Assembly (NCBI RefSeq): GCF_015714715.1
Contig: NZ_WAHS01000001.1
Location: 1,240,001-1,304,000, forward strand
DNA: 64,000 nucleotides
Direction of reading: 5' to 3'
From: Aestuariivirga litoralis
GTDB lineage: Bacteria > Pseudomonadota > Alphaproteobacteria > Rhizobiales > Aestuariivirgaceae
Of the stretch, positions 1-64,000 are shown piece by piece. Numbering within the stretch: position 1 is the stretch's first letter; every line of letters begins with the position of its first letter. The notes under the pieces are model-generated. The model ran no database searches, had not been told where the DNA came from, and was given only the letters and a program-made list of their open reading frames with translations. The translations under genes were made by a program, and so were the position numbers.

Positions 1-477
1 CATCCACTCACCCTTGCCGAGGCGCGCGTTGGTTCCATAGGCGTTGATGATGCCGCCATTGATGACGGTGGGATCGAACTTTCCGGCGTCGAGGAGCGAG
101 GCCACGAGCGAGGTCGTGGTTGTCTTGCCATGGGTGCCGCCGACAGCCACGCAGGATTTGAAGCGCATCAGCTCGGCCAGCATTTCGGCGCGGCGCACGA
201 TGGGCAGCGCATGGGCTCGGGCTTCCATCAGTTCCGGATTGTCGGACTTCACCGCGGAAGACACCACGACAACCGAGGCATCCTTTACGTTTGCGGCTGA
301 GTGCCCGATCATCACTTCGATGCCGGCCTTGCGCAGGCGGGCCACATTGTAATTGTCGGAAATATCCGAGCCCTGCACCTTGTAGCCCAGCGTTGCCATC
401 ACTTCGGCAATGCCGCTCATGCCAATGCCGCCCACGCCGATGAAATGGATGGGGCCAACGTCGCGTGGCAATTTCAT
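1..477 (-). CDS. murC: UDP-N-acetylmuramate--L-alanine ligase, N-terminal part (cut by window edge)
   Basis: Adds L-alanine to UDP-MurNAc in the cytoplasm, the first peptide step of peptidoglycan synthesis. Only the first 159 codons lie in the window. The N-terminal Rossmann segment [14 protein letters not shown] and the ATP-binding loop [10 protein letters not shown] are clear and typical of MurC; MurD, E and F use other residues at the His position. The ATG at 477 directly precedes [12 protein letters not shown], as in alphaproteobacterial MurC. It follows murG by 14 nt and ends the visible part of the dcw operon. The usual continuation to murB, ddl and ftsQ would lie left of the window. 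Confidence 0.95.
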
Positions 478-491
478 AGTGTCATCTCTCC

Positions 492-1595
492 TTATGCCGC
501 CTGCAGCGACAACTCTTCCACCAGATTGGCCAAGCGCTCGGCGGCATCCGGAACGCCCTGTTTCAGGGCTTGGTCGGCGGCCTTCTTAAGGCCTGCGCCA
601 TCCGCCATCAACCGTGACAAAAAGGACGCAAATTCAAGCGGCTGAAGCTCCCATTGGGGGAACACCCAGCCTGCCCCGGCGGTTGAAAAAGCCTGGGCAT
701 TTTTCAGCTGGTCATTGTCGATGGCGTGCGGCAGCGGCACCAGCACGGCGGGCCGGCCGATGACGCCCAATTCAGCAATCGATGATGCACCCGAACGGCA
801 GACAACTAGCTGCGCATTGGCGAGGCGCTTGGGCATATCGGAAAAGAAGGAATGCAATTCCGCAGTGAGGCCCAGCTTGTCATAAGCGGCTTGTACGGAT
901 TTCACATCTTCCGTGCGGCATTGCTGCACGAGGCGCAGGCGTTTGCGCGAATCCGGCGTCATCCCCGCAGCAACCTGCGGCATGAATTCCGAGAAAAATT
1001 TCGCACCCTGGCTGCCACCGAAGACAACAAGTTGGAAGGGGCCATATTCCTTGGGCACCGTGTAAGGGCTTGCGGCTTCGGCCATCGCGATGGCACGCAC
1101 CGGGTTGCCAGTATAGGTGACTTTGTCCTTGGCCGCTTCCGCAATGCCCTGCACTTCTTTGAAAGATGTGGCGATGGCGTTGACGCGCGCGGCTAGGAAG
1201 CCATTGGCCCGGCCCATGACGGCGTTCTGCTCATGCACCGCCGTTGGAATTTTCAAACTCCGCGCAGCGAGCAGCGGCGGAAAGGATGGATAGCCTCCAA
1301 AGCCAATCACCGCGACAGGCTTTAAAGCCGTCAGCGCGCGCTTGGCCGCTTGATAGCCATTGTACAGCCGCAGCATCCGCATGGGCAGGAGCCATGGCTT
1401 GGAGAATGATGGGCTTGCCGAAGGGATCACATGCACTTGCTCGGCAGGAAAATCCTTGCCGTAGCCACGCACGCGCTCATCAGTCATCAGGTGAACGTGA
1501 AAGCCACGCTTCACTAGAACTTCGGCCAGCGCCTGGGCGGGAAACAGATGGCCGCCGGTACCGCCGGCCGCCAGAACAACAATACCCCTGCTCAT
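492..1595 (-). CDS. murG: UDP-GlcNAc:undecaprenyl-PP-MurNAc-pentapeptide GlcNAc transferase
   Basis: Glycosyltransferase of family GT28 that converts lipid I to lipid II at the inner face of the membrane. The 367-residue length is normal. The N-terminal G-loop [10 protein letters not shown], the [11 protein letters not shown] segment, the central GGSQGAKFF motif and the [10 protein letters not shown] donor-site segment are all present. Its ATG overlaps the ftsW stop by 4 nt, which suggests translational coupling in the dcw operon. Confidence 0.97.
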
Positions 1596-2740
1596 GCGTA
1601 AGCGACGCCTGATGCTTCGCGCGCAGCTACAGTGTGATGATCACGCCGCGCCAAAGCCAGCACGAAGCCCATGGCCAGAGCCGTGCCGAGCAGTGATGAA
1701 CCGCCATAAGAGATAAACGGCAGCGTCATGCCCTTGGCCGGGAGAAGCCCGACATTCACGCCCATATTGATGCAAGCCTGGAAGGCGAACATCGACACAA
1801 GGCCGGTCATGGCCAAGGACGAGAATGCATCCTCGCCTGCCTTGGCGCGTTTCAGCACGCGCATGATGATGAAGATGAAAAGCGCCATCAGGCCCAGGCA
1901 GGCAATGAGCCCATATTCCTCGCCCACAACGGCGAAGGCAAAATCGGTATGCGCATCTGGCAGCACCATCTTGGCGGTGCCGCCGCCCGGCCCTGCCCCC
2001 ATCCAGCCGCCATTGTTGAAGGCGGAGACGGCGGTTTCCGTCTGGAACGTGTCGCCACTTTCCGGGTTGAGGAAGCGGTCAATACGCGAGGCCACATGCG
2101 GCACCAGCACGTAGGAAATCGCACCGCCGAACGCGATGGCCGCACCAAGGCCAAAAACCCAAATCCAGGAAATTCCAAAGACCAGAAGCATGGCGCCGAA
2201 GGTGAGCGTGACCAAGGCGGTCTGGCCAAAATCCGGCTGCAGCACGAGTGCGCCGATGAAAAGTGCCGCCGCGCCAAAGGCAATGGCCGGGCCTGGCATA
2301 TCGGGCCGCTTGGTAAATTCAGAGAGGAACCAGGCCGCCACGATCACAAAGCCGGGCTTGGCCAATTCCGAAGGCTGCAAGTTGAGTGGGCCCAGATAAA
2401 TCCAGCGATGCGCGCCCTTGATTTCCGGGCCCATCTTGAGGGCCAACAGCATCAACACTATGCCCGCGCCAAAAGCAGCAATGCCAGCGCGCCGGACCAT
2501 GGCGTGATCGAAGAAGGACACGACCATCAAACCAATGAACCCCAGAAACAGAAACACCATCTGGCTCTTGATGAAGTGGAATGAGTCGAGTCCGATGCGC
2601 TCTGCCACCGGCGGGCTGGCCGCCATGGAGACGAGCACGCCGATTGCCATCAGCAGCAGCACGGATGAGAGCAAGGCGCGATCAATGGTGAACCACCAGC
2701 GCGCCAGCATGCCGCGGTCACTGCGAGAAATCAGGCTCAT
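1592..2740 (-). CDS. ftsW: SEDS-family septal peptidoglycan glycosyltransferase FtsW
   Basis: Polytopic membrane protein that polymerises lipid II at the septum together with FtsI. At 382 residues it has about ten hydrophobic segments and the SEDS signature near the C-terminus (LPAKGMTLPFISYGGSSLL). The long extracytoplasmic loop carries the QTETAVSAFNNGGWMG stretch seen in FtsW and RodA. Position between murD and murG, with 4-nt overlaps on both sides, favours FtsW over RodA. Confidence 0.95.
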   Translation of the reverse strand: MSLISRSDRGMLARWWFTIDRALLSSVLLLMAIGVLVSMAASPPVAERIGLDSFHFIKSQMVFLFLGFIGLMVVSFFDHAMVRRAGIAAFGAGIVLMLLALKMGPEIKGAHRWIYLGPLNLQPSELAKPGFVIVAAWFLSEFTKRPDMPGPAIAFGAAALFIGALVLQPDFGQTALVTLTFGAMLLVFGISWIWVFGLGAAIAFGGAISYVLVPHVASRIDRFLNPESGDTFQTETAVSAFNNGGWMGAGPGGGTAKMVLPDAHTDFAFAVVGEEYGLIACLGLMALFIFIIMRVLKRAKAGEDAFSSLAMTGLVSMFAFQACINMGVNVGLLPAKGMTLPFISYGGSSLLGTALAMGFVLALARRDHHTVAAREASGVAYA

Positions 2741-4131
2741 GGAGCGTCTCCTTGAATCATGTGGATGCCGGGCAATTTCGCAACTTCGCTGACAAAAGCA
2801 TCGCCGCGCACTTCGAAATTCTTGTATTGATCGAACGAGGCGCAGGCGGGCGAGAACAGCACGACAGGCGCATCGCCTTCCGCATCATGGGCCGCCTGGG
2901 CCACGGCATGGTCCAGCGTTTCGCTTATCACGAAATCGACTTTGCCTTCGAGCGTCTTGGCAAAATCGGGAGCCGCCGCGCCAATCAGATAAGCGCGTTT
3001 GATGCGCGGGAAAAAGCTTTCCAGCGGTTCGATGCCGCCCGCCTTGGCGATGCCGCCGGCGATCCAATAGATGTTCTCGAACGAGCCCAAGGCCTTTTCC
3101 GCCGCGTCGGCATTGGTGGCCTTGCTGTCATTGATGAAGGCCACGTTGCCAGCCTGGCCGATCTGCTGCATGCGGTGGGCAAGGCCGGGGAAGCTTTGCA
3201 TTGCCGCTTCAATCTGCTCGCGTGACACGCCCATGGCAATCGCCGAACCGTAAGCCATGCAGGCGTTCTGCCAATTGTGATGGCCCTTGAGGGCAGGCAT
3301 GGCGCGCAAGTCAATCTCGGCAAACAGTTCGCCTTGATAGCGATGATGCAACACGCCTTCTGGGGCGGAAAAGCCGTGGATGAGATCCTGCTTCACAGAA
3401 ACCGGCATGGCGAAGTGATGTTGTTCCACATGCGCGGCGATGGCTGCGGAGAATTCATCATCCACGCTGATAAGCGCCAGATCATTGTCTTTCATCTGGT
3501 CAAACATGCGTGCCTTTACGGCGGCATAATTTTCGATGGTGCCGTGACGGTCCAAGTGGTCCGCCGTGATATTGGTGAGGATGCCCACATCCGGCTTCAG
3601 GCTGGGCATCAGGTCAATCTGAAACGACGACAATTCGAGCACATAGATGCGGCCGGGTGCAGGCTCGCGCAGATTGAACACTGCAAGGCCAATATTGCCG
3701 CCAACATCGACATCAAGGCCTGCGGATTTCAGCACATGGCCAGTGAGTGCGGTTGTCGTGGATTTGCCATTGGTGCCGGTGATGGCGACCAGCTTTGATC
3801 CCGCCGCATTCAGTTCGCGTGCGAAGATTTCGGTATCGCCGATGATTTCAATTCCGGCCTGCTGCGCCTTGATCACTGTCCAATGTGGAGCGGGATGGGT
3901 GAGCGGCACGCCCGGGCTGAGCACCAATGCATCCAGCGTTTTGAAATCGACATTGTGCAGATTGGTGATGCTGAGGCCTTCGGCCTTGGCCTTTTCAACG
4001 GCGGGATCACTGTCATCCCACGCGAAGACCTCAGCGTCGCCAAGATTCAAAGCGGTGGCGCAGGAAATGCCGGAACGGGCAAGCCCGAAGACGGCGACTT
4101 TTTTTCCCGAGAAGGATTTGGCTGGAAACAT
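2737..4131 (-). CDS. murD: UDP-N-acetylmuramoyl-L-alanine--D-glutamate ligase
   Basis: Cytoplasmic Mur ligase that adds D-glutamate to UDP-MurNAc-L-Ala. The 464-residue protein has an N-terminal Rossmann domain (VAVFGLARSGIS), the ATP loop ITGTNGKSTT near residue 118, the LELSSFQID segment and the conserved NDSKATNADA motif of MurD near residue 335. The last is the best discriminator from MurC, E and F. The start lies one base downstream of the mraY stop, and the stop overlaps the ftsW start by 4 nt. Confidence 0.97.
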   Translation of the reverse strand: MFPAKSFSGKKVAVFGLARSGISCATALNLGDAEVFAWDDSDPAVEKAKAEGLSITNLHNVDFKTLDALVLSPGVPLTHPAPHWTVIKAQQAGIEIIGDTEIFARELNAAGSKLVAITGTNGKSTTTALTGHVLKSAGLDVDVGGNIGLAVFNLREPAPGRIYVLELSSFQIDLMPSLKPDVGILTNITADHLDRHGTIENYAAVKARMFDQMKDNDLALISVDDEFSAAIAAHVEQHHFAMPVSVKQDLIHGFSAPEGVLHHRYQGELFAEIDLRAMPALKGHHNWQNACMAYGSAIAMGVSREQIEAAMQSFPGLAHRMQQIGQAGNVAFINDSKATNADAAEKALGSFENIYWIAGGIAKAGGIEPLESFFPRIKRAYLIGAAAPDFAKTLEGKVDFVISETLDHAVAQAAHDAEGDAPVVLFSPACASFDQYKNFEVRGDAFVSEVAKLPGIHMIQGDAP

Positions 4132-5220
4132 TTAGCGCAGCTTCAGTGTTGAGAGACCAATGAGGGCCAGAACGAGCGAAATGATCCAGAAACGGATCAC
4201 GATGGTCGGTTCCTTCCAGCCTTTCTGTTCGAAATGATGATGCAGCGGCGCCATGGCGAAGACCCGCTTGCCGGTGAGTTTGAATGACGCCACCTGCACG
4301 ATGACGGATACAGTTTCCAGCACGAACAGCCCGCCGATAATCACCAGCACAATTTCATGCTTCACCGCCACTGCGATGGCACCAAGCGCGCCGCCCAGCG
4401 AAAGTGAACCTGTGTCGCCCATGAAAATCATGGCGGGCGGCGCGTTGAACCACAGGAAGCCCAATCCTGCGCCAACCAATGCACCGCAGATCACTGCGAG
4501 TTCACCCGTGCCTTTCACGAAAGGCAGTACGAGGTAGCGCGAGAATTCGGCGTTGCCGACCAGATACGCGATGAAACCATAGGATGCGGCGGCAATCATC
4601 ACCGGCATGATGGCAAGGCCGTCCAGGCCATCGGTGATGTTCACCGCGTTGCCAGCCGCCACAATTACAACCGTGCCGACCAGCACGAAGAGCGGGCCGA
4701 AATAAATCAGGAATTGTTTGGTGAAGGGCACGGCCAATGATTGCGACAAAGGCTGCGCGCCGATTTCCATGAAGATGAAAACGGCAAGGCCGGCAATCAG
4801 GAATTCAGCGCCAAGGCGCGCGCGGCCCGAAAAGCCATGCACGGTGGCGCGGGTGACTTTCAGATAGTCATCATAAAAACCGATGGCACCATAACCCAGC
4901 GTGACGAAGAGCACGGCCCACACATAAAGATTGGTGAGATCGGCCCAGAGCAGCGTCGATACAAAAACGCCGAACAGAATCATCAACCCGCCCATCGTCG
5001 GCGTGCCCTGCTTTTCGACGATGTGGCGTTGCGGCCCATCGGTGCGGATCGGCTGGCCCTTGCCCTGCTTCACCTTGAGCAGTGAAATGATCTTAGGACC
5101 TGCAATGAAGATCACGAACAGGGCGGTCAGGATCGCCATGCCGGTGCGCGTGGTCAGATAGCGGAACACGTTGAAAGCAGAGACTTCGCTCGTCAAATTT
5201 ACCAGCAGCAAATACAGCAT
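4132..5220 (-). CDS. mraY: Phospho-N-acetylmuramoyl-pentapeptide transferase
   Basis: Integral membrane enzyme that transfers phospho-MurNAc-pentapeptide to undecaprenyl phosphate, making lipid I. It is 362 residues long with about ten membrane segments. Catalytic and Mg-binding signatures are visible: [27 protein letters not shown] and the APLHHHFE loop. It sits between murF (4-nt gap) and murD (abutting) in the usual dcw order. Confidence 0.97.
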
Positions 5221-5224
5221 TGTC

Positions 5225-6652
5225 TCAAGTCTCTTTCATTTTCTCTGGGAAGCGCTGGCGCAAGGCAGCCACTAGCGGCCCCATTTTGCTGCCCAGCGAT
5301 CCTTTGACCACCAGGCTGTCGCCCGCTTGCAGATCGGCACTCAATTTGTCAACCAGTTCCATCGAGGTGGAGGCATAGGCGGCGCGGCGCTTTTCAGGCA
5401 CCGCATCCCACAGATGCTGCATCATCGGGCCAGCCGCATAGAGCTTGTCGATGCGTGCGGCTTCAAGCGCAGGGGCGAGGCCCTTGTGCAGATCGGCACT
5501 GAACGCACCGAGTTCCAGCATGTCACCCAGCACGGCGATGCGGCGGCCTTTACGCGCACCAGAGGCTACGGCCAGCAGATTGAGCGCTGCAGCCATGGAT
5601 TCAGGATTGGCGTTATAGCTTTCGTCGAGCAGCAGCACATCGCCGCGCTCGATCTGCAAGAGTTCCTGGCCACCTCTGCCCTTGGCGGGCTGGGCTTGCG
5701 AAAGTGCCAGAGCAGCACGGGCCAGATCAGCGCCTGCGAGTTTGATGGATGCCAGAACGGAAAGGCTGTTGAGCGCCATGTGTTCGCCGGGCACACCGAG
5801 CTTGAAAGTAACGGGCTCTCCCATCACATCGGCGGAGATGCAAGAGCAAGTGGGGTGGAGCGCCAGTTGGGTGAGCCGCACATCAGCCTTTTCGTGGCGA
5901 CCGAAACCGATGACATGAACAATGCCATTGATCTTGGCGCGGTCTTTCAGGAAATCGAAATAGGGCGAATCCCGGTTGATGACGGCAGCACCACCGGGCA
6001 CCACGCCGCTGAGGATTTCAGACTTGGCTTCGGCAATGTCATCGAGTGATTTGAAATGGCCGAGATGGCTTGCAGCGATGGTGGTGATGATCGCCACATG
6101 CGGCTGCACCATGCCCACCAACGGGGTGATTTCGCCCGCATGGTTCATGCCGATTTCGAAAATACCGTAGGCCGTGTCGCGCGGCAGGCGCGCCAGTGTG
6201 AGCGGCACGCCCCAATGATTGTTGAAGGACGAGGCAGATGCGTGCGTGGCGCCAGAGGCGGCAAAGGCCACGCGCAGCATTTCCTTGGTGGAGGTTTTGC
6301 CCACGCTGCCGGTGACGGCGATGGATTTTCCCTTGTTCCAGTTACGCGCGGCACGACCCATGGCCTCAAGCCCGCGGAGAGGATCATCCTTCACAACCAG
6401 AAGCGCGCCTGCAGCTTTCATTTCGTCGGTGGCGTTGGAAACGATGGCGATGCCTGCGCCAGCACTCAAAGCTTTGGGTACAAAATCATGGCCGTCATGA
6501 GTGTCGCCCTTGATGGCGACGAAAATATCCCCCGGCGCAATGCTGCGCGAGTCAATGGAAACGCCATTCATCGAAGCAGATGTATTGCCTTCGACATGGC
6601 CACCAGTGGCGGCCACGAGTTCCTGCAAAGTCCACAGCGCGCGCTCAGCCAT
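5225..6652 (-). CDS. murF: UDP-N-acetylmuramoyl-tripeptide--D-alanyl-D-alanine ligase
   Basis: Adds D-Ala-D-Ala to the UDP-MurNAc-tripeptide in the cytoplasm. I chose the ATG at 6652 ([12 protein letters not shown]), giving 475 residues; the frame stays open upstream to about 6895, but that part overlaps murE deeply and has no MurF character. The start overlaps the murE stop by 8 nt. The ATP loop [12 protein letters not shown], the [12 protein letters not shown] segment and the [13 protein letters not shown] motif of MurF are present. Confidence 0.95.
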
Positions 6653-8102
6653 GATAATCTTCTCCGCGCAATGCCGCTGCCACCGCGTCATGATCGATGA
6701 AAGGCAGCACCTTGTTGCCCACCGTCTGGCCTTCTTCGTGGCCCTTGCCAGCCACGAGCAAGACATCGCCCTCCTGCAGCATTTCAACGCCGGTGCGGAT
6801 CGCCTTGGCGCGATCGCCGATTTCCTGTGCGCCGGGGGCGCCCGCAAGCGCTTCCCTCCGGATGGTGGCCGGATCTTCGCTGCGCGGATTGTCATCAGTC
6901 ACGATCACATGATCGGCGAGGCGCGCGCAGGCGGCGGCCATCAGCGGGCGCTTGCCCTTGTCGCGATCACCACCGCAACCGAACACGACGATGAGCCGCT
7001 TCTGGGTAGAGGGGCGCAAGGCCGAGAGCGCGGTTTCAAGCGCATCTGGCGTGTGGGCGTAATCGACAAAAATGTTGCCGCCGGTTGGCTTGATGCCGAC
7101 CAGTTCAAGACGGCCCTTGGCGCCTTTCAGGCTTTCGAGCGCATGCAAAGCGAGATGTGCTTCACCGCCTGCCGCAATGACGAGTCCTGCAGCAACCAGC
7201 GCATTCGACACCTGGAAATCACCGGCCAGCGGCAGATCAAGTTGATAGGTCTGACCGCCATATTCGACCGTCAGCAATTGCGTCAGGCCGGAAGACTTTA
7301 GATCGACCAGCCGCAATTCAACGCCCTTGTTGCCGACGCGGAAGGGAACCAGGCCCGCCCGCTTGACGTGCGCAAGAACTTCTTCGCCCTGGGGTGAATC
7401 CATGTTGATCACAGCGCCTGCACCTTGTGGCAGCAGCGTGTCGAACAGGCGAAGCTTGGCAGCGAAATAATTTTCGAATGTGCCGTGATAGTCGAGATGG
7501 TCGCGGGTGAGATTGGTGAAAGCGCCCGCAGCGATGACCAATCCATCAAGGCGGTTTTGTTCCAAGCCATGACTTGAGGCTTCGATGGCGAGGTGTTTGA
7601 CACCGTCATCGCGCAGCTCTGCCGCGAGGGCTGCAAGCTGGATGGGATCAGGTGTAGTGTGAGCGAGATATTTCGCACCTTCAGGTCCGACGACACCAAT
7701 GGTGCCCAGGCTGGCGGCGCGGAAGCCCATGGTGGCCCAGATCTGCCGCACGAAAACCGAGACCGAGGTTTTGCCATTGGTGCCGGTGACGGCCACGATG
7801 GTCTCCGGCTGGCGGTCGTAAAAACGTGATGCCACGAGAGCCAAAAGCCGGCGCGGATTATCAACAGCGATAACCGGGTTGCTGCCGGTGTAAGAACCGC
7901 TCTGCGCAATCGCGGCCACGGCGCCGGCAGCAAAAGCCTTGTCGATGAAGGTTGCGCCATTGGCCTTGGTGCCGGGAAGGCCGGCAAACAGGAAGCCCGG
8001 CTTCACCTCGCGGCTGTCTGCCGTGAGGCCCGAAATGGCAAGATCGCCACCCTTGGGGAGTGGCGCATCGCCTTTCAGAAGCCGGCTGAGAGGAATTCCC
8101 AT
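6645..8102 (-). CDS. murE: UDP-N-acetylmuramoyl-tripeptide synthetase (meso-diaminopimelate-adding)
   Basis: Mur ligase that adds the third residue of the stem peptide. The 485-residue protein has the ATP loop VTGTNGKTSVS near residue 107 and the HTTPDP segment. The DDNPRSEDP motif near residue 400 is the DNPR signature of ligases that use meso-diaminopimelate, as expected for a Gram-negative cell. The start lies 2 nt after the ftsI stop; the stop overlaps murF by 8 nt. Confidence 0.96.
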   Translation of the reverse strand: MGIPLSRLLKGDAPLPKGGDLAISGLTADSREVKPGFLFAGLPGTKANGATFIDKAFAAGAVAAIAQSGSYTGSNPVIAVDNPRRLLALVASRFYDRQPETIVAVTGTNGKTSVSVFVRQIWATMGFRAASLGTIGVVGPEGAKYLAHTTPDPIQLAALAAELRDDGVKHLAIEASSHGLEQNRLDGLVIAAGAFTNLTRDHLDYHGTFENYFAAKLRLFDTLLPQGAGAVINMDSPQGEEVLAHVKRAGLVPFRVGNKGVELRLVDLKSSGLTQLLTVEYGGQTYQLDLPLAGDFQVSNALVAAGLVIAAGGEAHLALHALESLKGAKGRLELVGIKPTGGNIFVDYAHTPDALETALSALRPSTQKRLIVVFGCGGDRDKGKRPLMAAACARLADHVIVTDDNPRSEDPATIRREALAGAPGAQEIGDRAKAIRTGVEMLQEGDVLLVAGKGHEEGQTVGNKVLPFIDHDAVAAALRGEDYHG

Positions 8103-8104
8103 CG

Positions 8105-9811
8105 CTATCCGTTCTTCTGTTTGGCTTTCGCCTGCTTGGCGATTTTGGCCAGATCTTCAGCGGTGAATTGCGGCGTGATGCCCAGCAAGGGTGCTGCCCG
8201 CTCAATGATTTTCGACGCGGTAGGCACGGCGTTCCAGCCGGCGGTGGTGAAACCATGCGTGCCTTCAGCAGCCTGCGGCTCATCCAGCATCACCAGGATG
8301 GCATATTGCGGATTTTCCATTGGGAAGGCGCCGATGAAGCTGCACAGAACTTTGTCCTTGGAATAGCGGCCATGCACCACTTTTTCGGCGGTGCCCGTCT
8401 TGCCGCCCACGCGGTAACCCAGCACGTCGGCAAATTCGCCGGTGCCCTTGGTCACATTTTCACGGAAGAGGAAGCGCATCACATCCGACGTCTCGGATTT
8501 AATGAGACGATGCGACAAGGCCTGCGCTTCCTCTTTCGAGCGCTTCAGGAAAGTCGGAGGAACCGCCATGCCACCATTGACCAAATCTGCAATCACAGAC
8601 AAGCCTTGCAGCGGCTGTACGGCAAAACCATGGCCGAAGGCGGCGGTGGCGGAAGCGAGCTTGCCCCAATTACGCGGCAGCAAGGGCTTGGCGCTTTCCG
8701 GCACTTCGGTGACGAGACGATCAAGCAGGCCTACGCGCTTCAGGAAGTCCATATGCCCATCAAGGCCCACTGCAAGCGCCATCTTGGCAGTGCCGATATT
8801 GGACGAATTGGTGAAGACTTCTTCGAGCGTCTGCACGGCATGCGGATGCAAATCGTGGATGCGGAATTTGCCGATCTGCAGCGGTGCTCCGGTTTCATAT
8901 TTTGAGGCGAGCGAAGCGGTGCCCGCATCAATCGCCATCGAGAAGGTGACGGCCTTGATCACCGAGCCCAATTCATAAACACCGCTGGTCAGCATGTTCT
9001 GCTGTTCCGAGGTGAGACGCTTGTCATTGGCGTTGGGATTGTAGTCGGGCAACGAGGCCAGTGCGACGATCTCGCCGGTATGCACATTGAGGATGATGCC
9101 ACCGCCGGCGCGCGCCTTGAATTTTTCAACCGCCTTGGCGACCTCGTCGGTCACCACCTGTTGCACGCTGGCATCCATGGCCAATTGCGCAGGCGCGGAT
9201 GTGTGTGTGGTCGGCTCGTTCAGCGAGGCAGTATAGATCGCACCCTGATCATCGAGGAATTTTTCGATGCCGGCGATGCCCTTGGTATCCACATCGACAT
9301 AGCCGACTGTGTGGGCACCCAGGCGGCCCATCGGGTAAACGCGTTTGCGCTCATCGACGAACCCGACGCCGGGAATGCCGAGATTGTAAATGGCATCGCG
9401 CAGTTCAGGACCAACCTGGCGCTTCAGCCAGACAAAGGCGCGGCCGGGCTGGGTGAGCTTGTCACGCAGGCCCTTGGAATCCAGTTCAGGGATCTGCGCA
9501 GTGAGCAGTTCCACCGCCTCATCCACATCGATAATCTTGCGGGGATCGGCAAACAGTGAAGACACCGAAATGTCGGTGGCCATCACATTGCCGTTACGGT
9601 CCACAATGTCGGGGCGCGGCTGGCGCGGCTCATGTTCAGCGAGTTCCGGGTTGGCGGGCGCTGCACGATGCAGCAGCGTGAGCTGGCCAGCTTGAATGGC
9701 GATCGCTGCGAAGAAGGCCGAGAAGCAAATGCCCAAAAGGCGGATGCGGTTCTGGCCCTTCAGCTTGCCCTTGGCCGTGGCGGAGACGAATTCGCGTTGC
9801 GTGGCACTCAC
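8105..9811 (-). CDS. ftsI: Septal peptidoglycan transpeptidase FtsI (PBP3)
   Basis: Class B penicillin-binding protein that cross-links septal peptidoglycan in the periplasm and partners FtsW. The 568 residues comprise a short cytoplasmic tail, one membrane segment near residues 25-45, a dimerisation domain and the transpeptidase domain. The active-site triads read as SVIK (in ELGSVIKAVTF), SSN (TNSSNIGTAK) and KTG (GGKTGTAEK). Its ATG overlaps the ftsL stop by 4 nt. Confidence 0.96.
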   Translation of the reverse strand: MSATQREFVSATAKGKLKGQNRIRLLGICFSAFFAAIAIQAGQLTLLHRAAPANPELAEHEPRQPRPDIVDRNGNVMATDISVSSLFADPRKIIDVDEAVELLTAQIPELDSKGLRDKLTQPGRAFVWLKRQVGPELRDAIYNLGIPGVGFVDERKRVYPMGRLGAHTVGYVDVDTKGIAGIEKFLDDQGAIYTASLNEPTTHTSAPAQLAMDASVQQVVTDEVAKAVEKFKARAGGGIILNVHTGEIVALASLPDYNPNANDKRLTSEQQNMLTSGVYELGSVIKAVTFSMAIDAGTASLASKYETGAPLQIGKFRIHDLHPHAVQTLEEVFTNSSNIGTAKMALAVGLDGHMDFLKRVGLLDRLVTEVPESAKPLLPRNWGKLASATAAFGHGFAVQPLQGLSVIADLVNGGMAVPPTFLKRSKEEAQALSHRLIKSETSDVMRFLFRENVTKGTGEFADVLGYRVGGKTGTAEKVVHGRYSKDKVLCSFIGAFPMENPQYAILVMLDEPQAAEGTHGFTTAGWNAVPTASKIIERAAPLLGITPQFTAEDLAKIAKQAKAKQKNG

Positions 9812-10158
9812 TGCAGCTTCTCCAACATGGCGCCGATGGCATCAGATCCTTGCGCCTCCAGCTTCACCGGCGGTTCTTCCGGCAGGTGGTCTTTCAATTC
9901 GGCGAGTGGCACATATTGCTGCGCCTTCATATTCTGCAGATGCAGCTGCTCTTGGGCGATTTTCTGCACGCGTTCTGGCTGGGTCAGATTGGCCCATTCG
10001 GCGTTGAGCAGTTTGATCTTCTCGCGTTCCTGGGTGATCTGGCGTTCGGCCTTGGTGATGTTGCGCTCAAGGGCGCGCGTGGCATGTTCCAGCGAATAGA
10101 GGAAAAATGCCGAGACCAGTACCGTGCAAACCAGGGCTGCGTTGAACAGCTTGAACAT
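9808..10158 (-). CDS. ftsL: Cell division protein FtsL-like
   Basis: Small bitopic division protein, expected to form the FtsQLB scaffold that activates FtsWI. It is 116 residues long with one N-terminal membrane segment (about residues 5-24) and a heptad-rich coiled-coil periplasmic part up to about residue 75, followed by a Glu/Pro-rich tail. Sequence conservation in this family is poor. The call rests on topology and on the slot between rsmH and ftsI, with 1-nt and 4-nt overlaps. Confidence 0.85.
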   Translation of the reverse strand: MFKLFNAALVCTVLVSAFFLYSLEHATRALERNITKAERQITQEREKIKLLNAEWANLTQPERVQKIAQEQLHLQNMKAQQYVPLAELKDHLPEEPPVKLEAQGSDAIGAMLEKLQ

Positions 10159-11177
10159 CAGTGCCTCCCCAGGCGCGCAACGCCGAGCGCCGCGCCATCC
10201 AATTTCACCGGCGGTGCCGATGTGCGAATGCCAAAACGCAGCTTGGCCGAACGCGCACGCGGATTGGTGCGGGCCTCGGCTTCACTGGCTGCCACAGCAC
10301 CGCGCTCCACCTGCGTGAAACCCGGCGCATTCTGAGCTTCTAGCAAGGGCATATGGCGCGAGGCTTGCGGGGCCTTGCCGCTGCGAAGCTGGAAAAAGCG
10401 CTTCACGATGCGGTCTTCCAGCGAATGGAAAGTGACGACCACCAGACGGCCACCCTCTTCCAGAATTTCCTCGGCGGCACCAAGGGCTTCGGCCAATTCC
10501 TCAAGCTCGGCATTCACGTGAATGCGGAGTGCCTGGAAGGTCTTGGTGGCGGGGTGTGTGCGGTCGGTGGCGCGCTGCTTGCCGGTGGCGCGCTCAACAG
10601 CGCGCACCAGATCGAACGTCGTCAATAATGGCGCTTCCGTGCGGGCCTTTACGATGGCGCGGGCAATGGCGCGTGAGCGCGGCTCGTCACCCAAAACGAA
10701 AATGATATTGGCCAAGTCTTCGGCGGCCAGCGCGTTGACATAGTCTTTGGCGGAGGGACCGTCCTTGCTCATCCGCATGTCGAGCGGGCCGTCCTTCTGG
10801 AAAGAAAACCCGCGGTCTGCCTCATCGAGCTGCATGGAGGACACGCCAATGTCGAGCACCACGCCCCGCACTTTTTCGAGGCCGAGGTCACGCGCGACGT
10901 CTTGAAGCGTGGAGAATGTGCCCTGCACCAAGCGCAAACGGCCAGCAGAACTTTCCACCAGCACCTGCCCTGCAGCGATGGCGGTTGGGTCGCGATCAAT
11001 GGCGATCACTTGCGCTTGGGGAGATTCTAAAATGGCCTGCGTGTAGCCGCCGGCGCCGAAGGTGCCATCGATGAAAATCCCGCCAAGCTGCGGCGCAAGC
11101 GCCGACAGCACTTCGGGCAGCATGACAGGCACATGGCGGTCGTAAATCGGGGGCGAATTCGCAGATTTCGGGGGCAT
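10158..11177 (-). CDS. rsmH: 16S rRNA (cytosine(1402)-N(4))-methyltransferase
   Basis: SAM-dependent enzyme that methylates N4 of C1402 in the 16S rRNA decoding centre. It is 339 residues long. It has the N-terminal [10 protein letters not shown] segment, SAM motif I as [12 protein letters not shown], the [14 protein letters not shown] motif and the late [14 protein letters not shown] motif of the MraW family. It is the first gene of the dcw operon here; mraZ, which usually precedes it, is absent. RsmI, which modifies the 2'-O of the same nucleotide, is encoded at the right end of this window. Confidence 0.97.
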
Positions 11178-11186
11178 GGGTGTTAC

Positions 11187-11202
11187 GGGTTGTTAACCAC
11201 CC
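11187..11202. promoter_or_regulatory. Imperfect 16-bp palindrome before rsmH
   Basis: GGGTTGTTAACCACCC reads the same on both strands except for one base pair. It lies 10-25 nt upstream of the rsmH start, where a ribosome binding site would be, and I see no good Shine-Dalgarno sequence there. A direct repeat (ATCGTTTC / TTCGTTTC at 11229 and 11245, one 16-nt step apart) lies further upstream. A role as operator for the dcw operon is a guess. Confidence 0.3.
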
Positions 11203-11278
11203 CAACATGCCCCGCCGTCTCTTAACAAATCGTTTCAAATGCGATTCGTTTCAGGGCTTTGCAGCCGCCTCAAAAGAG

Positions 11279-11660
11279 ATGCCAGTTGGCCTGTAAGCCG
11301 GGTTCTGTCCAAGCCGGTTGCCCGGCTCTGGATGACCATTCATCTGGAGCCTGTGTCGCCACAGGCTTCGTGCAACCAACCCGGGTGGCCAGCCGGAAAA
11401 GCCCCGGTGACCGAAGTCACCATGCCACCCCTATTTGGTTTTGCTCCAAGTGGGGTTTGCCTGGACCGCCCCTGTTACCAGGGGCGCGGTGCGCTCTTAC
11501 CGCACCTTTTCACCCTTGCCATGCAAGCATGGCGGTTTGTTTCTGTGGCACTTTCCCTGGGGTTACCCCCGCCAGGCGTTACCTGGCACTTTATTTCCGT
11601 GGAGCCCGGACTTTCCTCTCCCGCCCCGAGGGACAAGAGCGGCCATCCAGCCAACTGACT
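11279..11660 (-). ncRNA. rnpB: RNase P RNA (class A)
   Basis: Catalytic RNA of RNase P, which removes 5' leaders from pre-tRNAs. On the minus strand the conserved GGAAAGTCCGGGCTCC block (from about 11616) and the 3' block ACAGAACCCGGCTTACA (from about 11307) are both present. The ends are set by the P1 helix: CAGTTGGC at 11650-11657 pairs perfectly with GCCAACTG at 11283-11290. The length of about 380 nt is normal for alphaproteobacteria. Open reading frames crossing this stretch on the plus strand are spurious. Confidence 0.95.
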
Positions 11661-11665
11661 GCCTG

Positions 11666-11694
11666 CCGTTAGGCTGCGAAAGGCCCGGGGTCAA
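11666..11694 (-). promoter_or_regulatory. Candidate sigma-70 promoter of rnpB
   Basis: On the minus strand TTGACC (11689-11694) and TAACGG (11666-11671) are separated by exactly 17 nt. The predicted start at about 11660 coincides with the 5' end of RNase P RNA deduced from the P1 helix. The -35 is good and the -10 is weak. Confidence 0.6.
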
Positions 11695-11759
11695 TCTCCA
11701 CTTGAAATCCCTTGGTTAAGGGCCATGTGATGCGCGGCCCAAGGAGGCCTGAAGCAGAG

Positions 11760-12122
11760 ATGGAACATACCGAGACGATCAAAACCATGAAAAGGCTGAA
11801 ATGGATGGCCCTCGTCATGGATTCGAAATTTGGTATTCCGTTCACACGGTTCCGCTTCGGCGTCGACACGCTCTCCAACGCCGTGCCCTTCGCCGGCAAC
11901 GCCGTGATGACCATGGCTTCGCTTTACATGGTGTGGAAGGCCTATGAGATGGGGGCACCGCGTGGCCTTCTAGCCCGCATGGTCGGCAACGTAGCGGTTG
12001 AAGCCGGCCTCGGCGCCATTCCCGTGGTGGGCATCGTGCTTGATACGCTTTACATGGCAAATATCCGCAACGTGGAGATGTTGGCAGAATTCCTGCGCGC
12101 CCAAGGCGTGATGGTGGAATAA
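11760..12122 (+). CDS. DUF4112 family membrane protein
   Basis: Function unknown. The 120-residue protein matches the DUF4112 pattern: a charged N-terminus, the DSKFGIPFTRFRFGVD segment, two hydrophobic helices (about residues 45-65 and 80-105) and the conserved VPVVGIVLDTLYMANIRN-like end. The ATG at 11760 is preceded by AAGGAGG at 11741-11747; an upstream ATG at 11712 has no such signal. It diverges from rnpB and stands alone on its strand before the next small gene. Confidence 0.8.
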   Translation: MEHTETIKTMKRLKWMALVMDSKFGIPFTRFRFGVDTLSNAVPFAGNAVMTMASLYMVWKAYEMGAPRGLLARMVGNVAVEAGLGAIPVVGIVLDTLYMANIRNVEMLAEFLRAQGVMVE

Positions 12123-12175
12123 TTAATCCCGGCCACTCGGTGGACTTGAGCGTTCAATCGACTATGCTTGCGTGC

Positions 12176-12652
12176 ATGAGCCTTAGAACTGCCCTGCTTG
12201 CCGCGGTCATCATGGCGCAAGCAACTCCGTTGCTGGCCCAGGAACGCGAGTGGAGTCTCAACACCACAGATACCCAGACTTTTCTGGTGTTCGGTGTACC
12301 CGACACTGACGATGTGGGTTTGAGCTTCTGGTGCGAGCCTGGCAAGCCCGGCATGTCAGCCTTCCTGCCAGAGCCCAATTTGAAGCTGAAGCGCGGCCAG
12401 AAACTGCCGATGAAAATCCTCACAAATGGCAAAACCACCACTCTCCCCGCCAGTGCAGACAAGGACGATGCCAGCGGGCTTTTCACTGTGGAAGGCAAGT
12501 TCACCCAGAAATCATCTTTGGTCCAGGATCTGCGCAAGGGCGATGCCGTGACGGTGACTGTGCTGACCCACAGTTCGACCTATCCACTGACGGATGCCGA
12601 TTTCGACGGTTTCATCGAAAGCTGCAACGGGATTGCGCAGCCGGATAATTAA
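12176..12652 (+). CDS. Putative periplasmic protein
   Basis: Not recognised. The start at 12176 (MSLRTALLAAVIMAQATPLLAQ) gives a clean Sec signal peptide with likely cleavage after LLAQ, and about 136 mature residues. In-frame starts at 12140 and 12164 would only lengthen the n-region. The mature part looks like a small beta-rich domain with two cysteines (in SFWCEPGK and ESCNG), which could form a disulphide. The 3' end overlaps the convergent amidase gene by 4 nt. Confidence 0.65.
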   Translation: MSLRTALLAAVIMAQATPLLAQEREWSLNTTDTQTFLVFGVPDTDDVGLSFWCEPGKPGMSAFLPEPNLKLKRGQKLPMKILTNGKTTTLPASADKDDASGLFTVEGKFTQKSSLVQDLRKGDAVTVTVLTHSSTYPLTDADFDGFIESCNGIAQPDN

Positions 12653-13389
12653 AGGGCGCGCAGCAACTTGTGCAGCGTGGTCACCGTAGAAGCATCGGCG
12701 ATACCGTCCACTCTCTCGCGGCGGAAGTGGCGCTGGAAGGCTTCGACCACGATCCGCGTGCGCTGATCAAAGCTGCCATTCACTTCGAGACCATAGCCAT
12801 AAAGTTTCAGCATGGCCTGCAGCGCCATCACCGGATCGCCGCTGTCTCCCATCTGAAGGAAACTGCCGCCGCTGAGCGGCTCTGGTGCAACGTAATGGCC
12901 GACGCCTTGTTCGTGCAGAAAGCCCCAATCGAATTTTTCGCCCGGATCAATCTTGCGACCCGGCGCTATATCAGAATGCGCAAGCACGTTGCGCGGCTTA
13001 ATGGCGTTGCGCTGGATGATGTCTTTCGACAATGCCGCCACCGCCTGCATCTGCGGCAACGGGAAATCCTCATAGCCAAGGGAATGGCCGGTGTTCTGGA
13101 TTTCGATGCCGATCGAGAGCGAGTTGATGTCCTCATCGCCATGCCACAGCGAAACGCCTGCATGCCAGGCGCGCGCCGCCTCGTCGACCATCTGCACAAT
13201 CGCACCCTGCTCATCGACCAGATAGTGGCAGGACACTTCGCTCTGCGCGTTGCACAGCCAGTCGCAGGCTTTCTGCGCGCTGCTCATGCCGGTGTAATGC
13301 AGAACCAGGACCGAGATGGGCTTGCCCACACGCCGCTCATTGATATTGGGCGAAAGCTGCACGCGGTGCGGCAGGCCGGTGCCGATCAC
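12649..13389 (-). CDS. N-acetylmuramoyl-L-alanine amidase (AmpD/AmiD type) with peptidoglycan-binding domain
   Basis: Zn-dependent amidase_2 enzyme that cleaves the MurNAc-L-Ala bond of peptidoglycan or anhydro-muropeptides. The 246-residue chain has the catalytic domain at about residues 20-160. Zn ligands are His31 (VLHYTG) and His138 (LAHSDIAPGRKIDPG), and the GIEIQNTGH segment is typical. Residues 170-246 form a PG_binding_1 repeat (GDSGDPVMALQAMLKLYGYG). No convincing signal peptide is seen, so it may act in cytoplasmic cell-wall recycling. Its start overlaps the stop of the TerB-DnaJ gene by 4 nt. Confidence 0.88.
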   Translation of the reverse strand: MIGTGLPHRVQLSPNINERRVGKPISVLVLHYTGMSSAQKACDWLCNAQSEVSCHYLVDEQGAIVQMVDEAARAWHAGVSLWHGDEDINSLSIGIEIQNTGHSLGYEDFPLPQMQAVAALSKDIIQRNAIKPRNVLAHSDIAPGRKIDPGEKFDWGFLHEQGVGHYVAPEPLSGGSFLQMGDSGDPVMALQAMLKLYGYGLEVNGSFDQRTRIVVEAFQRHFRRERVDGIADASTVTTLHKLLRAL

Positions 13390-14069
13390 GGCGTATGCAT
13401 CCGCTCAATCTCGGCATAGGCGCTGTTGATGCGAGCCAGCCTGTCGGTGGCCAGCTTGACCATTTCTTCGGGAACGCCGGCTGCGATCTGCTTGTCGGGA
13501 TGCAGCTCCTTCACCAGCTGCTTGTAGTGGCGTTTCACTTCGGCCAGCTTGGTCTCCGGCTCCACGCCCAGCACTTCGAAAGGATCGTCCTTGATCGCCA
13601 CATGGCGGGCGCGGATGCGCAGCCACTCAGCCCCAGTGAAGCCGAAAATCCCCGCCACTTCTTCGAGATAGGCAATCTCTGCCGGGTGGACCACCTTGTC
13701 GGCCTTGGCGATGTGGAACAGCCCGTCGAGCACCGTTTCCAGCACATGCGATTTGGGGCCGAAAAGTTTAGCCACTTGCGCGGCATAGGTTTCAAACCCG
13801 GCAATGTCCTGCTTTGCGGTATTGAACACGCGGGTCACAGCGGCGGAATCTTTTTCAGGCACATGGAATACCTGGAAAAAGGCGCGCTCTTCAGAATCTG
13901 TCACCACGCCATCGGCTTTGGCCATCTTGGCACCAAGCGCAATCATGCCGATGGTGAAGGCAACAGACTTCTCCGGCGGCTTTGCGCCACCGGTCACGCC
14001 TTCAAGCGAGCCTGAAAGGCTGTCGCCAAGGGATTGGACAAATTCAGTAATGCGGGACCAGACCGTCAT
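13386..14069 (-). CDS. TerB-like and DnaJ domain protein (DjlA-like)
   Basis: Co-chaperone-like protein of 227 residues. Residues 35-140 resemble a TerB/DjlA central domain (acidic helices with KADGVVTDSE and KADKVVHPAE repeats). Residues 163-225 are a J-domain with the HPD triad at 190-192, so it should stimulate a DnaK-type ATPase. Unlike E. coli DjlA there is no N-terminal membrane anchor. It is coupled to the downstream amidase by a 4-nt overlap. Confidence 0.85.
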   Translation of the reverse strand: MTVWSRITEFVQSLGDSLSGSLEGVTGGAKPPEKSVAFTIGMIALGAKMAKADGVVTDSEERAFFQVFHVPEKDSAAVTRVFNTAKQDIAGFETYAAQVAKLFGPKSHVLETVLDGLFHIAKADKVVHPAEIAYLEEVAGIFGFTGAEWLRIRARHVAIKDDPFEVLGVEPETKLAEVKRHYKQLVKELHPDKQIAAGVPEEMVKLATDRLARINSAYAEIERMHTP

Positions 14070-14107
14070 TGTATCAGTCTAGCGGATTCGGAAACAAGGG
14101 GAAGGGT

Positions 14108-14443
14108 TCAGGCTTTCTTGCGGAAATAATACAGCCAGTGGTAGACGGGCACGTCGATATCGAGACCCTGCGCCAGGCGCTGTTCCACATGCCAGGCGCG
14201 GCCGGCGGTCCAAATCGTGGCCATGGCAATCGGGACGACCGACAAGGCCAGAAGCACCAGAATGACTATATCCGGCAAACCGATCATTTTCGAAAAGGCC
14301 CAGACCGAGGCCACAACGGCAGCACCAATCAGGCAAAAGGTGACCAGCGTAGCGCCCGCAGCGGCGATGAAACAGCCAAGCGGGCTGAAGGCTTGCTTGC
14401 CGGATTTCGGCGTGCGTTCGGGCGTAATGACTTCCTGGCTCAT
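14108..14443 (-). CDS. Small two-helix membrane protein, unknown function
   Basis: Not recognised. The ATG at 14443 (MSQEVITPERTP) gives 111 residues with two adjacent hydrophobic helices (about residues 25-50 and 55-78) and a charged C-terminal part ending in FRKKA. An earlier in-frame ATG at 14491 would add an unconvincing N-terminus running into a GC-rich inverted repeat. It lies 38 nt beyond the start of the TerB-DnaJ gene on the same strand and could share its transcript. Confidence 0.6.
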   Translation of the reverse strand: MSQEVITPERTPKSGKQAFSPLGCFIAAAGATLVTFCLIGAAVVASVWAFSKMIGLPDIVILVLLALSVVPIAMATIWTAGRAWHVEQRLAQGLDIDVPVYHWLYYFRKKA

Positions 14444-14504
14444 GCAGGCACATATGCCGCTTCGGCCCTGATTAATCAAGGCCGGCGGCATATCTGTTCA
14501 GAGC

Positions 14505-14774
14505 CTACCAGTGGTGCATGTGGCGCCAGTGCCGATGGCCGCCCCACCCGCCGCCGCCAAAACCGAAGCCGAAACTGATCACCGGATTGGGTTGGTAATA
14601 CGGATAGGGCTGGGCATAATATGGATAATACCCCGGCGAATAAGCATAAGGCACATAATGGTGCCGCCAGTGATGGTGTTTGACATAATGATGCCGTTTG
14701 TGAGCATCAGCTGGCGCGGAAGCCGTGCCTGCCAAAAGCACCACGGCGCCAACAGCGATCAGAAGCTTCTTCAT
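14505..14774 (-). CDS. Small secreted His/Tyr/Gly-rich protein
   Basis: Unknown function. The 89-residue protein has a Sec signal peptide (MKKLLIAVGAVVLLAGTASA) and a mature part dominated by His, Tyr, Pro, Gly and Trp: HKRHHYVKHHHW near the start, a YYPYYAQPYPYYQP stretch, then a Gly-rich patch and HRHWRHMHHW at the end. The ATG at 14774 has AGGACA upstream. It is the last of three consecutive small genes of this composition on this strand. Metal binding or envelope lining is possible but not shown. Confidence 0.7.
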   Translation of the reverse strand: MKKLLIAVGAVVLLAGTASAPADAHKRHHYVKHHHWRHHYVPYAYSPGYYPYYAQPYPYYQPNPVISFGFGFGGGGWGGHRHWRHMHHW

Positions 14775-14880
14775 GGAATGTCCTTTCATCAGGGATGATT
14801 GATGATAGAACCGCAGGTTCATGGCAAAGTTTCGCCAGTACACGTGAAATTTTCGTAAGGCGGCTTGTCGCTGGTCCAGA

Positions 14881-15222
14881 TCAGTTGCGCAGCAAATCGT
14901 TGCGGTTGGAGTTGCCCAGGTATTGATACGGCAGGTCATCATCAGAACCATTTGTCGCGAACGAATTTTCCGCATCGCGCGGCCATTTAGGCAGATAAGC
15001 CGGATAGTAGCCGTCATAGAAAGCATAGCCGGAATAGGCGCCAAATTTCGGGACGCTGTAGCTGTAGACTGGATATGGCGAATGGTTGCGCAATCCAGAG
15101 TGATGAACATGCTTCTTCTTGTGAACATGGTGGTGTCGCGGGGATTGGCATCCCCCGGCCAAGGCATCACCCGCACCAAGCAGCAATCCTGCCAAGCTCA
15201 GGGCCAAAACCAAAACTTTCAT
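14881..15222 (-). CDS. Small secreted His/Tyr-rich protein
   Basis: Unknown function. From the ATG at 15222 it has 113 residues with a signal peptide (MKVLVLALSLAGLLLGAGDALA). The mature start carries a histidine cluster (PRHHHVHKKKHVHH), followed by a Tyr-rich, aromatic middle and an Asp/Asn-rich tail (GSDDDLPYQYLGNSNRNDLL). An alternative ATG at 15249 lies upstream. It is the second gene of the three-gene group of small secreted proteins. Confidence 0.65.
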   Translation of the reverse strand: MKVLVLALSLAGLLLGAGDALAGGCQSPRHHHVHKKKHVHHSGLRNHSPYPVYSYSVPKFGAYSGYAFYDGYYPAYLPKWPRDAENSFATNGSDDDLPYQYLGNSNRNDLLRN

Positions 15223-15310
15223 GTCACCGCGCGTCTTCCATTGCGTCATGTATCAACAACCTTTTGGCAGGGGGCAAGTTCCATCGTCCCCTGCTTCTCT
15301 CCAACCTCAA

Positions 15311-15628
15311 CTACGGGCAATCGCAGTTGCAGGGCGGATAGGGATAATACATGGGCGGTGGAGGCGGCGGTGGCAAGTAGGCGTAAATCGGGGGCGGCAT
15401 AGGCGGCGCATAGTAATAAATCGGAGGTGGCAAATAACGCCGGGTGCGCCGGTGCACGATGATGATCTCGCGGCGCTGTTCATACCTGAAGCCGCCGCCA
15501 AAACCGCCGCTGAAATGGCCCCCGCCGCGATGGTTGCCGCCCCCACCGCCATTCTTGGCGGCGGCTTCAGCCGCTGTGGAGCACAACAGGGCCCCTATCA
15601 GGGCCATACCCAAAACACTCAGCTTCAT
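15311..15628 (-). CDS. Small secreted Gly/Pro/Tyr-rich protein
   Basis: Unknown function. The 105-residue product has a signal peptide (MKLSVLGMALIGALLCSTAAEA). After cleavage come a glycine-rich block, a basic segment with RYEQRREIIIVHRRTRR, and a long proline/tyrosine-rich tail ending in CNCDCP. The three terminal cysteines could bind metal or form disulphides. It is the first of three small genes on this strand and has an inverted repeat 37-58 nt upstream. Confidence 0.65.
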   Translation of the reverse strand: MKLSVLGMALIGALLCSTAAEAAAKNGGGGGNHRGGGHFSGGFGGGFRYEQRREIIIVHRRTRRYLPPPIYYYAPPMPPPIYAYLPPPPPPPMYYPYPPCNCDCP

Positions 15629-15664
15629 CACACACTCCCACAAAAGGATGTTGCCGCATCTCTT

Positions 15665-15686
15665 ATGGTTAAGCGACCTTAACCAT
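15665..15686. promoter_or_regulatory. Inverted repeat of TTAACCAT half-sites
   Basis: ATGGTTAAG and CTTAACCAT form a perfect 9-bp inverted repeat around CGAC. Each arm contains TTAACCAT, known as a CtrA half-site in Caulobacter. The TTAA cores are 6 nt apart, not the canonical 7. It lies between the metF stop and the start of the small secreted protein gene at 15628, so it may be an operator or a weak terminator. Confidence 0.35.
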
Positions 15687-15715
15687 GCGCCCGCGCGGTG
15701 ACAAGGGTGTGAAGG

Positions 15716-16579
15716 TCAGTCCGGAGTGCTGCCAGTGCCGAGGCCCAGCATGCGGCAAATGGCATAAACAAGATCAGAACGGTTCAGCGTGTAGAAATGG
15801 AAATCCTCCACCCCCTCGCGCTGTAGAGCCTGCACCTGCTCGGCGGCCACCATGGCAGCAACCAGGTTCCGGGTTTCCGGCTCCTGGTCGAGGCCGGAGA
15901 AGCGCTTGGTCATTTCGGGTGGAATATGCGCGCCGCATTTGGCCGCAAATTCCTGGGCGCGGGCAAAATTGGTGATCGGCAGAATGCCGGGCAACAGTTT
16001 GATATTGATGCCGCGCGCCGCGATACGGTCGCGCAGCCGCAGGAAAAACGCGTTGTGAAAGAAGAACTGGCTGATCGCCTGGGTGGCGCCATGGTCTGCC
16101 TTGTCGGCAAGGAAGGCCAAGTCCTCCTCAATGGAAACTGACTCAGGATGCTTCTCGGGATAGGCCGAGACCGTCACTTCAAAGTCACCGATCTTGCGGA
16201 TCCCGCGCACCAGATCTGCGGCGTTGCGGTAGCCATCGGGATGCGGCTGGAAGCGCGTGCCCACGCCCTGGGCTGGATCACCGCGCAGAGCCACGATGTG
16301 GCGGACGCCGGCTTCGTGAAAGGCGCGGACGACTTCGTTCACTTCAGCCTTCGATGCACTCACGCAGGTCAAATGCGCGGCAGGCTTGAGGCTGGTTTCC
16401 TCCACGATGCGGCGCACCGTGCCCAGCGTACGGTCACGGGTGGTGCCCCCTGCCCCATAGGTCACCGAGACAAAACGCGGTGCCACGCTTTCGAGTTTGC
16501 GCAGTGCCTTCCACAGGCCCACTTCAGCGTCATCATTTTTCGGTGGGAAGAATTCGAAAGAGACAGAAAGCTTGCTCAT
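15716..16579 (-). CDS. metF: 5,10-methylenetetrahydrofolate reductase
   Basis: Flavoenzyme that reduces 5,10-methylene-THF to 5-methyl-THF, the methyl donor for methionine synthesis. The 287-residue TIM-barrel shows the N-terminal SFEFFPPK motif, VTYGAGG, the HLTCVSAS strand and ALRGDPA. The ATG at 16579 is chosen because it overlaps the stop of the upstream regulator as ATGA; the frame is open further upstream but inside that gene. Being cotranscribed with a SahR-like regulator fits methionine-cycle control. Confidence 0.95.
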   Translation of the reverse strand: MSKLSVSFEFFPPKNDDAEVGLWKALRKLESVAPRFVSVTYGAGGTTRDRTLGTVRRIVEETSLKPAAHLTCVSASKAEVNEVVRAFHEAGVRHIVALRGDPAQGVGTRFQPHPDGYRNAADLVRGIRKIGDFEVTVSAYPEKHPESVSIEEDLAFLADKADHGATQAISQFFFHNAFFLRLRDRIAARGINIKLLPGILPITNFARAQEFAAKCGAHIPPEMTKRFSGLDQEPETRNLVAAMVAAEQVQALQREGVEDFHFYTLNRSDLVYAICRMLGLGTGSTPD

Positions 16580-17565
16580 TGCTGCCTGGCCTTGCTGAGA
16601 GCAGCGGGCTGAACTTTCGTCGCGGGTGCCGATGCAAGCCAAAGGGACACAGTGAGTCCGGTTCCGGATTTCAGCCATGGCGGCGGCAAGACGCGGTGTT
16701 CACTCAAAGTAAGGCCGGCGCGCGCGAGATAAGATGACATCTGCTCAGCAGAAATCCCCAAACGGCGATGGGCATGGGCGGCGCGCAAGTCTTCCAGTTC
16801 ATGGGGTGCGAAATCCACCACGATCATTTTTCCCCCCGGTTTCAGTATGCGGCGAGCTTCCATCAGGGCCCGCTGCGGATCGTCCAGAAAGTGCAGCACC
16901 TGGTGAATGGAAATCAGGTCGGCGGTGCTGTCGGCAAACGGCAGAGCGTAAATATCGCCCTGTCTGACCTGAGCATTCTTGAGTGACGTTGCTTCCAGCT
17001 TGGCGCGCGCGATGGCCAGCATGTCGCGGCTCTGATCGATGCCCCACAGATGCGTGGCCTTGCCATTCAGCAGTTCAAGAATACGGCCGGTGCCGGTGCC
17101 CAGATCCACCACGGTGTCAAAATGTGCGTCACCCAACATGGCTAGGAACGCGGCTTCCACCTCCTCCTCATGCACATGCAGCGAGCGCAGCTCCTGCCAG
17201 CTTTCGGCATTGGCGGCGAAATAGGCGGCAGCGGCATCCTGGCGCTGGCCTCTGATCTGTTCGAGGCGCGCGAGATCGCCTTTCAGTTGATCATCATGGC
17301 CGGGCAACATTTCAACCAGCGCCCGCGAGAGCGCGCCACCCATGCCCTGCTCGCGCTGGCGGAAGAGAACCCAGTTTCCTTCCTTGTGGCGGGTGATCAG
17401 GCCAGCCTCAGCCATCAGCTTCAGATGGCGCGACACACGCGGCTGGCTTTGGCCCAGCACCTGGGTCAGCTCCGTCACATTCATCTCGCCATGCGAGAGG
17501 GCAAAAAGAATGCGAAGCCGGGTGATTTCGGCTACTGCTCTCAAACCAGCCAGTAATTCATCCAT
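16576..17565 (-). CDS. ArsR-family regulator fused to SAM-methyltransferase-like domain (SahR-like)
   Basis: Predicted transcription factor of the methionine cycle. Residues 1-75 are an ArsR winged helix (VTELTQVLGQSQPRVSRHLK as recognition region). Residues 110-320 are a class I methyltransferase fold with an intact motif I, VVDLGTGTGR at 152-161, and LKPGGKMIVVDFAP. The domain probably senses S-adenosylhomocysteine or SAM rather than methylating DNA; this is inferred from the SahR group of ArsR regulators. The gene forms an operon with metF and has the shared palindrome 17 nt before its ATG, so it is likely autoregulated. Confidence 0.85.
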   Translation of the reverse strand: MDELLAGLRAVAEITRLRILFALSHGEMNVTELTQVLGQSQPRVSRHLKLMAEAGLITRHKEGNWVLFRQREQGMGGALSRALVEMLPGHDDQLKGDLARLEQIRGQRQDAAAAYFAANAESWQELRSLHVHEEEVEAAFLAMLGDAHFDTVVDLGTGTGRILELLNGKATHLWGIDQSRDMLAIARAKLEATSLKNAQVRQGDIYALPFADSTADLISIHQVLHFLDDPQRALMEARRILKPGGKMIVVDFAPHELEDLRAAHAHRRLGISAEQMSSYLARAGLTLSEHRVLPPPWLKSGTGLTVSLWLASAPATKVQPAALSKARQQ

Positions 17566-17582
17566 GTTGCAGCACCAAAACT

Positions 17583-17602
17583 ATATAAACATATCTTTAT
17601 AT
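17583..17602. promoter_or_regulatory. SahR-type operator upstream of the regulator-metF operon
   Basis: ATATAAACATATCTTTATAT, a 20-bp inverted repeat with one mismatched pair. It matches the perfect palindrome at 36492-36511 in 19 of 20 positions and sits at the same distance, 17 nt, from the start codon it precedes. On the coding strand both copies are followed by AGTTTTG. It overlaps a likely TATATA -10 element, which suggests repression by steric block. Confidence 0.75.
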
Positions 17603-17741
17603 AGCTTGCCGGAACTTCGATTTCCAGCTAAAAAGCGTCGTAAATGGAAAAAGCTTGCGGGCTGCCCGAATATTTTGCCAAAACATCTTCACATTGCCAC
17701 AGTCAGCCGCCAATTTGACCCGTAATTCAAGGATCATAACT

Positions 17742-18335
17742 ATGCGTCTTTCACGTCGCCGCCTTTTGATTGCTACCGTCGCCTTGCCCTTCATGGGGGT
17801 GGCCACATTGCCTGCGCTCGCTGACGGCGGCGCGGACGATTACGTGCATGGCCTGGGGACGCAAGTGCTCAAGATGGTCAAAGGCGGCAAACGCGGCGAC
17901 AAGGGCTTGCAGAGCCGCTTCGGCAATCTTCTCAACCAGTATGTCAATCTTGGCCAACTTGGCTCGATGGCGCTGGGCCGCAACCGGGCCAGCATGCCGT
18001 CGGGCGACAAAGGCATGTTCTCCAGCCTGCTTTCGAATTACGCCGCAGCCCTGTTCGTCTGGTATGTGGATGACTTCCAGGGCAGCGACCTGAAGGTGAC
18101 CAAGATGGGCCAGCAGGGTGCCTTCACCACGGTAGATACAGTGATCGTCGGCAGCAATGAGCCGTTGAGCTGGCGCGTGACCGGTGGCCCGGGTTCCTGG
18201 CGCGTGGCCGACGTCAAGGTCAAAGGCGTGTGGCTGTCGATTGCCATGAAAAAGATGTTCGACGACACGCTCAATGCTTCGCATGGCGATTTCCAGCCGC
18301 TCTATGCAAAACTGCGTGAAGCGGACACCTGGTAA
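17742..18335 (+). CDS. MlaC/Ttg2D-like periplasmic protein
   Basis: Resembles the MlaC family, soluble phospholipid carriers between the outer membrane and an inner-membrane MCE transporter. The 197-residue protein begins MRLSRRRLLIAT, a twin-arginine type signal, cleaved probably after LPALA. The mature part shows the family layout: helical N-half, a YVDDFQGSDLKVTK strand, WRVADVKVKGVWLSIAM and a C-terminal helix. The ATG at 17742 has AAGGA upstream. No mlaFEDB genes are in the window, so the partner is unknown. Confidence 0.7.
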   Translation: MRLSRRRLLIATVALPFMGVATLPALADGGADDYVHGLGTQVLKMVKGGKRGDKGLQSRFGNLLNQYVNLGQLGSMALGRNRASMPSGDKGMFSSLLSNYAAALFVWYVDDFQGSDLKVTKMGQQGAFTTVDTVIVGSNEPLSWRVTGGPGSWRVADVKVKGVWLSIAMKKMFDDTLNASHGDFQPLYAKLREADTW

Positions 18336-18350
18336 TTAACCTTGCATTAA
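18336..18350. promoter_or_regulatory. Perfect CtrA-type box (TTAA-N7-TTAA)
   Basis: TTAACCTTGCATTAA has two TTAA half-sites separated by exactly 7 nt, the consensus of the alphaproteobacterial cell-cycle regulator CtrA. It begins right after the stop of the first MlaC-like gene and ends 38 nt before the ATG of the second. It may drive or repress the second MlaC-like gene and the coupled extensin-like gene separately from the first. Confidence 0.5.
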
Positions 18351-18388
18351 CCCCGTTGGCCTGAGATTTGGGGGAGAGAGCTCGAATC

Positions 18389-18946
18389 ATGATTTCACGC
18401 CGATTCTTCCTGGCCTTGATGCCTGCCGTTTTTGCCGTGCCCGCGATGGCTGCGGATCATCCGTCTGTGGTTTTCATGAACCGCATGGGCGATGAACTAC
18501 TGCACGCCCATCGGCAGGGCACCACTTCGGCGTTTATGCGCGTAATTCAACGGTATGCTGATATCAATTCGATCGCTGATGAATCGATCGGTACCTACAA
18601 AGTAGGTGACGGTGACATGGCCCGCTACAAGCGCGGCGTTGCCACTTTCATTTCGCGTTATTTCGCCGACCAGAGCCGCAGCTATCAGGTTGCCAAATTC
18701 GAAGTGGGCGAAGCCACTGTCGACAAGGACAAGAATGTCCTGGTTGATTCCAAAGTGTTCCTGATGTCTGGCCAGACTTACAGTGTGACCTGGAAACTGA
18801 ATTGGGTTGGCGGTTCGTACAAGGTGGCCGATGCCCGCTTCCTGGGTTTCTCGATGACCTCGATGGAACGCAATCTATTCAGTTCCTTCCTGGCCAAGCA
18901 TGATGGTGATGTGAAGGCCTTGATCGTCGCCCTCAACCGGCAATGA
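18389..18946 (+). CDS. MlaC/Ttg2D-like periplasmic protein, second copy
   Basis: A 185-residue paralogue of the preceding gene. It starts MISRRFFLALMP, a close match to the SRRxFLK twin-arginine motif, with cleavage likely after AMA. The body has family features: YADINSIADESIGTYK, FISRYFADQSRSY, a VTWKLNWVGGSYKVADARFLGFSM core and a closing helix. GGGGGAGAG precedes the ATG at 18389. The stop overlaps the extensin-like gene by 4 nt. Substrate and partner are unknown. Confidence 0.7.
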   Translation: MISRRFFLALMPAVFAVPAMAADHPSVVFMNRMGDELLHAHRQGTTSAFMRVIQRYADINSIADESIGTYKVGDGDMARYKRGVATFISRYFADQSRSYQVAKFEVGEATVDKDKNVLVDSKVFLMSGQTYSVTWKLNWVGGSYKVADARFLGFSMTSMERNLFSSFLAKHDGDVKALIVALNRQ

Positions 18947-19593
18947 CCTTGAAGCCCGCAAGGCTGTTTGCGGGTGCAGGCCTTACTCTTCTCGCTGCCT
19001 GTTCCACCGGGCCCCGTTCCGCGCAATTTACACTTGAAGGCGTGCAAGCGCCGAAAAGCACTTGCGCAGTTGATCCGCAAAGTTTCGCCCAAGCCACTCC
19101 TCTGCCCGACATTGAAGAAGGCAATGGCTGCCGCGTCAGCCCGGCCTATAAAATCAGTGCCGTGAATGACGTGCAGTTTTCACCCAGTGCGGTGGTCAAT
19201 TGCGATCTGGCTGACAGTGTGAGCGGCTGGATCACCCGCAATGTTCAGCCGGCAGCACAGGCCGCTTACGGCCAGAAGGTTGTTTCGGCCGAGATCGCAT
19301 CTTCTTATGCGTGCCGCGCGCGTGATAATATTCGCGGAGCAAAACTTTCCGAACACGGTTTTGGAAACGCCATCGACTTCGGTGGTTTCACACTTGCCGA
19401 TGGCCGTGAGGTTTCTGTAGTGCGCGATTATTATGGCAAGCTGGATGACCAACAGTTCCTTCACCGCATCCGGCAGGAAGCTTGTGGCCCCTTCCACACC
19501 GTGCTGGGGCCAGGTTCAGACCGCTTCCACAAGGATCATATCCACCTCGACCTTCAGCATGACCGCCGTGGCGGCGGACCTTACTGCCATTGA
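18943..19593 (+). CDS. Extensin-like domain lipoprotein
   Basis: A 216-residue envelope protein with a lipobox (LTLLAACS) and an extensin-like C-terminal domain. The diagnostic parts are the SEHGFGNAIDFGGF segment, FLHRIRQEACGPFHTVLGPGSD and a final HKDHIHLDL. This fold resembles Zn-dependent peptidoglycan peptidases (HxxxxxxxD plus HxH), so cell-wall hydrolysis is plausible but unproven. Start and the previous stop overlap as ATGA, so it is probably made together with the MlaC-like protein. Confidence 0.8.
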   Translation: MTLKPARLFAGAGLTLLAACSTGPRSAQFTLEGVQAPKSTCAVDPQSFAQATPLPDIEEGNGCRVSPAYKISAVNDVQFSPSAVVNCDLADSVSGWITRNVQPAAQAAYGQKVVSAEIASSYACRARDNIRGAKLSEHGFGNAIDFGGFTLADGREVSVVRDYYGKLDDQQFLHRIRQEACGPFHTVLGPGSDRFHKDHIHLDLQHDRRGGGPYCH

Positions 19594-19719
19594 GAGTGCT
19601 GTGAGCTGATCAGCCATCGCAACTCAAGCGAAACGCCCTTGCCAGAAAAGCGATTCCCCGCCTAATCTTCTCGAAAGCCAAAACCGGCGGCAAAAAGCCG
19701 GATGGGCTGGGGAGGACAT

Positions 19720-19893
19720 ATGAAACACATTCTGCTGCTGATCCCATGCATCCTGGCGGTCGCCACGCCATGGTACAATTCCATTGAGCCGCAATTGTTC
19801 GGCTTCCCCTTCTTCTACTGGTTCAACCTGGTGCTGGTGCCGATTTCGGTGATCTTCATCTATGCGGCCTTCAAGGTGGAGGGCAGCAAATGA
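19720..19893 (+). CDS. DUF3311 small membrane subunit of a solute symporter
   Basis: A 57-residue protein with two hydrophobic helices and the PWYNSIEPQLFGFPFFYWF core typical of DUF3311. Such proteins are encoded directly before SSF-family symporters and are thought to assist them. GGGGAGGAC precedes the ATG at 19720. The stop overlaps the symporter start by 4 nt. A GC-rich stem-loop (CCGGC/GCCGG, 19684-19700) lies just upstream. Confidence 0.8.
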   Translation: MKHILLLIPCILAVATPWYNSIEPQLFGFPFFYWFNLVLVPISVIFIYAAFKVEGSK

Positions 19894-21461
19894 ACATTGT
19901 TGCCACAACAGTTTTCGTTCTGTTTTTCGTGCTGGTCACGGCGCTGGGTTTCTGGGCGGCGCGATGGAAGGCGGGCGATCTCAACAAGATTGATGAATGG
20001 GGCTTAGGGGGACGCCAGTTCGGCCCGTGGATCACTTGGTTCCTGCTGGGTGGCGATCTCTATACCGCCTACACAGTGATTGCCGTGCCCGCCGTGGTCT
20101 ATGCCATCGGTGCTTACGGCTTCTTCGCCGTGCCCTACACGGTTCTCATTTACCCGCTGGTGTTCCTGATCATGCCGCGGCTGTGGAATGTCTCGGCGCG
20201 GCATGGCTACGTCACCGCAGCTGATTTCACCTATGGCCGCTTTGGCAATAAGTGGCTGGAGTTGGCCGTGGCCATCACCGGCATTGCCGCCACCATGCCT
20301 TACATTGCGCTGCAGCTCGTCGGCATGGAAAAGGTGATCCAGGCTTTGGGCTTTTCCGGCGAAGGCTGGGTGTCGCATGTGCCGCTCACCGTGGCCTTCG
20401 TCATCCTTGCCCTTTACACTTACAGTTCAGGCCTGCGCGCCCCTGCCCTGATCGCCTTCGTCAAAGACATCATGATCTATGTCTTCGTGATCGCGGCGAT
20501 CATTCTCATTCCTTATGAGCTGGGTGGCTTCAGTGCGATCTTTGAACTGGCCGGCAAAGCCTTCGAAGCCAAGGTGGCCGCTGGTGCCGCGATGGATCCA
20601 CCGCAGAAGATCGCGGCCGGCCTTACTCTGACTCAAGGCCAGGTCGTGCCGTTCATGACGCTGGCCATTGGTTCGGCTATGGCATTGTTCATGTATCCGC
20701 ATTCGCTGACCGGCGTGCTGTCGTCGAAGAACCCGCGCACCATTCGCTTCAATGCGATGACGCTGCCGGCCTATTCGCTCGTGCTGGGCCTTATTGCCCT
20801 GCTCGGCCTGATGGGCCGCGCTGCCGGGCTTGAACTCAAGAACCCGCAGGATGTGGTGCCGCAGCTGTTCCTCAAGATGTTCCCGGACTGGTTTGTCGGC
20901 TTTTCCTTCGCGGCCATCGCCATCGGTGCCTTGGTGCCGGCGGCGGTGATGTCGATTGGTGCGGCCAACACATTCACCCGCAATGTGTGGCGGCCCTTTG
21001 TCAATCCCAACATGTCGTCCAAGCAGGAATCTGACTTGGCCAAGCTAATGTCGCTGATTGTGAAGCTTGGCGCATTGGTGATCATTCTGTTCATCAACAC
21101 GCAGTTCGCCCTGGACTTCCAGTTGCTGGGCGGCATCCTGATGATCCAGATCTTCCCGGCCATGGTGTTCGGCCTCTACACGCGCCGCATCCATGGCACG
21201 CCATTGCTCATCGGCTGGCTGGTGGGCATGGCGCTGGGCATCTTCCTTGCGGCAGGCGCCAAGGCCTGGGTGCCGACCTGGATGACGCCACTGGGCTTTG
21301 CGGTTTACATCGGCTTCTTCTCGGTGATCGTGAATGCGATCATCGCGGTAATATTGAGCTTCGTCTTGCCGAATTCTGGCACGGACCAGACCAAGCCTGC
21401 CGACTTTGAAGATGGTGCGACGATGCCGCCGCACCGCCACGAGCCGGAGCCGGTTCTCTAA
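19890..21461 (+). CDS. Sodium:solute symporter, monocarboxylate (MctP) type
   Basis: SSF-family secondary transporter of 523 residues with about 13 membrane segments. The N-terminal GFWAARWKAGDLNKIDEWGLGGRQFGPW segment, LLGGDLYTAYT and the ALFMYPHSLTGVLSSKNPRTIRFN loop match MctP-like carriers known from rhizobia, which take up lactate, pyruvate or alanine. The substrate here is inferred from family only. It is translationally coupled to the DUF3311 gene and meets the EamA gene tail to tail with a 4-nt overlap. Confidence 0.85.
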   Translation: MNIVATTVFVLFFVLVTALGFWAARWKAGDLNKIDEWGLGGRQFGPWITWFLLGGDLYTAYTVIAVPAVVYAIGAYGFFAVPYTVLIYPLVFLIMPRLWNVSARHGYVTAADFTYGRFGNKWLELAVAITGIAATMPYIALQLVGMEKVIQALGFSGEGWVSHVPLTVAFVILALYTYSSGLRAPALIAFVKDIMIYVFVIAAIILIPYELGGFSAIFELAGKAFEAKVAAGAAMDPPQKIAAGLTLTQGQVVPFMTLAIGSAMALFMYPHSLTGVLSSKNPRTIRFNAMTLPAYSLVLGLIALLGLMGRAAGLELKNPQDVVPQLFLKMFPDWFVGFSFAAIAIGALVPAAVMSIGAANTFTRNVWRPFVNPNMSSKQESDLAKLMSLIVKLGALVIILFINTQFALDFQLLGGILMIQIFPAMVFGLYTRRIHGTPLLIGWLVGMALGIFLAAGAKAWVPTWMTPLGFAVYIGFFSVIVNAIIAVILSFVLPNSGTDQTKPADFEDGATMPPHRHEPEPVL

Positions 21462-22357
21462 TCAACAGCGACAGGCTGCTGCTGCACTAGTGCAACGGCA
21501 GCCTTGCGCCCGAACCAGACGCAGGCTGCCACGATCAACGCGAAGACGATGGCGCGCGGGGTGATCGGCTCGGCAAGAATGAAGTAAGCCGCCACCAAAG
21601 TGAAAAAGGTCTGCAGCAATTGCACCTGGCCCACGCGGGCAATGCCGCCGAGGCTGAGGCCGCGATACCAGAAATAGAAGCCGCCCAATTGGCTGAGCAG
21701 CGCGAGATAGGCAAAGCAGCCCCAGCCGATCAGGCTTTCATCGCCCTTGAAATTCATCACCAGCCAGATGGTCACCGGCAAGGTGACAGGCAAGGCCAGC
21801 AGCAATGCCCAGGAAATGACCTGCCAGCCACCCAGTTTCTTGGCCAGCTGCGCACCTGCGGCATAGCCCATGGCGGCGGCGAAAACCGCGAGCACCAGCA
21901 GCAGATCACCGCCGTGGATTTCTGCCCCGCCATCCCAGAGCGCAAAGGCTGCAACCGCAGCTGCACCCAGCACGCTCCAAGCCCAAAAGGCTGGTGAGGG
22001 GCGCTCGCCGGCGAAAATAGTGCTCATTAGGGCGGTGGCGAGTGGTAGCGTGCCCAGAACCACGCTGCCATGCGAGGCCGGCACATATTGCAGCGCCAAT
22101 GCGGAAAGCACCGGAAAGCCAAAGATCACGCCACCCATCACAAAGGCAAGCTGGCCCACATCTTTCCACGATGGCCAGGGCTGGCGGGTGAGCAACAAAA
22201 AAGGAAAGCCTACCGCTGCGGCCACCACCGTTCGGCCAAATGACAGAAACAGAGCAGCAAAGCCATGCTGCAGGCCCAGCTTTGTGAGAGGCAAAGTGAG
22301 TGCAAAAATCGCCACGCCAACCAGGCCCAGCCACATACCCTTGGATTCAACCGTCAT
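21458..22357 (-). CDS. EamA/DMT-superfamily transporter
   Basis: A 299-residue inner-membrane protein with ten hydrophobic segments in two repeated EamA halves (about residues 10-140 and 150-290). Members export metabolites such as amino acids or purines; the substrate here cannot be read from sequence. The segment VPASHGSVVLGTLPLATALMS near residue 95 is typical of the first half. The ATG at 22357 opens the family's N-terminus directly. Confidence 0.82.
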   Translation of the reverse strand: MTVESKGMWLGLVGVAIFALTLPLTKLGLQHGFAALFLSFGRTVVAAAVGFPFLLLTRQPWPSWKDVGQLAFVMGGVIFGFPVLSALALQYVPASHGSVVLGTLPLATALMSTIFAGERPSPAFWAWSVLGAAAVAAFALWDGGAEIHGGDLLLVLAVFAAAMGYAAGAQLAKKLGGWQVISWALLLALPVTLPVTIWLVMNFKGDESLIGWGCFAYLALLSQLGGFYFWYRGLSLGGIARVGQVQLLQTFFTLVAAYFILAEPITPRAIVFALIVAACVWFGRKAAVALVQQQPVAVD

Positions 22358-22432
22358 CGAACCGACATATCCCTTGGACTAGGAGTAATACCAGCTATAA
22401 TCCGCAACCTTAAGGCCAGACACGGGAAACCC

Positions 22433-23338
22433 ATGGAACAAGCTGTGGCGCGCAAAGTACGCTTTACTTATTCGACGGCGGATCAACCCTTCATCCAGCG
22501 CGCTGTTATTCAAGCCATTGAAAAACTCGGCGGGCAGCGCAAGCTCAAGAAGCTCTATGTGCGCCACCAGGAAAATGTCGATCGCGGCGCGAATTTCTTC
22601 GACTCAGCCATCAACTTGCTGCGCATCAATGTGGATTTTGATGGTGCGGCCCTGGGGCAAGTGCCGCGCACCGGGCCGGTTCTGTTCATTTCCAATCATC
22701 CTTACGGCGTACTGGATGGCGTGACTCTCACTTGGCTGGCGCTGAAAGTGCGGCCTGACACCAAAGTGCTGGCCAACGATGTTCTGTGCCAGGATGCCAA
22801 TGCCGCCAAGAATCTCCTGCCCGTAGCATTTGCCCCCACCCGTGAGGCGCGCGAAACCAATGTGCGTTCCCGCCATGAGGCACAGAAGCTTTTGAAGGAA
22901 GGTGGTGCTGTCGGCATTTTCCCCGGTGGTGGCGTTTCCACCTCCGAACGCGCGCATCGCGGCACCGCGATGGACCTGCCCTGGGCGCCTTTCACCGCCA
23001 AGCTGGTGCGCATGTCGGAAGCCACAGTTGTTCCGATTTATTTCACCGGGCAGAATTCCCGCCTGTTCCAAATTGCCAGCCATTTGAGCCTGACGTTACG
23101 GCTCTCGCTGGTGTTCCGGGAAACCGCAAGGCGGATCGGAACCGATCTGAAGGTGCGCGTCGGCAAGCCGATCCCATTTTCGGAGATCGCACATTTGACG
23201 GAACGCGAAGATATGATCCGCGAACTGCGCAAAAGGACCTATGCTTTAGCTCAACCGCAGGATATAAAGGGCCCTGTTCACGATCTGCACTTGCGTCACG
23301 GCCGTATCAAGGGCTGGAAGACCGGCGGTGGTGACTGA
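22433..23338 (+). CDS. Lysophospholipid acyltransferase family protein (PlsC-like)
   Basis: Probable membrane-associated acyltransferase of glycerolipid or ornithine-lipid type. I chose the ATG at 22433, giving 301 residues. The catalytic block reads NHPYGVLDGV, with five residues between His and Asp instead of the usual four, as in some hemolysin-like acyltransferases. The second block is GIFPGGGVSTSE and the third is VVPIYFTGQNS. No transmembrane helix is obvious. The acyl acceptor is unknown. It stands alone between a convergent-free DMT gene and the next MlaC-like gene. Confidence 0.75.
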   Translation: MEQAVARKVRFTYSTADQPFIQRAVIQAIEKLGGQRKLKKLYVRHQENVDRGANFFDSAINLLRINVDFDGAALGQVPRTGPVLFISNHPYGVLDGVTLTWLALKVRPDTKVLANDVLCQDANAAKNLLPVAFAPTREARETNVRSRHEAQKLLKEGGAVGIFPGGGVSTSERAHRGTAMDLPWAPFTAKLVRMSEATVVPIYFTGQNSRLFQIASHLSLTLRLSLVFRETARRIGTDLKVRVGKPIPFSEIAHLTEREDMIRELRKRTYALAQPQDIKGPVHDLHLRHGRIKGWKTGGGD

Positions 23339-23390
23339 ATCCAGCAAATCAAGCTGGAACCAAGAACGGCCGTGGGAGTTTTGATTGTTG

Positions 23391-23915
23391 ATGAAGCGTT
23401 TTATCTCCACTTTTGTTCTCGCGCTTGCTCTGTCCGGCGGCGCTGCTCTCGCTGACAGTTGCCCCTCGCGTGAATTTGCGCAAAGTGCTGCAACCGCCAT
23501 TCAGGGTGCCGCCCGGCAGCGTTCACCGCAAGCCTTCATCAATGCTGCTTCGCGCTATATTGACTTGAACTCGCTTTCGCTTACCGCTTTGGGCAAATAT
23601 CGTTCGCAGCTCACGCCTGCGCAGCAAAGCCGCTATCTCGCATCGGCGCGCAAATTCATCGGCAAATTCCTGGTCGATAATTCAAACTATATTCCGACCT
23701 CCGGCGTCTCGTCGGTCAGCTGCTCCGGTAGCCTGGCCACCGTGCGCTTTGATTCCGGCGCGTCGATCACCTTCCGCCTTGCCGGGCCACAACGCGTTTC
23801 CGACGTTTTGATCCTGGGCATTTCGGTGGTCGGGGCAATGCGCAGCTATTTCACCGGCATCATCCAGAACCATAATGGTGATGTGAACGCGCTGTCTACC
23901 GCGCTGTCACAGTAA
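23391..23915 (+). CDS. MlaC/Ttg2D-like periplasmic protein, third copy
   Basis: A 174-residue relative of the two MlaC-like proteins about 5 kb upstream, but with an ordinary Sec signal peptide (MKRFISTFVLALALSGGAALA). Shared features are FINAASRYIDLNSLSLTALGKYRSQL, a helical ARKFIGKFLVDNSNYI segment and the closing HNGDVNALSTALSQ, which parallels HDGDVKALIVALNRQ in the second copy. Two cysteines (DSCPS and VSCSG) are unique to this copy. A TTG triplet at 23385 could also start it. Confidence 0.65.
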   Translation: MKRFISTFVLALALSGGAALADSCPSREFAQSAATAIQGAARQRSPQAFINAASRYIDLNSLSLTALGKYRSQLTPAQQSRYLASARKFIGKFLVDNSNYIPTSGVSSVSCSGSLATVRFDSGASITFRLAGPQRVSDVLILGISVVGAMRSYFTGIIQNHNGDVNALSTALSQ

Positions 23916-23987
23916 GAACCTCTTTCCAGCGATCTCAATTCTGCCATAAGTGGCAGACAAATCGCTTTGGGTTATTGAGGGATCCAG

Positions 23988-24647
23988 ATGAAAAAACCTG
24001 TTCTGGCTGTGCTTGCCGCAGCCTTGCTTCTTTCTGCCTGCACGACCGATCCATTCACCGGCGAGCAAAAGGCCTCCAACACGGCTGTCGGTGGACTTGG
24101 CGGTGCGGGCATTGGCGCCATCACCGGCGCAGTGATCGGTGCTGCCGTGAGTGCCGATGTGCGCAAGGCTGCGCTGATTGGCGCAGGCATTGGTGCTTTG
24201 ACCGGTGGCGGCATCGGCCTTTACATGGACAACCAGGAAGCCAAGTTGCGGCAGCGCCTGCAGGGCACCGGCGTTTCAGTGACGCGCGTGGGCGACAGCA
24301 TCGTTCTCAACATGCCGTCCAACATCACGTTTGATACCGACAAGTCTGAGCTGAAGCCGCAATTCTACAACACGCTGAATTCAGTGGTGTTGGTGTTCAA
24401 GGAATACAAACAGACGCTCATCAATGTGATCGGCCATACAGATTCCTCCGGCGATCCGAATTACAATTATGACCTGTCGCGCCGGCGCGCGGCTTCGGTG
24501 GCGCAATATCTTTCGGCCCAGCAGCTCGATCCCAACCGGTTCTCGGTGGAGGGCCATGGCGCGGGTGATCCGATTGCGTCGAATGCTTCGCCTTCAGGCC
24601 GTGCGCAGAACCGCCGTGTGGAAATCACCATTTTGCCGCTGACCTGA
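23988..24647 (+). CDS. OmpA-family lipoprotein (YiaD-like)
   Basis: Outer-membrane lipoprotein expected to bind peptidoglycan. The 219-residue chain has a lipobox (LLLSACT), a glycine-zipper membrane-like stretch at about residues 32-80 (GGLGGAGIGAITGAVIGAAV and GAGIGALTGGGIGLY), and a C-terminal OmpA domain with NVIGHTDSSGDPNYNYDLSR and the RAQNRRVEI end. AGGGATC precedes the ATG. prmA follows after 3 nt. Confidence 0.9.
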   Translation: MKKPVLAVLAAALLLSACTTDPFTGEQKASNTAVGGLGGAGIGAITGAVIGAAVSADVRKAALIGAGIGALTGGGIGLYMDNQEAKLRQRLQGTGVSVTRVGDSIVLNMPSNITFDTDKSELKPQFYNTLNSVVLVFKEYKQTLINVIGHTDSSGDPNYNYDLSRRRAASVAQYLSAQQLDPNRFSVEGHGAGDPIASNASPSGRAQNRRVEITILPLT

Positions 24648-24650
24648 TAC

Positions 24651-25601
24651 TTGATCGTGAGCGAGGCGCGCTTCACTTTGAGTTTCGGCAACCTGTCGCA
24701 TGACGGGGCCTTTGCGATGATGGACAAGATCGAGAATGATTTTGCCATCGACGCACTTGCCGTCACCATCAACGAAACCGACGAAGCCAAGGCGCTGTGG
24801 GAAACCGTGGCCTGGTTCTCTTCAGCTGAAGAAGCCGAGGACGCGCGTGCTCATTTCAACTTGGCCGGCGCTGCCGTTGCGCCGGTGCCGGACCGGGACT
24901 GGGTGCGAGAATCTCTCGCTGGGCTGAACCCGGTGGTGGCGGGGCGGTTCTTCCTGCATGGGTCACATGATCGCCCATCGCGCCGCGCCGGTGGCATTTC
25001 ATTGGAGATCGACGCCGGCACGGCCTTTGGAACCGGACATCACGGCACGACTTGGGGCTGCCTTGAAGCACTTGATGACATTCTGAAGCGCCACCGCCCT
25101 GCCCGCATGCTGGACCTCGGCACCGGCACAGGCGTGCTGGGGCTTGCCGCTGCCAAAGCGCTGCGCTCACACGTGTTAGCGACCGATATTGATCCTGAAG
25201 CGGTGCGTGTGGCGAAGCTCAACGCCATCCACAATGGCTCTGGACCGTGGTTCAAGGGGCTCACTGCTGCCGGCCTGCATGATGCCGCCATCCGCAAAGC
25301 GGCGCCCTATGATCTCATCTTTGCCAATATTCTGGCGCGGCCGCTGGCGATGCTGGCACCGGGCATTGTGTCCATGCTGGAGCCGCGCGGGCATCTCATT
25401 CTGTCGGGATTGACGGTGGACCAGCTGCGCTGGATCAAGGCGGTCTATACGGCGCGTGGGTTGATTACCCGGCGCGTGATCAACAGTGAAAACTGGATTG
25501 CTTTGGTGATGACCAAGCCATCGCGCCAAAATAAAAGCCGCGCCTCTCGCAAGGCGCAGCTTATAGGTTCAAAGGGTCTCGGCTGGGCCGAAGACGCTTA
25601 G
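24651..25601 (+). CDS. prmA: Ribosomal protein L11 methyltransferase
   Basis: SAM-dependent enzyme that trimethylates L11. The start is uncertain: TTG at 24651 or GTG at 24657, both just after the OmpA lipoprotein stop, and no ATG fits until the body of the domain. The C-terminal half is clear, with EIDAGTAFGTGHHGTTWGCL, motif I as MLDLGTGTGVLGLAAAK, ATDIDPEAVRVAKLNA and NILARPL (the NxxxxPL-like active site). At 316 residues it is slightly longer than usual, with a basic tail. Confidence 0.92.
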   Translation: MIVSEARFTLSFGNLSHDGAFAMMDKIENDFAIDALAVTINETDEAKALWETVAWFSSAEEAEDARAHFNLAGAAVAPVPDRDWVRESLAGLNPVVAGRFFLHGSHDRPSRRAGGISLEIDAGTAFGTGHHGTTWGCLEALDDILKRHRPARMLDLGTGTGVLGLAAAKALRSHVLATDIDPEAVRVAKLNAIHNGSGPWFKGLTAAGLHDAAIRKAAPYDLIFANILARPLAMLAPGIVSMLEPRGHLILSGLTVDQLRWIKAVYTARGLITRRVINSENWIALVMTKPSRQNKSRASRKAQLIGSKGLGWAEDA

Positions 25602-25607
25602 TAGCGT

Positions 25608-25799
25608 TTAACGACGACCCCAGACGCTCGACTCGATCTCGCCGCGCGACAGGCCGATATCGGCCAGCAAACGGTCATCAAGCTGATGCAGCTGGCGGAT
25701 CGCACGGGTGCGCGAAACCAGAGACTGCACACGGCCCAGAAGGGTGCCGGTGCGGTTCGCATGGCGGGTGGTTTCACGTTCCAAACTCGACAAAGTCAT
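25608..25799 (-). CDS. DUF1127 small protein (YjiS-like)
   Basis: A 63-residue basic protein with the C-terminal DUF1127 motif (LHQLDDRLLADIGLSRGEIE). Such proteins bind RNA or affect phosphate and carbon metabolism in alphaproteobacteria; the role here is unknown. GGAG at 25806-25809 lies 6 nt before the ATG at 25799, which decides for this start over the ATG at 25805 and a TTG at 25829. It is convergent with prmA and has a strong extended -10 promoter upstream. Confidence 0.85.
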   Translation of the reverse strand: MTLSSLERETTRHANRTGTLLGRVQSLVSRTRAIRQLHQLDDRLLADIGLSRGEIESSVWGRR

Positions 25800-25888
25800 A
25801 GTCATCTCCAAAGTGTTTTCCATTGTCAAATTGCATGCACTTTCTGCATAGCAACTCCGAAATCTGATAAGCTGTTGTATAGTGGCGG

Positions 25889-25897
25889 ATTATAGCA
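25889..25897 (-). promoter_or_regulatory. Extended -10 promoter of the DUF1127 gene
   Basis: On the minus strand TGCTATAAT combines a TGn extension with a perfect TATAAT hexamer. No good -35 lies 16-18 nt upstream, as often seen with extended -10 promoters. Transcription would start near 25882 and leave a leader of about 80 nt. The rest of the 25800-26113 spacer shows no gene. Confidence 0.55.
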
Positions 25898-26113
25898 GAA
25901 TTGTGACTGATAACGATCCGTTTCGATGAGAGTTCTCTTAAAGATTTCAAGATTAACAAAGGATGAACGGCATTAGCTATGCGTAATCCGCATAAATAGC
26001 GTGGTGAATTCAGCCTTTTAACTCGTCATATTGCTGCAAAACCCGTCAAATGCGCATAGCGGGTCAACTTCGACATCTGTCCTGGTGGTGTATTCTGCGT
26101 TAAGCTTTGCGGC

Positions 26114-27895
26114 ATGATTCAGACCGCTGCTGCCAAACTCAAAGCCCTGCGCAATGTGCTCAAGGCCGAAAAACTCAACGGATTCATCGTGCCACGCCAG
26201 GATGAGTTCCAGGGCGAATATGTGGCCCCCTATGCCGAACGTTTGCGCTGGCTCACCGGATTTGCCGGCTCCTGGGGCACCGCGATTGTGACCGACAAGA
26301 AGGCCGCGATTTTCGTTGATGGCCGCTACACGACCCAAGTACGGGTGCAGACCGATGGCAAGCTTTATACGCCGCAGCATCTGGTGGATGCGCCGCCGAC
26401 AGCCTGGGTGAGCGCCAATCTGAAGAAGGGCGAGACGCTGGGCTTTGATCCCATGCTGCTCACCGTTTCTGAAGCGCGGCGTTTCCAGAAGGCCTGTGCC
26501 GAGGTGGGCGCCAAGCTTGCGCCGGTAAAAAAGAATCTCATCGATCAGATTTGGGAAGACCAACCTGCCCGCTCGCAGAAGCCTTTGTTCGTGCAGCCTG
26601 ACAAATTTGCCGGCAAATCCGCCGCGCAGAAATTGAAGGACCTAGCGGCCGGATTAAAAAAGGCTGGCCATGTTGCTGCCTTCCTGGCCGAGCCCTCCTC
26701 CGTGGCCTGGCTGCTCAATCTGCGTGGGCTTGATGTGGCTTACACGCCAGTGGTGCTGGCCTATGCGATCCTGCATGCCAATGCCAAGGCTGAGCTGTTC
26801 ATTGAATCGTCGCGCGTGCCGGATGAAGTGAAGAAGGCGCTGAAGGGCATCGCCACGGTTTATGATCCCAAGGAGCTTGCCGCGCGCCTCAAGAAGCTGG
26901 CGAAGGGCCAAGTGCTGCTGGATGAGAATTCTGCACCCGATCACGTGCGCGCCGTGCTGGAAGCGGCGAAGGCCAAAGTCGTTTACGGCACTGACCCCTG
27001 CACCATGCCCAAGGCGCAGAAGAATGCGGTGGAGCAACAGGGGGCCCGCGATGCGCAGGTGCGCGATGGCGCAGCACTTTCCAATTTTCTGCACTGGATG
27101 TCGGTCGAAGGCCCCAAGGGCCAGCTGGATGAGAAGGCTGCGGCCGCCTCGCTGCAGAAATTCCGCCAGGCGACGAACATGCTGGAGGACCTTTCGTTTC
27201 CTTCCATCTCGGCCGCTGGCGAACATGCCGCCATCCCGCATTATTTCGTCACCGATGAAAGCAGTGCGCCGATCAAAAACAATGAAATCTTCCTGATGGA
27301 TTCCGGCGGGCAGTACCGCGACGGCACCACCGATGTGACGCGCACGATGATCGTGGGCACGCCCACGGCTGAAATGAAAGACCGTTTCACCCGCGTGCTG
27401 AAAGGTGTGATCGGGATTTCGGTGGCGCGCTTTCCGGAAGGCACTACGGGTGCCCATATTGATGCGCTGGCGCGCAATGCGTTGTGGCAGGCCGGCCTCG
27501 ATTTCGATCATGGCACCGGGCATGGCGTGGGCAGCTTCCTGTCGGTGCATGAAGGCCCTGCGCGCATATCAAAGGCATCACACGTGCCGCTGCGCCCCGG
27601 CATGATTCTTTCGAATGAGCCTGGCTATTACAAGCCCGGCCATTTTGGCATCCGCATCGAAAACCTGCTGATCGTGACGGAGCCATCCGAGATTGAAGGT
27701 GGTGAACGCAAGATGATGGGTTTTGAAACCCTGACCTGGGCGCCGATTGACCGCCATCTGATCGAGGTGAAACTGCTGACGCCGGATGAGCTGACCTGGC
27801 TCAACGCCTATCACGAGCGGGTTGAAAAAGAGCTTTCACCCCGCATGAGTGGTGAGGCTTTGGTGTGGCTGAAGGAGAGCTGCGCGGCGCTGTAA
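26114..27895 (+). CDS. pepP: Xaa-Pro aminopeptidase (M24B, aminopeptidase P family)
   Basis: Dinuclear metallopeptidase that removes N-terminal residues preceding proline. At 593 residues it is the long, three-domain form: two creatinase_N-like domains (about residues 1-150 and 165-310) and a C-terminal pita-bread domain. Metal ligands fit the family: LMDSGGQYRDGTTDVTRT (two Asp), GTGHGVGSFLSVHEGP (His) and SNEPGYY plus ENLLIV (two Glu). The ATG at 26114 opens the domain directly. It ends 17 nt from the convergent glutamine-synthetase-like gene. The symbol is by family; orthology to E. coli PepP is not certain. Confidence 0.88.
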   Translation: MIQTAAAKLKALRNVLKAEKLNGFIVPRQDEFQGEYVAPYAERLRWLTGFAGSWGTAIVTDKKAAIFVDGRYTTQVRVQTDGKLYTPQHLVDAPPTAWVSANLKKGETLGFDPMLLTVSEARRFQKACAEVGAKLAPVKKNLIDQIWEDQPARSQKPLFVQPDKFAGKSAAQKLKDLAAGLKKAGHVAAFLAEPSSVAWLLNLRGLDVAYTPVVLAYAILHANAKAELFIESSRVPDEVKKALKGIATVYDPKELAARLKKLAKGQVLLDENSAPDHVRAVLEAAKAKVVYGTDPCTMPKAQKNAVEQQGARDAQVRDGAALSNFLHWMSVEGPKGQLDEKAAAASLQKFRQATNMLEDLSFPSISAAGEHAAIPHYFVTDESSAPIKNNEIFLMDSGGQYRDGTTDVTRTMIVGTPTAEMKDRFTRVLKGVIGISVARFPEGTTGAHIDALARNALWQAGLDFDHGTGHGVGSFLSVHEGPARISKASHVPLRPGMILSNEPGYYKPGHFGIRIENLLIVTEPSEIEGGERKMMGFETLTWAPIDRHLIEVKLLTPDELTWLNAYHERVEKELSPRMSGEALVWLKESCAAL

Positions 27896-27912
27896 AGTCC
27901 CGCGCACGCACG

Positions 27913-29262
27913 TCAAACATTCAGCAACAGGAACTCGCGCTCCCAACTCGAAATCGTGCGGCGGAAATGCTGCATCTCCGAGAACTTCACATCAATATAG
28001 GCTTCGCAGAATTGCTCGCCCAGCGTCTGACGCAAGGTCTTGGTGTAGGACAGCTTGTCCAGCGCCTCGTCCAGGCTGATCGGCAGCGTGTGGGCATAGC
28101 GATAGGCTGAGCCCGTCACCGGATCAGACGGTTTCACCTTTTCCACCATGCCGAGATAACCCGCCGCGAGGGAGGCCGCGAAGGCGAGATAAGGATTGGC
28201 ATCAGCACCTGCCACGCGGTTCTCGACGCGCAAATTGGCAGGATCGGATGATGGCACACGCAAACTCACAGTGCGGTTGTCGATGGCCCAATGCACATTG
28301 GTCGGTGCGTCGCTCTCCGGCACGAGGCGGCGATAGGAATTCACATTGGGCGCCAGCAGCGGCAAAGTGGCAGCCATATATCGCTGCATGCCGCCGATGT
28401 GATTGAGGAACAGCTTCGAGGGCTTGCCATCCTTGCCGGCAAAAATACTGCGGCCCGTCTTGGCATCCACCACCGACTGATGAATATGCATCGATGAGCC
28501 CGGCTCATTCTCATGCGGCTTGGCCATGAAGGTGGCATAGACATCATGCTTCAACGCGGCCTGGCGCACCGTGCGCTTGAACAGGAACACCTGGTCGGCC
28601 AGTTCCAGTGGATCGCCGTGGTTGAAATTGATTTCCAGCTGCGCGGGGCCGGCTTCATGGGACAGCGTGTCCACATCAAGCTCTTGTGCTTCGCACCAGT
28701 CATAGATGTCTTCCACGATCGGGTCGAAATCATTGGCGGCATCAATGCCGTAAGCTTGCCCGCCTGATTCCTTGCGTCCTGAACGGCCCACCGCCGCATC
28801 CAACGGGTAATCCGGATCGATATTCTTTTTGACCAAATAGAATTCAAGCTCCGGTGCGATCACCGGCCGCCAGCCCTTGTCTTTGTAAAGTTCCAGAACG
28901 CGGCGCAGCACTGAGCGCGGAGAAATGGTCACGGGATCGTCGTTCAGATGGAACGCGTCGCAGATCACTTGTGCGGTGGGCTCGGTGTACCAGGGTACAA
29001 TGCGGATCGTATCCACATCTGGCTGCATATAGATGTCGATGGCGCTGTCGCTCACAGCCTCTGTGTCAGAAACGAAGCGGCCATTGATGGTCAATGTGAA
29101 GACTTCTTCGGGAACCCGCAGGCCCTTGGACTTGTTGCCCTTCAGGAATTTCTTGGGCGGCAAGATTTTGCCGCGTGCGGTTCCAGACATGTCAGCGACA
29201 AGGCATTCGACTTCGCTGATCTTCTTGCTTTCGAGATAGTCTTCAAATTTGGCTTGGTTCAT
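27913..29262 (-). CDS. Glutamine synthetase family protein (PuuA-like)
   Basis: Type I glutamine-synthetase fold of 449 residues. Family motifs are APELEFYLV, GSSMHIHQS (ATP/metal His), NSYRRLVPESDAP and NRTVSLRVPSS. It lacks the adenylylation loop of true GlnA, and its divergent partner encodes a PuuB-like oxidase. Gamma-glutamylation of putrescine or another amine is therefore the best guess; glutamate-amide synthesis from ethanolamine or methylamine is possible too. The ATG at 29262 lies 78 nt from the partner's start. Confidence 0.8.
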   Translation of the reverse strand: MNQAKFEDYLESKKISEVECLVADMSGTARGKILPPKKFLKGNKSKGLRVPEEVFTLTINGRFVSDTEAVSDSAIDIYMQPDVDTIRIVPWYTEPTAQVICDAFHLNDDPVTISPRSVLRRVLELYKDKGWRPVIAPELEFYLVKKNIDPDYPLDAAVGRSGRKESGGQAYGIDAANDFDPIVEDIYDWCEAQELDVDTLSHEAGPAQLEINFNHGDPLELADQVFLFKRTVRQAALKHDVYATFMAKPHENEPGSSMHIHQSVVDAKTGRSIFAGKDGKPSKLFLNHIGGMQRYMAATLPLLAPNVNSYRRLVPESDAPTNVHWAIDNRTVSLRVPSSDPANLRVENRVAGADANPYLAFAASLAAGYLGMVEKVKPSDPVTGSAYRYAHTLPISLDEALDKLSYTKTLRQTLGEQFCEAYIDVKFSEMQHFRRTISSWEREFLLLNV

Positions 29263-29340
29263 GACACTTCATTGGGTTGCGATAAAAAGAGCTTACCCGG
29301 TCTTGTTGACGCAAGCAAACCGGGCCAGCTATCACAGGCC

Positions 29341-30621
29341 ATGCCTGCATCCATTTCAGCCCAATCCTACTATCAAGCCACTGCCAATGCGCGGATCGTC
29401 ACATCTCCCCTCGCCGGCGATGTGAGCACCGATGTATGTGTGATTGGTGCTGGCTATACCGGGCTCTCGGCCGCACTCGAACTGGCCAAGGCCGGATTCA
29501 AAGTTGTGGTTCTGGAAGCGGAAACGATTGGTTTCGGCGCGTCGGGCCGCAATGGTGGGCAAATTTGCACAGGGTTTTCCTCCGGCCAATCGCCGCTGGA
29601 TTCACAACTCGGCAAGGCCGCGTCCAAACTGTGCTTCGACATGGCGGAAGAGTCGAAGCGGCTGATCGAAGAGCGCATCGCCGCCTACAAAATCAAATGC
29701 GATCTCACCTGGGGCTATATGCATTGCATCCCCAAGGCGCATCAGTTCGAGCATTTGAAGGAGATGGCCGAAGAATATGAGGCGCTGGGTTATGGCGGCA
29801 ACACGCTCCTTACGAAGGCCGAGCTGGAAGAGAAGCTGGGCAGCAAAGCTTATCATGGCGCGCTGCGGGAATCGCGCGCCGGGCATTTTCATCCACTGAA
29901 CTATTGCCTGGGTCTGGCCACTGCGGCACAGAATGCCGGTGTGACAATCCATGAGCATTCGGCAGCGATTGAAATCGAGACGGGGGCCAAGCCTTACGCG
30001 CGCACCACCAATGGCAAGGTGACAGCGAAGTTCATGGTCATTGCCGGCAATGCCTATTTGGGCCGCACGGTAAAGCCGCTCTATGGGCGGGTGATGCCAG
30101 TGGCCAGCTACATCCTTGCTACGGAGCCTTTGGGCAAGGCGGGTGCAGAGGCCCTGATTCGTGATAATGAAGCGGTAGCGAATACCAATTTCATCGTGGA
30201 TTACTATCGCCGCTCGTCGGATCACCGGATGCTGTTTGGCGGCCGCGCCAGTTATTCCACACTGGAGCCCGGCAACCTCGCTGAATATATGCGCCCGCGG
30301 ATGACGACGGTGTTCCCGCAGTTGAAAGATGTGAAGATCGATTATGCCTGGGGTGGCTTCATCGCCATCACCTCGAACCGCGTGCCGGATTGTGGAAGGC
30401 TTTCACCGACGGTCTATTATGCTCACGGCTATTCCGGCCAAGGCGTGGCTTTGTCGGGGCTGTATGGAAAGCTGATGGCCGAGGCGATCCGTGGCCAGGC
30501 TGAACGCTTCGATCTGTTCGCCCGCATCAAACACCTGCCCTTCCCCGGTGGGCCTGCCCTGCGCACGCCGCTGCTGGTGGCGGCGATGGCTTATTACCGG
30601 ATCAGGGACGCGCTAAGCTAG
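29341..30621 (+). CDS. FAD-dependent oxidoreductase (PuuB-like, DAO family)
   Basis: D-amino-acid-oxidase-fold flavoenzyme of 426 residues. It has the dinucleotide-binding loop VIGAGYTGLSAALELAKAG, the SGRNGGQICTGF segment typical of gamma-glutamylputrescine oxidases, and the C-terminal HGYSGQGVALSGLYGKL FAD motif. Together with the divergent PuuA-like gene it suggests amine or polyamine breakdown. TTGACG (29306-29311) precedes weak TATCAC (29330-29335) by 18 nt; with no Shine-Dalgarno visible, the message could have a very short leader. Confidence 0.85.
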   Translation: MPASISAQSYYQATANARIVTSPLAGDVSTDVCVIGAGYTGLSAALELAKAGFKVVVLEAETIGFGASGRNGGQICTGFSSGQSPLDSQLGKAASKLCFDMAEESKRLIEERIAAYKIKCDLTWGYMHCIPKAHQFEHLKEMAEEYEALGYGGNTLLTKAELEEKLGSKAYHGALRESRAGHFHPLNYCLGLATAAQNAGVTIHEHSAAIEIETGAKPYARTTNGKVTAKFMVIAGNAYLGRTVKPLYGRVMPVASYILATEPLGKAGAEALIRDNEAVANTNFIVDYYRRSSDHRMLFGGRASYSTLEPGNLAEYMRPRMTTVFPQLKDVKIDYAWGGFIAITSNRVPDCGRLSPTVYYAHGYSGQGVALSGLYGKLMAEAIRGQAERFDLFARIKHLPFPGGPALRTPLLVAAMAYYRIRDALS

Positions 30622-31248
30622 GCGCTGCATCTCGGTTGCAAGTTCGCCATAGCCAGTGAAGCGGTATTCATATGCTAACCCCAGGCGCCGGGCAGCGTCT
30701 TCGGCCCTTGCCTGCAGGCCCTTATCATCCGTCTGCGCCAAATAGATCAGCTTGGTGTAATTGCCGAAGTAATCCTTCAGCAGCTCAGGATGGCGGTCGA
30801 GCCCCAAGCCCTCCCACATCAGCTTTTCGAAATGGCGGGCCAGATAATCCGTGAGGAAGAAGCATGTGAACTCCGTGTCTTCACGCGCCGCGAAGGCTTT
30901 GTTGCCGGAATAAAAGGCATAGCAATGTGGGCCTTCAATGCGCTCCACGCCCTCTTCCTTCAGCATGGCATCCAGCTGGCCGCCGGTGCCGCAATCGCCG
31001 TAGACCACATAGATGCGCTTATAGAGCGCCTTATTGGCGCGGATCTTGTCGCGCAAAGCCGGCACAATGAATTGCGGGGTGTTGTGCCACTTGGCCGGCA
31101 GGCATTGGATATCAAAAAGCTTCCAGCCATTGCTGTCTACCAGGTCTACGATTTCGCGCGCCAGGGCCCCGCAGGCCAGCAGCAACACCTCCGCGGCGTG
31201 GCCTGCCTTGCTGAAACTGTCAGACGGTTTGAGATCGACGGCGGTCAT
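30613..31248 (-). CDS. DUF1638 domain protein
   Basis: Function unknown. The 211-residue protein matches DUF1638: VLLLACGALAREI near the N-terminus, CLPAKWHNTPQFIVPALRDKI, VYGDCGTGG, a MEGPHCY-like segment (IEGPHCYAFYSG) and FFLTDYLARHFEKL. It has conserved Cys and His residues (Cys33-type LACGAL, CLPAKWHN, GDCGTGG, PHCY) that could bind metal or corrinoid. DUF1638 genes are often found beside corrinoid-dependent methyltransferases, and a corrinoid protein gene lies 0.6 kb away on the same strand. It overlaps the convergent oxidase gene by 9 nt. Confidence 0.8.
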   Translation of the reverse strand: MTAVDLKPSDSFSKAGHAAEVLLLACGALAREIVDLVDSNGWKLFDIQCLPAKWHNTPQFIVPALRDKIRANKALYKRIYVVYGDCGTGGQLDAMLKEEGVERIEGPHCYAFYSGNKAFAAREDTEFTCFFLTDYLARHFEKLMWEGLGLDRHPELLKDYFGNYTKLIYLAQTDDKGLQARAEDAARRLGLAYEYRFTGYGELATEMQRLA

Positions 31249-31529
31249 GACCTGCTATTCTTCACACTAAAATAACCATGTAAGCCCGCTCGCGCGCGTT
31301 TCCAAGCGACTGGTCAGACCAAAAAGCCGCACATCACGCGCGAAAACGTTTCGAATTTTACCATTCTGAAACCATGGGGCCGTTTCGCGCTTCCAAACCC
31401 CCCGTTCGGGACAATTCGAGGCGTGCATTTCAGGACGCGTTAAGAGCTGTCGCGTAGTTTGGTTCCTGTTCGACGACGGAGTGTCCTTGAACAGTGCTGT
31501 AAGTAACAAAGTAAAAATGGAGAGTTTAG

Positions 31530-31694
31530 ATGTTTAAGAAGTTCCTCAAGGACGAATCCGGCGTTACCGCAATTGAATACGGTGTGATCGCCGCTGCCAT
31601 GGGCGTTGCCCTGGTCGTAATCATGCCGAAGTTGGCCAGCCAGGTGACGACCCAGTTCTCGTCCATCGGCTCGCACATCGCTTCGGGCAAGTAA
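31530..31694 (+). CDS. Flp/Fap-type pilin (type IVb)
   Basis: A 54-residue pilin subunit of the Tad system. It begins MFKKFLKDESGVTAIEYG: a short basic leader, the processing site before the Glu-Tyr pair (GVTAIEYGV), then one hydrophobic helix to about residue 38. A weak AGAG lies before the ATG. A good terminator follows 45 nt after the stop. No tad/cpa assembly genes are in the window, so it is an isolated pilin gene. The 31249-31529 spacer upstream shows no other gene. Confidence 0.85.
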   Translation: MFKKFLKDESGVTAIEYGVIAAAMGVALVVIMPKLASQVTTQFSSIGSHIASGK

Positions 31695-31738
31695 TAAGCT
31701 TCGCCCTGGTCTTCGGACTGGGGCAGCCATTACAGTGG

Positions 31739-31765
31739 AAAGCGCCGGTTTTGCCGGCGCTTTTT
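31739..31765 (+). terminator. Rho-independent terminator after the Flp pilin gene
   Basis: AAAGCGCCGG and CCGGCGCTTT form a 10-bp GC-rich stem around a TTTTG loop, with a T-run at 31761-31765 and a second one shortly after. The stem is symmetric enough to act in both directions, so it may also stop transcription coming from the corrinoid protein gene on the minus strand. Confidence 0.85.
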
Positions 31766-31829
31766 GCGTTTTTAACAAGGGCGCGAGTTCTGATCGCAAA
31801 AGTCTGCAACTTTTGCGGAACGCGCTGGT

Positions 31830-32528
31830 TTAGCCAGCCAGCTGGTTGTGCTTGCGGGCCATAAAGGTCTTGGCGGTTTCCACGGCCACGGCCGCGTCAC
31901 GGCAGTAAGCATCAGCGCCGATAGCCTTGGCGAATTCCTCGTTCAGAGGCGCGCCGCCCACCAGCACAATAAAATCATCGCGCAGGCCCTTTTCCTTCAT
32001 CGTGTCGATCACGACCTTCATGTAGGGCATGGTGGTGGTCAGCAGCGCTGACATGCCGATAATGTCTGGCTTGTGCTCATCCATGGCCTTCAAATAGTTA
32101 TCGACCGGATTGTTGATGCCGATATTGATGACTTCAAAGCCCGCACCTTCCATCATCATGGCGACCAGGTTCTTGCCGATGTCGTGAATGTCGCCCTTGA
32201 CGGTGCCGATCACCATCTTGCCTACGCGAGGAGCGCCAGTTTCAGCCAGCAGCGGGCGCAGGATGGTCATCCCGGCCTTCATTGAGTTGGCGGCCAGCAG
32301 CACTTCCGGCACGAATAGGATGCCGTCACGGAAATCCACGCCGACGATGCGCATGCCTTCGACCAGGGCCTTGGTCAGAACGTCATAGGGCGTCCAGCCG
32401 CGGCCGAGGAGAATGTGAACAGCCGCTTCGACTTCCTCTTTCAAGCCGTCGTAAAGGTCGTCATGGACCTGCTGCACCAAGTCCTCGTCATTGAGGGAAT
32501 TGAGATCAAGATCACCACCATCGCTCAT
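31830..32528 (-). CDS. Corrinoid protein (B12-binding, methionine-synthase/MtxC type)
   Basis: Stand-alone cobalamin carrier for methyl transfer, 232 residues. Residues 20-95 are the helical cap domain (methionine synthase B12-binding domain type). Residues 103-225 are a Rossmann-like B12 domain with the base-off ligand motif DIHDIG at 113-118 (His115) and the later SALLTTTMPYM and VGGAPL segments. It would carry a methyl group between a donor methyltransferase and an acceptor enzyme such as the homocysteine methyltransferase at 35461-36474. The methyl-THF-binding partner is not in the window. Confidence 0.9.
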   Translation of the reverse strand: MSDGGDLDLNSLNDEDLVQQVHDDLYDGLKEEVEAAVHILLGRGWTPYDVLTKALVEGMRIVGVDFRDGILFVPEVLLAANSMKAGMTILRPLLAETGAPRVGKMVIGTVKGDIHDIGKNLVAMMMEGAGFEVINIGINNPVDNYLKAMDEHKPDIIGMSALLTTTMPYMKVVIDTMKEKGLRDDFIVLVGGAPLNEEFAKAIGADAYCRDAAVAVETAKTFMARKHNQLAG

Positions 32529-32620
32529 CGCAGAACTCCGCAGAAAGGTTTTCGTCAGTTTAGTCCGCCTCGCGAAAAGGCCAGATCATCCACCGACATT
32601 GACATGCCTGAAACCGACCG

Positions 32621-32649
32621 TTGAGGCAAGCAAGCTTGCCCGCTATTGT
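32621..32649 (+). promoter_or_regulatory. Promoter with embedded palindrome before the PLP enzyme gene
   Basis: TTGAGG (32621-32626) and TATTGT (32644-32649) are 17 nt apart. Between and overlapping them, GGCAAGC and GCTTGCC (32625-32640) form a 7-bp inverted repeat around AA. This layout suits a repressor operator. Transcription would start near 32656, only about 15 nt before the proposed TTG start codon. Confidence 0.45.
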
Positions 32650-32670
32650 CGTACAAAAAGGGAGAGAAAT

Positions 32671-33912
32671 TTGAGCGCAGCGTTGAATTTAGACGGCATC
32701 CGGCAGCAATTTCCAGCGCTGGCGTTGAAAGATAGCGGCCAGAACCGGGTTTATTTTGACAATCCGGCCGGCACCCAAGTGCCGCAGATCGTCATTGACC
32801 GCATGGTGGACGTGCTCAAATCCAAGAATGCCAATCTCGGCGGGCATTTCGCCACCACCAAGGCTGCAGTCAAGGTGGTGGACGAAGCGCATCAGGCCAT
32901 GGCCGATTTCTACAATGCCGCCTCGGCTGACGAAATCGTGTTCGGCCAGAACATGACCAGCCTGACGTTCCACTTCTCGCGCTGCCTGGGCCGCCAGCTC
33001 AAGAAGGGCGATGAAATCATCCTGTCGCGCATGGACCATGATGCCAATGTGGCCCCCTGGCTGTTGCTGGCGGAGGATCTGGACCTCGTCGTGAAGTGGC
33101 TGGATTTCGATACGGAAACCTATGAATTCCCGGATGATGCCCTGACCAAGGTGCTGTCCTCAAAGACCAAGCTTCTCGCCATGGGCATGGCATCCAATTG
33201 CACCGGCACGGTGCATGATGTGGCGCTGTTCACCAAGCAGGCCAAGGCGGCGGGTGCGTTGGTTTATCTCGACGGCGTGCAATATGCACCGCATCTGGCC
33301 ATCGACGTGCAGACGCTGGGGGCGGATGTGGTGGTTTCGTCGGCCTATAAATGGTTCGGCCCGCACCAGGGCATCCTGTGGGCCCGCAAGGACCTGTTGC
33401 AGGAAACCTTCGCCTATAAAGTGCGCGCCGTTGCGGATAGCGATATCGGCCACAAATTTGAAACCGGCACCCAGAGCCACGAAGGCATGGCCGGCTCCTT
33501 GGCGGCGGTCGATTATGTCGAGCAATTCGGCACTGGTGCAACGCGCGCGGCGCGGATCAAATCGGCGTGGAGCAATCTCGCCGCTTATGAGCAGAAGCTG
33601 ACGCTGGAACTGATCCAGAAGCTGAAGCCCTTCAAGGGCCTCACCATCCGCGGCGTGACGTCTGATAACGCGATGCACCGCCGCGTGCCCACAGTTTCAT
33701 TTACCGTGGACGGCGTCGATCCGGACAAGATCGCGCGCCATCTCGCGGCGGATAATATCTTCGTTTGGTCCGGGCACAATTACGCTCTTGAGCCGGTGAA
33801 GCGCATGGGGCTGCAGGACAAGGGCGGTGTGCTGCGCGTGGGTCTGGCGCATTACAACACGTCACAGGAAGTCGATGCGCTGATCGCATCACTCCATAAA
33901 ATTCTGAAGTGA
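32671..33912 (+). CDS. Cysteine desulfurase-like aminotransferase class V protein
   Basis: PLP enzyme of the NifS/SufS superfamily, 413 residues. It shows VYFDNPAGTQVPQ at the N-terminus, DHDANVAPWL, the cofactor Asp/Gln region (YLDGVQYAPH) and the PLP lysine in SSAYKWFGPHQG. The subgroup is the one called cysteine-desulfurase-like; true sulphur transfer is not shown and I see no clear catalytic Cys loop. I chose the TTG at 32671 because GGAGAG lies 5 nt before it and the family N-terminus begins there. The downstream dehydrogenase follows after 6 nt. Confidence 0.78.
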   Translation: MSAALNLDGIRQQFPALALKDSGQNRVYFDNPAGTQVPQIVIDRMVDVLKSKNANLGGHFATTKAAVKVVDEAHQAMADFYNAASADEIVFGQNMTSLTFHFSRCLGRQLKKGDEIILSRMDHDANVAPWLLLAEDLDLVVKWLDFDTETYEFPDDALTKVLSSKTKLLAMGMASNCTGTVHDVALFTKQAKAAGALVYLDGVQYAPHLAIDVQTLGADVVVSSAYKWFGPHQGILWARKDLLQETFAYKVRAVADSDIGHKFETGTQSHEGMAGSLAAVDYVEQFGTGATRAARIKSAWSNLAAYEQKLTLELIQKLKPFKGLTIRGVTSDNAMHRRVPTVSFTVDGVDPDKIARHLAADNIFVWSGHNYALEPVKRMGLQDKGGVLRVGLAHYNTSQEVDALIASLHKILK

Positions 33913-33918
33913 GGAATT

Positions 33919-34872
33919 ATGAGTCATAAAATCGCCGTCGTCGGCCTGGGCAAGATCGCCACCGACCAGCATGTGCCCTGCATCAGCAAGAACAAGAAGT
34001 TTGATCTTGTCGCCACCGTCAGCCGCAACAATGCGCTGGCCGGAAAGCCGCATTTCTCCACTATTGGCGAATTGATCAAAAGCAAGGTGAAGGTGGATTG
34101 TGTGGCTCTGTGCACCCCACCATCAGTGCGCTTGGCCATCGCGCGTGAAGCGCTGGATGCCGGATATCATGTGCTGATTGAAAAGCCACCCACGCCAACC
34201 GTGGGTGAAATGTTGGCGATGATTGAATATGCCAAGAAGAAGAAGCGCGTGCTCTATGCCACCTGGCATTCGCGCTACAATGATGCGCTGGACCTCGCCA
34301 AGAAACGCCTGAAGGGCAAGACCGTGAATTTCATGCGGGTGAACTGGCGCGAGGACGTGAACAAGTGGCATCCGGGCCAGGAATGGATTGCCCAACCTGG
34401 CGGCTTTGGGGTTTTTGATCCTGGGATCAATGCCTTGTCGGCGGTGACTAAGATTCTGCCTGAACCGGTTTTTGTAGAAGCCAGCAAGATCGAAGTGCCT
34501 GAAAACTGGTCCACGCCCATCGGTGTTGAGATCAGCTTCAAGCGCGGCGACGGCAAGCCAGCCGACATGCAAGCGGTGTTCGACTGGCGCCAGCGCGGCG
34601 AGCAGACCTGGGAAATCGAAATCGGAACGACCGATGGCATGAAGATGAAGCTCACCCATGGGGGCAGCGTGCTTTACATCAATGGCAAGCTGATCATCGA
34701 AGCCAAGCTGGAAGAATATGAGCGCATCTACGCGAAATTCGCCAAGCTGTTGAAGGCCAAGAAGTCAGACACCGATACGGCCCCACTGCAACTGATCTGC
34801 GATGCCTATATGATGGCCAAGCCGGTGGTGGTGAAGAAGTTTGTGTGGGATGCCGGCATCGGCAAACACTAG
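33919..34872 (+). CDS. Gfo/Idh/MocA-family dehydrogenase (galactose 1-dehydrogenase-like)
   Basis: NAD(P)-dependent sugar oxidoreductase of 317 residues. The Rossmann N-terminus reads IAVVGLGKIATDQHVPCI, EKPPTPTVGEM carries the usual EKP lysine, and WHSRYNDALD and FGVFDPGINALS belong to the catalytic domain. The pattern is closest to D-galactose / L-arabinose 1-dehydrogenases of proteobacteria. It forms an operon with the PLP enzyme upstream, a pairing I cannot explain by pathway. It overlaps the convergent PAP2 gene by 4 nt. Confidence 0.8.
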   Translation: MSHKIAVVGLGKIATDQHVPCISKNKKFDLVATVSRNNALAGKPHFSTIGELIKSKVKVDCVALCTPPSVRLAIAREALDAGYHVLIEKPPTPTVGEMLAMIEYAKKKKRVLYATWHSRYNDALDLAKKRLKGKTVNFMRVNWREDVNKWHPGQEWIAQPGGFGVFDPGINALSAVTKILPEPVFVEASKIEVPENWSTPIGVEISFKRGDGKPADMQAVFDWRQRGEQTWEIEIGTTDGMKMKLTHGGSVLYINGKLIIEAKLEEYERIYAKFAKLLKAKKSDTDTAPLQLICDAYMMAKPVVVKKFVWDAGIGKH

Positions 34873-35414
34873 AACCTGCTGACCAACCATCTATCGAACG
34901 CGGTATCGCGGCGATAGGCGAATTGCACAATCAGGGCGGCGATAAGGGCAACGCCCGCGCCGCCCGCAATGTCGCTCACATAGTGCATGCCGACATAGAT
35001 CCGCGAGACGCAGACCAGCGCCGCCATGGCGGCAAGAACTAAAGTCCAGACTGGCACCACACGGTTCAGCAAAAGGGCAAAGACAATGCTGGTTGAGGCA
35101 ATGGCATGATCGGATGGGAATGACCAATCAGCCGTTGGCGGAACGATCAGATGGCTGACGCCGGCTTCATAGGGCCGGATGCGATGGATGAAGAGCAGCA
35201 TGATCTGCGCGCTGCCCAGGCCAAGCAGGAACGACATGCCTGCCGCGATGCATCCATGCCGCACTTCCTGTGCCGGGCTTCCCAGCCACCACAGCGCGAT
35301 GACGAACAGCACCATCAGCGGCACGCCATAAGTGGTCGTGGCTAAAGCCACTGGGTCCAGAAGGTCATTCTGCCCTGCCGGTGCATTAATCCATTGGGTG
35401 ATCGCATTATCCAT
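34869..35414 (-). CDS. PAP2-family membrane phosphatase
   Basis: Integral membrane phosphatase, possibly an undecaprenyl-diphosphate or phosphatidate phosphatase, 181 residues with about five membrane segments. Motif 2 (SFPSDHA) and motif 3 (SRIYVGMHYVSD) are intact. In motif 1 (HRIRPYEAG) the Arg-Pro is present but the lysine expected seven residues before that Arg is a leucine, so activity may be altered. The start codon lies inside a perfect hairpin. It is downstream of the homocysteine methyltransferase gene on the same strand. Confidence 0.8.
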   Translation of the reverse strand: MDNAITQWINAPAGQNDLLDPVALATTTYGVPLMVLFVIALWWLGSPAQEVRHGCIAAGMSFLLGLGSAQIMLLFIHRIRPYEAGVSHLIVPPTADWSFPSDHAIASTSIVFALLLNRVVPVWTLVLAAMAALVCVSRIYVGMHYVSDIAGGAGVALIAALIVQFAYRRDTAFDRWLVSRF

Positions 35415-35437
35415 GGCGTGAGCTTATCACGCCATGG
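35411..35437 (-). promoter_or_regulatory. Perfect hairpin covering the PAP2 start codon
   Basis: CCATGGCGTGA (35411-35421) and TCACGCCATGG (35427-35437) form an 11-bp stem with a 5-nt loop. In the message the ATG of the PAP2 gene is in the 3' arm, so folding would hide it. No T-run follows, so it is not a standard terminator. It fits translational control or coupling to the upstream methyltransferase message. Confidence 0.55.
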
Positions 35438-35460
35438 CTTAGGTGAGACTTAAGAAAAGG

Positions 35461-36474
35461 TCAGGTGCGGCGGCGTTCACGCTTGGCAGCACCAGCTGCG
35501 GCGGTATCCACGCCCTTCGCCAACTGAGACACGGCACCCAGCTTTTCCTCGACATAGGCAATCGAAGGGGCTGCGCCCTTGCTGTGGCCTTCGAGTGCTT
35601 TGCGCATCGATGCCAGATGGTCCGGGCTGGTGCCACAGCAGCCGCCGATGATGCGGGCCCCGGCATCGAATGCGATGCGGGCATAATCGGCCATCAATTC
35701 CGGTGTGCCGGAATAATGGATGTGGCCATCATGATATTGCGGGATGCCGCAATTGCCCTTGGCCACCACGATTGCATCCGGGCGTTCTTCAACAATACCC
35801 ATGACAGTGGCGACGAGTTCCGAAGCGCCGGTACCGCAATTGGCGCCAATGGCGGCTGGCATCACAGCAAGGTCATTGGTCAGTTTGCCAAAGGCATGCG
35901 GGGTGATGCCCATCATGGTGCGGCCATTGGTGTCGAAGCTCATGGTGGTGACGATCGGCAGGCCAGCTTTCGATGCACCCTCGACAGCGGCGCGCAGCTC
36001 TTCTTCCGACGACATGGTTTCAATCCACAGCACATCAGCGCCGCCTTCTTTCAGGGCCTTGCCCTGCTCTTCAAAGGCAACAACGCCGTCTGCATAGGAG
36101 AAAGTGCCAACGGGTTCGAAGATTTCGCCGGTGGGGCCCATTGAGCCAGCCACATAGACTGCGCGGCCGGCAGCATCAGCCTCGGCGCGGGCGTTCTTGG
36201 CGGCGGCGATGTTGATCTCGCGCACTTGGTCCTGGGCATTGTGCAGTTTCAGGCGGTGGCGGTTGCCACCGAAGGAATTGGTGAGAACGATATCGGCACC
36301 CGCTGCGATGAAGCGCTTGTGCAGATCGCGCACTTTGCCAGGATGTTCAAAATTCCACATTTCCGGCGCATCGCCCGATTCCAGGCCCATCTGGAAGTAA
36401 TTGGTGCCAGTGGCACCATCGGCCAAAAGCCAGGGGCGGGTGTTCAGGGCTTCAGTGAAAGACGGGCGGGACAT
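35461..36474 (-). CDS. bmt: Homocysteine S-methyltransferase (Bmt type)
   Basis: Zn-dependent TIM-barrel enzyme that methylates homocysteine to methionine, 337 residues. The Zn-binding cysteines are Cys213 (GANCGTG) and the Cys279-Cys280 pair (GGCCGTS); DGATGTNYFQ and LTNSFGGNRHRL are family blocks. Rhizobial enzymes of this type use glycine betaine or work with a corrinoid protein as a split methionine synthase. A corrinoid protein gene 3 kb away favours the second possibility. The gene has the SahR-type palindrome 17 nt before its ATG, so it is probably co-regulated with metF. Confidence 0.88.
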   Translation of the reverse strand: MSRPSFTEALNTRPWLLADGATGTNYFQMGLESGDAPEMWNFEHPGKVRDLHKRFIAAGADIVLTNSFGGNRHRLKLHNAQDQVREINIAAAKNARAEADAAGRAVYVAGSMGPTGEIFEPVGTFSYADGVVAFEEQGKALKEGGADVLWIETMSSEEELRAAVEGASKAGLPIVTTMSFDTNGRTMMGITPHAFGKLTNDLAVMPAAIGANCGTGASELVATVMGIVEERPDAIVVAKGNCGIPQYHDGHIHYSGTPELMADYARIAFDAGARIIGGCCGTSPDHLASMRKALEGHSKGAAPSIAYVEEKLGAVSQLAKGVDTAAAGAAKRERRRT

Positions 36475-36491
36475 GTGGACCTCTCAAAACT

Positions 36492-36511
36492 ATATAAAGA
36501 TATCTTTATAT
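36492..36511. promoter_or_regulatory. SahR-type operator upstream of the homocysteine methyltransferase gene
   Basis: ATATAAAGATATCTTTATAT is a perfect 20-bp palindrome. It differs at one position from the element before the regulator-metF operon and has the same 17-nt spacing to the start codon. On the coding strand the shared sequence continues as AGTTTTG. Confidence 0.8.
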
Positions 36512-36570
36512 GATTTCCGACAGTGCGGCAAGCCTAGAAGTTAACGCACAATCATTGCGTTGTCCCGGCC

Positions 36571-37218
36571 TCAACGGCGCTCGGCGGCTTTTCCCGCCAA
36601 AGTATAGATGGCGGCGGGGGCCGGCGCGGACTGGCCGAAATCGGGCACGCTGTAATCCGCCAGCTTGACCAAAGCTTCGCGCGGCAGGGATTTGCGGTTC
36701 GGATCGCCGATCAGGACCTGCACGCGGCATGTTTGAAGGAAAGCCAAGTTGCGCTTTGCCAGCGCCTCATCGTAGAACAAGTCGCCCACTGTAATGACGT
36801 CGGCATCCACCGCCAGAGCGAGGGCATCGCCCTGCTCCACTTCAATCTGAACATTGTTGGCCTGCGCATTCAGCCGCGCGGCGGCGACGGCATGCGGATC
36901 AATATCAATTGCTGTCACCTTGGCACCGACCTTGGCCGCAGCAATGGCGACGACGCCGGAGCCCGTGCCGATATCCCTGACATTCTTACCGGCCACCAGT
37001 TCCGGATGATCCAGCAAGTAGCACGCCAGCACCGTGCCGCCGGCCCAGCCATAGGCCCAGTAAGGGGGCGGCGCGTCTTCACCCAGAAAGGATGTGAGGC
37101 CACTTTTGGGATGCGCCTGATAAAGCAAAATCTCAGGCACCGCCTTCGCAGGTGCGAGGACGAGATGCGTTTTTATGTAGGCTGCAATGTCTGCCACGGG
37201 TCTAGCCAATGAGATCAA
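36571..37218 (-). CDS. Protein lysine methyltransferase, METTL20/ETFB type
   Basis: Seven-beta-strand methyltransferase. The segment YWAYGWAGG, motif [31 protein letters not shown] and the GDLFYD motif match the METTL20 group, whose bacterial member in Agrobacterium methylates electron transfer flavoprotein beta and ribosomal protein L7/L12. Substrate here is inferred. The start is unclear: TTG at 37218 (AGG 6 nt upstream, 215 residues) avoids the 18-bp palindrome. An ATG at 37263 would place that palindrome inside the gene and overlap the ATG of the divergent regulator. Confidence 0.75.
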
Positions 37219-37220
37219 AC

Positions 37221-37238
37221 TGGACCTATATAGGTCCA
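37221..37238. promoter_or_regulatory. Perfect 18-bp palindrome between divergent genes
   Basis: TGGACCTATATAGGTCCA is self-complementary over its whole length and contains TATATA at its centre. It is 23 nt before the ATG of the MocR regulator gene and next to the start of the methyltransferase gene. It is a likely operator for the MocR protein itself. Confidence 0.6.
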
Positions 37239-37261
37239 ATTCTGTTTGAAAGTCTTCCTCC

Positions 37262-38737
37262 ATGCGTGACTGGCTGATCCATATCAAGCGCGGCGAATAT
37301 GCTTCGCTGCAAACGCAGATTCGTGAGGCGCTGGTTTCGGCCATCCTGGACCGCCAGTTGGACCAGCAGGAACCCATCCCCTCTACCCGCAAGATGGCCA
37401 AATCGCTCGGCGTGTCGCGCAACACGGTGGTGCTGGCCTATCAGGGCTTGCTGGATGATGGCTATCTTCTGGCCAAGCAGCGCTCAGGCTATTTCGTTTC
37501 CGACAAGGCGCTGGAAGATCATATGCCGAAGGCGCGCAAAGCTGCCTCGCCAGAAAAGCCGAAGGGCACAGGCCTCAATTGGGAAAGGCTGGTCAATAAG
37601 CATCCCTCGCACCAGCCCAATACCGTGAAGGTGCGGAATTGGCAGGATTTCGCCTATCCCTTTATCTATGGCCAGGTGGACCATACGCTGTTTCCGCTGG
37701 CTGAATGGCGCGATTGCACCAGGCAGGCGCTGGGCAAGAAATGGCTGGGCGACTGGACCAATGACTTCACCAATGAGGATGACCCGCTGCTGGTCGAGCA
37801 GATCCGCCGCCGCATTCTGCCCCGGCGTGGGATCATGGCGCATGACGATGAAATCCTCGTCACGCTGGGCGCGCAGAATGCAATCTATCTGATCACCAGT
37901 CTGCTGGTGAACCAAGACACGCGCGTGGTGATGGAAGAGCCGGGCTATCCGGACATGCGCAACATTTTCCAGCTGCGCAGCCAGAATGTGGGCCTTGCAC
38001 CAGTGGATCAATCGGGCTTGATGTTGGGGCCGGAGCTCGACAATGCGCAGATTGTTTATACTACACCGAGCCATCAATTCCCGACCACGGTGACGATGCC
38101 GCTGGAGCGGCGCATGGCTTTGTTGAAGAAAGCTTCGGAGAAAAACTTCATCGTCGTTGAAGACGATTACGAGTTCGAGACCAATTATGTGAACGAGCCC
38201 TGCCCCGCGCTCAAATCGCTCGATGATGACGGGCGGGTAATCTATGTGGGCTCGCTGTCGAAAACCTTGTTCCCCGGGCTGCGGCTGGGATTTATGGTGG
38301 CGCCGAAAGCGCTGATCGCAGAAGCCCGCGCGCTGCGCCGTTTGATGGTGCGCCATGCGCCGTCCAACAACCAGCGCACGGCGGCACTGTTTCTGTCGCT
38401 CGGCCATCACGATGCGCTGATCCGCAAATTGCATAAGGCGTATCGCACCCGTTGGGAAATCATGGGGGCTGCTTTGTCGAAGCATTTGCCATCGTCGGCG
38501 CGCAATCCATCATTCGGTGGCACGTCCTATTGGGTGAAAGGCCCGGCGAAGCTCGATGCCGATGCGCTGTCGCAAGCGGCAACGGCCAAAGGCGTGCTGA
38601 TCAATCCTGGGCGCATCTGCTTTGGCGCTGCTCAAGCGCCGCGCAATTACTTCCGCCTCGCCTTTTCCTCCATTGATGAAAAGAAGATCGAGCCCGGCAT
38701 CAAACTGTTATCGGAACTGATCAAGCAACCGTCATGA
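37262..38737 (+). CDS. MocR/PdxR-type GntR-family regulator with aminotransferase domain
   Basis: Transcription factor of 491 residues. Residues 10-80 are a GntR winged helix ([21 protein letters not shown]). Residues 130-485 are a fold-type I aminotransferase domain with the PLP lysine in [14 protein letters not shown] and VVEDDYEFE as the cofactor Asp block. Such proteins sense PLP or an amino compound through PLP. The gene ends in a 4-nt overlap with a DMT exporter gene, a common MocR target, and has a palindrome upstream. No clear Shine-Dalgarno is seen before the ATG. Confidence 0.88.
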
Positions 38738-39672
38738 CTGCCGATAACAAGCCGCGGGCCGCGGCCTATCTTCTGTCCGGAATTTTCTTTGCCACCTCGC
38801 AGGACGCGCTGGTAAAGGCGATGAATGCCGGTTACCCAACTTGGGAAACCATCATGTTCCGCGGCATCATTGCAATGGCGCTGTTCATGGCTTGGGGTGC
38901 GTGGAACGGGCGCAATTTGTTCCGTTTGCCGCGTGGTTCGAGCCTGATCGTGTGGCGCGGTTTCCTGCTGTTCACATCCTATCTGGGCTTTTGCCTGGCG
39001 ATTGCCACGCTGCCGCTGGCGAATGCGACTGCGCTGTATTTCACCATGCCGTTCTTCGTGGGCGCATTGGCGGGACCTGTGCTCGGTGAAAAGGTTCCGG
39101 CTTATCGTTGGATTGCCATTGCGCTGGGTTTCTGCGGCGTGCTGATTAGTGTGCGGCCGGGTGGGGAAAGCTTTCAGCCTTCCGCATTGCTCGCCATCTA
39201 TTCCGGCTTTTCCTATGCCATTGCCCAGTTGATTGGCCGCAAGGTGAAGGTGGTGGTTGATCCGCTGGTCGTCGCTAATATGCAGAGCGTTTGTTACCTG
39301 CTCGGCTCTGTGGTTTTGGGCATTGTGATTACTGCGTTGAAGATCGATGCCAGTGCTACGCCTGCGCTGGCGGCACTCACCGCTGAATTCGCTTGGCCCA
39401 GCCTTCGCGACTTTGCGGTTATGGTGGCCATTGGCGTGTTCGCAATGGTCTCTACGGTGTTCTTTGTACGGGCCTACTTCTCGGCACCCGTGAACTTCGT
39501 GGCTCCGCTGGAATATTCGGCGATCATCACAGCCACGATTTTCGGGATCACGCTGTTCGGCGATTATCCGGATTTCTACACGCTGCTCGGTGCGGCCATC
39601 GTGATCGGTGCCGGCCTGTTCATGATTGCGATGGACCAGCGCCGGGCGGGACCCATTCAGGTGACGGGATAA
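38734..39672 (+). CDS. EamA/DMT-superfamily transporter
   Basis: A 312-residue protein with ten hydrophobic segments in two EamA halves. The conserved GNATALYF-like stretch (LANATALYFTMPFFVGAL) and the second-half FVAPLEYSAIITATIFG segment are typical of exporters related to S-adenosylmethionine and amino acid carriers. It is coupled to the MocR gene by a 4-nt overlap, which suggests the exported compound is linked to what that regulator senses. The 3' end overlaps the convergent Lrp gene by 16 nt. Confidence 0.82.
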   Translation: MTADNKPRAAAYLLSGIFFATSQDALVKAMNAGYPTWETIMFRGIIAMALFMAWGAWNGRNLFRLPRGSSLIVWRGFLLFTSYLGFCLAIATLPLANATALYFTMPFFVGALAGPVLGEKVPAYRWIAIALGFCGVLISVRPGGESFQPSALLAIYSGFSYAIAQLIGRKVKVVVDPLVVANMQSVCYLLGSVVLGIVITALKIDASATPALAALTAEFAWPSLRDFAVMVAIGVFAMVSTVFFVRAYFSAPVNFVAPLEYSAIITATIFGITLFGDYPDFYTLLGAAIVIGAGLFMIAMDQRRAGPIQVTG

Positions 39673-40127
39673 CCGCCCCAGCTTTTTACCGCGCGCAAGG
39701 CGAGTGATGATTGCAGGCGCTGCAGGCCCGGCAAGCGCGAGAGTTTGGTGCGGTGGATGCGCTCATAGTCGCTGGCATCGGCAGCGGCCACGCGCAGCAA
39801 ATAGTCAAACTGCCCGCTCATCAAATGGCATTCCAGAATTTCCGGCGTGCGCTGGACGGCCTTTTCAAATTTCTCGAAGGCTTCTTCGGTTTGCGCAGTG
39901 AGAGATACTTCGCAGAAGAATTCATTGGCCAAACCAAGTGCGCGGCCATCGAGACGCGCCGCATAGCCGATGATCACGCCCTGCTCTTCCAGCAGCTTCA
40001 CCCGCCGGTGGCAGGAGGATGCCGACAACCCCGCTTTTTCCGCCAGTTCCGCTAGTGGCATGGTGGCGCGGCGTTGCAATTCGGCGAGGATGATTTTGTC
40101 AGATTTGTCGCGTTTTTCGAATTTCAT
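39657..40127 (-). CDS. Lrp/AsnC-family regulator
   Basis: A 156-residue transcription factor. The N-terminal HTH reads PLAELAEKAGLSASSCHRRVKLLEEQG (residues 23-49, shown in two parts by its helices), followed by the GYAARLDGRALGL linker and the RAM ligand-binding domain (ILECHLMSGQFDYLLRV). It is divergent from alanine dehydrogenase, the standard arrangement in which an Lrp/AldR protein activates ald in response to alanine. Confidence 0.9.
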   Translation of the reverse strand: MKFEKRDKSDKIILAELQRRATMPLAELAEKAGLSASSCHRRVKLLEEQGVIIGYAARLDGRALGLANEFFCEVSLTAQTEEAFEKFEKAVQRTPEILECHLMSGQFDYLLRVAAADASDYERIHRTKLSRLPGLQRLQSSLALRAVKSWGGYPVT

Positions 40128-40143
40128 GCCGAATAACTAGCAC

Positions 40144-40153
40144 ATTCCGGAAT
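40144..40153. promoter_or_regulatory. Short palindrome between lrp-type gene and ald
   Basis: ATTCCGGAAT, a perfect 10-bp palindrome followed by an AT-rich run, lies in the 122-bp divergent spacer 17 nt from the regulator's start codon. It is a candidate Lrp-type binding site; the evidence is position and symmetry only. Confidence 0.35.
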
Positions 40154-40249
40154 ATTTTTCCAAGCCGGGCTATGTACAGCTGCAAGTTTGGAAGAAACCG
40201 CCAGCCATCTGCCCCTAGTCTCTGGCATCGCATCCAACGGAGAAAACCC

Positions 40250-41365
40250 ATGCTCATCGGCCTGCCCAAGGAAATCAAAAATCACGAATACCGCGTTGGC
40301 CTGACACCGCTGTCGGTGCGTGAGCTGGTGCGCCATGGCCACAAGGTGATGGTGGAAAAGAATGCCGGTTCTGGGATCGGTTCTTCCGACGCAGATTACA
40401 CGACCGCAGGTGCTTCGATCATTGACGGGCCGAAAGAGATTTTCGCCAAAGCCGACATGATCGTGAAGGTGAAAGAGCCGCAGGCTGCCGAGCGCGCCAT
40501 GCTGCGTGACGGGCAGATCCTCTATACCTATTTGCATCTCGCTCCCGATCCGGAACAGACCAAAGATCTGGTGAAATCAGGTGCCATCTGCATCGCCTAT
40601 GAAACGGTGACCAATGCCCGTGGCGGCCTGCCGCTGCTGGCCCCGATGAGCCAAGTGGCTGGCCGCATGTCGGTGCAGTCGGGCGCGCATTGCTTGGAAA
40701 AGGCGCAAGGCGGGCGCGGCATGTTGCTGGGCGGTGTTCCCGGCGTGGCCCCTGCCAAAGTCGTCATCCTCGGCGGCGGCGTGGTGGGCACCAATGCGGC
40801 AGCGATTGCGCTGGGCATGGGCGCTGATGTGACGATCATCGAACGTTCCACCGATCGGATGGAAGAATTGACCGCGCGTTTTGGCCTGTCGTTGAAGACG
40901 CTGTATTCCACCCAGAGTGTAATTGAAGACGAATGTGCCACAGCTGATCTGGTGATCGGCGGCGTGCTGATCCCAGGTGCTGCTGCACCCAAGCTGATCA
41001 CCAAGGCGATGCTGAAAGACTGGAAGCCAGGCTCAGTATTTGTGGACGTGGCCATTGACCAGGGCGGCTGTGCCGAAACCTCACATGCCACCACCCATGC
41101 CGAGCCGACCTATGTGGTGGACGGTGTCATTCACTATTGCGTGGCCAACATGCCGGGCGGTGTGGCCCGCACTTCAACCTTTGCGCTGAACAATGCCACG
41201 CTGCCCTTCGCTGTGGCCATTGCCGACAAGGGCTGGAAAAAGGCGCTGGCTGATGATGCCCATCTGCGCAATGGACTAAATGTTGCTTCTGGCAAAGTGA
41301 CCTACAAGGCTGTGGCCCAGGACCTTGGCTATGACTACGTTCCGGCAGAAAAGCTGACGGCTTAG
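40250..41365 (+). CDS. ald: Alanine dehydrogenase
   Basis: NAD-dependent enzyme that interconverts L-alanine and pyruvate plus ammonia. The start at 40250 gives 371 residues beginning [20 protein letters not shown], the invariant family N-terminus. Other marks are VKVKEPQ with the catalytic Lys, YLHLAPD with the catalytic His, and the NAD loop [13 protein letters not shown]. The upstream Lrp-type gene probably controls it. The MctP-type symporter at 19890 could supply alanine or pyruvate, but this link is only inferred. Confidence 0.97.
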
Positions 41366-41472
41366 GCCGCCAGCACCGCCACAGGCGCCAGGATCGCCAG
41401 GCCCATGCACAGGGCCAGGACGAAGAACAGCCGACGTGTCTTTCCGCGTTCAATGTCTCTCATGGGGAGCAT
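41362..41472 (-). CDS. Putative 36-residue membrane peptide
   Basis: A small open frame with a basic N-terminus (MRDIERGKTRR) and one hydrophobic helix ([22 protein letters not shown]). The ATG at 41472 has GGGGA 4 nt upstream; an in-frame ATG at 41463 is the alternative. A perfect CtrA-type box lies 64 nt upstream on the same strand side. It overlaps the convergent ald stop by 4 nt, as many real genes here do. Without homologues the call remains tentative. Confidence 0.4.
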   Translation of the reverse strand: MLPMRDIERGKTRRLFFVLALCMGLAILAPVAVLAA

Positions 41473-41535
41473 TGTTCCCCGATTCTGCCTTTCGGAAAAT
41501 GATTCTTTTCAAAGGCTTGGCGCTGGCTCGACATC

Positions 41536-41550
41536 TTAACAACCTCTTAA
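41536..41550. promoter_or_regulatory. Perfect CtrA-type box (TTAA-N7-TTAA)
   Basis: TTAACAACCTCTTAA has the exact 7-nt spacing of the CtrA consensus and is followed by CGG. It lies in the spacer between the small membrane peptide gene and the 3' end of the sulfotransferase fusion gene, so the peptide gene is its only likely target. Confidence 0.45.
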
Positions 41551-41632
41551 CGGAGACAGTCGCGTCTCGTCTTGTTGTTGCTTTTAGATACCTTCGCCTG
41601 AGCCCCCGCTGAACCCTTGATTCATTTGGGAT

Positions 41633-43420
41633 TCATGTGCGGCGCGACAGCAGCCTGCGGAAAAACCCTTGGGGCTGCGGTTGGGGGACAGGTGCGGGCG
41701 GCCTAGTTTTCGGCGCAGTGCCCGTAAGCCAAAGCGGCAGATCTTCGCTCAACAGGATGCCCGGAATCTTGCAGACTTCGCGGAACTCTTCGATGAAGGG
41801 CGCATAATAGGCCTCTGCCGCATCACGCAATTCGTCCGGCAACGTGATTTCACGAGCGGCATTGCGCTTGCTGCTAATCAGCGACGGATTGAGCTCTGCC
41901 GGATGGGGACCTATTCCCAGCCACCTGGTCAACAGGGACATGACCTGCGCCGGTCGGCTTTCGATGTCATCGAAGAATACGATCTTGAGATTGCAGTCCT
42001 GCAGCACGTCGCGGTAGCGCTTGATGGTTGCCGCATAATCCGAGAAAGCGCGGGTATAAACGTCGAACATTTGATAGGCGACGACGTCCATATTCCTCTC
42101 AGGGTCATCGTCCATGATCTTGCGGGTTGCAGACCAGGCGCGGTCGATGGGGTTCCTGGCCAAGAACAGGAGCGGCCTGCCTTCGAGATAATACTGCGCG
42201 GCTCGGATCTCCCCTTCGCTCAGCAATGAATAGCTGGGAGACACATCGGCCGAGTATTCCTTGTCCTCGTGCAGAGAGAACAATTCGGCGTAGTTATCGA
42301 GGCTCCAGTCACGGGTGTAGATTTTCCACCAGTGTTTGTCCCTGCCGCCAAAAAACAGCCAGGATTTCCGTGCCAACCGGTCGTATGCCTTACGGTCCAA
42401 CACGCGGTTGCGCGGAAAACGGGCAAGGTAGTTGTACTCCTTGTTGCCCGGGAGCCAGAAACTCCCGTGCTCCTGGAGCGCCTTCGCAAGCCAAGTGGTT
42501 CCGGATCGCTGGGCGCCGATACAGATCAGGGTGGGATGCTTGAGCGGGATTTGCGTTTCAAGTGTTGTGCGGTCTTTGACAATGGCCGCTGACTTTGCGG
42601 GCTTAGGAGCAAGTTTCTGGGTGCTCTTGTTCACGGCCTGCGTATGTGCCGGGAAACAGAAGCCCACGACGCCCCAGGTTGGGTCGCGAAACAGCGGGCG
42701 GGCAAACCGCCGGCATTCGCCAAAACCAGGCACAAGATAGACTGGCTCAAACCTGTCGATTTCAGCCAGGGCATCCGCAGCACCCTTGTACTGGTGATTG
42801 CCTTCCCAAAGGCAATCATGGAACATGGCGAAGCCGCCTGACCCCAGCATGGGGCTGAAATAGGCGTAGTCGGTCATTACCGCATAGGCTGTGTTATCGC
42901 GATCAATGAACAGTGCATCGAGTTTTCGTTTGCCCAGCAACCGCGACATCTCGGACGCCGTGTCAATTTTCCGGGGGTCGCCCTTCAAAAAGATATAGTT
43001 TTGCCCCGACTTCAACCTGGATCGGATCATTGCATCGGCTGTTTCATCGGCGTTGGAAAAAACCCCGATCAGAAGGGCATCATCAGCAAGAAGGCTTGCT
43101 GCATATGCAAGGTTGCTGCGATCAGTCGTGCCGATTTCCGCATAGGTCCATTTTCCCTTTAACTTGCGGAAGGCGCGGACAATGTCTTGCATATAGGGTA
43201 CAGACTGCCCCTCAACGAGGAACTCATGGCGGATGGCGTCCGCCTCTGCGATTTCGTCCGCGGACAAGGCATCCTTGCAAATCTTCAACCCTTCCGGAAT
43301 TTCCCTGTAGGTTTCGAGAACGGGAGAAAACGGAGCGCCCATGCTGCGTTCCACGTCGCCAATGTCGGACCCGACAGACAGTGGCAATCCTGACGATTTT
43401 GGATCGTTCCCATTGTCCAT
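41633..43420 (-). CDS. Methyltransferase-like / sulfotransferase fusion protein
   Basis: A 595-residue two-domain protein. Residues 75-265 resemble a class I methyltransferase (Methyltransf_24 or cephalosporin-hydroxylase-like), with TYAEIGTTDRSNLAYAASLL in place of a glycine-rich motif I and a later LDALFIDRDNTA and FHDCLW. Residues 295-560 are a PAPS-dependent sulfotransferase: 5'-phosphosulfate loop GAQRSGTTWL at 302-311 and 3'-phosphate site ARNPIDRAWS at 422-431. A Pro-rich linker and basic tail end it. The ATG at 43420 (MDNGNDPKSSGLP) is chosen because the longer frame from 43468 would run through a terminator hairpin. Likely role: sulfation of a surface glycan or lipid; substrate unknown. 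Confidence 0.75.
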   Translation of the reverse strand: MDNGNDPKSSGLPLSVGSDIGDVERSMGAPFSPVLETYREIPEGLKICKDALSADEIAEADAIRHEFLVEGQSVPYMQDIVRAFRKLKGKWTYAEIGTTDRSNLAYAASLLADDALLIGVFSNADETADAMIRSRLKSGQNYIFLKGDPRKIDTASEMSRLLGKRKLDALFIDRDNTAYAVMTDYAYFSPMLGSGGFAMFHDCLWEGNHQYKGAADALAEIDRFEPVYLVPGFGECRRFARPLFRDPTWGVVGFCFPAHTQAVNKSTQKLAPKPAKSAAIVKDRTTLETQIPLKHPTLICIGAQRSGTTWLAKALQEHGSFWLPGNKEYNYLARFPRNRVLDRKAYDRLARKSWLFFGGRDKHWWKIYTRDWSLDNYAELFSLHEDKEYSADVSPSYSLLSEGEIRAAQYYLEGRPLLFLARNPIDRAWSATRKIMDDDPERNMDVVAYQMFDVYTRAFSDYAATIKRYRDVLQDCNLKIVFFDDIESRPAQVMSLLTRWLGIGPHPAELNPSLISSKRNAAREITLPDELRDAAEAYYAPFIEEFREVCKIPGILLSEDLPLWLTGTAPKTRPPAPVPQPQPQGFFRRLLSRRT

Positions 43421-43441
43421 CTGAAAAAGGCGTCCCCACGC

Positions 43442-43473
43442 AAAAAAGCAACGTGTGGTCACCCACACGTTGC
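43442..43473 (-). terminator. Rho-independent terminator after the large OmpA gene
   Basis: GCAACGTGTGG and CCACACGTTGC form a perfect 11-bp stem with a 4-nt loop, followed on the minus strand by six T residues (43442-43447). It ends the transcript of the OmpA-family gene and separates it from the sulfotransferase fusion gene. Confidence 0.85.
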
Positions 43474-43540
43474 GCCATTGTAATGTACTTAACCCTGCCA
43501 GATCAATGGTTCAGGTGGAGCAGTTGTTGGCGAGGCCGCC

Positions 43541-46030
43541 CTACTGCCCCTGCGCCAGCAGCGGTGTGATGCGCACCAGCGACACGCGGCGGTTTTCCGG
43601 TTCCGGATCAGCCGTCGGGATCTTCAGATATTCCTCGCCCAAGCCCACAGTGCGCAGGTTTTTGGCTGGAATATTGTAGTAGGTGGTCATCATCGTCTTC
43701 ACGCTTTCGGCGCGCAGGCGCGACAGCTTGGTATTGTAATCGGTCGAGCCTGCCGCATCGGTGTGGCCCTCGATCATGAACACTTCCTTGGGATACTTCG
43801 CCACGATCTGCTCGATCAGGCTGGCAAGGCCGTCGAGGTGTGACAGCTCCTCCTCGCGCACGAAGCCTTCATTGTAGCCGAAGTGGATGGTGTCCACTTC
43901 GATACGGGGCAGCGCGTCACGCAGGTAAGGATCGGTCGCGATGTCACGCACCGAATGCTCGCGCTTGGCCTTGTATTTGGGCGGCGGCGCTGCGGTGAGC
44001 ATGCGTTCCAGCGTGGCGTCATCGACTTCCGCAGCATAGGCATAACGCGGCTGGTCTTCATCCCAGTACTGGTCCGGATTGATCTCGATGTCATACTGTT
44101 CCTGCGACGCCTGGCGCTGCTTGGCGCGCTGCATGCGCTCCAGCTTCATGCGGTGGCGCAGGAATTCGCGGTCATAGGCCAGCGACTGGCGCCAGTAATC
44201 ACGGTAGCTCGGATCATACTGGTCGTCGGTGACGGCGTCGTCATAGACCTGAATACGGCGCTGCAATTCCGAAATCTGCAGGTCACGCGGCGGACGCCGG
44301 TCGCCCAGCACATCTTCCGGCGGCGTGTCGTTGGAAATGAAGTTGAGCTGGATGTTGAAGTTCAGCTTCGGGCCCGACGGCGGCGGCGGCGGTGGTGGTG
44401 GCGGAGGCGGAGCCTTGGTTACAGCGACAGCCTGTTCGGCGATCTGCTGCTGCACCTTCGGATCGGGCGGCGGGGCAGCGGCAGCCTGCTTTTGCTTTTC
44501 CGATTCTGCGTTGGCGAGGCGCTGGCGCAGCACTTCGCGTTCCTTCATCAGCTTGCCGCGCACGGCACGTTCAGTCTCCTGCGAGAGCTGGTTGGCGGCG
44601 AGAAGTTCGCGCACATCTTCAAGGTGCTTGCGCAAGTCGTCATCGCTCAGCTTGGTAAGATCGGACGCATCTGCCAAGTAGGTCTTGGCCTTCTGTTCGG
44701 CGGCGGGATCAACCGGATTGGCGTCCAGCTGCTCCACCTTCTTGGCATCGGGTGGCGGCGGTGCTGGCGGTGGCGGGGCCGGCGCCACATCGGCAGCTTT
44801 TTCCAGAGGCTTCGTGGGCGGCGCTGCAGGCGCCTCTTCAGCGGTCTTTTTGGGTGGCTTGGCGGATGGCGTTGCGCCAGCGTCGCTCTTGCCATCAGCG
44901 GCTTGGGCATCGGTCTTGCCATCGGCAGTGGCCGCGGGCTTCGCGTCTGATGCGGCCTTGGCATCGGCGGCGGCCTTCGCGTCAGCAGCTGCCTGCGCAT
45001 CTGCTGCAGCCTGAGCGTCGGCAGCAGCTTTCGCATCTGCTGCGGCCTTTTCATCGCCAGCAGCCTTGGCCTTGGCAGCAGCTTTTGCATCTGCAGCGGC
45101 CTGTGCATCGGCAGCGGCCTTGGCATCTGCTGCAGCCTGGGCATCGGCAGCGGCCTGCGCATCTTCAGCGGCCTTGGCTTTGGCTTCGGCAGCGGCCTTG
45201 GCGTCTTCCTTCATCTTGGCGAGCTTCTTGGCCTTGGCGGCGGCAGCGGCTTCCGCATCAGCGGCGGCTTTGGCATCAGCGGCAGCCTGGTCATCGACAG
45301 CCTGCGCCGGTTGTTCAGCCTGTTTGGGTGCTTCAGCCTTCTTCGGCTCTTCGGCCGGGGCACGCATGCCAATCTCGGCAACCGCGGCATTGGCCATGCC
45401 GACCAGCTTCACCCGCACATCCGGCGGCAAAGCGGGGTTGCCGGAAGCGCGGCGCAATTTCTTTTCATAGGCCTTGAGCTCATCCGGGCTCATCTGCGTG
45501 AGGTCCGGCTGCTCGTTCAAAAGCTTGGCCACTTCGGGCGGCAACTCAGCGGGTGCGGCATCCTGCGCGGGTTGCTCGGCCTGGGCCGGGGCTGCATCAG
45601 CGGGCGCATCCTGCTGGGCTTGAGCCAGTTTCAATTCTGGCTTGGCATTGCGCTTCATCTTGTTAGGCGCTGGCGCGGTGGTGGCTGTAGCGTCAGCGGC
45701 CTGATCCTGCTGCGGCTGAGCTTGAGCCGCCTGGCTGCGGGTATCGATCTCGGCCTTGGCCAGCTTGGTCTGTTCCAATAACTTGGCATGGACATCAGGC
45801 GGCAAGGCCAGCCCGTTCAGCGCCTGATGCAGGCGCATGTAGCGGCCCTTCAGCTCATTGTCGTCCATGTCCTTGACGTCGCGCGTGTCACCCAGGAGCT
45901 GCAGCAATGGCTTTGGCACGGCCACTTCGCCCTGATCCGTCGCCTGGGGGGCTTCTGCCTGTGCGAAGGCGTGAGCCGCCGGGAGAGAAAGTGCAATGCT
46001 GACAAGACTTGCCGCAAGCTTCAACTTCAT
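43541..46030 (-). CDS. Large OmpA-family protein with Ala-rich and repeated helical segments
   Basis: An 829-residue envelope protein. After a signal peptide (MKLKLAASLVSIALSLPAAHAFA) come two diverged copies of a roughly 60-residue helical unit (residues 41-98 and 164-223), a long Ala/Asp/Lys-rich TolA-like stretch (246-366), a Pro-rich segment, a third copy of the unit (444-505), a proline run, and a C-terminal OmpA domain (about 710-826; IEGHTDAAGSTDYNTKLSRLRAE, ENRRVSL). It probably spans the periplasm and holds peptidoglycan. An ATG at 46039 is an alternative start. A terminator follows the gene. Confidence 0.82.
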   Translation of the reverse strand: MKLKLAASLVSIALSLPAAHAFAQAEAPQATDQGEVAVPKPLLQLLGDTRDVKDMDDNELKGRYMRLHQALNGLALPPDVHAKLLEQTKLAKAEIDTRSQAAQAQPQQDQAADATATTAPAPNKMKRNAKPELKLAQAQQDAPADAAPAQAEQPAQDAAPAELPPEVAKLLNEQPDLTQMSPDELKAYEKKLRRASGNPALPPDVRVKLVGMANAAVAEIGMRAPAEEPKKAEAPKQAEQPAQAVDDQAAADAKAAADAEAAAAAKAKKLAKMKEDAKAAAEAKAKAAEDAQAAADAQAAADAKAAADAQAAADAKAAAKAKAAGDEKAAADAKAAADAQAAADAQAAADAKAAADAKAASDAKPAATADGKTDAQAADGKSDAGATPSAKPPKKTAEEAPAAPPTKPLEKAADVAPAPPPPAPPPPDAKKVEQLDANPVDPAAEQKAKTYLADASDLTKLSDDDLRKHLEDVRELLAANQLSQETERAVRGKLMKEREVLRQRLANAESEKQKQAAAAPPPDPKVQQQIAEQAVAVTKAPPPPPPPPPPPSGPKLNFNIQLNFISNDTPPEDVLGDRRPPRDLQISELQRRIQVYDDAVTDDQYDPSYRDYWRQSLAYDREFLRHRMKLERMQRAKQRQASQEQYDIEINPDQYWDEDQPRYAYAAEVDDATLERMLTAAPPPKYKAKREHSVRDIATDPYLRDALPRIEVDTIHFGYNEGFVREEELSHLDGLASLIEQIVAKYPKEVFMIEGHTDAAGSTDYNTKLSRLRAESVKTMMTTYYNIPAKNLRTVGLGEEYLKIPTADPEPENRRVSLVRITPLLAQGQ

Positions 46031-46128
46031 GATTGTCATTCCTGCCTCTGAATCAGAATCACGCAAACTGCGTGAGCCCGTATACCTTAATTGCTTGTAA
46101 GGCGAAATTCAGGCTGTAGTGGGATGAC

Positions 46129-46872
46129 TTAGAGGCGCCCTGCCTCAATGATGCGCTTCAGGAAGCCGCGCGTGCGCTCCATCTTCGGGGTGCCAAATAT
46201 CTGTTCCGGCGGGCCTTCTTCATGCACCTGGCCTTCGTAAAGAAAGCAGACCTTGGAGGCGACTTCCTTGGCAAAGCCCATTTCGTGGGTGGCGAGCAGC
46301 ATGGTCATGCCTTGGCTTGCAAGATCACGCACGATATTCAGCACTTCCGAGACAAGCTCTGGATCCAGTGCCGACGTGATCTCGTCCAGAAGCATTAGCT
46401 TCGGTTCCATCGCCAGCGCGCGCACAATGGCCACACGCTGCTGCTGGCCGCCGGAGAGGCGGTCAGGGAACGCTGTCGCCTTGGCTTCGAGGCCGATGCG
46501 CTTCAGCAGCACCATGGCCTTGGCCTCGGCTTCATCCTTCGACACGCCGAGAACCTTGCGGGGGGCGAGGGTGACATTTTCGAGCACCGACATATGCGGA
46601 AACAGGTTGTAGCTCTGGAACACAATGCCGACGCGCTGGCGCAGCTTGTTTACATCCACGCCACGGCCCGACACACGGTCACCCATCAGACGGATCTCGC
46701 CGCCCTGAATGCTTTCGAGCTGGTTGATGCAGCGCAGCAGCGTGGACTTGCCGCAACCGGATGGGCCGATCAGGCACACGACTTGATGCTCATTCACATT
46801 CAGGTCTAGCCCGCGCAGGATCTGCACCGGGCCGTAAGCCTTCTCGACCTTGGTCATTTCCAGAAATGCCAT
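46129..46872 (-). CDS. Polar amino acid ABC transporter, ATP-binding protein
   Basis: ATPase subunit of 247 residues, GlnQ/HisP type. Walker A is GPSGCGKST, the signature is LSGGQQQR, Walker B is LMLLDEITSALD, and the switch His is in LATHEMGFA. It closes a three-gene operon (binding protein, permease, ATPase) with 3-nt and 8-nt gaps. A weak stem-loop at 46059-46075 downstream may end the transcript. Confidence 0.92.
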   Translation of the reverse strand: MAFLEMTKVEKAYGPVQILRGLDLNVNEHQVVCLIGPSGCGKSTLLRCINQLESIQGGEIRLMGDRVSGRGVDVNKLRQRVGIVFQSYNLFPHMSVLENVTLAPRKVLGVSKDEAEAKAMVLLKRIGLEAKATAFPDRLSGGQQQRVAIVRALAMEPKLMLLDEITSALDPELVSEVLNIVRDLASQGMTMLLATHEMGFAKEVASKVCFLYEGQVHEEGPPEQIFGTPKMERTRGFLKRIIEAGRL

Positions 46873-46875
46873 GGT

Positions 46876-48060
46876 CTAGCCCCCTGCCTTCATGCGGGCA
46901 TTGTCACGTTCGACAAGCTTGTCCACAAGCCGCGCCTGCGGGATGGTGATGATGACGAACAGGAAGGCCACCACCGTCACCGCCGAAAGATTGAACGCGT
47001 TGGAGGCAATGATCTTGGACTGGTTGAAGGCGTCAGTCACGCCCAGCACCTGCACCAGGGCTGTATCTTTCTGCAGGCCGATAAAGTCATTCAGCAGCGG
47101 GGCCACGATGCGTCGCACGGCTTGCGGGACCACGACATGGCGCATGGTCTGCATATAGCTGAGGCCGAGGGAGCGCGATGCCATGAACTGGCTGTGGTGG
47201 ATGCTTTCAATGCCGGCACGGTACACTTCGGCAACATAGGCACCATAAGTCAAAGTCAGCGCGATTACGCACCACCAGATCACATCGATGCGGACGGCAG
47301 CGGCACGTTCATGCACATCCATTGCGCTGAGATCGACAAACATGCCGACAATGGGCGTTAAAATGATTTCAGAGATTCCGGATGTCGGAATGCCAAAGCC
47401 GATGAGGTAAAGCGTCACAATGGCCGGAAGGCCGCGGAACAGATCGCAATAGGCAATCGCCAGCGCGCGGATCGGGCGGCCAGCGCGGCCGGGCGCGAGA
47501 CGCGCCAGAGCAACGATCAGGCCCCAGACCAAAACCAGGATTTCAGCCACGACAAATATGAAAAGATTCTGGGTGAGGAAGCGCCAGGTTATCAGCCACC
47601 ATTTGTCACGGATCAATGGCAAGCGGAAGAACGTATCGCCCACGGCCACATTGTTCATCAACACAAAGCAGACGAAGGCCAGCAGAATGAGAGCGAAGAC
47701 GCCCCAGCCAAGTGTGATCTGCGCATATTCGCGCGCGTCCGCCGTTTCGATGCGGGCCTTGGTAATGTCTTTGGATGCCAGCGCCGAACGGGCGCGGCCT
47801 GCGCCAAACAGCGATTTCAGCGCCGGACGGAAAAGACTCGCCACGCAGAGAACCAGCACGGCGGCGATTGGCCAGAAGAAGCCGAACTCGGCCTGCATGT
47901 AGGAAAGCGCGTAATCAACGAGAAAAGCGGTGCCGATGGCGGCAGCGACGCAGACTGCGGCAAAGGCCACAGCGATCAGAGAGAGAAGGTCAGCCCTCTG
48001 ATGGAGGGATGATGCGCCGTCAGACGGCGCATCGCTCTTGATGTCAGGTGATTTTGCCAC
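46876..48060 (-). CDS. Polar amino acid ABC transporter, permease
   Basis: Inner-membrane subunit of 394 residues. The C-terminal half is a HisM/GlnP-type domain with the coupling-helix motif YMQTMRHVVVPQAVRRIVAPLLNDF-like EAA loop (near residue 310-335). The N-terminal 170 residues add three or four extra membrane segments, as in AapM/BztC-type permeases. Only one permease gene is present, so the transporter is probably a homodimer. It starts 8 nt after the binding protein gene. Confidence 0.88.
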   Translation of the reverse strand: MAKSPDIKSDAPSDGASSLHQRADLLSLIAVAFAAVCVAAAIGTAFLVDYALSYMQAEFGFFWPIAAVLVLCVASLFRPALKSLFGAGRARSALASKDITKARIETADAREYAQITLGWGVFALILLAFVCFVLMNNVAVGDTFFRLPLIRDKWWLITWRFLTQNLFIFVVAEILVLVWGLIVALARLAPGRAGRPIRALAIAYCDLFRGLPAIVTLYLIGFGIPTSGISEIILTPIVGMFVDLSAMDVHERAAAVRIDVIWWCVIALTLTYGAYVAEVYRAGIESIHHSQFMASRSLGLSYMQTMRHVVVPQAVRRIVAPLLNDFIGLQKDTALVQVLGVTDAFNQSKIIASNAFNLSAVTVVAFLFVIITIPQARLVDKLVERDNARMKAGG

Positions 48061-48068
48061 CTTTTAGA

Positions 48069-48911
48069 TCAGGGCTTCCAGACGGGAACCGAGGCGGGGT
48101 CTTTGCCCCAACTGGCAGCCAGATACTTGGCGCCCAGCTTGGTGATGGTTCCGTCATCCTTCATCGACTGGATGATCTTGTCGATGATGGGGTTGTTCGG
48201 GTTGCCCTTCTGGTAGATGCCGCCGTAGGTTTCGCCGGTCTGATACTGGCCGACAACCTTGTTGCCGCCCTTGCTCTCAACTTCCTGGGCGAGAACGATC
48301 GAGGTGTCGGTGATGGCGGCGTCAATCTGCTTGGCGCGCAGGGCGGCAAACATCGAGCCCTGGTCCGGATAGACTTGCGTGTTGGTGAGGCCGAGCTTGT
48401 CGGTGGCGAAGGCCATGCCGGTGGTGGATTGCTGCACGCCGACCTTCACCTTCTTGATGCTGTCTGCATCAACCGGTGCGTCGGCACGGGCGAGAACGCC
48501 AATGTCCGAGTTGAAGTAAGGTGTGGAGAAGTCGTGCACTTTCTTGCGCTCATCGGTGATCGAGATTTGCGAGAAGGCCACGTCGAAATCATGGGTCTGG
48601 CCAGCGATCAGCGGATCCCAATCGGTGTTGGCAACGACGAGCTTGTCATAGCCAGCGCGCCAGGCGATTTCGGCGGCCATGCAATATTCCATGCCGTCCT
48701 TGATGGTCTCCGGCGTGTCGCCATTCCACCAGACGGGGCCGGGCAGATTTGTTTCAACGGTGAACTGGCCGGCCTTGGCAGGCTTTTCAATTGGGAACGA
48801 ACCCTTCTTTCCAGTGACTTCACAATTGCCGATCATATCGGCCGCGGTGGCCGAGACGGCCATGGCCACAAGGCCAGCAGCAGCCAGAAGTGCGAGTTTT
48901 GCAATGTTCAT
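48069..48911 (-). CDS. Polar amino acid ABC transporter, periplasmic binding protein
   Basis: SBP_bac_3-family ligand-binding protein of 280 residues with a signal peptide (MNIAKLALLAAAGLVAMAVSATAA). It has the AGYDKLVVANTDWDPLIAGQTHDFDVAFSQISITDERKK layout of the lobe 1 binding site and VGVQQSTTGMAFA for lobe 2. Which amino acid is bound cannot be told. It is the first gene of the importer operon and is divergent from trhO. Confidence 0.9.
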   Translation of the reverse strand: MNIAKLALLAAAGLVAMAVSATAADMIGNCEVTGKKGSFPIEKPAKAGQFTVETNLPGPVWWNGDTPETIKDGMEYCMAAEIAWRAGYDKLVVANTDWDPLIAGQTHDFDVAFSQISITDERKKVHDFSTPYFNSDIGVLARADAPVDADSIKKVKVGVQQSTTGMAFATDKLGLTNTQVYPDQGSMFAALRAKQIDAAITDTSIVLAQEVESKGGNKVVGQYQTGETYGGIYQKGNPNNPIIDKIIQSMKDDGTITKLGAKYLAASWGKDPASVPVWKP

Positions 48912-49012
48912 GATGTTTTACTCCAAAAAACTAGATGTATGGATTTAAAGCCAAAGTTGCCCCGGGTGACAAGCGAATTGTTTTCAAACCGTCGCAAGAC
49001 TATGAGCCGGGA

Positions 49013-49933
49013 ATGTCAGGCCCGTACAAAATTGCTGCCTTTTATCGGTTTGCGCCGCTGCCGGATTTTCGGGCGTTGCAGCCACCGCTGCTGGACGCAC
49101 TGAAAGCCTTGGGCATTTGTGGCTCGGTGCTGCTTGCCGAAGAAGGCATCAACGGCACCATCGCTGGTCTGCCTGAAGAGATCGATCAAGCGTTGGGCGC
49201 CATCGCCAAGATTACCGCGATTTCATCTCTGGAGCCGAAATTTTCCTTCGCTGGCGACAAGCCATTCCGTCGGATGAAAGTGCGGCTGAAGAAAGAGATC
49301 GTGACCATCGGCAATGTGCGGGCCAATCCGAATGAAAAAGTCGGCACCTATGTGGAGCCCGCAGACTGGAATGCGCTGATCAGCGCGCCCGATGTGGTGG
49401 TAATCGACACCCGCAACGACTATGAATTCGGCGTGGGCACGTTCAAAGGCGCGCTTGATCCGCAAACCGAAAGCTTCAGTGAATTTCCCTTGTGGGTGCG
49501 CGAGAAGCTGAAGGCCAAGCCTGAAACGCGCATCGCCATGTTCTGCACAGGCGGCATTCGCTGCGAGAAGGCATCCGCCTTCATGTTGAATGAGGGCTTT
49601 GAGAATGTGTTTCACCTGAAGGGCGGGATTCTCAAATATCTGGAACAGGTGCCGCAGGAGCAGAGCCTGTGGGAAGGCGGCTGTTTCGTGTTTGATGAGC
49701 GCGTGGCCGTGGGCCATGGACTTGAAGTGATGGATTTCACCATGTGCCATGGCTGCCTGAAGCCGGTGTCGGCGGGAGACCGCTTGAGCCCTCTCTACGA
49801 AGAAGGCGTGTGCTGCCCTAGTTGTGCTGCGTCTCTCACACCGGAACAAAAGGCCTCCAACCGCGAACGCCAAAAGCAGGTCAACCTCGCCTCAAAGCGC
49901 GGCGCAAAACATTTGGGACCGGTGGAAGGTTAG
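49013..49933 (+). CDS. trhO: tRNA uridine(34) hydroxylase (rhodanese family)
   Basis: Oxygen-dependent enzyme that forms 5-hydroxyuridine at tRNA position 34, formerly YceA. I chose the ATG at 49013 ([15 protein letters not shown]), which matches the family N-terminus and gives 306 residues; the frame is open to 48935, but that part lies in the promoter of the divergent binding protein gene. The N-terminal domain carries [12 protein letters not shown], and the rhodanese domain has the active-site loop [14 protein letters not shown]-terminal CHGC/CCPSC set suggests Zn binding. Confidence 0.9.
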
Positions 49934-49935
49934 CC

Positions 49936-51191
49936 TTGTCTGATTTGCCTCAATCGATGACTGAAATGGCGGAACGGGTGGTTTCTGCCCTGCCCCAGTT
50001 TCCGCGCCTGGCCGCGGTATTTCCCGCAACTTTCGCCAACACCTTCAGCACCACGCTGAAGTTAATGGAAGATGGCAGCACCTTTGTGATCACCGGTGAT
50101 ATTCCGGCGATGTGGCTGCGCGACAGCGCTGCGCAAGTGCGCCCCTATTTGCAGCTGGCGAAGCATGACTCGCAATTTGCAAAACTGATCGCCGGCGTGG
50201 TCAAGCGCCAGGTGGTCAATGTGCTGATTGATCCTTATGCCAATGCCTTCAACGAGGCGCCAAATGGCCATTGCTACAAGCGCGACGAGACGGATATGGG
50301 CCCGTGGATCTGGGAGCGGAAATACGAACTCGACTCGCTCTGTGCGCCCTTGCTGCTGGCGCATGACCTGTGGGCGGTGACGGGCGATGCAGGCCATATC
50401 GACCCGTTCTTCATGGCTGCGGCGCAAGTGATACTGGACACGATGGAGCGAGAGCAGCGCCACGAAAATTCATCTTACAGATTCCAGCGCGTCGATTGCC
50501 CGCCGACCGACACATTGGGCCATGATGGGCTGGGCAGCCCGGTGGGCTACACCGGCATGAGTTGGAGCGGGTTTCGTCCATCGGATGATAGCTGCCAGTA
50601 TCACTATCTGGTGCCGTCCAACATGATGGCCGTGGTGGCGCTGCAGAAGCTTGCAGCCCTTCCCGTTGTCGATGCAGCTTTGAAAAGCCGTGCGCTGAAG
50701 CTCGCTGGTGAAATTCGCACTGGCATCGAAACGCATGGCAAAGTGCAGCATCCGGAGTTCGGCGAAATCTATGCCTATGAAGTGGATGGGCTCGGTAATT
50801 CCAACCTGATGGACGACGCCAATGTGCCGTCGCTGCTGGCCATGCCTTATCTCGGCTATTGCGAGCCTGATGATCCCACTTACCTTGCCACGCGCGCCTT
50901 TGCGCTGAGCGCGGCGAACCCATTCTATTTTTCAGGCGTCGCCGCGCGCGGCATCGGCAGCCCGCATACACCGCCGAACTCCATCTGGCCGATCGCGCTC
51001 TGCATGCAGGGCCTCACATCAAGCTCGCGCGCTGAACAACTGGCGTTGCTGAGCACACTGCTCGAGACTGATGGGGGCACCGGCCTGATGCATGAGAGCT
51101 TCGACAAGGATGACCCGGCTCAGTTTACGAGGCCCTGGTTTGCCTGGGCCAATTCGCTGTTCGCAGATTTCGTGATGCAGGTGGCGGGCGT

Positions 51192-51195
<4 letters not shown>
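49936..51195 (+). CDS. Glycoside hydrolase family 125 (exo-alpha-1,6-mannosidase-like)
   Basis: A 419-residue protein of the former DUF1237, now GH125. Marks are [19 protein letters not shown], the [30 protein letters not shown] region, [24 protein letters not shown] and a late [12 protein letters not shown] with the likely general base Glu. There is no signal peptide, so it acts in the cytoplasm. The TTG at 49936 has GGAAGG upstream and lies 2 nt after trhO; the ATG at 49957 is the alternative. Family members known to me are mainly from Firmicutes, Bacteroidetes and fungi. Confidence 0.85.
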
Positions 51196-53903
<2,708 letters not shown>

Positions 53904-53985
53904 CAGGAATTTGTGCGCCGCAACATTACGGGAGTCAAGAGTGCTGCATTTGCGTGGGCGATGACAAACCGTTAAGGAGCGCGCC

Positions 53986-55806
53986 ATGTTGATGATTTCT
54001 GAAATTACCTACCGGATTGGCGGGCGGCTTTTGCTGGAAGATGCCTCTGCCGTGATCCCGGCCGGGCACAAGGTGGGCCTGGTGGGGCGCAATGGCACGG
54101 GCAAATCAACCCTGCTCAAATTGATTCTGGGCGAAATCGCTGCGGAATCCGGCGAAACCTCGGTGCCGCGCAATGCCAAGATCGGCACGGTAGCGCAGGA
54201 AGCGCCGGGCGGCGAGGAAAGCCTGCTCGATGTAGTGATGGCGGGCGACAAGGAACGCGCCGCTCTCATGGAAGAATCGCTGACCGCGCATGACCCGCAC
54301 CGGATTGCCGAAATTCAAACCCGGCTGGCCGACATCGACGCCTATTCGGCGGAGGCGCGTGCGGCGACGATTTTGTCTGGCCTCGGCTTTTCGGAAGAAG
54401 TGATGCGCGGGCCCTGCTCGGCACTGTCCGGCGGCTGGCGCATGCGCGTGGCTTTGGCGGCGGCCCTGTTCGGCGCGCCTGACGTTCTGCTGCTCGACGA
54501 GCCCACCAACTATCTCGATCTGGAAGGCACAATCTGGCTGCAGTCCTACATCCGCGATTATCCGCATACTATTCTGTTGGTCAGCCATGACCGTGATCTG
54601 CTGAACGTGGCGGTGAATGCCATCCTGCATCTCGATGGGCAGAAGCTCACGCTCTATCAGGGCGATTACGACACGTTCGAGCGTCAGCGCCGTGAAAAGC
54701 AGGCACTGAATGCCAAGATGAAAAAGAAGCAAGACGACCAGCGCGCGCATATGCAGGCGTTTGTTGATCGCTTCAAGGCCAAGGCGTCGAAGGCACGCCA
54801 GGCGCAAAGCCGCATGAAGGCGCTCGCCAAGCTGGAGCCGATTGCCGACATGGTGGAAAACCGTGTGGCACCCTTCATCTTTCCGAACCCGCAGAAGCAG
54901 CTGGCACCGCCCGCCTATTCCTTCGACAAATGCGGCGTGGGCTATGGCGAACGCGTTGTGTTGCGCAATATCTCGCTGCGCATGGACCCGGATGACCGCA
55001 TCGCGCTGCTCGGCTCCAACGGCAATGGCAAATCCACTTTTGCGAAACTGCTGATCGGCCAATTGAAACCAATGCTGGGCGAAATGCATCATCATTCGCG
55101 CATCACCATTGGTTACTTTGCTCAACACCAACTGGATGAAGTGGACGAGAACCGCACGCCGTTTGAATATGTATCAAGCCTGATGCCCGATGCGCCGGTG
55201 GCACAGCGGCGCGCCAAGCTGGGTGCCGTCGGCTTCGGCGCGCATCTGGCCGACAGCAAATGCGGCACGCTTTCGGGCGGTGAGAAGGCGCGGCTGCTGT
55301 TCTTCCTTGCCACCTTCCATGCGCCGCATATTCTGGTGATGGACGAACCCACCAACCATCTGGATATCGATAGCCGCGAAGCGCTGATCCTGGCGATAAA
55401 TGATTATGAAGGTGCTGTGGTGCTGATTTCGCATGATCGCCATATCATTGAAACTTGTGCGGACCGCCTGTGGCTGGTGCGCGACGGCACGGTGGCGCCT
55501 TATGACGGCGACATGGATGACTACACCAATCTCGTTTTGGGCCGTGATGCCTATGTGAAGAAGGCTGCAGCGCCCAAGGCCGTGAAGGTGGAGCCTTCGC
55601 CCAGCGCCAAGAAGCAGGCCGTGGTTCTTGATGGCAAGATCGAAAAGCTGCGCGAGAAGATTAACATTCTAGATGCTGCATTGGCTGATCACACGATCTA
55701 TGCCGAGGCGCCGAAGAAGGCTGCTGACTTTGCCAAGCTGCGCCGGCAGCTGTCGGCTGAACTCGATGAGCTGGAAACGCTCTGGCTGGTGGCGGAGGGG
55801 GCATGA
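53986..55806 (+). CDS. ABC-F family ATPase
   Basis: Soluble tandem ABC protein of 606 residues without membrane domains. Domain 1 has GRNGTGKST, LSGGWRMRV and LLLDEPTNYLD; domain 2 has GSNGNGKST, LSGGEKARL and LVMDEPTNHLD. A basic linker (about residues 235-300) and a C-terminal coiled coil (about 540-600) fit the Uup/YheS branch that acts on ribosomes. AAGGAG lies 6 nt before the ATG. The stop overlaps nhaD by 4 nt. Confidence 0.92.
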   Translation: MLMISEITYRIGGRLLLEDASAVIPAGHKVGLVGRNGTGKSTLLKLILGEIAAESGETSVPRNAKIGTVAQEAPGGEESLLDVVMAGDKERAALMEESLTAHDPHRIAEIQTRLADIDAYSAEARAATILSGLGFSEEVMRGPCSALSGGWRMRVALAAALFGAPDVLLLDEPTNYLDLEGTIWLQSYIRDYPHTILLVSHDRDLLNVAVNAILHLDGQKLTLYQGDYDTFERQRREKQALNAKMKKKQDDQRAHMQAFVDRFKAKASKARQAQSRMKALAKLEPIADMVENRVAPFIFPNPQKQLAPPAYSFDKCGVGYGERVVLRNISLRMDPDDRIALLGSNGNGKSTFAKLLIGQLKPMLGEMHHHSRITIGYFAQHQLDEVDENRTPFEYVSSLMPDAPVAQRRAKLGAVGFGAHLADSKCGTLSGGEKARLLFFLATFHAPHILVMDEPTNHLDIDSREALILAINDYEGAVVLISHDRHIIETCADRLWLVRDGTVAPYDGDMDDYTNLVLGRDAYVKKAAAPKAVKVEPSPSAKKQAVVLDGKIEKLREKINILDAALADHTIYAEAPKKAADFAKLRRQLSAELDELETLWLVAEGA

Positions 55807-57083
55807 CTTTCAGCGCGCTCAGCATTCTTGCACTTGCAATCTTCATCAGCGCCTATGTGCTGGTGATGCTGGAAGAGGTGATCCACCTCAAGAAGTCGAA
55901 GCCTGTTGTGGTCGCTGCCGGTTTGATCTGGCTGGTGATTGGCCTGGCGCATCCCGGCGCGCATGATCTTGAAGAAGCGGCAAGCCATCTGCTGGCTGAA
56001 TATGGCGCGCTGTTCCTGTTCCTGCTGGTGGCTATCACCTATGTGAACACGCTGGAAGAACGGCGCGTGTTTGATGCGCTGCGGGTGAAGCTCGTGCAAT
56101 CCGGCCTGTCATATCGTGGGCTCTATTGGTTGATCGGCGTTTTGTCCTTCCTTTTGTCAGGTGTTCTCGACAATCTCACCACCACGCTCGTTATGGGTGC
56201 GATTGCGCTGGTGGTCGGCAAGGGTGCTCCTCGTTTCCTGGCCGTCACATGCGTGTCCATCGTGGTTGCGGCCAATGCGGGCGGCGCCTTCTCGCCCTTT
56301 GGTGACATCACCACGCTGATGGTGTGGCAGAAGGGCAAGGTGGCCTTCTTTGAGTTCTTTGACCTTTTTGTGCCCTCGGTAATCAACTGGCTGGTGCCCG
56401 CAGTGCTCATGGGCCTTGCGATGGAACGTGGCGCGCCTTCGGCGAAGGTCGATGCAGTGCGCATGAAGCCCGGCTCCATCGGCGTGATGGTTCTGTTTGC
56501 GATTTCGATCGCGTTGGCCATTTCTTTCCACAGCGTGCTCGGCCTGCCTCCTGCGCTGGGCATGATGTTGGGCCTCGGTCTGTTGCAGCTCTGGGCTTAC
56601 TATTTGCAGCGCGCCGCCAAGCGCAGTGGCAATGGCGACATGGTGCTGGATGCCTTCCGCCAGATTGAAAGGGTGGAATGGGATACGCTGCTGTTCTTCT
56701 TCGGCATCATCTTCGCAGTGGGGGGCTTGGGCTATCTCGGCTGGCTGGGCTTGGCCAATACCACGCTCTATGGGCAGTTCGGGCCGACCACAGCGAATAT
56801 CGTGATCGGGCTTTTGTCGGCGGTGCTCGACAATATTCCGCTCATGTATGCGGTGCTGGCGATGGACCCGGCGATGAGCCACGGCCAGTGGCTGTTGATC
56901 ACGCTGACCTGCGGCGTGGGCGGCAGCCTGCTTGCTGTGGGTTCAGCCGCCGGTGTGGCACTGATGGCGATTGCGGGCGAACACTATGGTGTCATCAAGC
57001 ACCTGAAATGGAGTTGGGCGATTTTACTTGGCTATGCTGCCAGCATCGGCACCCATCTCATGCTCAACGCATCGCTGTTCTAG
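55803..57083 (+). CDS. nhaD: Na+/H+ antiporter, NhaD family
   Basis: Integral membrane antiporter of 426 residues with about 11-12 hydrophobic segments. The NhaD pattern is clear: LSGVLDNLTTTLVMGAIAL, ANAGGAFSPFGDITTLMVW and, in the second half, LLSAVLDNIPLMYAVLAMD, a repeat of the DN motif. It is coupled to the ABC-F gene by ATGA, an unexpected partner. It meets the Ogt-like gene tail to tail with a 4-nt overlap. Confidence 0.9.
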   Translation: MTFSALSILALAIFISAYVLVMLEEVIHLKKSKPVVVAAGLIWLVIGLAHPGAHDLEEAASHLLAEYGALFLFLLVAITYVNTLEERRVFDALRVKLVQSGLSYRGLYWLIGVLSFLLSGVLDNLTTTLVMGAIALVVGKGAPRFLAVTCVSIVVAANAGGAFSPFGDITTLMVWQKGKVAFFEFFDLFVPSVINWLVPAVLMGLAMERGAPSAKVDAVRMKPGSIGVMVLFAISIALAISFHSVLGLPPALGMMLGLGLLQLWAYYLQRAAKRSGNGDMVLDAFRQIERVEWDTLLFFFGIIFAVGGLGYLGWLGLANTTLYGQFGPTTANIVIGLLSAVLDNIPLMYAVLAMDPAMSHGQWLLITLTCGVGGSLLAVGSAAGVALMAIAGEHYGVIKHLKWSWAILLGYAASIGTHLMLNASLF

Positions 57084-57922
57084 GCGACCTGCCCGGCTTC
57101 CCAGCCCATGATGGCCTTTTTGCGCGTCAGGCCCCAGTGATAGCCAGTGAGCGCGCCGCTCTTGCCGATCACCCGGTGGCAGGGCACCACGAAGGAAATC
57201 GGGTTGCGGCCCACGGCAGCGCCCACGGCGCGCGCCGCCAGCGGCTTGCCCAGATTGGCGGCGATGTCACCGTAGGACACGGCCTTGCCGCAGGGAATCT
57301 TGAGCAGCGTTTCCCATACACGGATTTCGAAATCACTGCCGATCATGGTGATGCGCAAGGGTTGCCCATCGCGGATATTGCCAAACACGCGGGCCACATA
57401 AGGCGCGGTGCGGGCTGAATCCTCCGTGTACTGAGCATTGGGCCAGCGGCGCATCATGTCTTCCAGCGCTGCTTTCTCGCCGCCTTGATCAGCGAAGGAA
57501 AGCCCGCACAGGCCGTGCTCCGTCACCATCGCCAGCGCGATGCCGAAGGGCGATGGGTGGAAGCCGTAGTAGATCGCCAGCCCTGCCCCCTTGGCCTTGT
57601 AAGCCCCGGGTGACATCGCTTCATGCGCGATGAAAAGATCATGCAGGCGGCCCGGGCCAGAGAGGCCGGAATCAAGTGCTGCATCAAGGATCGAGGCCGA
57701 GTCTTTCAACAGATTGCGGGCGTGATCCAGCGTCAGCGCCTGCAGGAAGGCCTTGGGCGTGAGGCCTGCCCAGCGGGTGAAGAGCTTTTGCAAAGCGTCT
57801 TCGCTGAGGCCAACAGGTGCAGCCAGCTCGGCCAGTGAGGGTTGATCGCGCCAGTCGCTGGTTAGATGTTCCAGAACTGAGCGGACCTTTGCGTAATCGT
57901 CGAGGGGGGATGTGTTTTCCAT
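57080..57922 (-). CDS. Ada-like protein: AraC-type HTH plus O6-alkylguanine-DNA methyltransferase
   Basis: DNA-repair protein of 280 residues. Residues 15-105 are an AraC-type DNA-binding domain (LAELAAPVGLSEDALQKLF and a second helix pair). Residues 115-280 are the methyltransferase, with the acceptor cysteine in the VVPCHRVIG motif and GYHWGLTRKKAI after it. The N-terminal Zn-binding Ada domain that repairs phosphotriesters is missing, so it may not be self-activated as in E. coli Ada. Confidence 0.9.
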   Translation of the reverse strand: MENTSPLDDYAKVRSVLEHLTSDWRDQPSLAELAAPVGLSEDALQKLFTRWAGLTPKAFLQALTLDHARNLLKDSASILDAALDSGLSGPGRLHDLFIAHEAMSPGAYKAKGAGLAIYYGFHPSPFGIALAMVTEHGLCGLSFADQGGEKAALEDMMRRWPNAQYTEDSARTAPYVARVFGNIRDGQPLRITMIGSDFEIRVWETLLKIPCGKAVSYGDIAANLGKPLAARAVGAAVGRNPISFVVPCHRVIGKSGALTGYHWGLTRKKAIMGWEAGQVA

Positions 57923-57974
57923 GATCAGAAACTAGGCGTGCGGCGGGAATGATTCCACCCGGTTTACGCTCAAG

Positions 57975-58448
57975 TCAAATCTTCGGACGCACCAATGCGG
58001 CCTGCAAGCGTTTTGCCAAAGCCGCGCGTTCCTCAGCACCCAGGAAGCTTGCGATCTCGAACTTTTTGCCGTGCGAGACGATAAACAGCCGGCCCGTCAA
58101 TTCGCGCTCTTCATCACGCTCCAGCTCAATTCGAATCCAGCGGCGGTTGAAGTTGCGGCGGATTTCGCCCTTCCGGCTGCTGTGGATCACGAAGACCTCG
58201 TCGCCCTCAAAGATGATCTGCTCGCTCTGCGCGGCACTTCTGTTGTTGAGCGCGAAGGCCACAAAAACCAGCACCACATCCAGCCCGAGAAAACCGAAGA
58301 CCGGCCAGGCATGCAGCGACCAGAAGAAAATGCCGATGACGAGGTTGGAGGTAATCACCGCGCCCAACACCACGCGCAAGCCAAAGCGGCTCAAAGACCG
58401 GTGTGGATAAAGCGTGACGCTGAAACTGTCGGCTTTTGCGTTGGCCAT
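57975..58448 (-). CDS. DUF2244 membrane protein
   Basis: A 157-residue protein with two membrane helices (about residues 25-68) followed by a cytoplasmic beta-rich part (RRWIRIELERDEERELTGRL). The start SFSVTLYPHRSLSRFGLR is the DUF2244 N-terminus. The ATG at 58448 is used; a longer frame to 58631 would overlap the divergent nth gene. Function is unknown. DUF2244 genes are often found beside nth in alphaproteobacteria. Confidence 0.85.
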   Translation of the reverse strand: MANAKADSFSVTLYPHRSLSRFGLRVVLGAVITSNLVIGIFFWSLHAWPVFGFLGLDVVLVFVAFALNNRSAAQSEQIIFEGDEVFVIHSSRKGEIRRNFNRRWIRIELERDEERELTGRLFIVSHGKKFEIASFLGAEERAALAKRLQAALVRPKI

Positions 58449-58496
58449 CACATAGGCATAAGACGAGTGGACGTTGCCGCCAAGAAATGAAAATGC

Positions 58497-59150
58497 ATGC
58501 CTGCCCGGATGAAACCAGCACAGATCGAAGAAATGTTCCGGCGCTTTCAGGCGGCCAATCCGGAGCCAAAGGGCGAGCTGCATTCGGTCAATGATTTCAC
58601 TTTTCTGGTCGCGGTGGTGCTTTCGGCGCAAGCCACTGATGCGGGCGTGAACAAGGCGACGAAGCCGCTATTTGCGAAAGTCGATACGCCGGAGAAAATG
58701 CTGGCTTTGGGCGAGGATGGTTTGCGCGAGGCGATCAAGACCATCGGGTTGTTTCGCGGCAAGGCCAAGAATGTAATCGCGCTCTCCAAGGCGCTGGTCG
58801 AAGCGCATGGCAGCAAGGTGCCTTCCTCGCGCGATGCGCTGGAGCTGTTGCCCGGCGTGGGCCGCAAGACGGCCAATGTGGTGTTGAACATCGTGTTCGG
58901 CGAGCCGACGATTGCGGTGGATACGCATCTGTTCCGCCTGGGCAACCGGCTGGGCATTGCGCCGGGCAAGACGGTGCTGGAGGTGGAATTGAAGCTGCTG
59001 AAAGTGGTGCCGAAGCCCTATCTGCGCCATGCCCATCATTGGCTGATCCTACATGGGCGGTATATCTGCAAGGCACGGAAGCCGGATTGCTGGCGGTGCA
59101 TTGTCGAGGATCTGTGCCCGTTCAAGCCGAAGACGCCAGCGCCGGGGTGA
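58497..59150 (+). CDS. nth: Endonuclease III
   Basis: DNA glycosylase/AP lyase for oxidised pyrimidines, 217 residues. The helix-hairpin-helix reads LPGVGRKTANVVLN with the catalytic Lys, and the catalytic Asp is in AVDTHLFRLGNR. The four cysteines of the [4Fe-4S] loop follow the C-X6-C-X2-C-X5-C spacing in ICKARKPDCWRCIVEDLC. A second ATG at 58509 is possible. The gene ends one base before the convergent CysZ/EI24-like gene. Confidence 0.96.
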   Translation: MPARMKPAQIEEMFRRFQAANPEPKGELHSVNDFTFLVAVVLSAQATDAGVNKATKPLFAKVDTPEKMLALGEDGLREAIKTIGLFRGKAKNVIALSKALVEAHGSKVPSSRDALELLPGVGRKTANVVLNIVFGEPTIAVDTHLFRLGNRLGIAPGKTVLEVELKLLKVVPKPYLRHAHHWLILHGRYICKARKPDCWRCIVEDLCPFKPKTPAPG

Positions 59151-59804
59151 TTACTTCCCGCCTTTGAAGAAATGCAGAAAGTAGCTCGTCGCGAAAACAG
59201 GTGTGACGAAATTGAGGAAGGGCACCATGGCGAGCGCACCGGGGATGATTCCCGCAATCCAGACGCGCAGGGCATTGTCGCGGCGCAGGGTTCGCGCCTG
59301 TTCCAGCGGCATGTAACGCGCCGCTGCCATTTCGAAATATTCGCGCGAGATCAGATAGGAATTTGCCGCGAGGATGAGTGCCGCGCCGAAGCCGCCGAAG
59401 AAGACCAGAGGCAGCACCACGATGTTGATGCCCAGAGCCAGTGCGGCAAATTTCAACGCCAGAAAAAATCCGGTGATGGCGGTCAAAGGTTTGCCCGGGC
59501 GGTCCGATGGATAGTGGCGCTTCTCCACCTTCTCATTGATCGAATCCTGAAACAGACCGGCGAACAAAGCCGTGACCGGAGCCATCAGGAAAAAGAAAGC
59601 AGCAAAGAGGCCAAGCCCCGTTGCTACCTGGAGCGTGGTGAGCAGCCACGGCCATGGAATCAGCGTTACAAAGGACAACGCGAATTCGATGCCGAACCAC
59701 AGGGCGGCAAACAGCACGATGGAAAGCGCGATCGATTTCCACAGCATGCCGCGCAGCTCGGGCGAGGTGATGTCATTGATGGCGTTGAACAGGGCTTTCA
59801 GCAT
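59151..59804 (-). CDS. EI24/CysZ-family membrane protein
   Basis: A 217-residue protein with four to five hydrophobic segments. It matches the EI24 domain, which includes the sulfate permease CysZ: MLKALFNAINDITSPELRGML at the start, a FAGLFQDSINEKVEKRHYP amphipathic region and NSYLISREYFEMAAARYMPL. Sulfate transport is possible, but no sulphur-assimilation genes are adjacent. Confidence 0.75.
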   Translation of the reverse strand: MLKALFNAINDITSPELRGMLWKSIALSIVLFAALWFGIEFALSFVTLIPWPWLLTTLQVATGLGLFAAFFFLMAPVTALFAGLFQDSINEKVEKRHYPSDRPGKPLTAITGFFLALKFAALALGINIVVLPLVFFGGFGAALILAANSYLISREYFEMAAARYMPLEQARTLRRDNALRVWIAGIIPGALAMVPFLNFVTPVFATSYFLHFFKGGK

Positions 59805-59862
59805 CGCGCATAGCTAGGAAGTGCCAGTTGTTTCCGCAAGGGCGATCCGCTAGGGAAAGCCC

Positions 59863-60858
59863 ATGAATATGAAAGAATTTGACGTACTGACCATCGGCAA
59901 TGCCATTGTCGATGTGATTGCCAAGGTCGATGATGGCTTTGTGGTGCGCGAGAAGCTGGTGAAGGGTTCGATGAACCTGATCGACGAGCCGCGCGCCGAA
60001 CAGCTTTATGGCGTGATGGGCCCGGCGGCGGAAACCTCCGGCGGTTCAGCCGGCAACACCGCCGCAGGCGTCGCCAGCTTCGGCGGCAAGGCTGCCTATT
60101 TTGGCAAGGTCAAGGAAGACCAACTCGGCGCGATCTATGCGCATGACATGAAATCCATCGGCGTGCATTTTGCTACGCCCAAGGCCAAGGACGGCCCGGC
60201 CACGGCGCGCTCCTTCATTCTGGTGACGCCGGATGGCGAACGCACGATGAACACTTATCTCGGCGCTTGCGTGAACCTCTCGCCTGCCGATGTGGATGCA
60301 GAAGTCGTGAGGGCCGCCAAGGTCACTTATATGGAAGGCTATTTGTGGGACAAGGATCAGGCCAAGGATGCGTTCCGCGCCGCTGCCAAGATTGCCCATG
60401 AAGCGGGGCGGATGACCTCGATCACGCTGTCGGATTCCTTCTGCGTGGAACGGCACCGCGATTCATTTCTCGATCTGATCAAGGGCTCCATCGACATCGT
60501 TTTCGCCAATGAGAGCGAGATCAAGTCGCTCTACAAGACGCAGAATTTTGATGGCGCTGCTGATGCGATCAGCAAGCATTGCCCGCTGGCGGTTCTCACC
60601 CGTTCGGAAAAAGGATGCATCGTGGTGAAGGGCAAGGAGCGTGTCACCGTGCCGGCCCATCCGGTCGACAAAGTTGTCGATGTGACGGGCGCTGGCGATC
60701 TGTTTGCATCGGGCTTCCTGTTCGGCCATACGCGCGGCCTGCCGCTTCGCCAATGCGCCGCCTTGGGTTCGCTGGCGGCGGCTGAAGTAATTTCCCATAC
60801 GGGTGCGAGGCCCGAAACCAATTTGCTGAAACTTGCCCAATCCAACGGGCTGATCTGA
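59863..60858 (+). CDS. PfkB-family kinase, adenosine-kinase-like
   Basis: Ribokinase-fold kinase of 331 residues. The N-terminal [13 protein letters not shown] and [16 protein letters not shown] form the substrate lid and site; [14 protein letters not shown] has the catalytic Asp. The overall pattern is that of the alphaproteobacterial adenosine kinase group. Adenosine kinase would remove adenosine released from S-adenosylhomocysteine, which fits the methionine theme, but no SahR-type palindrome is seen upstream. The ATG at 59869 is an alternative start. Confidence 0.8.
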
Positions 60859-60868
60859 AAGGTTCTCC

Positions 60869-61588
60869 ATGCGTCCTTCCGGCCGAAAGCCAGACCAAAT
60901 GCGCGATGTTTCATTCACGCGCGGCTTCTCCAAACATGCCGAAGGCTCATGCCTGGTCAAATTCGGCAATACCCATGTGCTGTGCACGGCCTCGCTGGAA
61001 GAGCGCGTGCCACCGTGGCTGAAGGGCGGCGGCAAGGGTTGGGTCACGGCGGAATATGGCATGCTTCCCCGCGCCACCGGCGAGCGCATGAAGCGCGAAG
61101 CCGCTTCCGGCAAGCAATCTGGCCGCACCCAGGAAATCCAGCGTTTGATTGGGCGCAGCTTGCGCGCGATTGTTGATCTCAAAGCAATGGGCGAGCGGCA
61201 GATCACGCTGGATTGCGATGTGATCCAGGCCGATGGCGGCACCCGCACGGCGGCGATCACCGGCAGCTTTATTGCGCTGTCGGATTGCATCACCTGGATG
61301 AAGGCGCGCAGCATGTTCAGTGCCTCGCCGATCAAGGATCATGTGGCCGCGATTTCCTGCGGCGTGCATGGCGGCCAGGCTGTGCTGGACCTTGATTATG
61401 ATGAAGACTCCACCGCTGAGACCGATGCGAATTTTGTGATGACGGGTTCTGGCGGCATCATTGAAATCCAAGGCACCGCAGAAGGCGAGCCCTTCTCGGA
61501 AGAAATGCTGGGCCAGCTGCTGGGCCTTGCTAAGCACGGCATCGGGCAATTGGTCGATATGCAGAAGAAGGTGCTGGCGGGTGCGTAA
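60869..61588 (+). CDS. rph: Ribonuclease PH
   Basis: Phosphorolytic 3'-5' exoribonuclease that trims tRNA precursors, 239 residues. It has [20 protein letters not shown] at the N-terminus, the [19 protein letters not shown] helix and [18 protein letters not shown], a strict RNase PH signature. The start is 10 nt after the kinase gene, and rdgB begins inside its last codons. Confidence 0.97.
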
Positions 61589-62189
61589 ACTCTCCGGCCA
61601 GACCATCGTCATCGCCACCCACAACAAGGGCAAGCTGGAAGAGTTTGCCGAGTTGCTGGCGCCTTATGGGGTGAAGACGAAATCGGCTGGCGAGTTGGGA
61701 TTGCCGGAGCCTGTCGAAACCGAAAGCACCTTCACCGGCAATGCCAAGATCAAGGCACTGAGCGCGATGAAGGGCTCCGGCCTGATCGCGGTGGCGGATG
61801 ATTCCGGCCTGTGCGTGGATGCGCTGAATGGTGATCCAGGTGTTTACACGGCTGATTGGGCTGGGCCTTCGCGCGACTGGAGCCAAGCGATGCGGCTGGT
61901 CGAAGAGAAGTTGCAGGCTGCGAAAGCCACCTCGCCCGAGCAGCGCAAGGCACAATTCAAATGCACGCTTTGCGTGATGTGGCCGGATGGCGAGACGCGG
62001 TTCTTTGAAGGTGTGGCACCCGGCGTTTTGGCATGGCCGCCGCGCGGCGCGCTGGGGCATGGCTATGATCCGATGTTCGAACCCGATGGCGGTGCTGGCA
62101 AAACCTTTGCCGAAATGACGCATGAGGCGAAGAACGCACTGTCGCACCGTGGCCGCGCGCTGGAGAAGCTCGTTGCAGAACTCCTCTGA
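61581..62189 (+). CDS. rdgB: dITP/XTP pyrophosphatase
   Basis: House-cleaning enzyme that hydrolyses non-canonical purine NTPs, 202 residues. The GTG at 61581 is chosen: it overlaps the rph stop by 8 nt and begins just before [13 protein letters not shown], the family N-terminus. [23 protein letters not shown] and [12 protein letters not shown] follow. The frame stays open upstream inside rph, but that part is not RdgB-like. Confidence 0.95.
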
Positions 62190-63309
62190 CTTCGGAGTCT
62201 ATATCCACTGGCCCTTCTGCAAGGCCAAATGCCCGTATTGTGACTTCAACAGCCATGTGCGCCATGAAAGCGTAGATTCCTCACGCTTCGGCCGTGCGCT
62301 GGTGCGTGAACTCAGCCACATGAAATCACTCGCGCCGGATAAAATCGTCACCAGCATTTTCTTTGGTGGCGGCACGCCGAGCCTGATGCCGCCTGCTGTG
62401 GTGGCGCAGGTTCTCGATCATGTCGCCAAGCTTTGGCCGGTGGCTGATGATGCGGAGATCACGCTCGAAGCCAATCCCACCAGCGTTGAAGCAGAGAATT
62501 TTCGCGGCTACCGTGCGGCAGGTGTGAACCGCGTTTCTGTCGGCGTACAGGCGTTGCATGAGGCCGACCTCAAAGCGCTGGGCCGGCAGCACACACCGGA
62601 TGAAGCGCTGGCTGCGTTCAGACTGGCGTCACAAATTTTTCCGCGCACCTCGTTCGACTTGATCTATGCGCGGCCCGGCCAGACAGTCACGATGTGGAAG
62701 GAAGAACTGACGCGCGCGCTGGGTGAGCAGCAGGGCCACATGTCGCTCTATCAACTCACCATCGAGCCGGAGACACGCTATTTCGATCTGTTTCAGGCTG
62801 GCAAGCTCATCGTGCCGAATGAAGATGATCAGGCCTCGCTGTTTGAAGTGACGCAGGAGCTGACCGAGAAGGCGGGCCTCACGGCCTATGAAGTTTCCAA
62901 CCACGCCAAACCTGGCCACGAAAGCCGGCACAATCTGACTTACTGGCGCTATCTGGATTATGCCGGCGTCGGCCCCGGCGCGCATGGACGGCTGCAAGGC
63001 AAAGCCACGGCTTGCATCAAGCATCCTGAAACCTGGGCGCAGGCGGTTGAGACGCAAGGTCACGGCATGGCCGAGCAGACTGATTTGACTCCGGCCGAGC
63101 AAGCGCCTGAATATCTATTGATGGGCATGCGGATCAATGAGGGCCTCGACATGGTGCGCCACGCCATGCTGTCTGGCCAGCGGATGGATGAGGGGCGCAT
63201 TCAGGCCTTGGAAGCGCTCGATCTGGTGAAGCGCGAGGGCAATCGCTTGAGCACCACATCACGCGGGCGGCCGCTGCTCAATGCCATCATCCGCGAACTC
63301 AATGGCTGA
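62173..63309 (+). CDS. hemW: Heme chaperone HemW (radical SAM)
   Basis: Radical SAM protein related to coproporphyrinogen III dehydrogenase HemN that inserts heme into target proteins. The TTG at 62173 gives 378 residues starting [16 protein letters not shown] and overlaps rdgB by 17 nt. The cluster cysteines are Cys16, Cys20 and Cys23 (CKAKCPYC). FFGGGTPSLM, VSVGVQALHE and DLIYARPGQT follow. It lacks the Cys after the CxxxCxxC that HemN has (here Phe), which supports HemW. Confidence 0.93.
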   Translation: MQNSSDFGVYIHWPFCKAKCPYCDFNSHVRHESVDSSRFGRALVRELSHMKSLAPDKIVTSIFFGGGTPSLMPPAVVAQVLDHVAKLWPVADDAEITLEANPTSVEAENFRGYRAAGVNRVSVGVQALHEADLKALGRQHTPDEALAAFRLASQIFPRTSFDLIYARPGQTVTMWKEELTRALGEQQGHMSLYQLTIEPETRYFDLFQAGKLIVPNEDDQASLFEVTQELTEKAGLTAYEVSNHAKPGHESRHNLTYWRYLDYAGVGPGAHGRLQGKATACIKHPETWAQAVETQGHGMAEQTDLTPAEQAPEYLLMGMRINEGLDMVRHAMLSGQRMDEGRIQALEALDLVKREGNRLSTTSRGRPLLNAIIRELNG

Positions 63310-64000
63310 GAAATTCTTTCACATCGGGCCGACACAACACATGGCGCCCAGTCTAGCGCCCGGGCTGCATGTGACGGCAACGCCCATCGGTAATCTGGGC
63401 GACATGACCTTGCGCGCGCTGGCCACGCTGGCCGCCGCCGATGTGGTTCTGTGCGAGGACACGCGCGTCACCGTGAAGCTGCTCGAACGCTATGGCATCA
63501 AAGTGCCAATGCGGCCCTATCATGAGCACAATGCCGAAAGCGTGCGGCCCGCGATCATCGAAGCGCTGAAAAATGGCGGGGCCTATGCGCTGGTTTCGGA
63601 TGCCGGCGTGCCGCTGGTTTCTGATCCCGGTTACCGGTTGGTGCGCGCCTGCATCGATGAGAATATCGCCGTCACCGCCCTGCCCGGCGCTTCGGCCACG
63701 CTCACTGCATTGGCGCTCTCCGGATTGCCGACTGACAGGTTCACCTTCATCGGCTTCCTGCCGCAAAAGCAGAAGGCGCGGCGTGATCTTCTAACGGATT
63801 TTAAGTCCGTTCCGTCTACACTCATCGCCTTTGAAAGCCCGCACCGGGTGATCGAGGCGCTGGCCGATATCGAAGCGGTTTTACAGAATCGAAACATGGC
63901 CTTGGCGCGTGAACTTACCAAGCTGCATGAAGAGGTTTTGCGGGGGAGCGCCGCTGACATCCGCGCCGTGCTGGAAGCGCGCGACAGTGTAAAAGGCGAG
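63302..64000 (+). CDS. rsmI: 16S rRNA (cytidine(1402)-2'-O)-methyltransferase, N-terminal part (cut by window edge)
   Basis: Methylates the 2'-O of C1402 in 16S rRNA, next to the N4 methylation made by RsmH. 233 codons are in the window and the frame is open at the edge. GLHVTATPIGNLGDMTLRAL, the CEDTRVT motif, YHEHNAES, VSDAGVPLVSDPGYRLV and LPGASATLTAL are the family blocks. The ATG at 63302 overlaps the hemW stop by 8 nt. Confidence 0.96.
   Translation, partial: MAEKFFHIGPTQHMAPSLAPGLHVTATPIGNLGDMTLRALATLAAADVVLCEDTRVTVKLLERYGIKVPMRPYHEHNAESVRPAIIEALKNGGAYALVSDAGVPLVSDPGYRLVRACIDENIAVTALPGASATLTALALSGLPTDRFTFIGFLPQKQKARRDLLTDFKSVPSTLIAFESPHRVIEALADIEAVLQNRNMALARELTKLHEEVLRGSAADIRAVLEARDSVKGE

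Follow-up and report, generated by a model that had tools for sequence, protein, structure and literature searches.

According to papers that cite it, a SahR regulon was reportedly described by Novichkov et al. in 2014. In alpha- and deltaproteobacteria, Leyn et al. (2014, PMC4239095) give sahR, ahcY, metF, metH, and metK as the core of this regulon and bhmT as a genome-specific member. The same paper describes SamR of the Xanthomonadales, a distant SahR homologue controlling methionine genes, which differs in having a 24-bp motif and a regulon without ahcY. A second system to be considered is MtgBCDE, the split methionine synthase described by Price et al. (2018, PMC5764234) and by Mausz et al. 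(2025, PMC12478193); in this system, MtgE (homocysteine), MtgC (corrinoid), and MtgD (pterin) are separate proteins, RamA-like and DUF1638 helpers are present, and MetH is missing. The word SahR does not occur in the main texts of these two papers.

The locus analysed in this work lies in a 64-kb window (that is, the whole stretch of DNA that was analysed) of the Aestuariivirga litoralis genome. The kind of regulon it belongs to is already known: it is a clean, ordinary SahR regulon, sharing with the one in PMC4239095 the ArsR-family regulator, the 20-bp palindrome, and the core targets. It differs from the regulon depicted there in two respects: the methionine synthase target is here best read as the module of a split enzyme that handles homocysteine, and the site at mtgE was found only in those genomes of our sample that have no MetH marker. 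These are the two additions made here, the second being apparently new; no literature joining SahR with the split methionine synthase or with MtgE/MtgC was found among mostly open texts without supplements, where other wordings may be missed.

The sahR-metF locus and the pair of palindromes

The regulator protein scores above the cut-off of NF033788 and matches both PF01022 and PF08241; the fusion of an HTH with a SAM-dependent methyltransferase is a SahR trait. Furthermore, the protein has a GTGTG motif, which is typical of the SAM/SAH site. The sahR stop and the metF start share an ATGA, and this overlap supports the operon proposed by an earlier reading of the sequence alone (hereafter, the sequence-only reading). 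The gene identities of that reading also hold: the regulator joins an ArsR HTH to a methyltransferase of class I, metF is confirmed, and the homocysteine methyltransferase belongs to PF02574. SahR matches with E ≤ 1e-20 were retrieved from 181 of the 199 genomes of the order.

Table 1. Genes and predicted operators in the 64-kb window (positions are those of the window).
Feature	Position	Strand	Remarks
metF, methylenetetrahydrofolate reductase	15716..16579	-	start codon overlaps sahR stop
sahR	16576..17565	-	two fused domains: ArsR-type HTH (residues 8-73, approximately) and class I SAM-dependent methyltransferase (150-256, approximately)
predicted SahR operator of the sahR-metF operon	17583..17602	-	coding strand ATATAAAGATATGTTTATAT; ATG (17565) 17 nt further on
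DUF1638 protein	30613..31248	-	PF07796
mtgC-like corrinoid (B12) protein	31830..32528	-	PF02310 + PF02607; probable split-synthase module
mtgE	35461..36474	-	PF02574; NCBIfam name betaine--homocysteine S-methyltransferase; probable homocysteine module of split methionine synthase
predicted SahR operator of mtgE	36492..36511	-	perfect 20-bp palindrome; ATG (36474) 17 nt further on

The two copies of the palindrome, ATATAAACATATCTTTATAT at 17583 and ATATAAAGATATCTTTATAT at 36492, share 19 of 20 positions; this identity, the coordinates, and the spacing to the start codons had all been reported by the sequence-only reading and were found to be correct. With up to three mismatches, no further copy was retrieved from the window, and 100 dinucleotide-shuffled windows gave no match. 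A position weight matrix built from 23 sahR operators, that at 17583 among them, assigned 41.0 to the 36492 site and 39.8 to the 17583 site, the best non-overlapping place of the window reaching 6.9.

The heptamer AGTTTTG does follow each copy on the coding strand, as previously noticed; as a conserved part of the signal it was rejected, being found directly behind the site at one of 21 sahR sites and two of 15 mtgE sites of this and the related genomes. A riboswitch at sahR or mtgE was also rejected, the sole Rfam match at gathering thresholds in the whole window being RNase P (11278-11658).

Distribution of the palindrome and proposed regulation

The strict dyad TATAAASNNNNSTTTATA occurs without mismatches at exactly four places of the 3.33-Mb genome and nowhere with one mismatch. 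These places lie 17 nt before sahR, 17 nt before mtgE, 59 nt before ahcY, and 33 nt before metK (the Pfam assignments of the last two being S-adenosylhomocysteine hydrolase and SAM synthetase). Two mismatches add two places, giving a total of six versus 21 for the reversed control; therefore, only near-exact dyad matches can be trusted. The 20-mer with up to three mismatches gave four places versus one for its reversed control. The copy before ahcY shares sequence with the stop codon that ends the HTH gene upstream, and the metK site is the weakest of the four (three mismatches to the 20-mer, matrix score 23.2).

Thus, the whole-genome scan that the sequence-only reading had suggested revealed strict copies only before sahR-metF, mtgE, ahcY, and metK, and did not reveal numerous copies at unrelated or intragenic places. 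The site positions place ahcY, metK, metF, and a methionine synthase module together, a set that fits the published SahR core plus bhmT (PMC4239095) and supports the interpretation as a SahR regulon.

We then considered 25 genomes, i.e., that of A. litoralis, 15 others of the genus, and nine of the order. When two mismatches to the 20-mer pattern were tolerated, 70 sites were retrieved versus four reversed-control matches (three versus two in the A. litoralis genome itself, and no site in genome G009). These 70 sites and the A. litoralis metK site, 71 in all, were classified by tblastn with marker proteins. In the 16 genomes of the genus, several of which are incomplete, all 49 classified sites precede ahcY (16), mtgE (15), sahR (14), or metK (4), and the same figures apply to the number of genomes with each site; hence, at the thresholds used, a metK site appears in just four of the 16. 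The other members of the order contributed 22 sites, located at sahR (7), ahcY (6), metH (3), metK (1), and mtgD (1), with no marker at four. Regarding the metH sites, one target (L105) is a one-piece MetH as read from its translation, and the other two (L110 and L113) were assigned to metH from a match of 28-30% identity and from where the PF02965 domain lies. Among the four of 71 sites without a marker gene, L108 lies, by eye, about 450 nt upstream of an apparent metE.

Of 36 locus rows, 31 have a palindrome no more than 150 nt upstream of sahR, diverged sahR orthologues included; two rows (L017 and L046), whose contigs are of equal length, seem to be one record, which gives 30 of 35 distinct loci. 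The rows lacking it in this interval are L028, L029, L033, L036, and L037, and in four of these five no metF adjoins sahR.

What was observed is that the sites exist, that they are rare in the genome, that they are conserved, and which genes they precede. It might be argued that the palindromes are chance AT-rich promoter elements with no dedicated regulator, core promoters being AT-rich and the sites lying near start codons; nevertheless, the absence of any match in shuffled windows, the restriction of all 49 genus sites to the same four genes, and the retention of the site at diverged sahR orthologues refute this idea for practical purposes. Very probably, the palindrome represents the operator of the SahR encoded beside its first copy, with the methionine cycle under a repression released by S-adenosylhomocysteine (SAH). 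In this scheme, we infer that the SahR of this genome binds the sites, that it represses, and that its effector is SAH.

In detail, a SahR dimer would most likely bind the palindrome and block transcription; we propose a block because the operator sits at the expected -10 element, 14-30 nt before the sahR and mtgE starts in the genus. Accumulating SAH would bind the methyltransferase-like domain and SahR would release the DNA, a behaviour for which PMC8877191 cites earlier work on SahR. Once de-repressed, AhcY would convert SAH into homocysteine, MetF would supply methyl-tetrahydrofolate, MtgE together with MtgC and MtgD would convert homocysteine into methionine, and MetK would convert methionine into SAM. 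The whole cycle would be switched on jointly, and sahR would be autoregulated.

The 32 nt preceding the palindrome contain a TTG triplet at 15 of 15 mtgE, 19 of 21 sahR, six of 22 ahcY, and three of five metK sites. At the mtgE sites counted by eye, it belongs to a TTGGCA- or TTGCCG-like hexamer some 14-16 nt upstream of the palindrome; at sahR, it is nearer. With the hexamer in this position, the -10 element would fall inside the palindrome, and SahR binding would thus block RNA polymerase. Consensus sigma-70 promoters were rejected at the two sites, a consensus scan having found no promoter of the sigma-70 type at either.

Since the sequence cannot tell the ligand, a regulator working like SamR, with SAM as co-repressor and not SAH as inducer, must also be considered; such a mode would agree with the presence of metK and metF in the regulon and with the distant homology between SamR and SahR (PMC4239095). 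We regard it as highly improbable, given that the motif found here is a palindrome of 20 bp and not of 24, and that ahcY is the commonest target (16 of 49 genus sites), whereas the same paper reports no SAM-cycle genes beyond metK in SamR regulons. The assignment to SahR itself is based on domains, operator, and regulon.

A probable split methionine synthase subunit as the second target

The protein encoded by the second target exceeds the cut-off of the NCBIfam equivalog model for betaine--homocysteine S-methyltransferase (501.7 versus 338), and its closest solved structures are the homocysteine domains of MetH (1q7m, 9e-41), ahead of BHMT (1umy, 3e-15). Neither the MetH reactivation domain (PF02965) nor the MetE domain (PF01717) was found in the A. 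litoralis genome. PF00809 gave two matches only, in frames of 373 and 338 residues, which are too short to represent a one-piece MetH; one of them is a methyltetrahydrofolate:corrinoid methyltransferase according to NCBIfam, and about 0.5 kb behind its gene starts that of a protein with PF14574, the RamA-like (DUF4445) domain. The best NCBIfam match of the mtgC-like protein is MtgC, below the cut-off (201 versus 370). A second PF02574 protein is encoded elsewhere in the genome, beside an MttB-type protein.

In sum, separate PF02574, PF02310/PF02607, and PF00809 proteins coexist with the RamA-like and DUF1638 helpers in a genome where no one-piece MetH was found. Because the MetH reactivation and MetE domains were not found and the other split modules are present, the target is best read as MtgE, a module of a split B12-dependent methionine synthase, rather than as a stand-alone enzyme. 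What the sequence-only reading called a homocysteine S-methyltransferase is better described as the MtgE subunit of this enzyme.

The NCBIfam name would instead point to a true betaine--homocysteine methyltransferase, in which case SahR would control a betaine-fed route and not methionine synthase; moreover, PMC12478193 cites a mutant that linked the Sinorhizobium homologue to the use of betaine. We consider this improbable. Another protein would have to supply methionine synthase in a genome where no MetH reactivation or MetE domain was found, the corrinoid, pterin, RamA-like, and DUF1638 functions are each encoded by a gene of their own, and the product of the second target matches MetH domains better than BHMT. 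In addition, PMC12478193 states that residues required to bind betaine are missing from the Sinorhizobium type, and that this type is an MtgE homologue.

Upstream of the mtgC-like and DUF1638 genes of the window, no SahR site was found. According to PMC5764234, Phaeobacter requires a DUF1638 gene to make methionine.

Operator at mtgE and presence of MetH

The distribution of the mtgE operator was analysed in a sample of 199 genomes of the order, 69 of which harbor an MtgE relative at E ≤ 1e-60 (71 matches). MetH was scored by PF02965 and is present in 149 of the 199 genomes, the other 50 being counted as without MetH, although a MetH devoid of that domain would be missed. The matrix was applied to at most 450 nt upstream of 70 mtgE starts, and the stretch before the one remaining start (G024) was scored whole. 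The scores fall into two groups, at least 21.2 or at most -6.4; among 880 mononucleotide shuffles of mtgE stretches, a control set in which two stretches were too short for scoring, the 99.9% quantile was 18.1 and the highest score 23.9. Compared to these controls, the three lowest positives (G145, G040, and G043) are weak on score alone.

Among the 69 genomes with mtgE, a site precedes this gene in 27 of the 39 without MetH and in none of the 30 with MetH. Counting families, the site was found in 10 of 15 with SahR and without MetH versus none of 10 with SahR and MetH (Fisher, 0.001), a tally made by hand of families that are not fully independent and of which three (f27, f28, and f38) count on both sides. 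The similarity of the MtgE proteins does not explain this pattern: G004, whose MtgE is 72% identical and which possesses MetH, has no mtgE site, whereas G029, with 55% identity and no MetH, has one.

In 27 of the 30 genomes with both genes, metH either has a site or sits just behind sahR. According to coordinates alone, the metH domain lies on the same strand within about 6 kb behind sahR in 15 of the 30; a site is present at metH in G004 and G006, and in 10 of 11 further stretches preceding metH, the exception being G061, with none in the stretch taken. The remaining two are G038, which was left out, and G123, without a SahR match.

Neither direction of the association amounts to a strict rule. 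The absence of MetH does not always imply a site at mtgE, 12 of the 39 genomes being exceptions (G009, G018, G028, G037, G039, G071, G079, G107, G114, G144, G166, and G188); three of these are incomplete (G009, 84%; G114, 71%; G144, 61%), and no SahR match at E ≤ 1e-20 was found in G009 and G039. Conversely, no genome with MetH has the mtgE site in this sample, but SahR motifs at both metH and bhmT are reported for Ensifer aridi in PMC8877191.

The SahR regulon documented here is small and clean, and comes from an order with both one-piece and split forms of methionine synthase. The data suggest that a gene named bhmT, listed in 2014 among the genome-specific targets, comes under SahR when its product acts as a methionine synthase subunit. 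Tentatively, and with somewhat less than even confidence, the SahR operator may have tracked methionine-synthase function in evolution, lineages that lost MetH carrying the site at mtgE, the split module dedicated to methionine, and mtgC mostly having no site of its own. SahR might then act as a valve, deciding whether methionine synthesis draws on the corrinoid and pterin modules; these are shared, serving in Ruegeria for the demethylation of glycine betaine as well. If the rule holds, the operator position could help, in genomes not yet studied, to identify the methionine-supplying member of a pair of similar enzymes.

As for the other modules, among the best 30 of 81 mtgC matches, one of the 29 scorable loci (G024) has its own site; in some genomes (e.g., G078 and G093), mtgC lies directly behind mtgE, and in G007 a site was found near mtgD. 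A rule by which mtgE alone is controlled among the genes of the split enzyme was rejected on these cases.

Predicted SahR sites at ahcY, mtgE and mtgC, and a possible one at metE

The predicted ahcY operator of A. litoralis overlaps the TAA stop codon of an upstream HTH gene (locus L003), so that some bases are common to the operator and the coding sequence. In G024, a genome of the same order, a predicted SahR site is present at mtgE and at mtgC alike (L200, L225); among the 29 scorable mtgC loci, which include that of G024 and come from the best 30 of 81 matches, no other harbors a SahR site. In G005 a palindrome lies at position 1201 of locus L108, about 450 nt upstream of a gene judged by eye to be metE-like, and it might represent a SahR site for metE in this genome.

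Three further palindromes, each with two mismatches, were retrieved from G003 and G007 (L115, L117, and L118); the search for a marker gene directly downstream of them did not reveal any.

Second homocysteine methyltransferase and RNase P RNA

The second PF02574 gene lies near a gene encoding an MttB-family (PF06253) protein, and the two possibly belong to a betaine or methylamine demethylation cluster. The stretch fetched at this locus (L015) was scored for a SahR-like site, and none was found.

The Rfam search of the window, performed at gathering thresholds, returned a single match, the RNase P class A RNA.

Coordinates of the features in the window and in the A. litoralis genome (contigs C1 and C2)
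Feature	Position	Strand	Locus or basis
Predicted ahcY operator	C2:812210-812229		L003 1501-1520
Second PF02574 homocysteine methyltransferase	C1:1200955-1201806		L015 (including upstream)
Bacterial RNase P class A RNA	window 11278-11658	(-)	Rfam match
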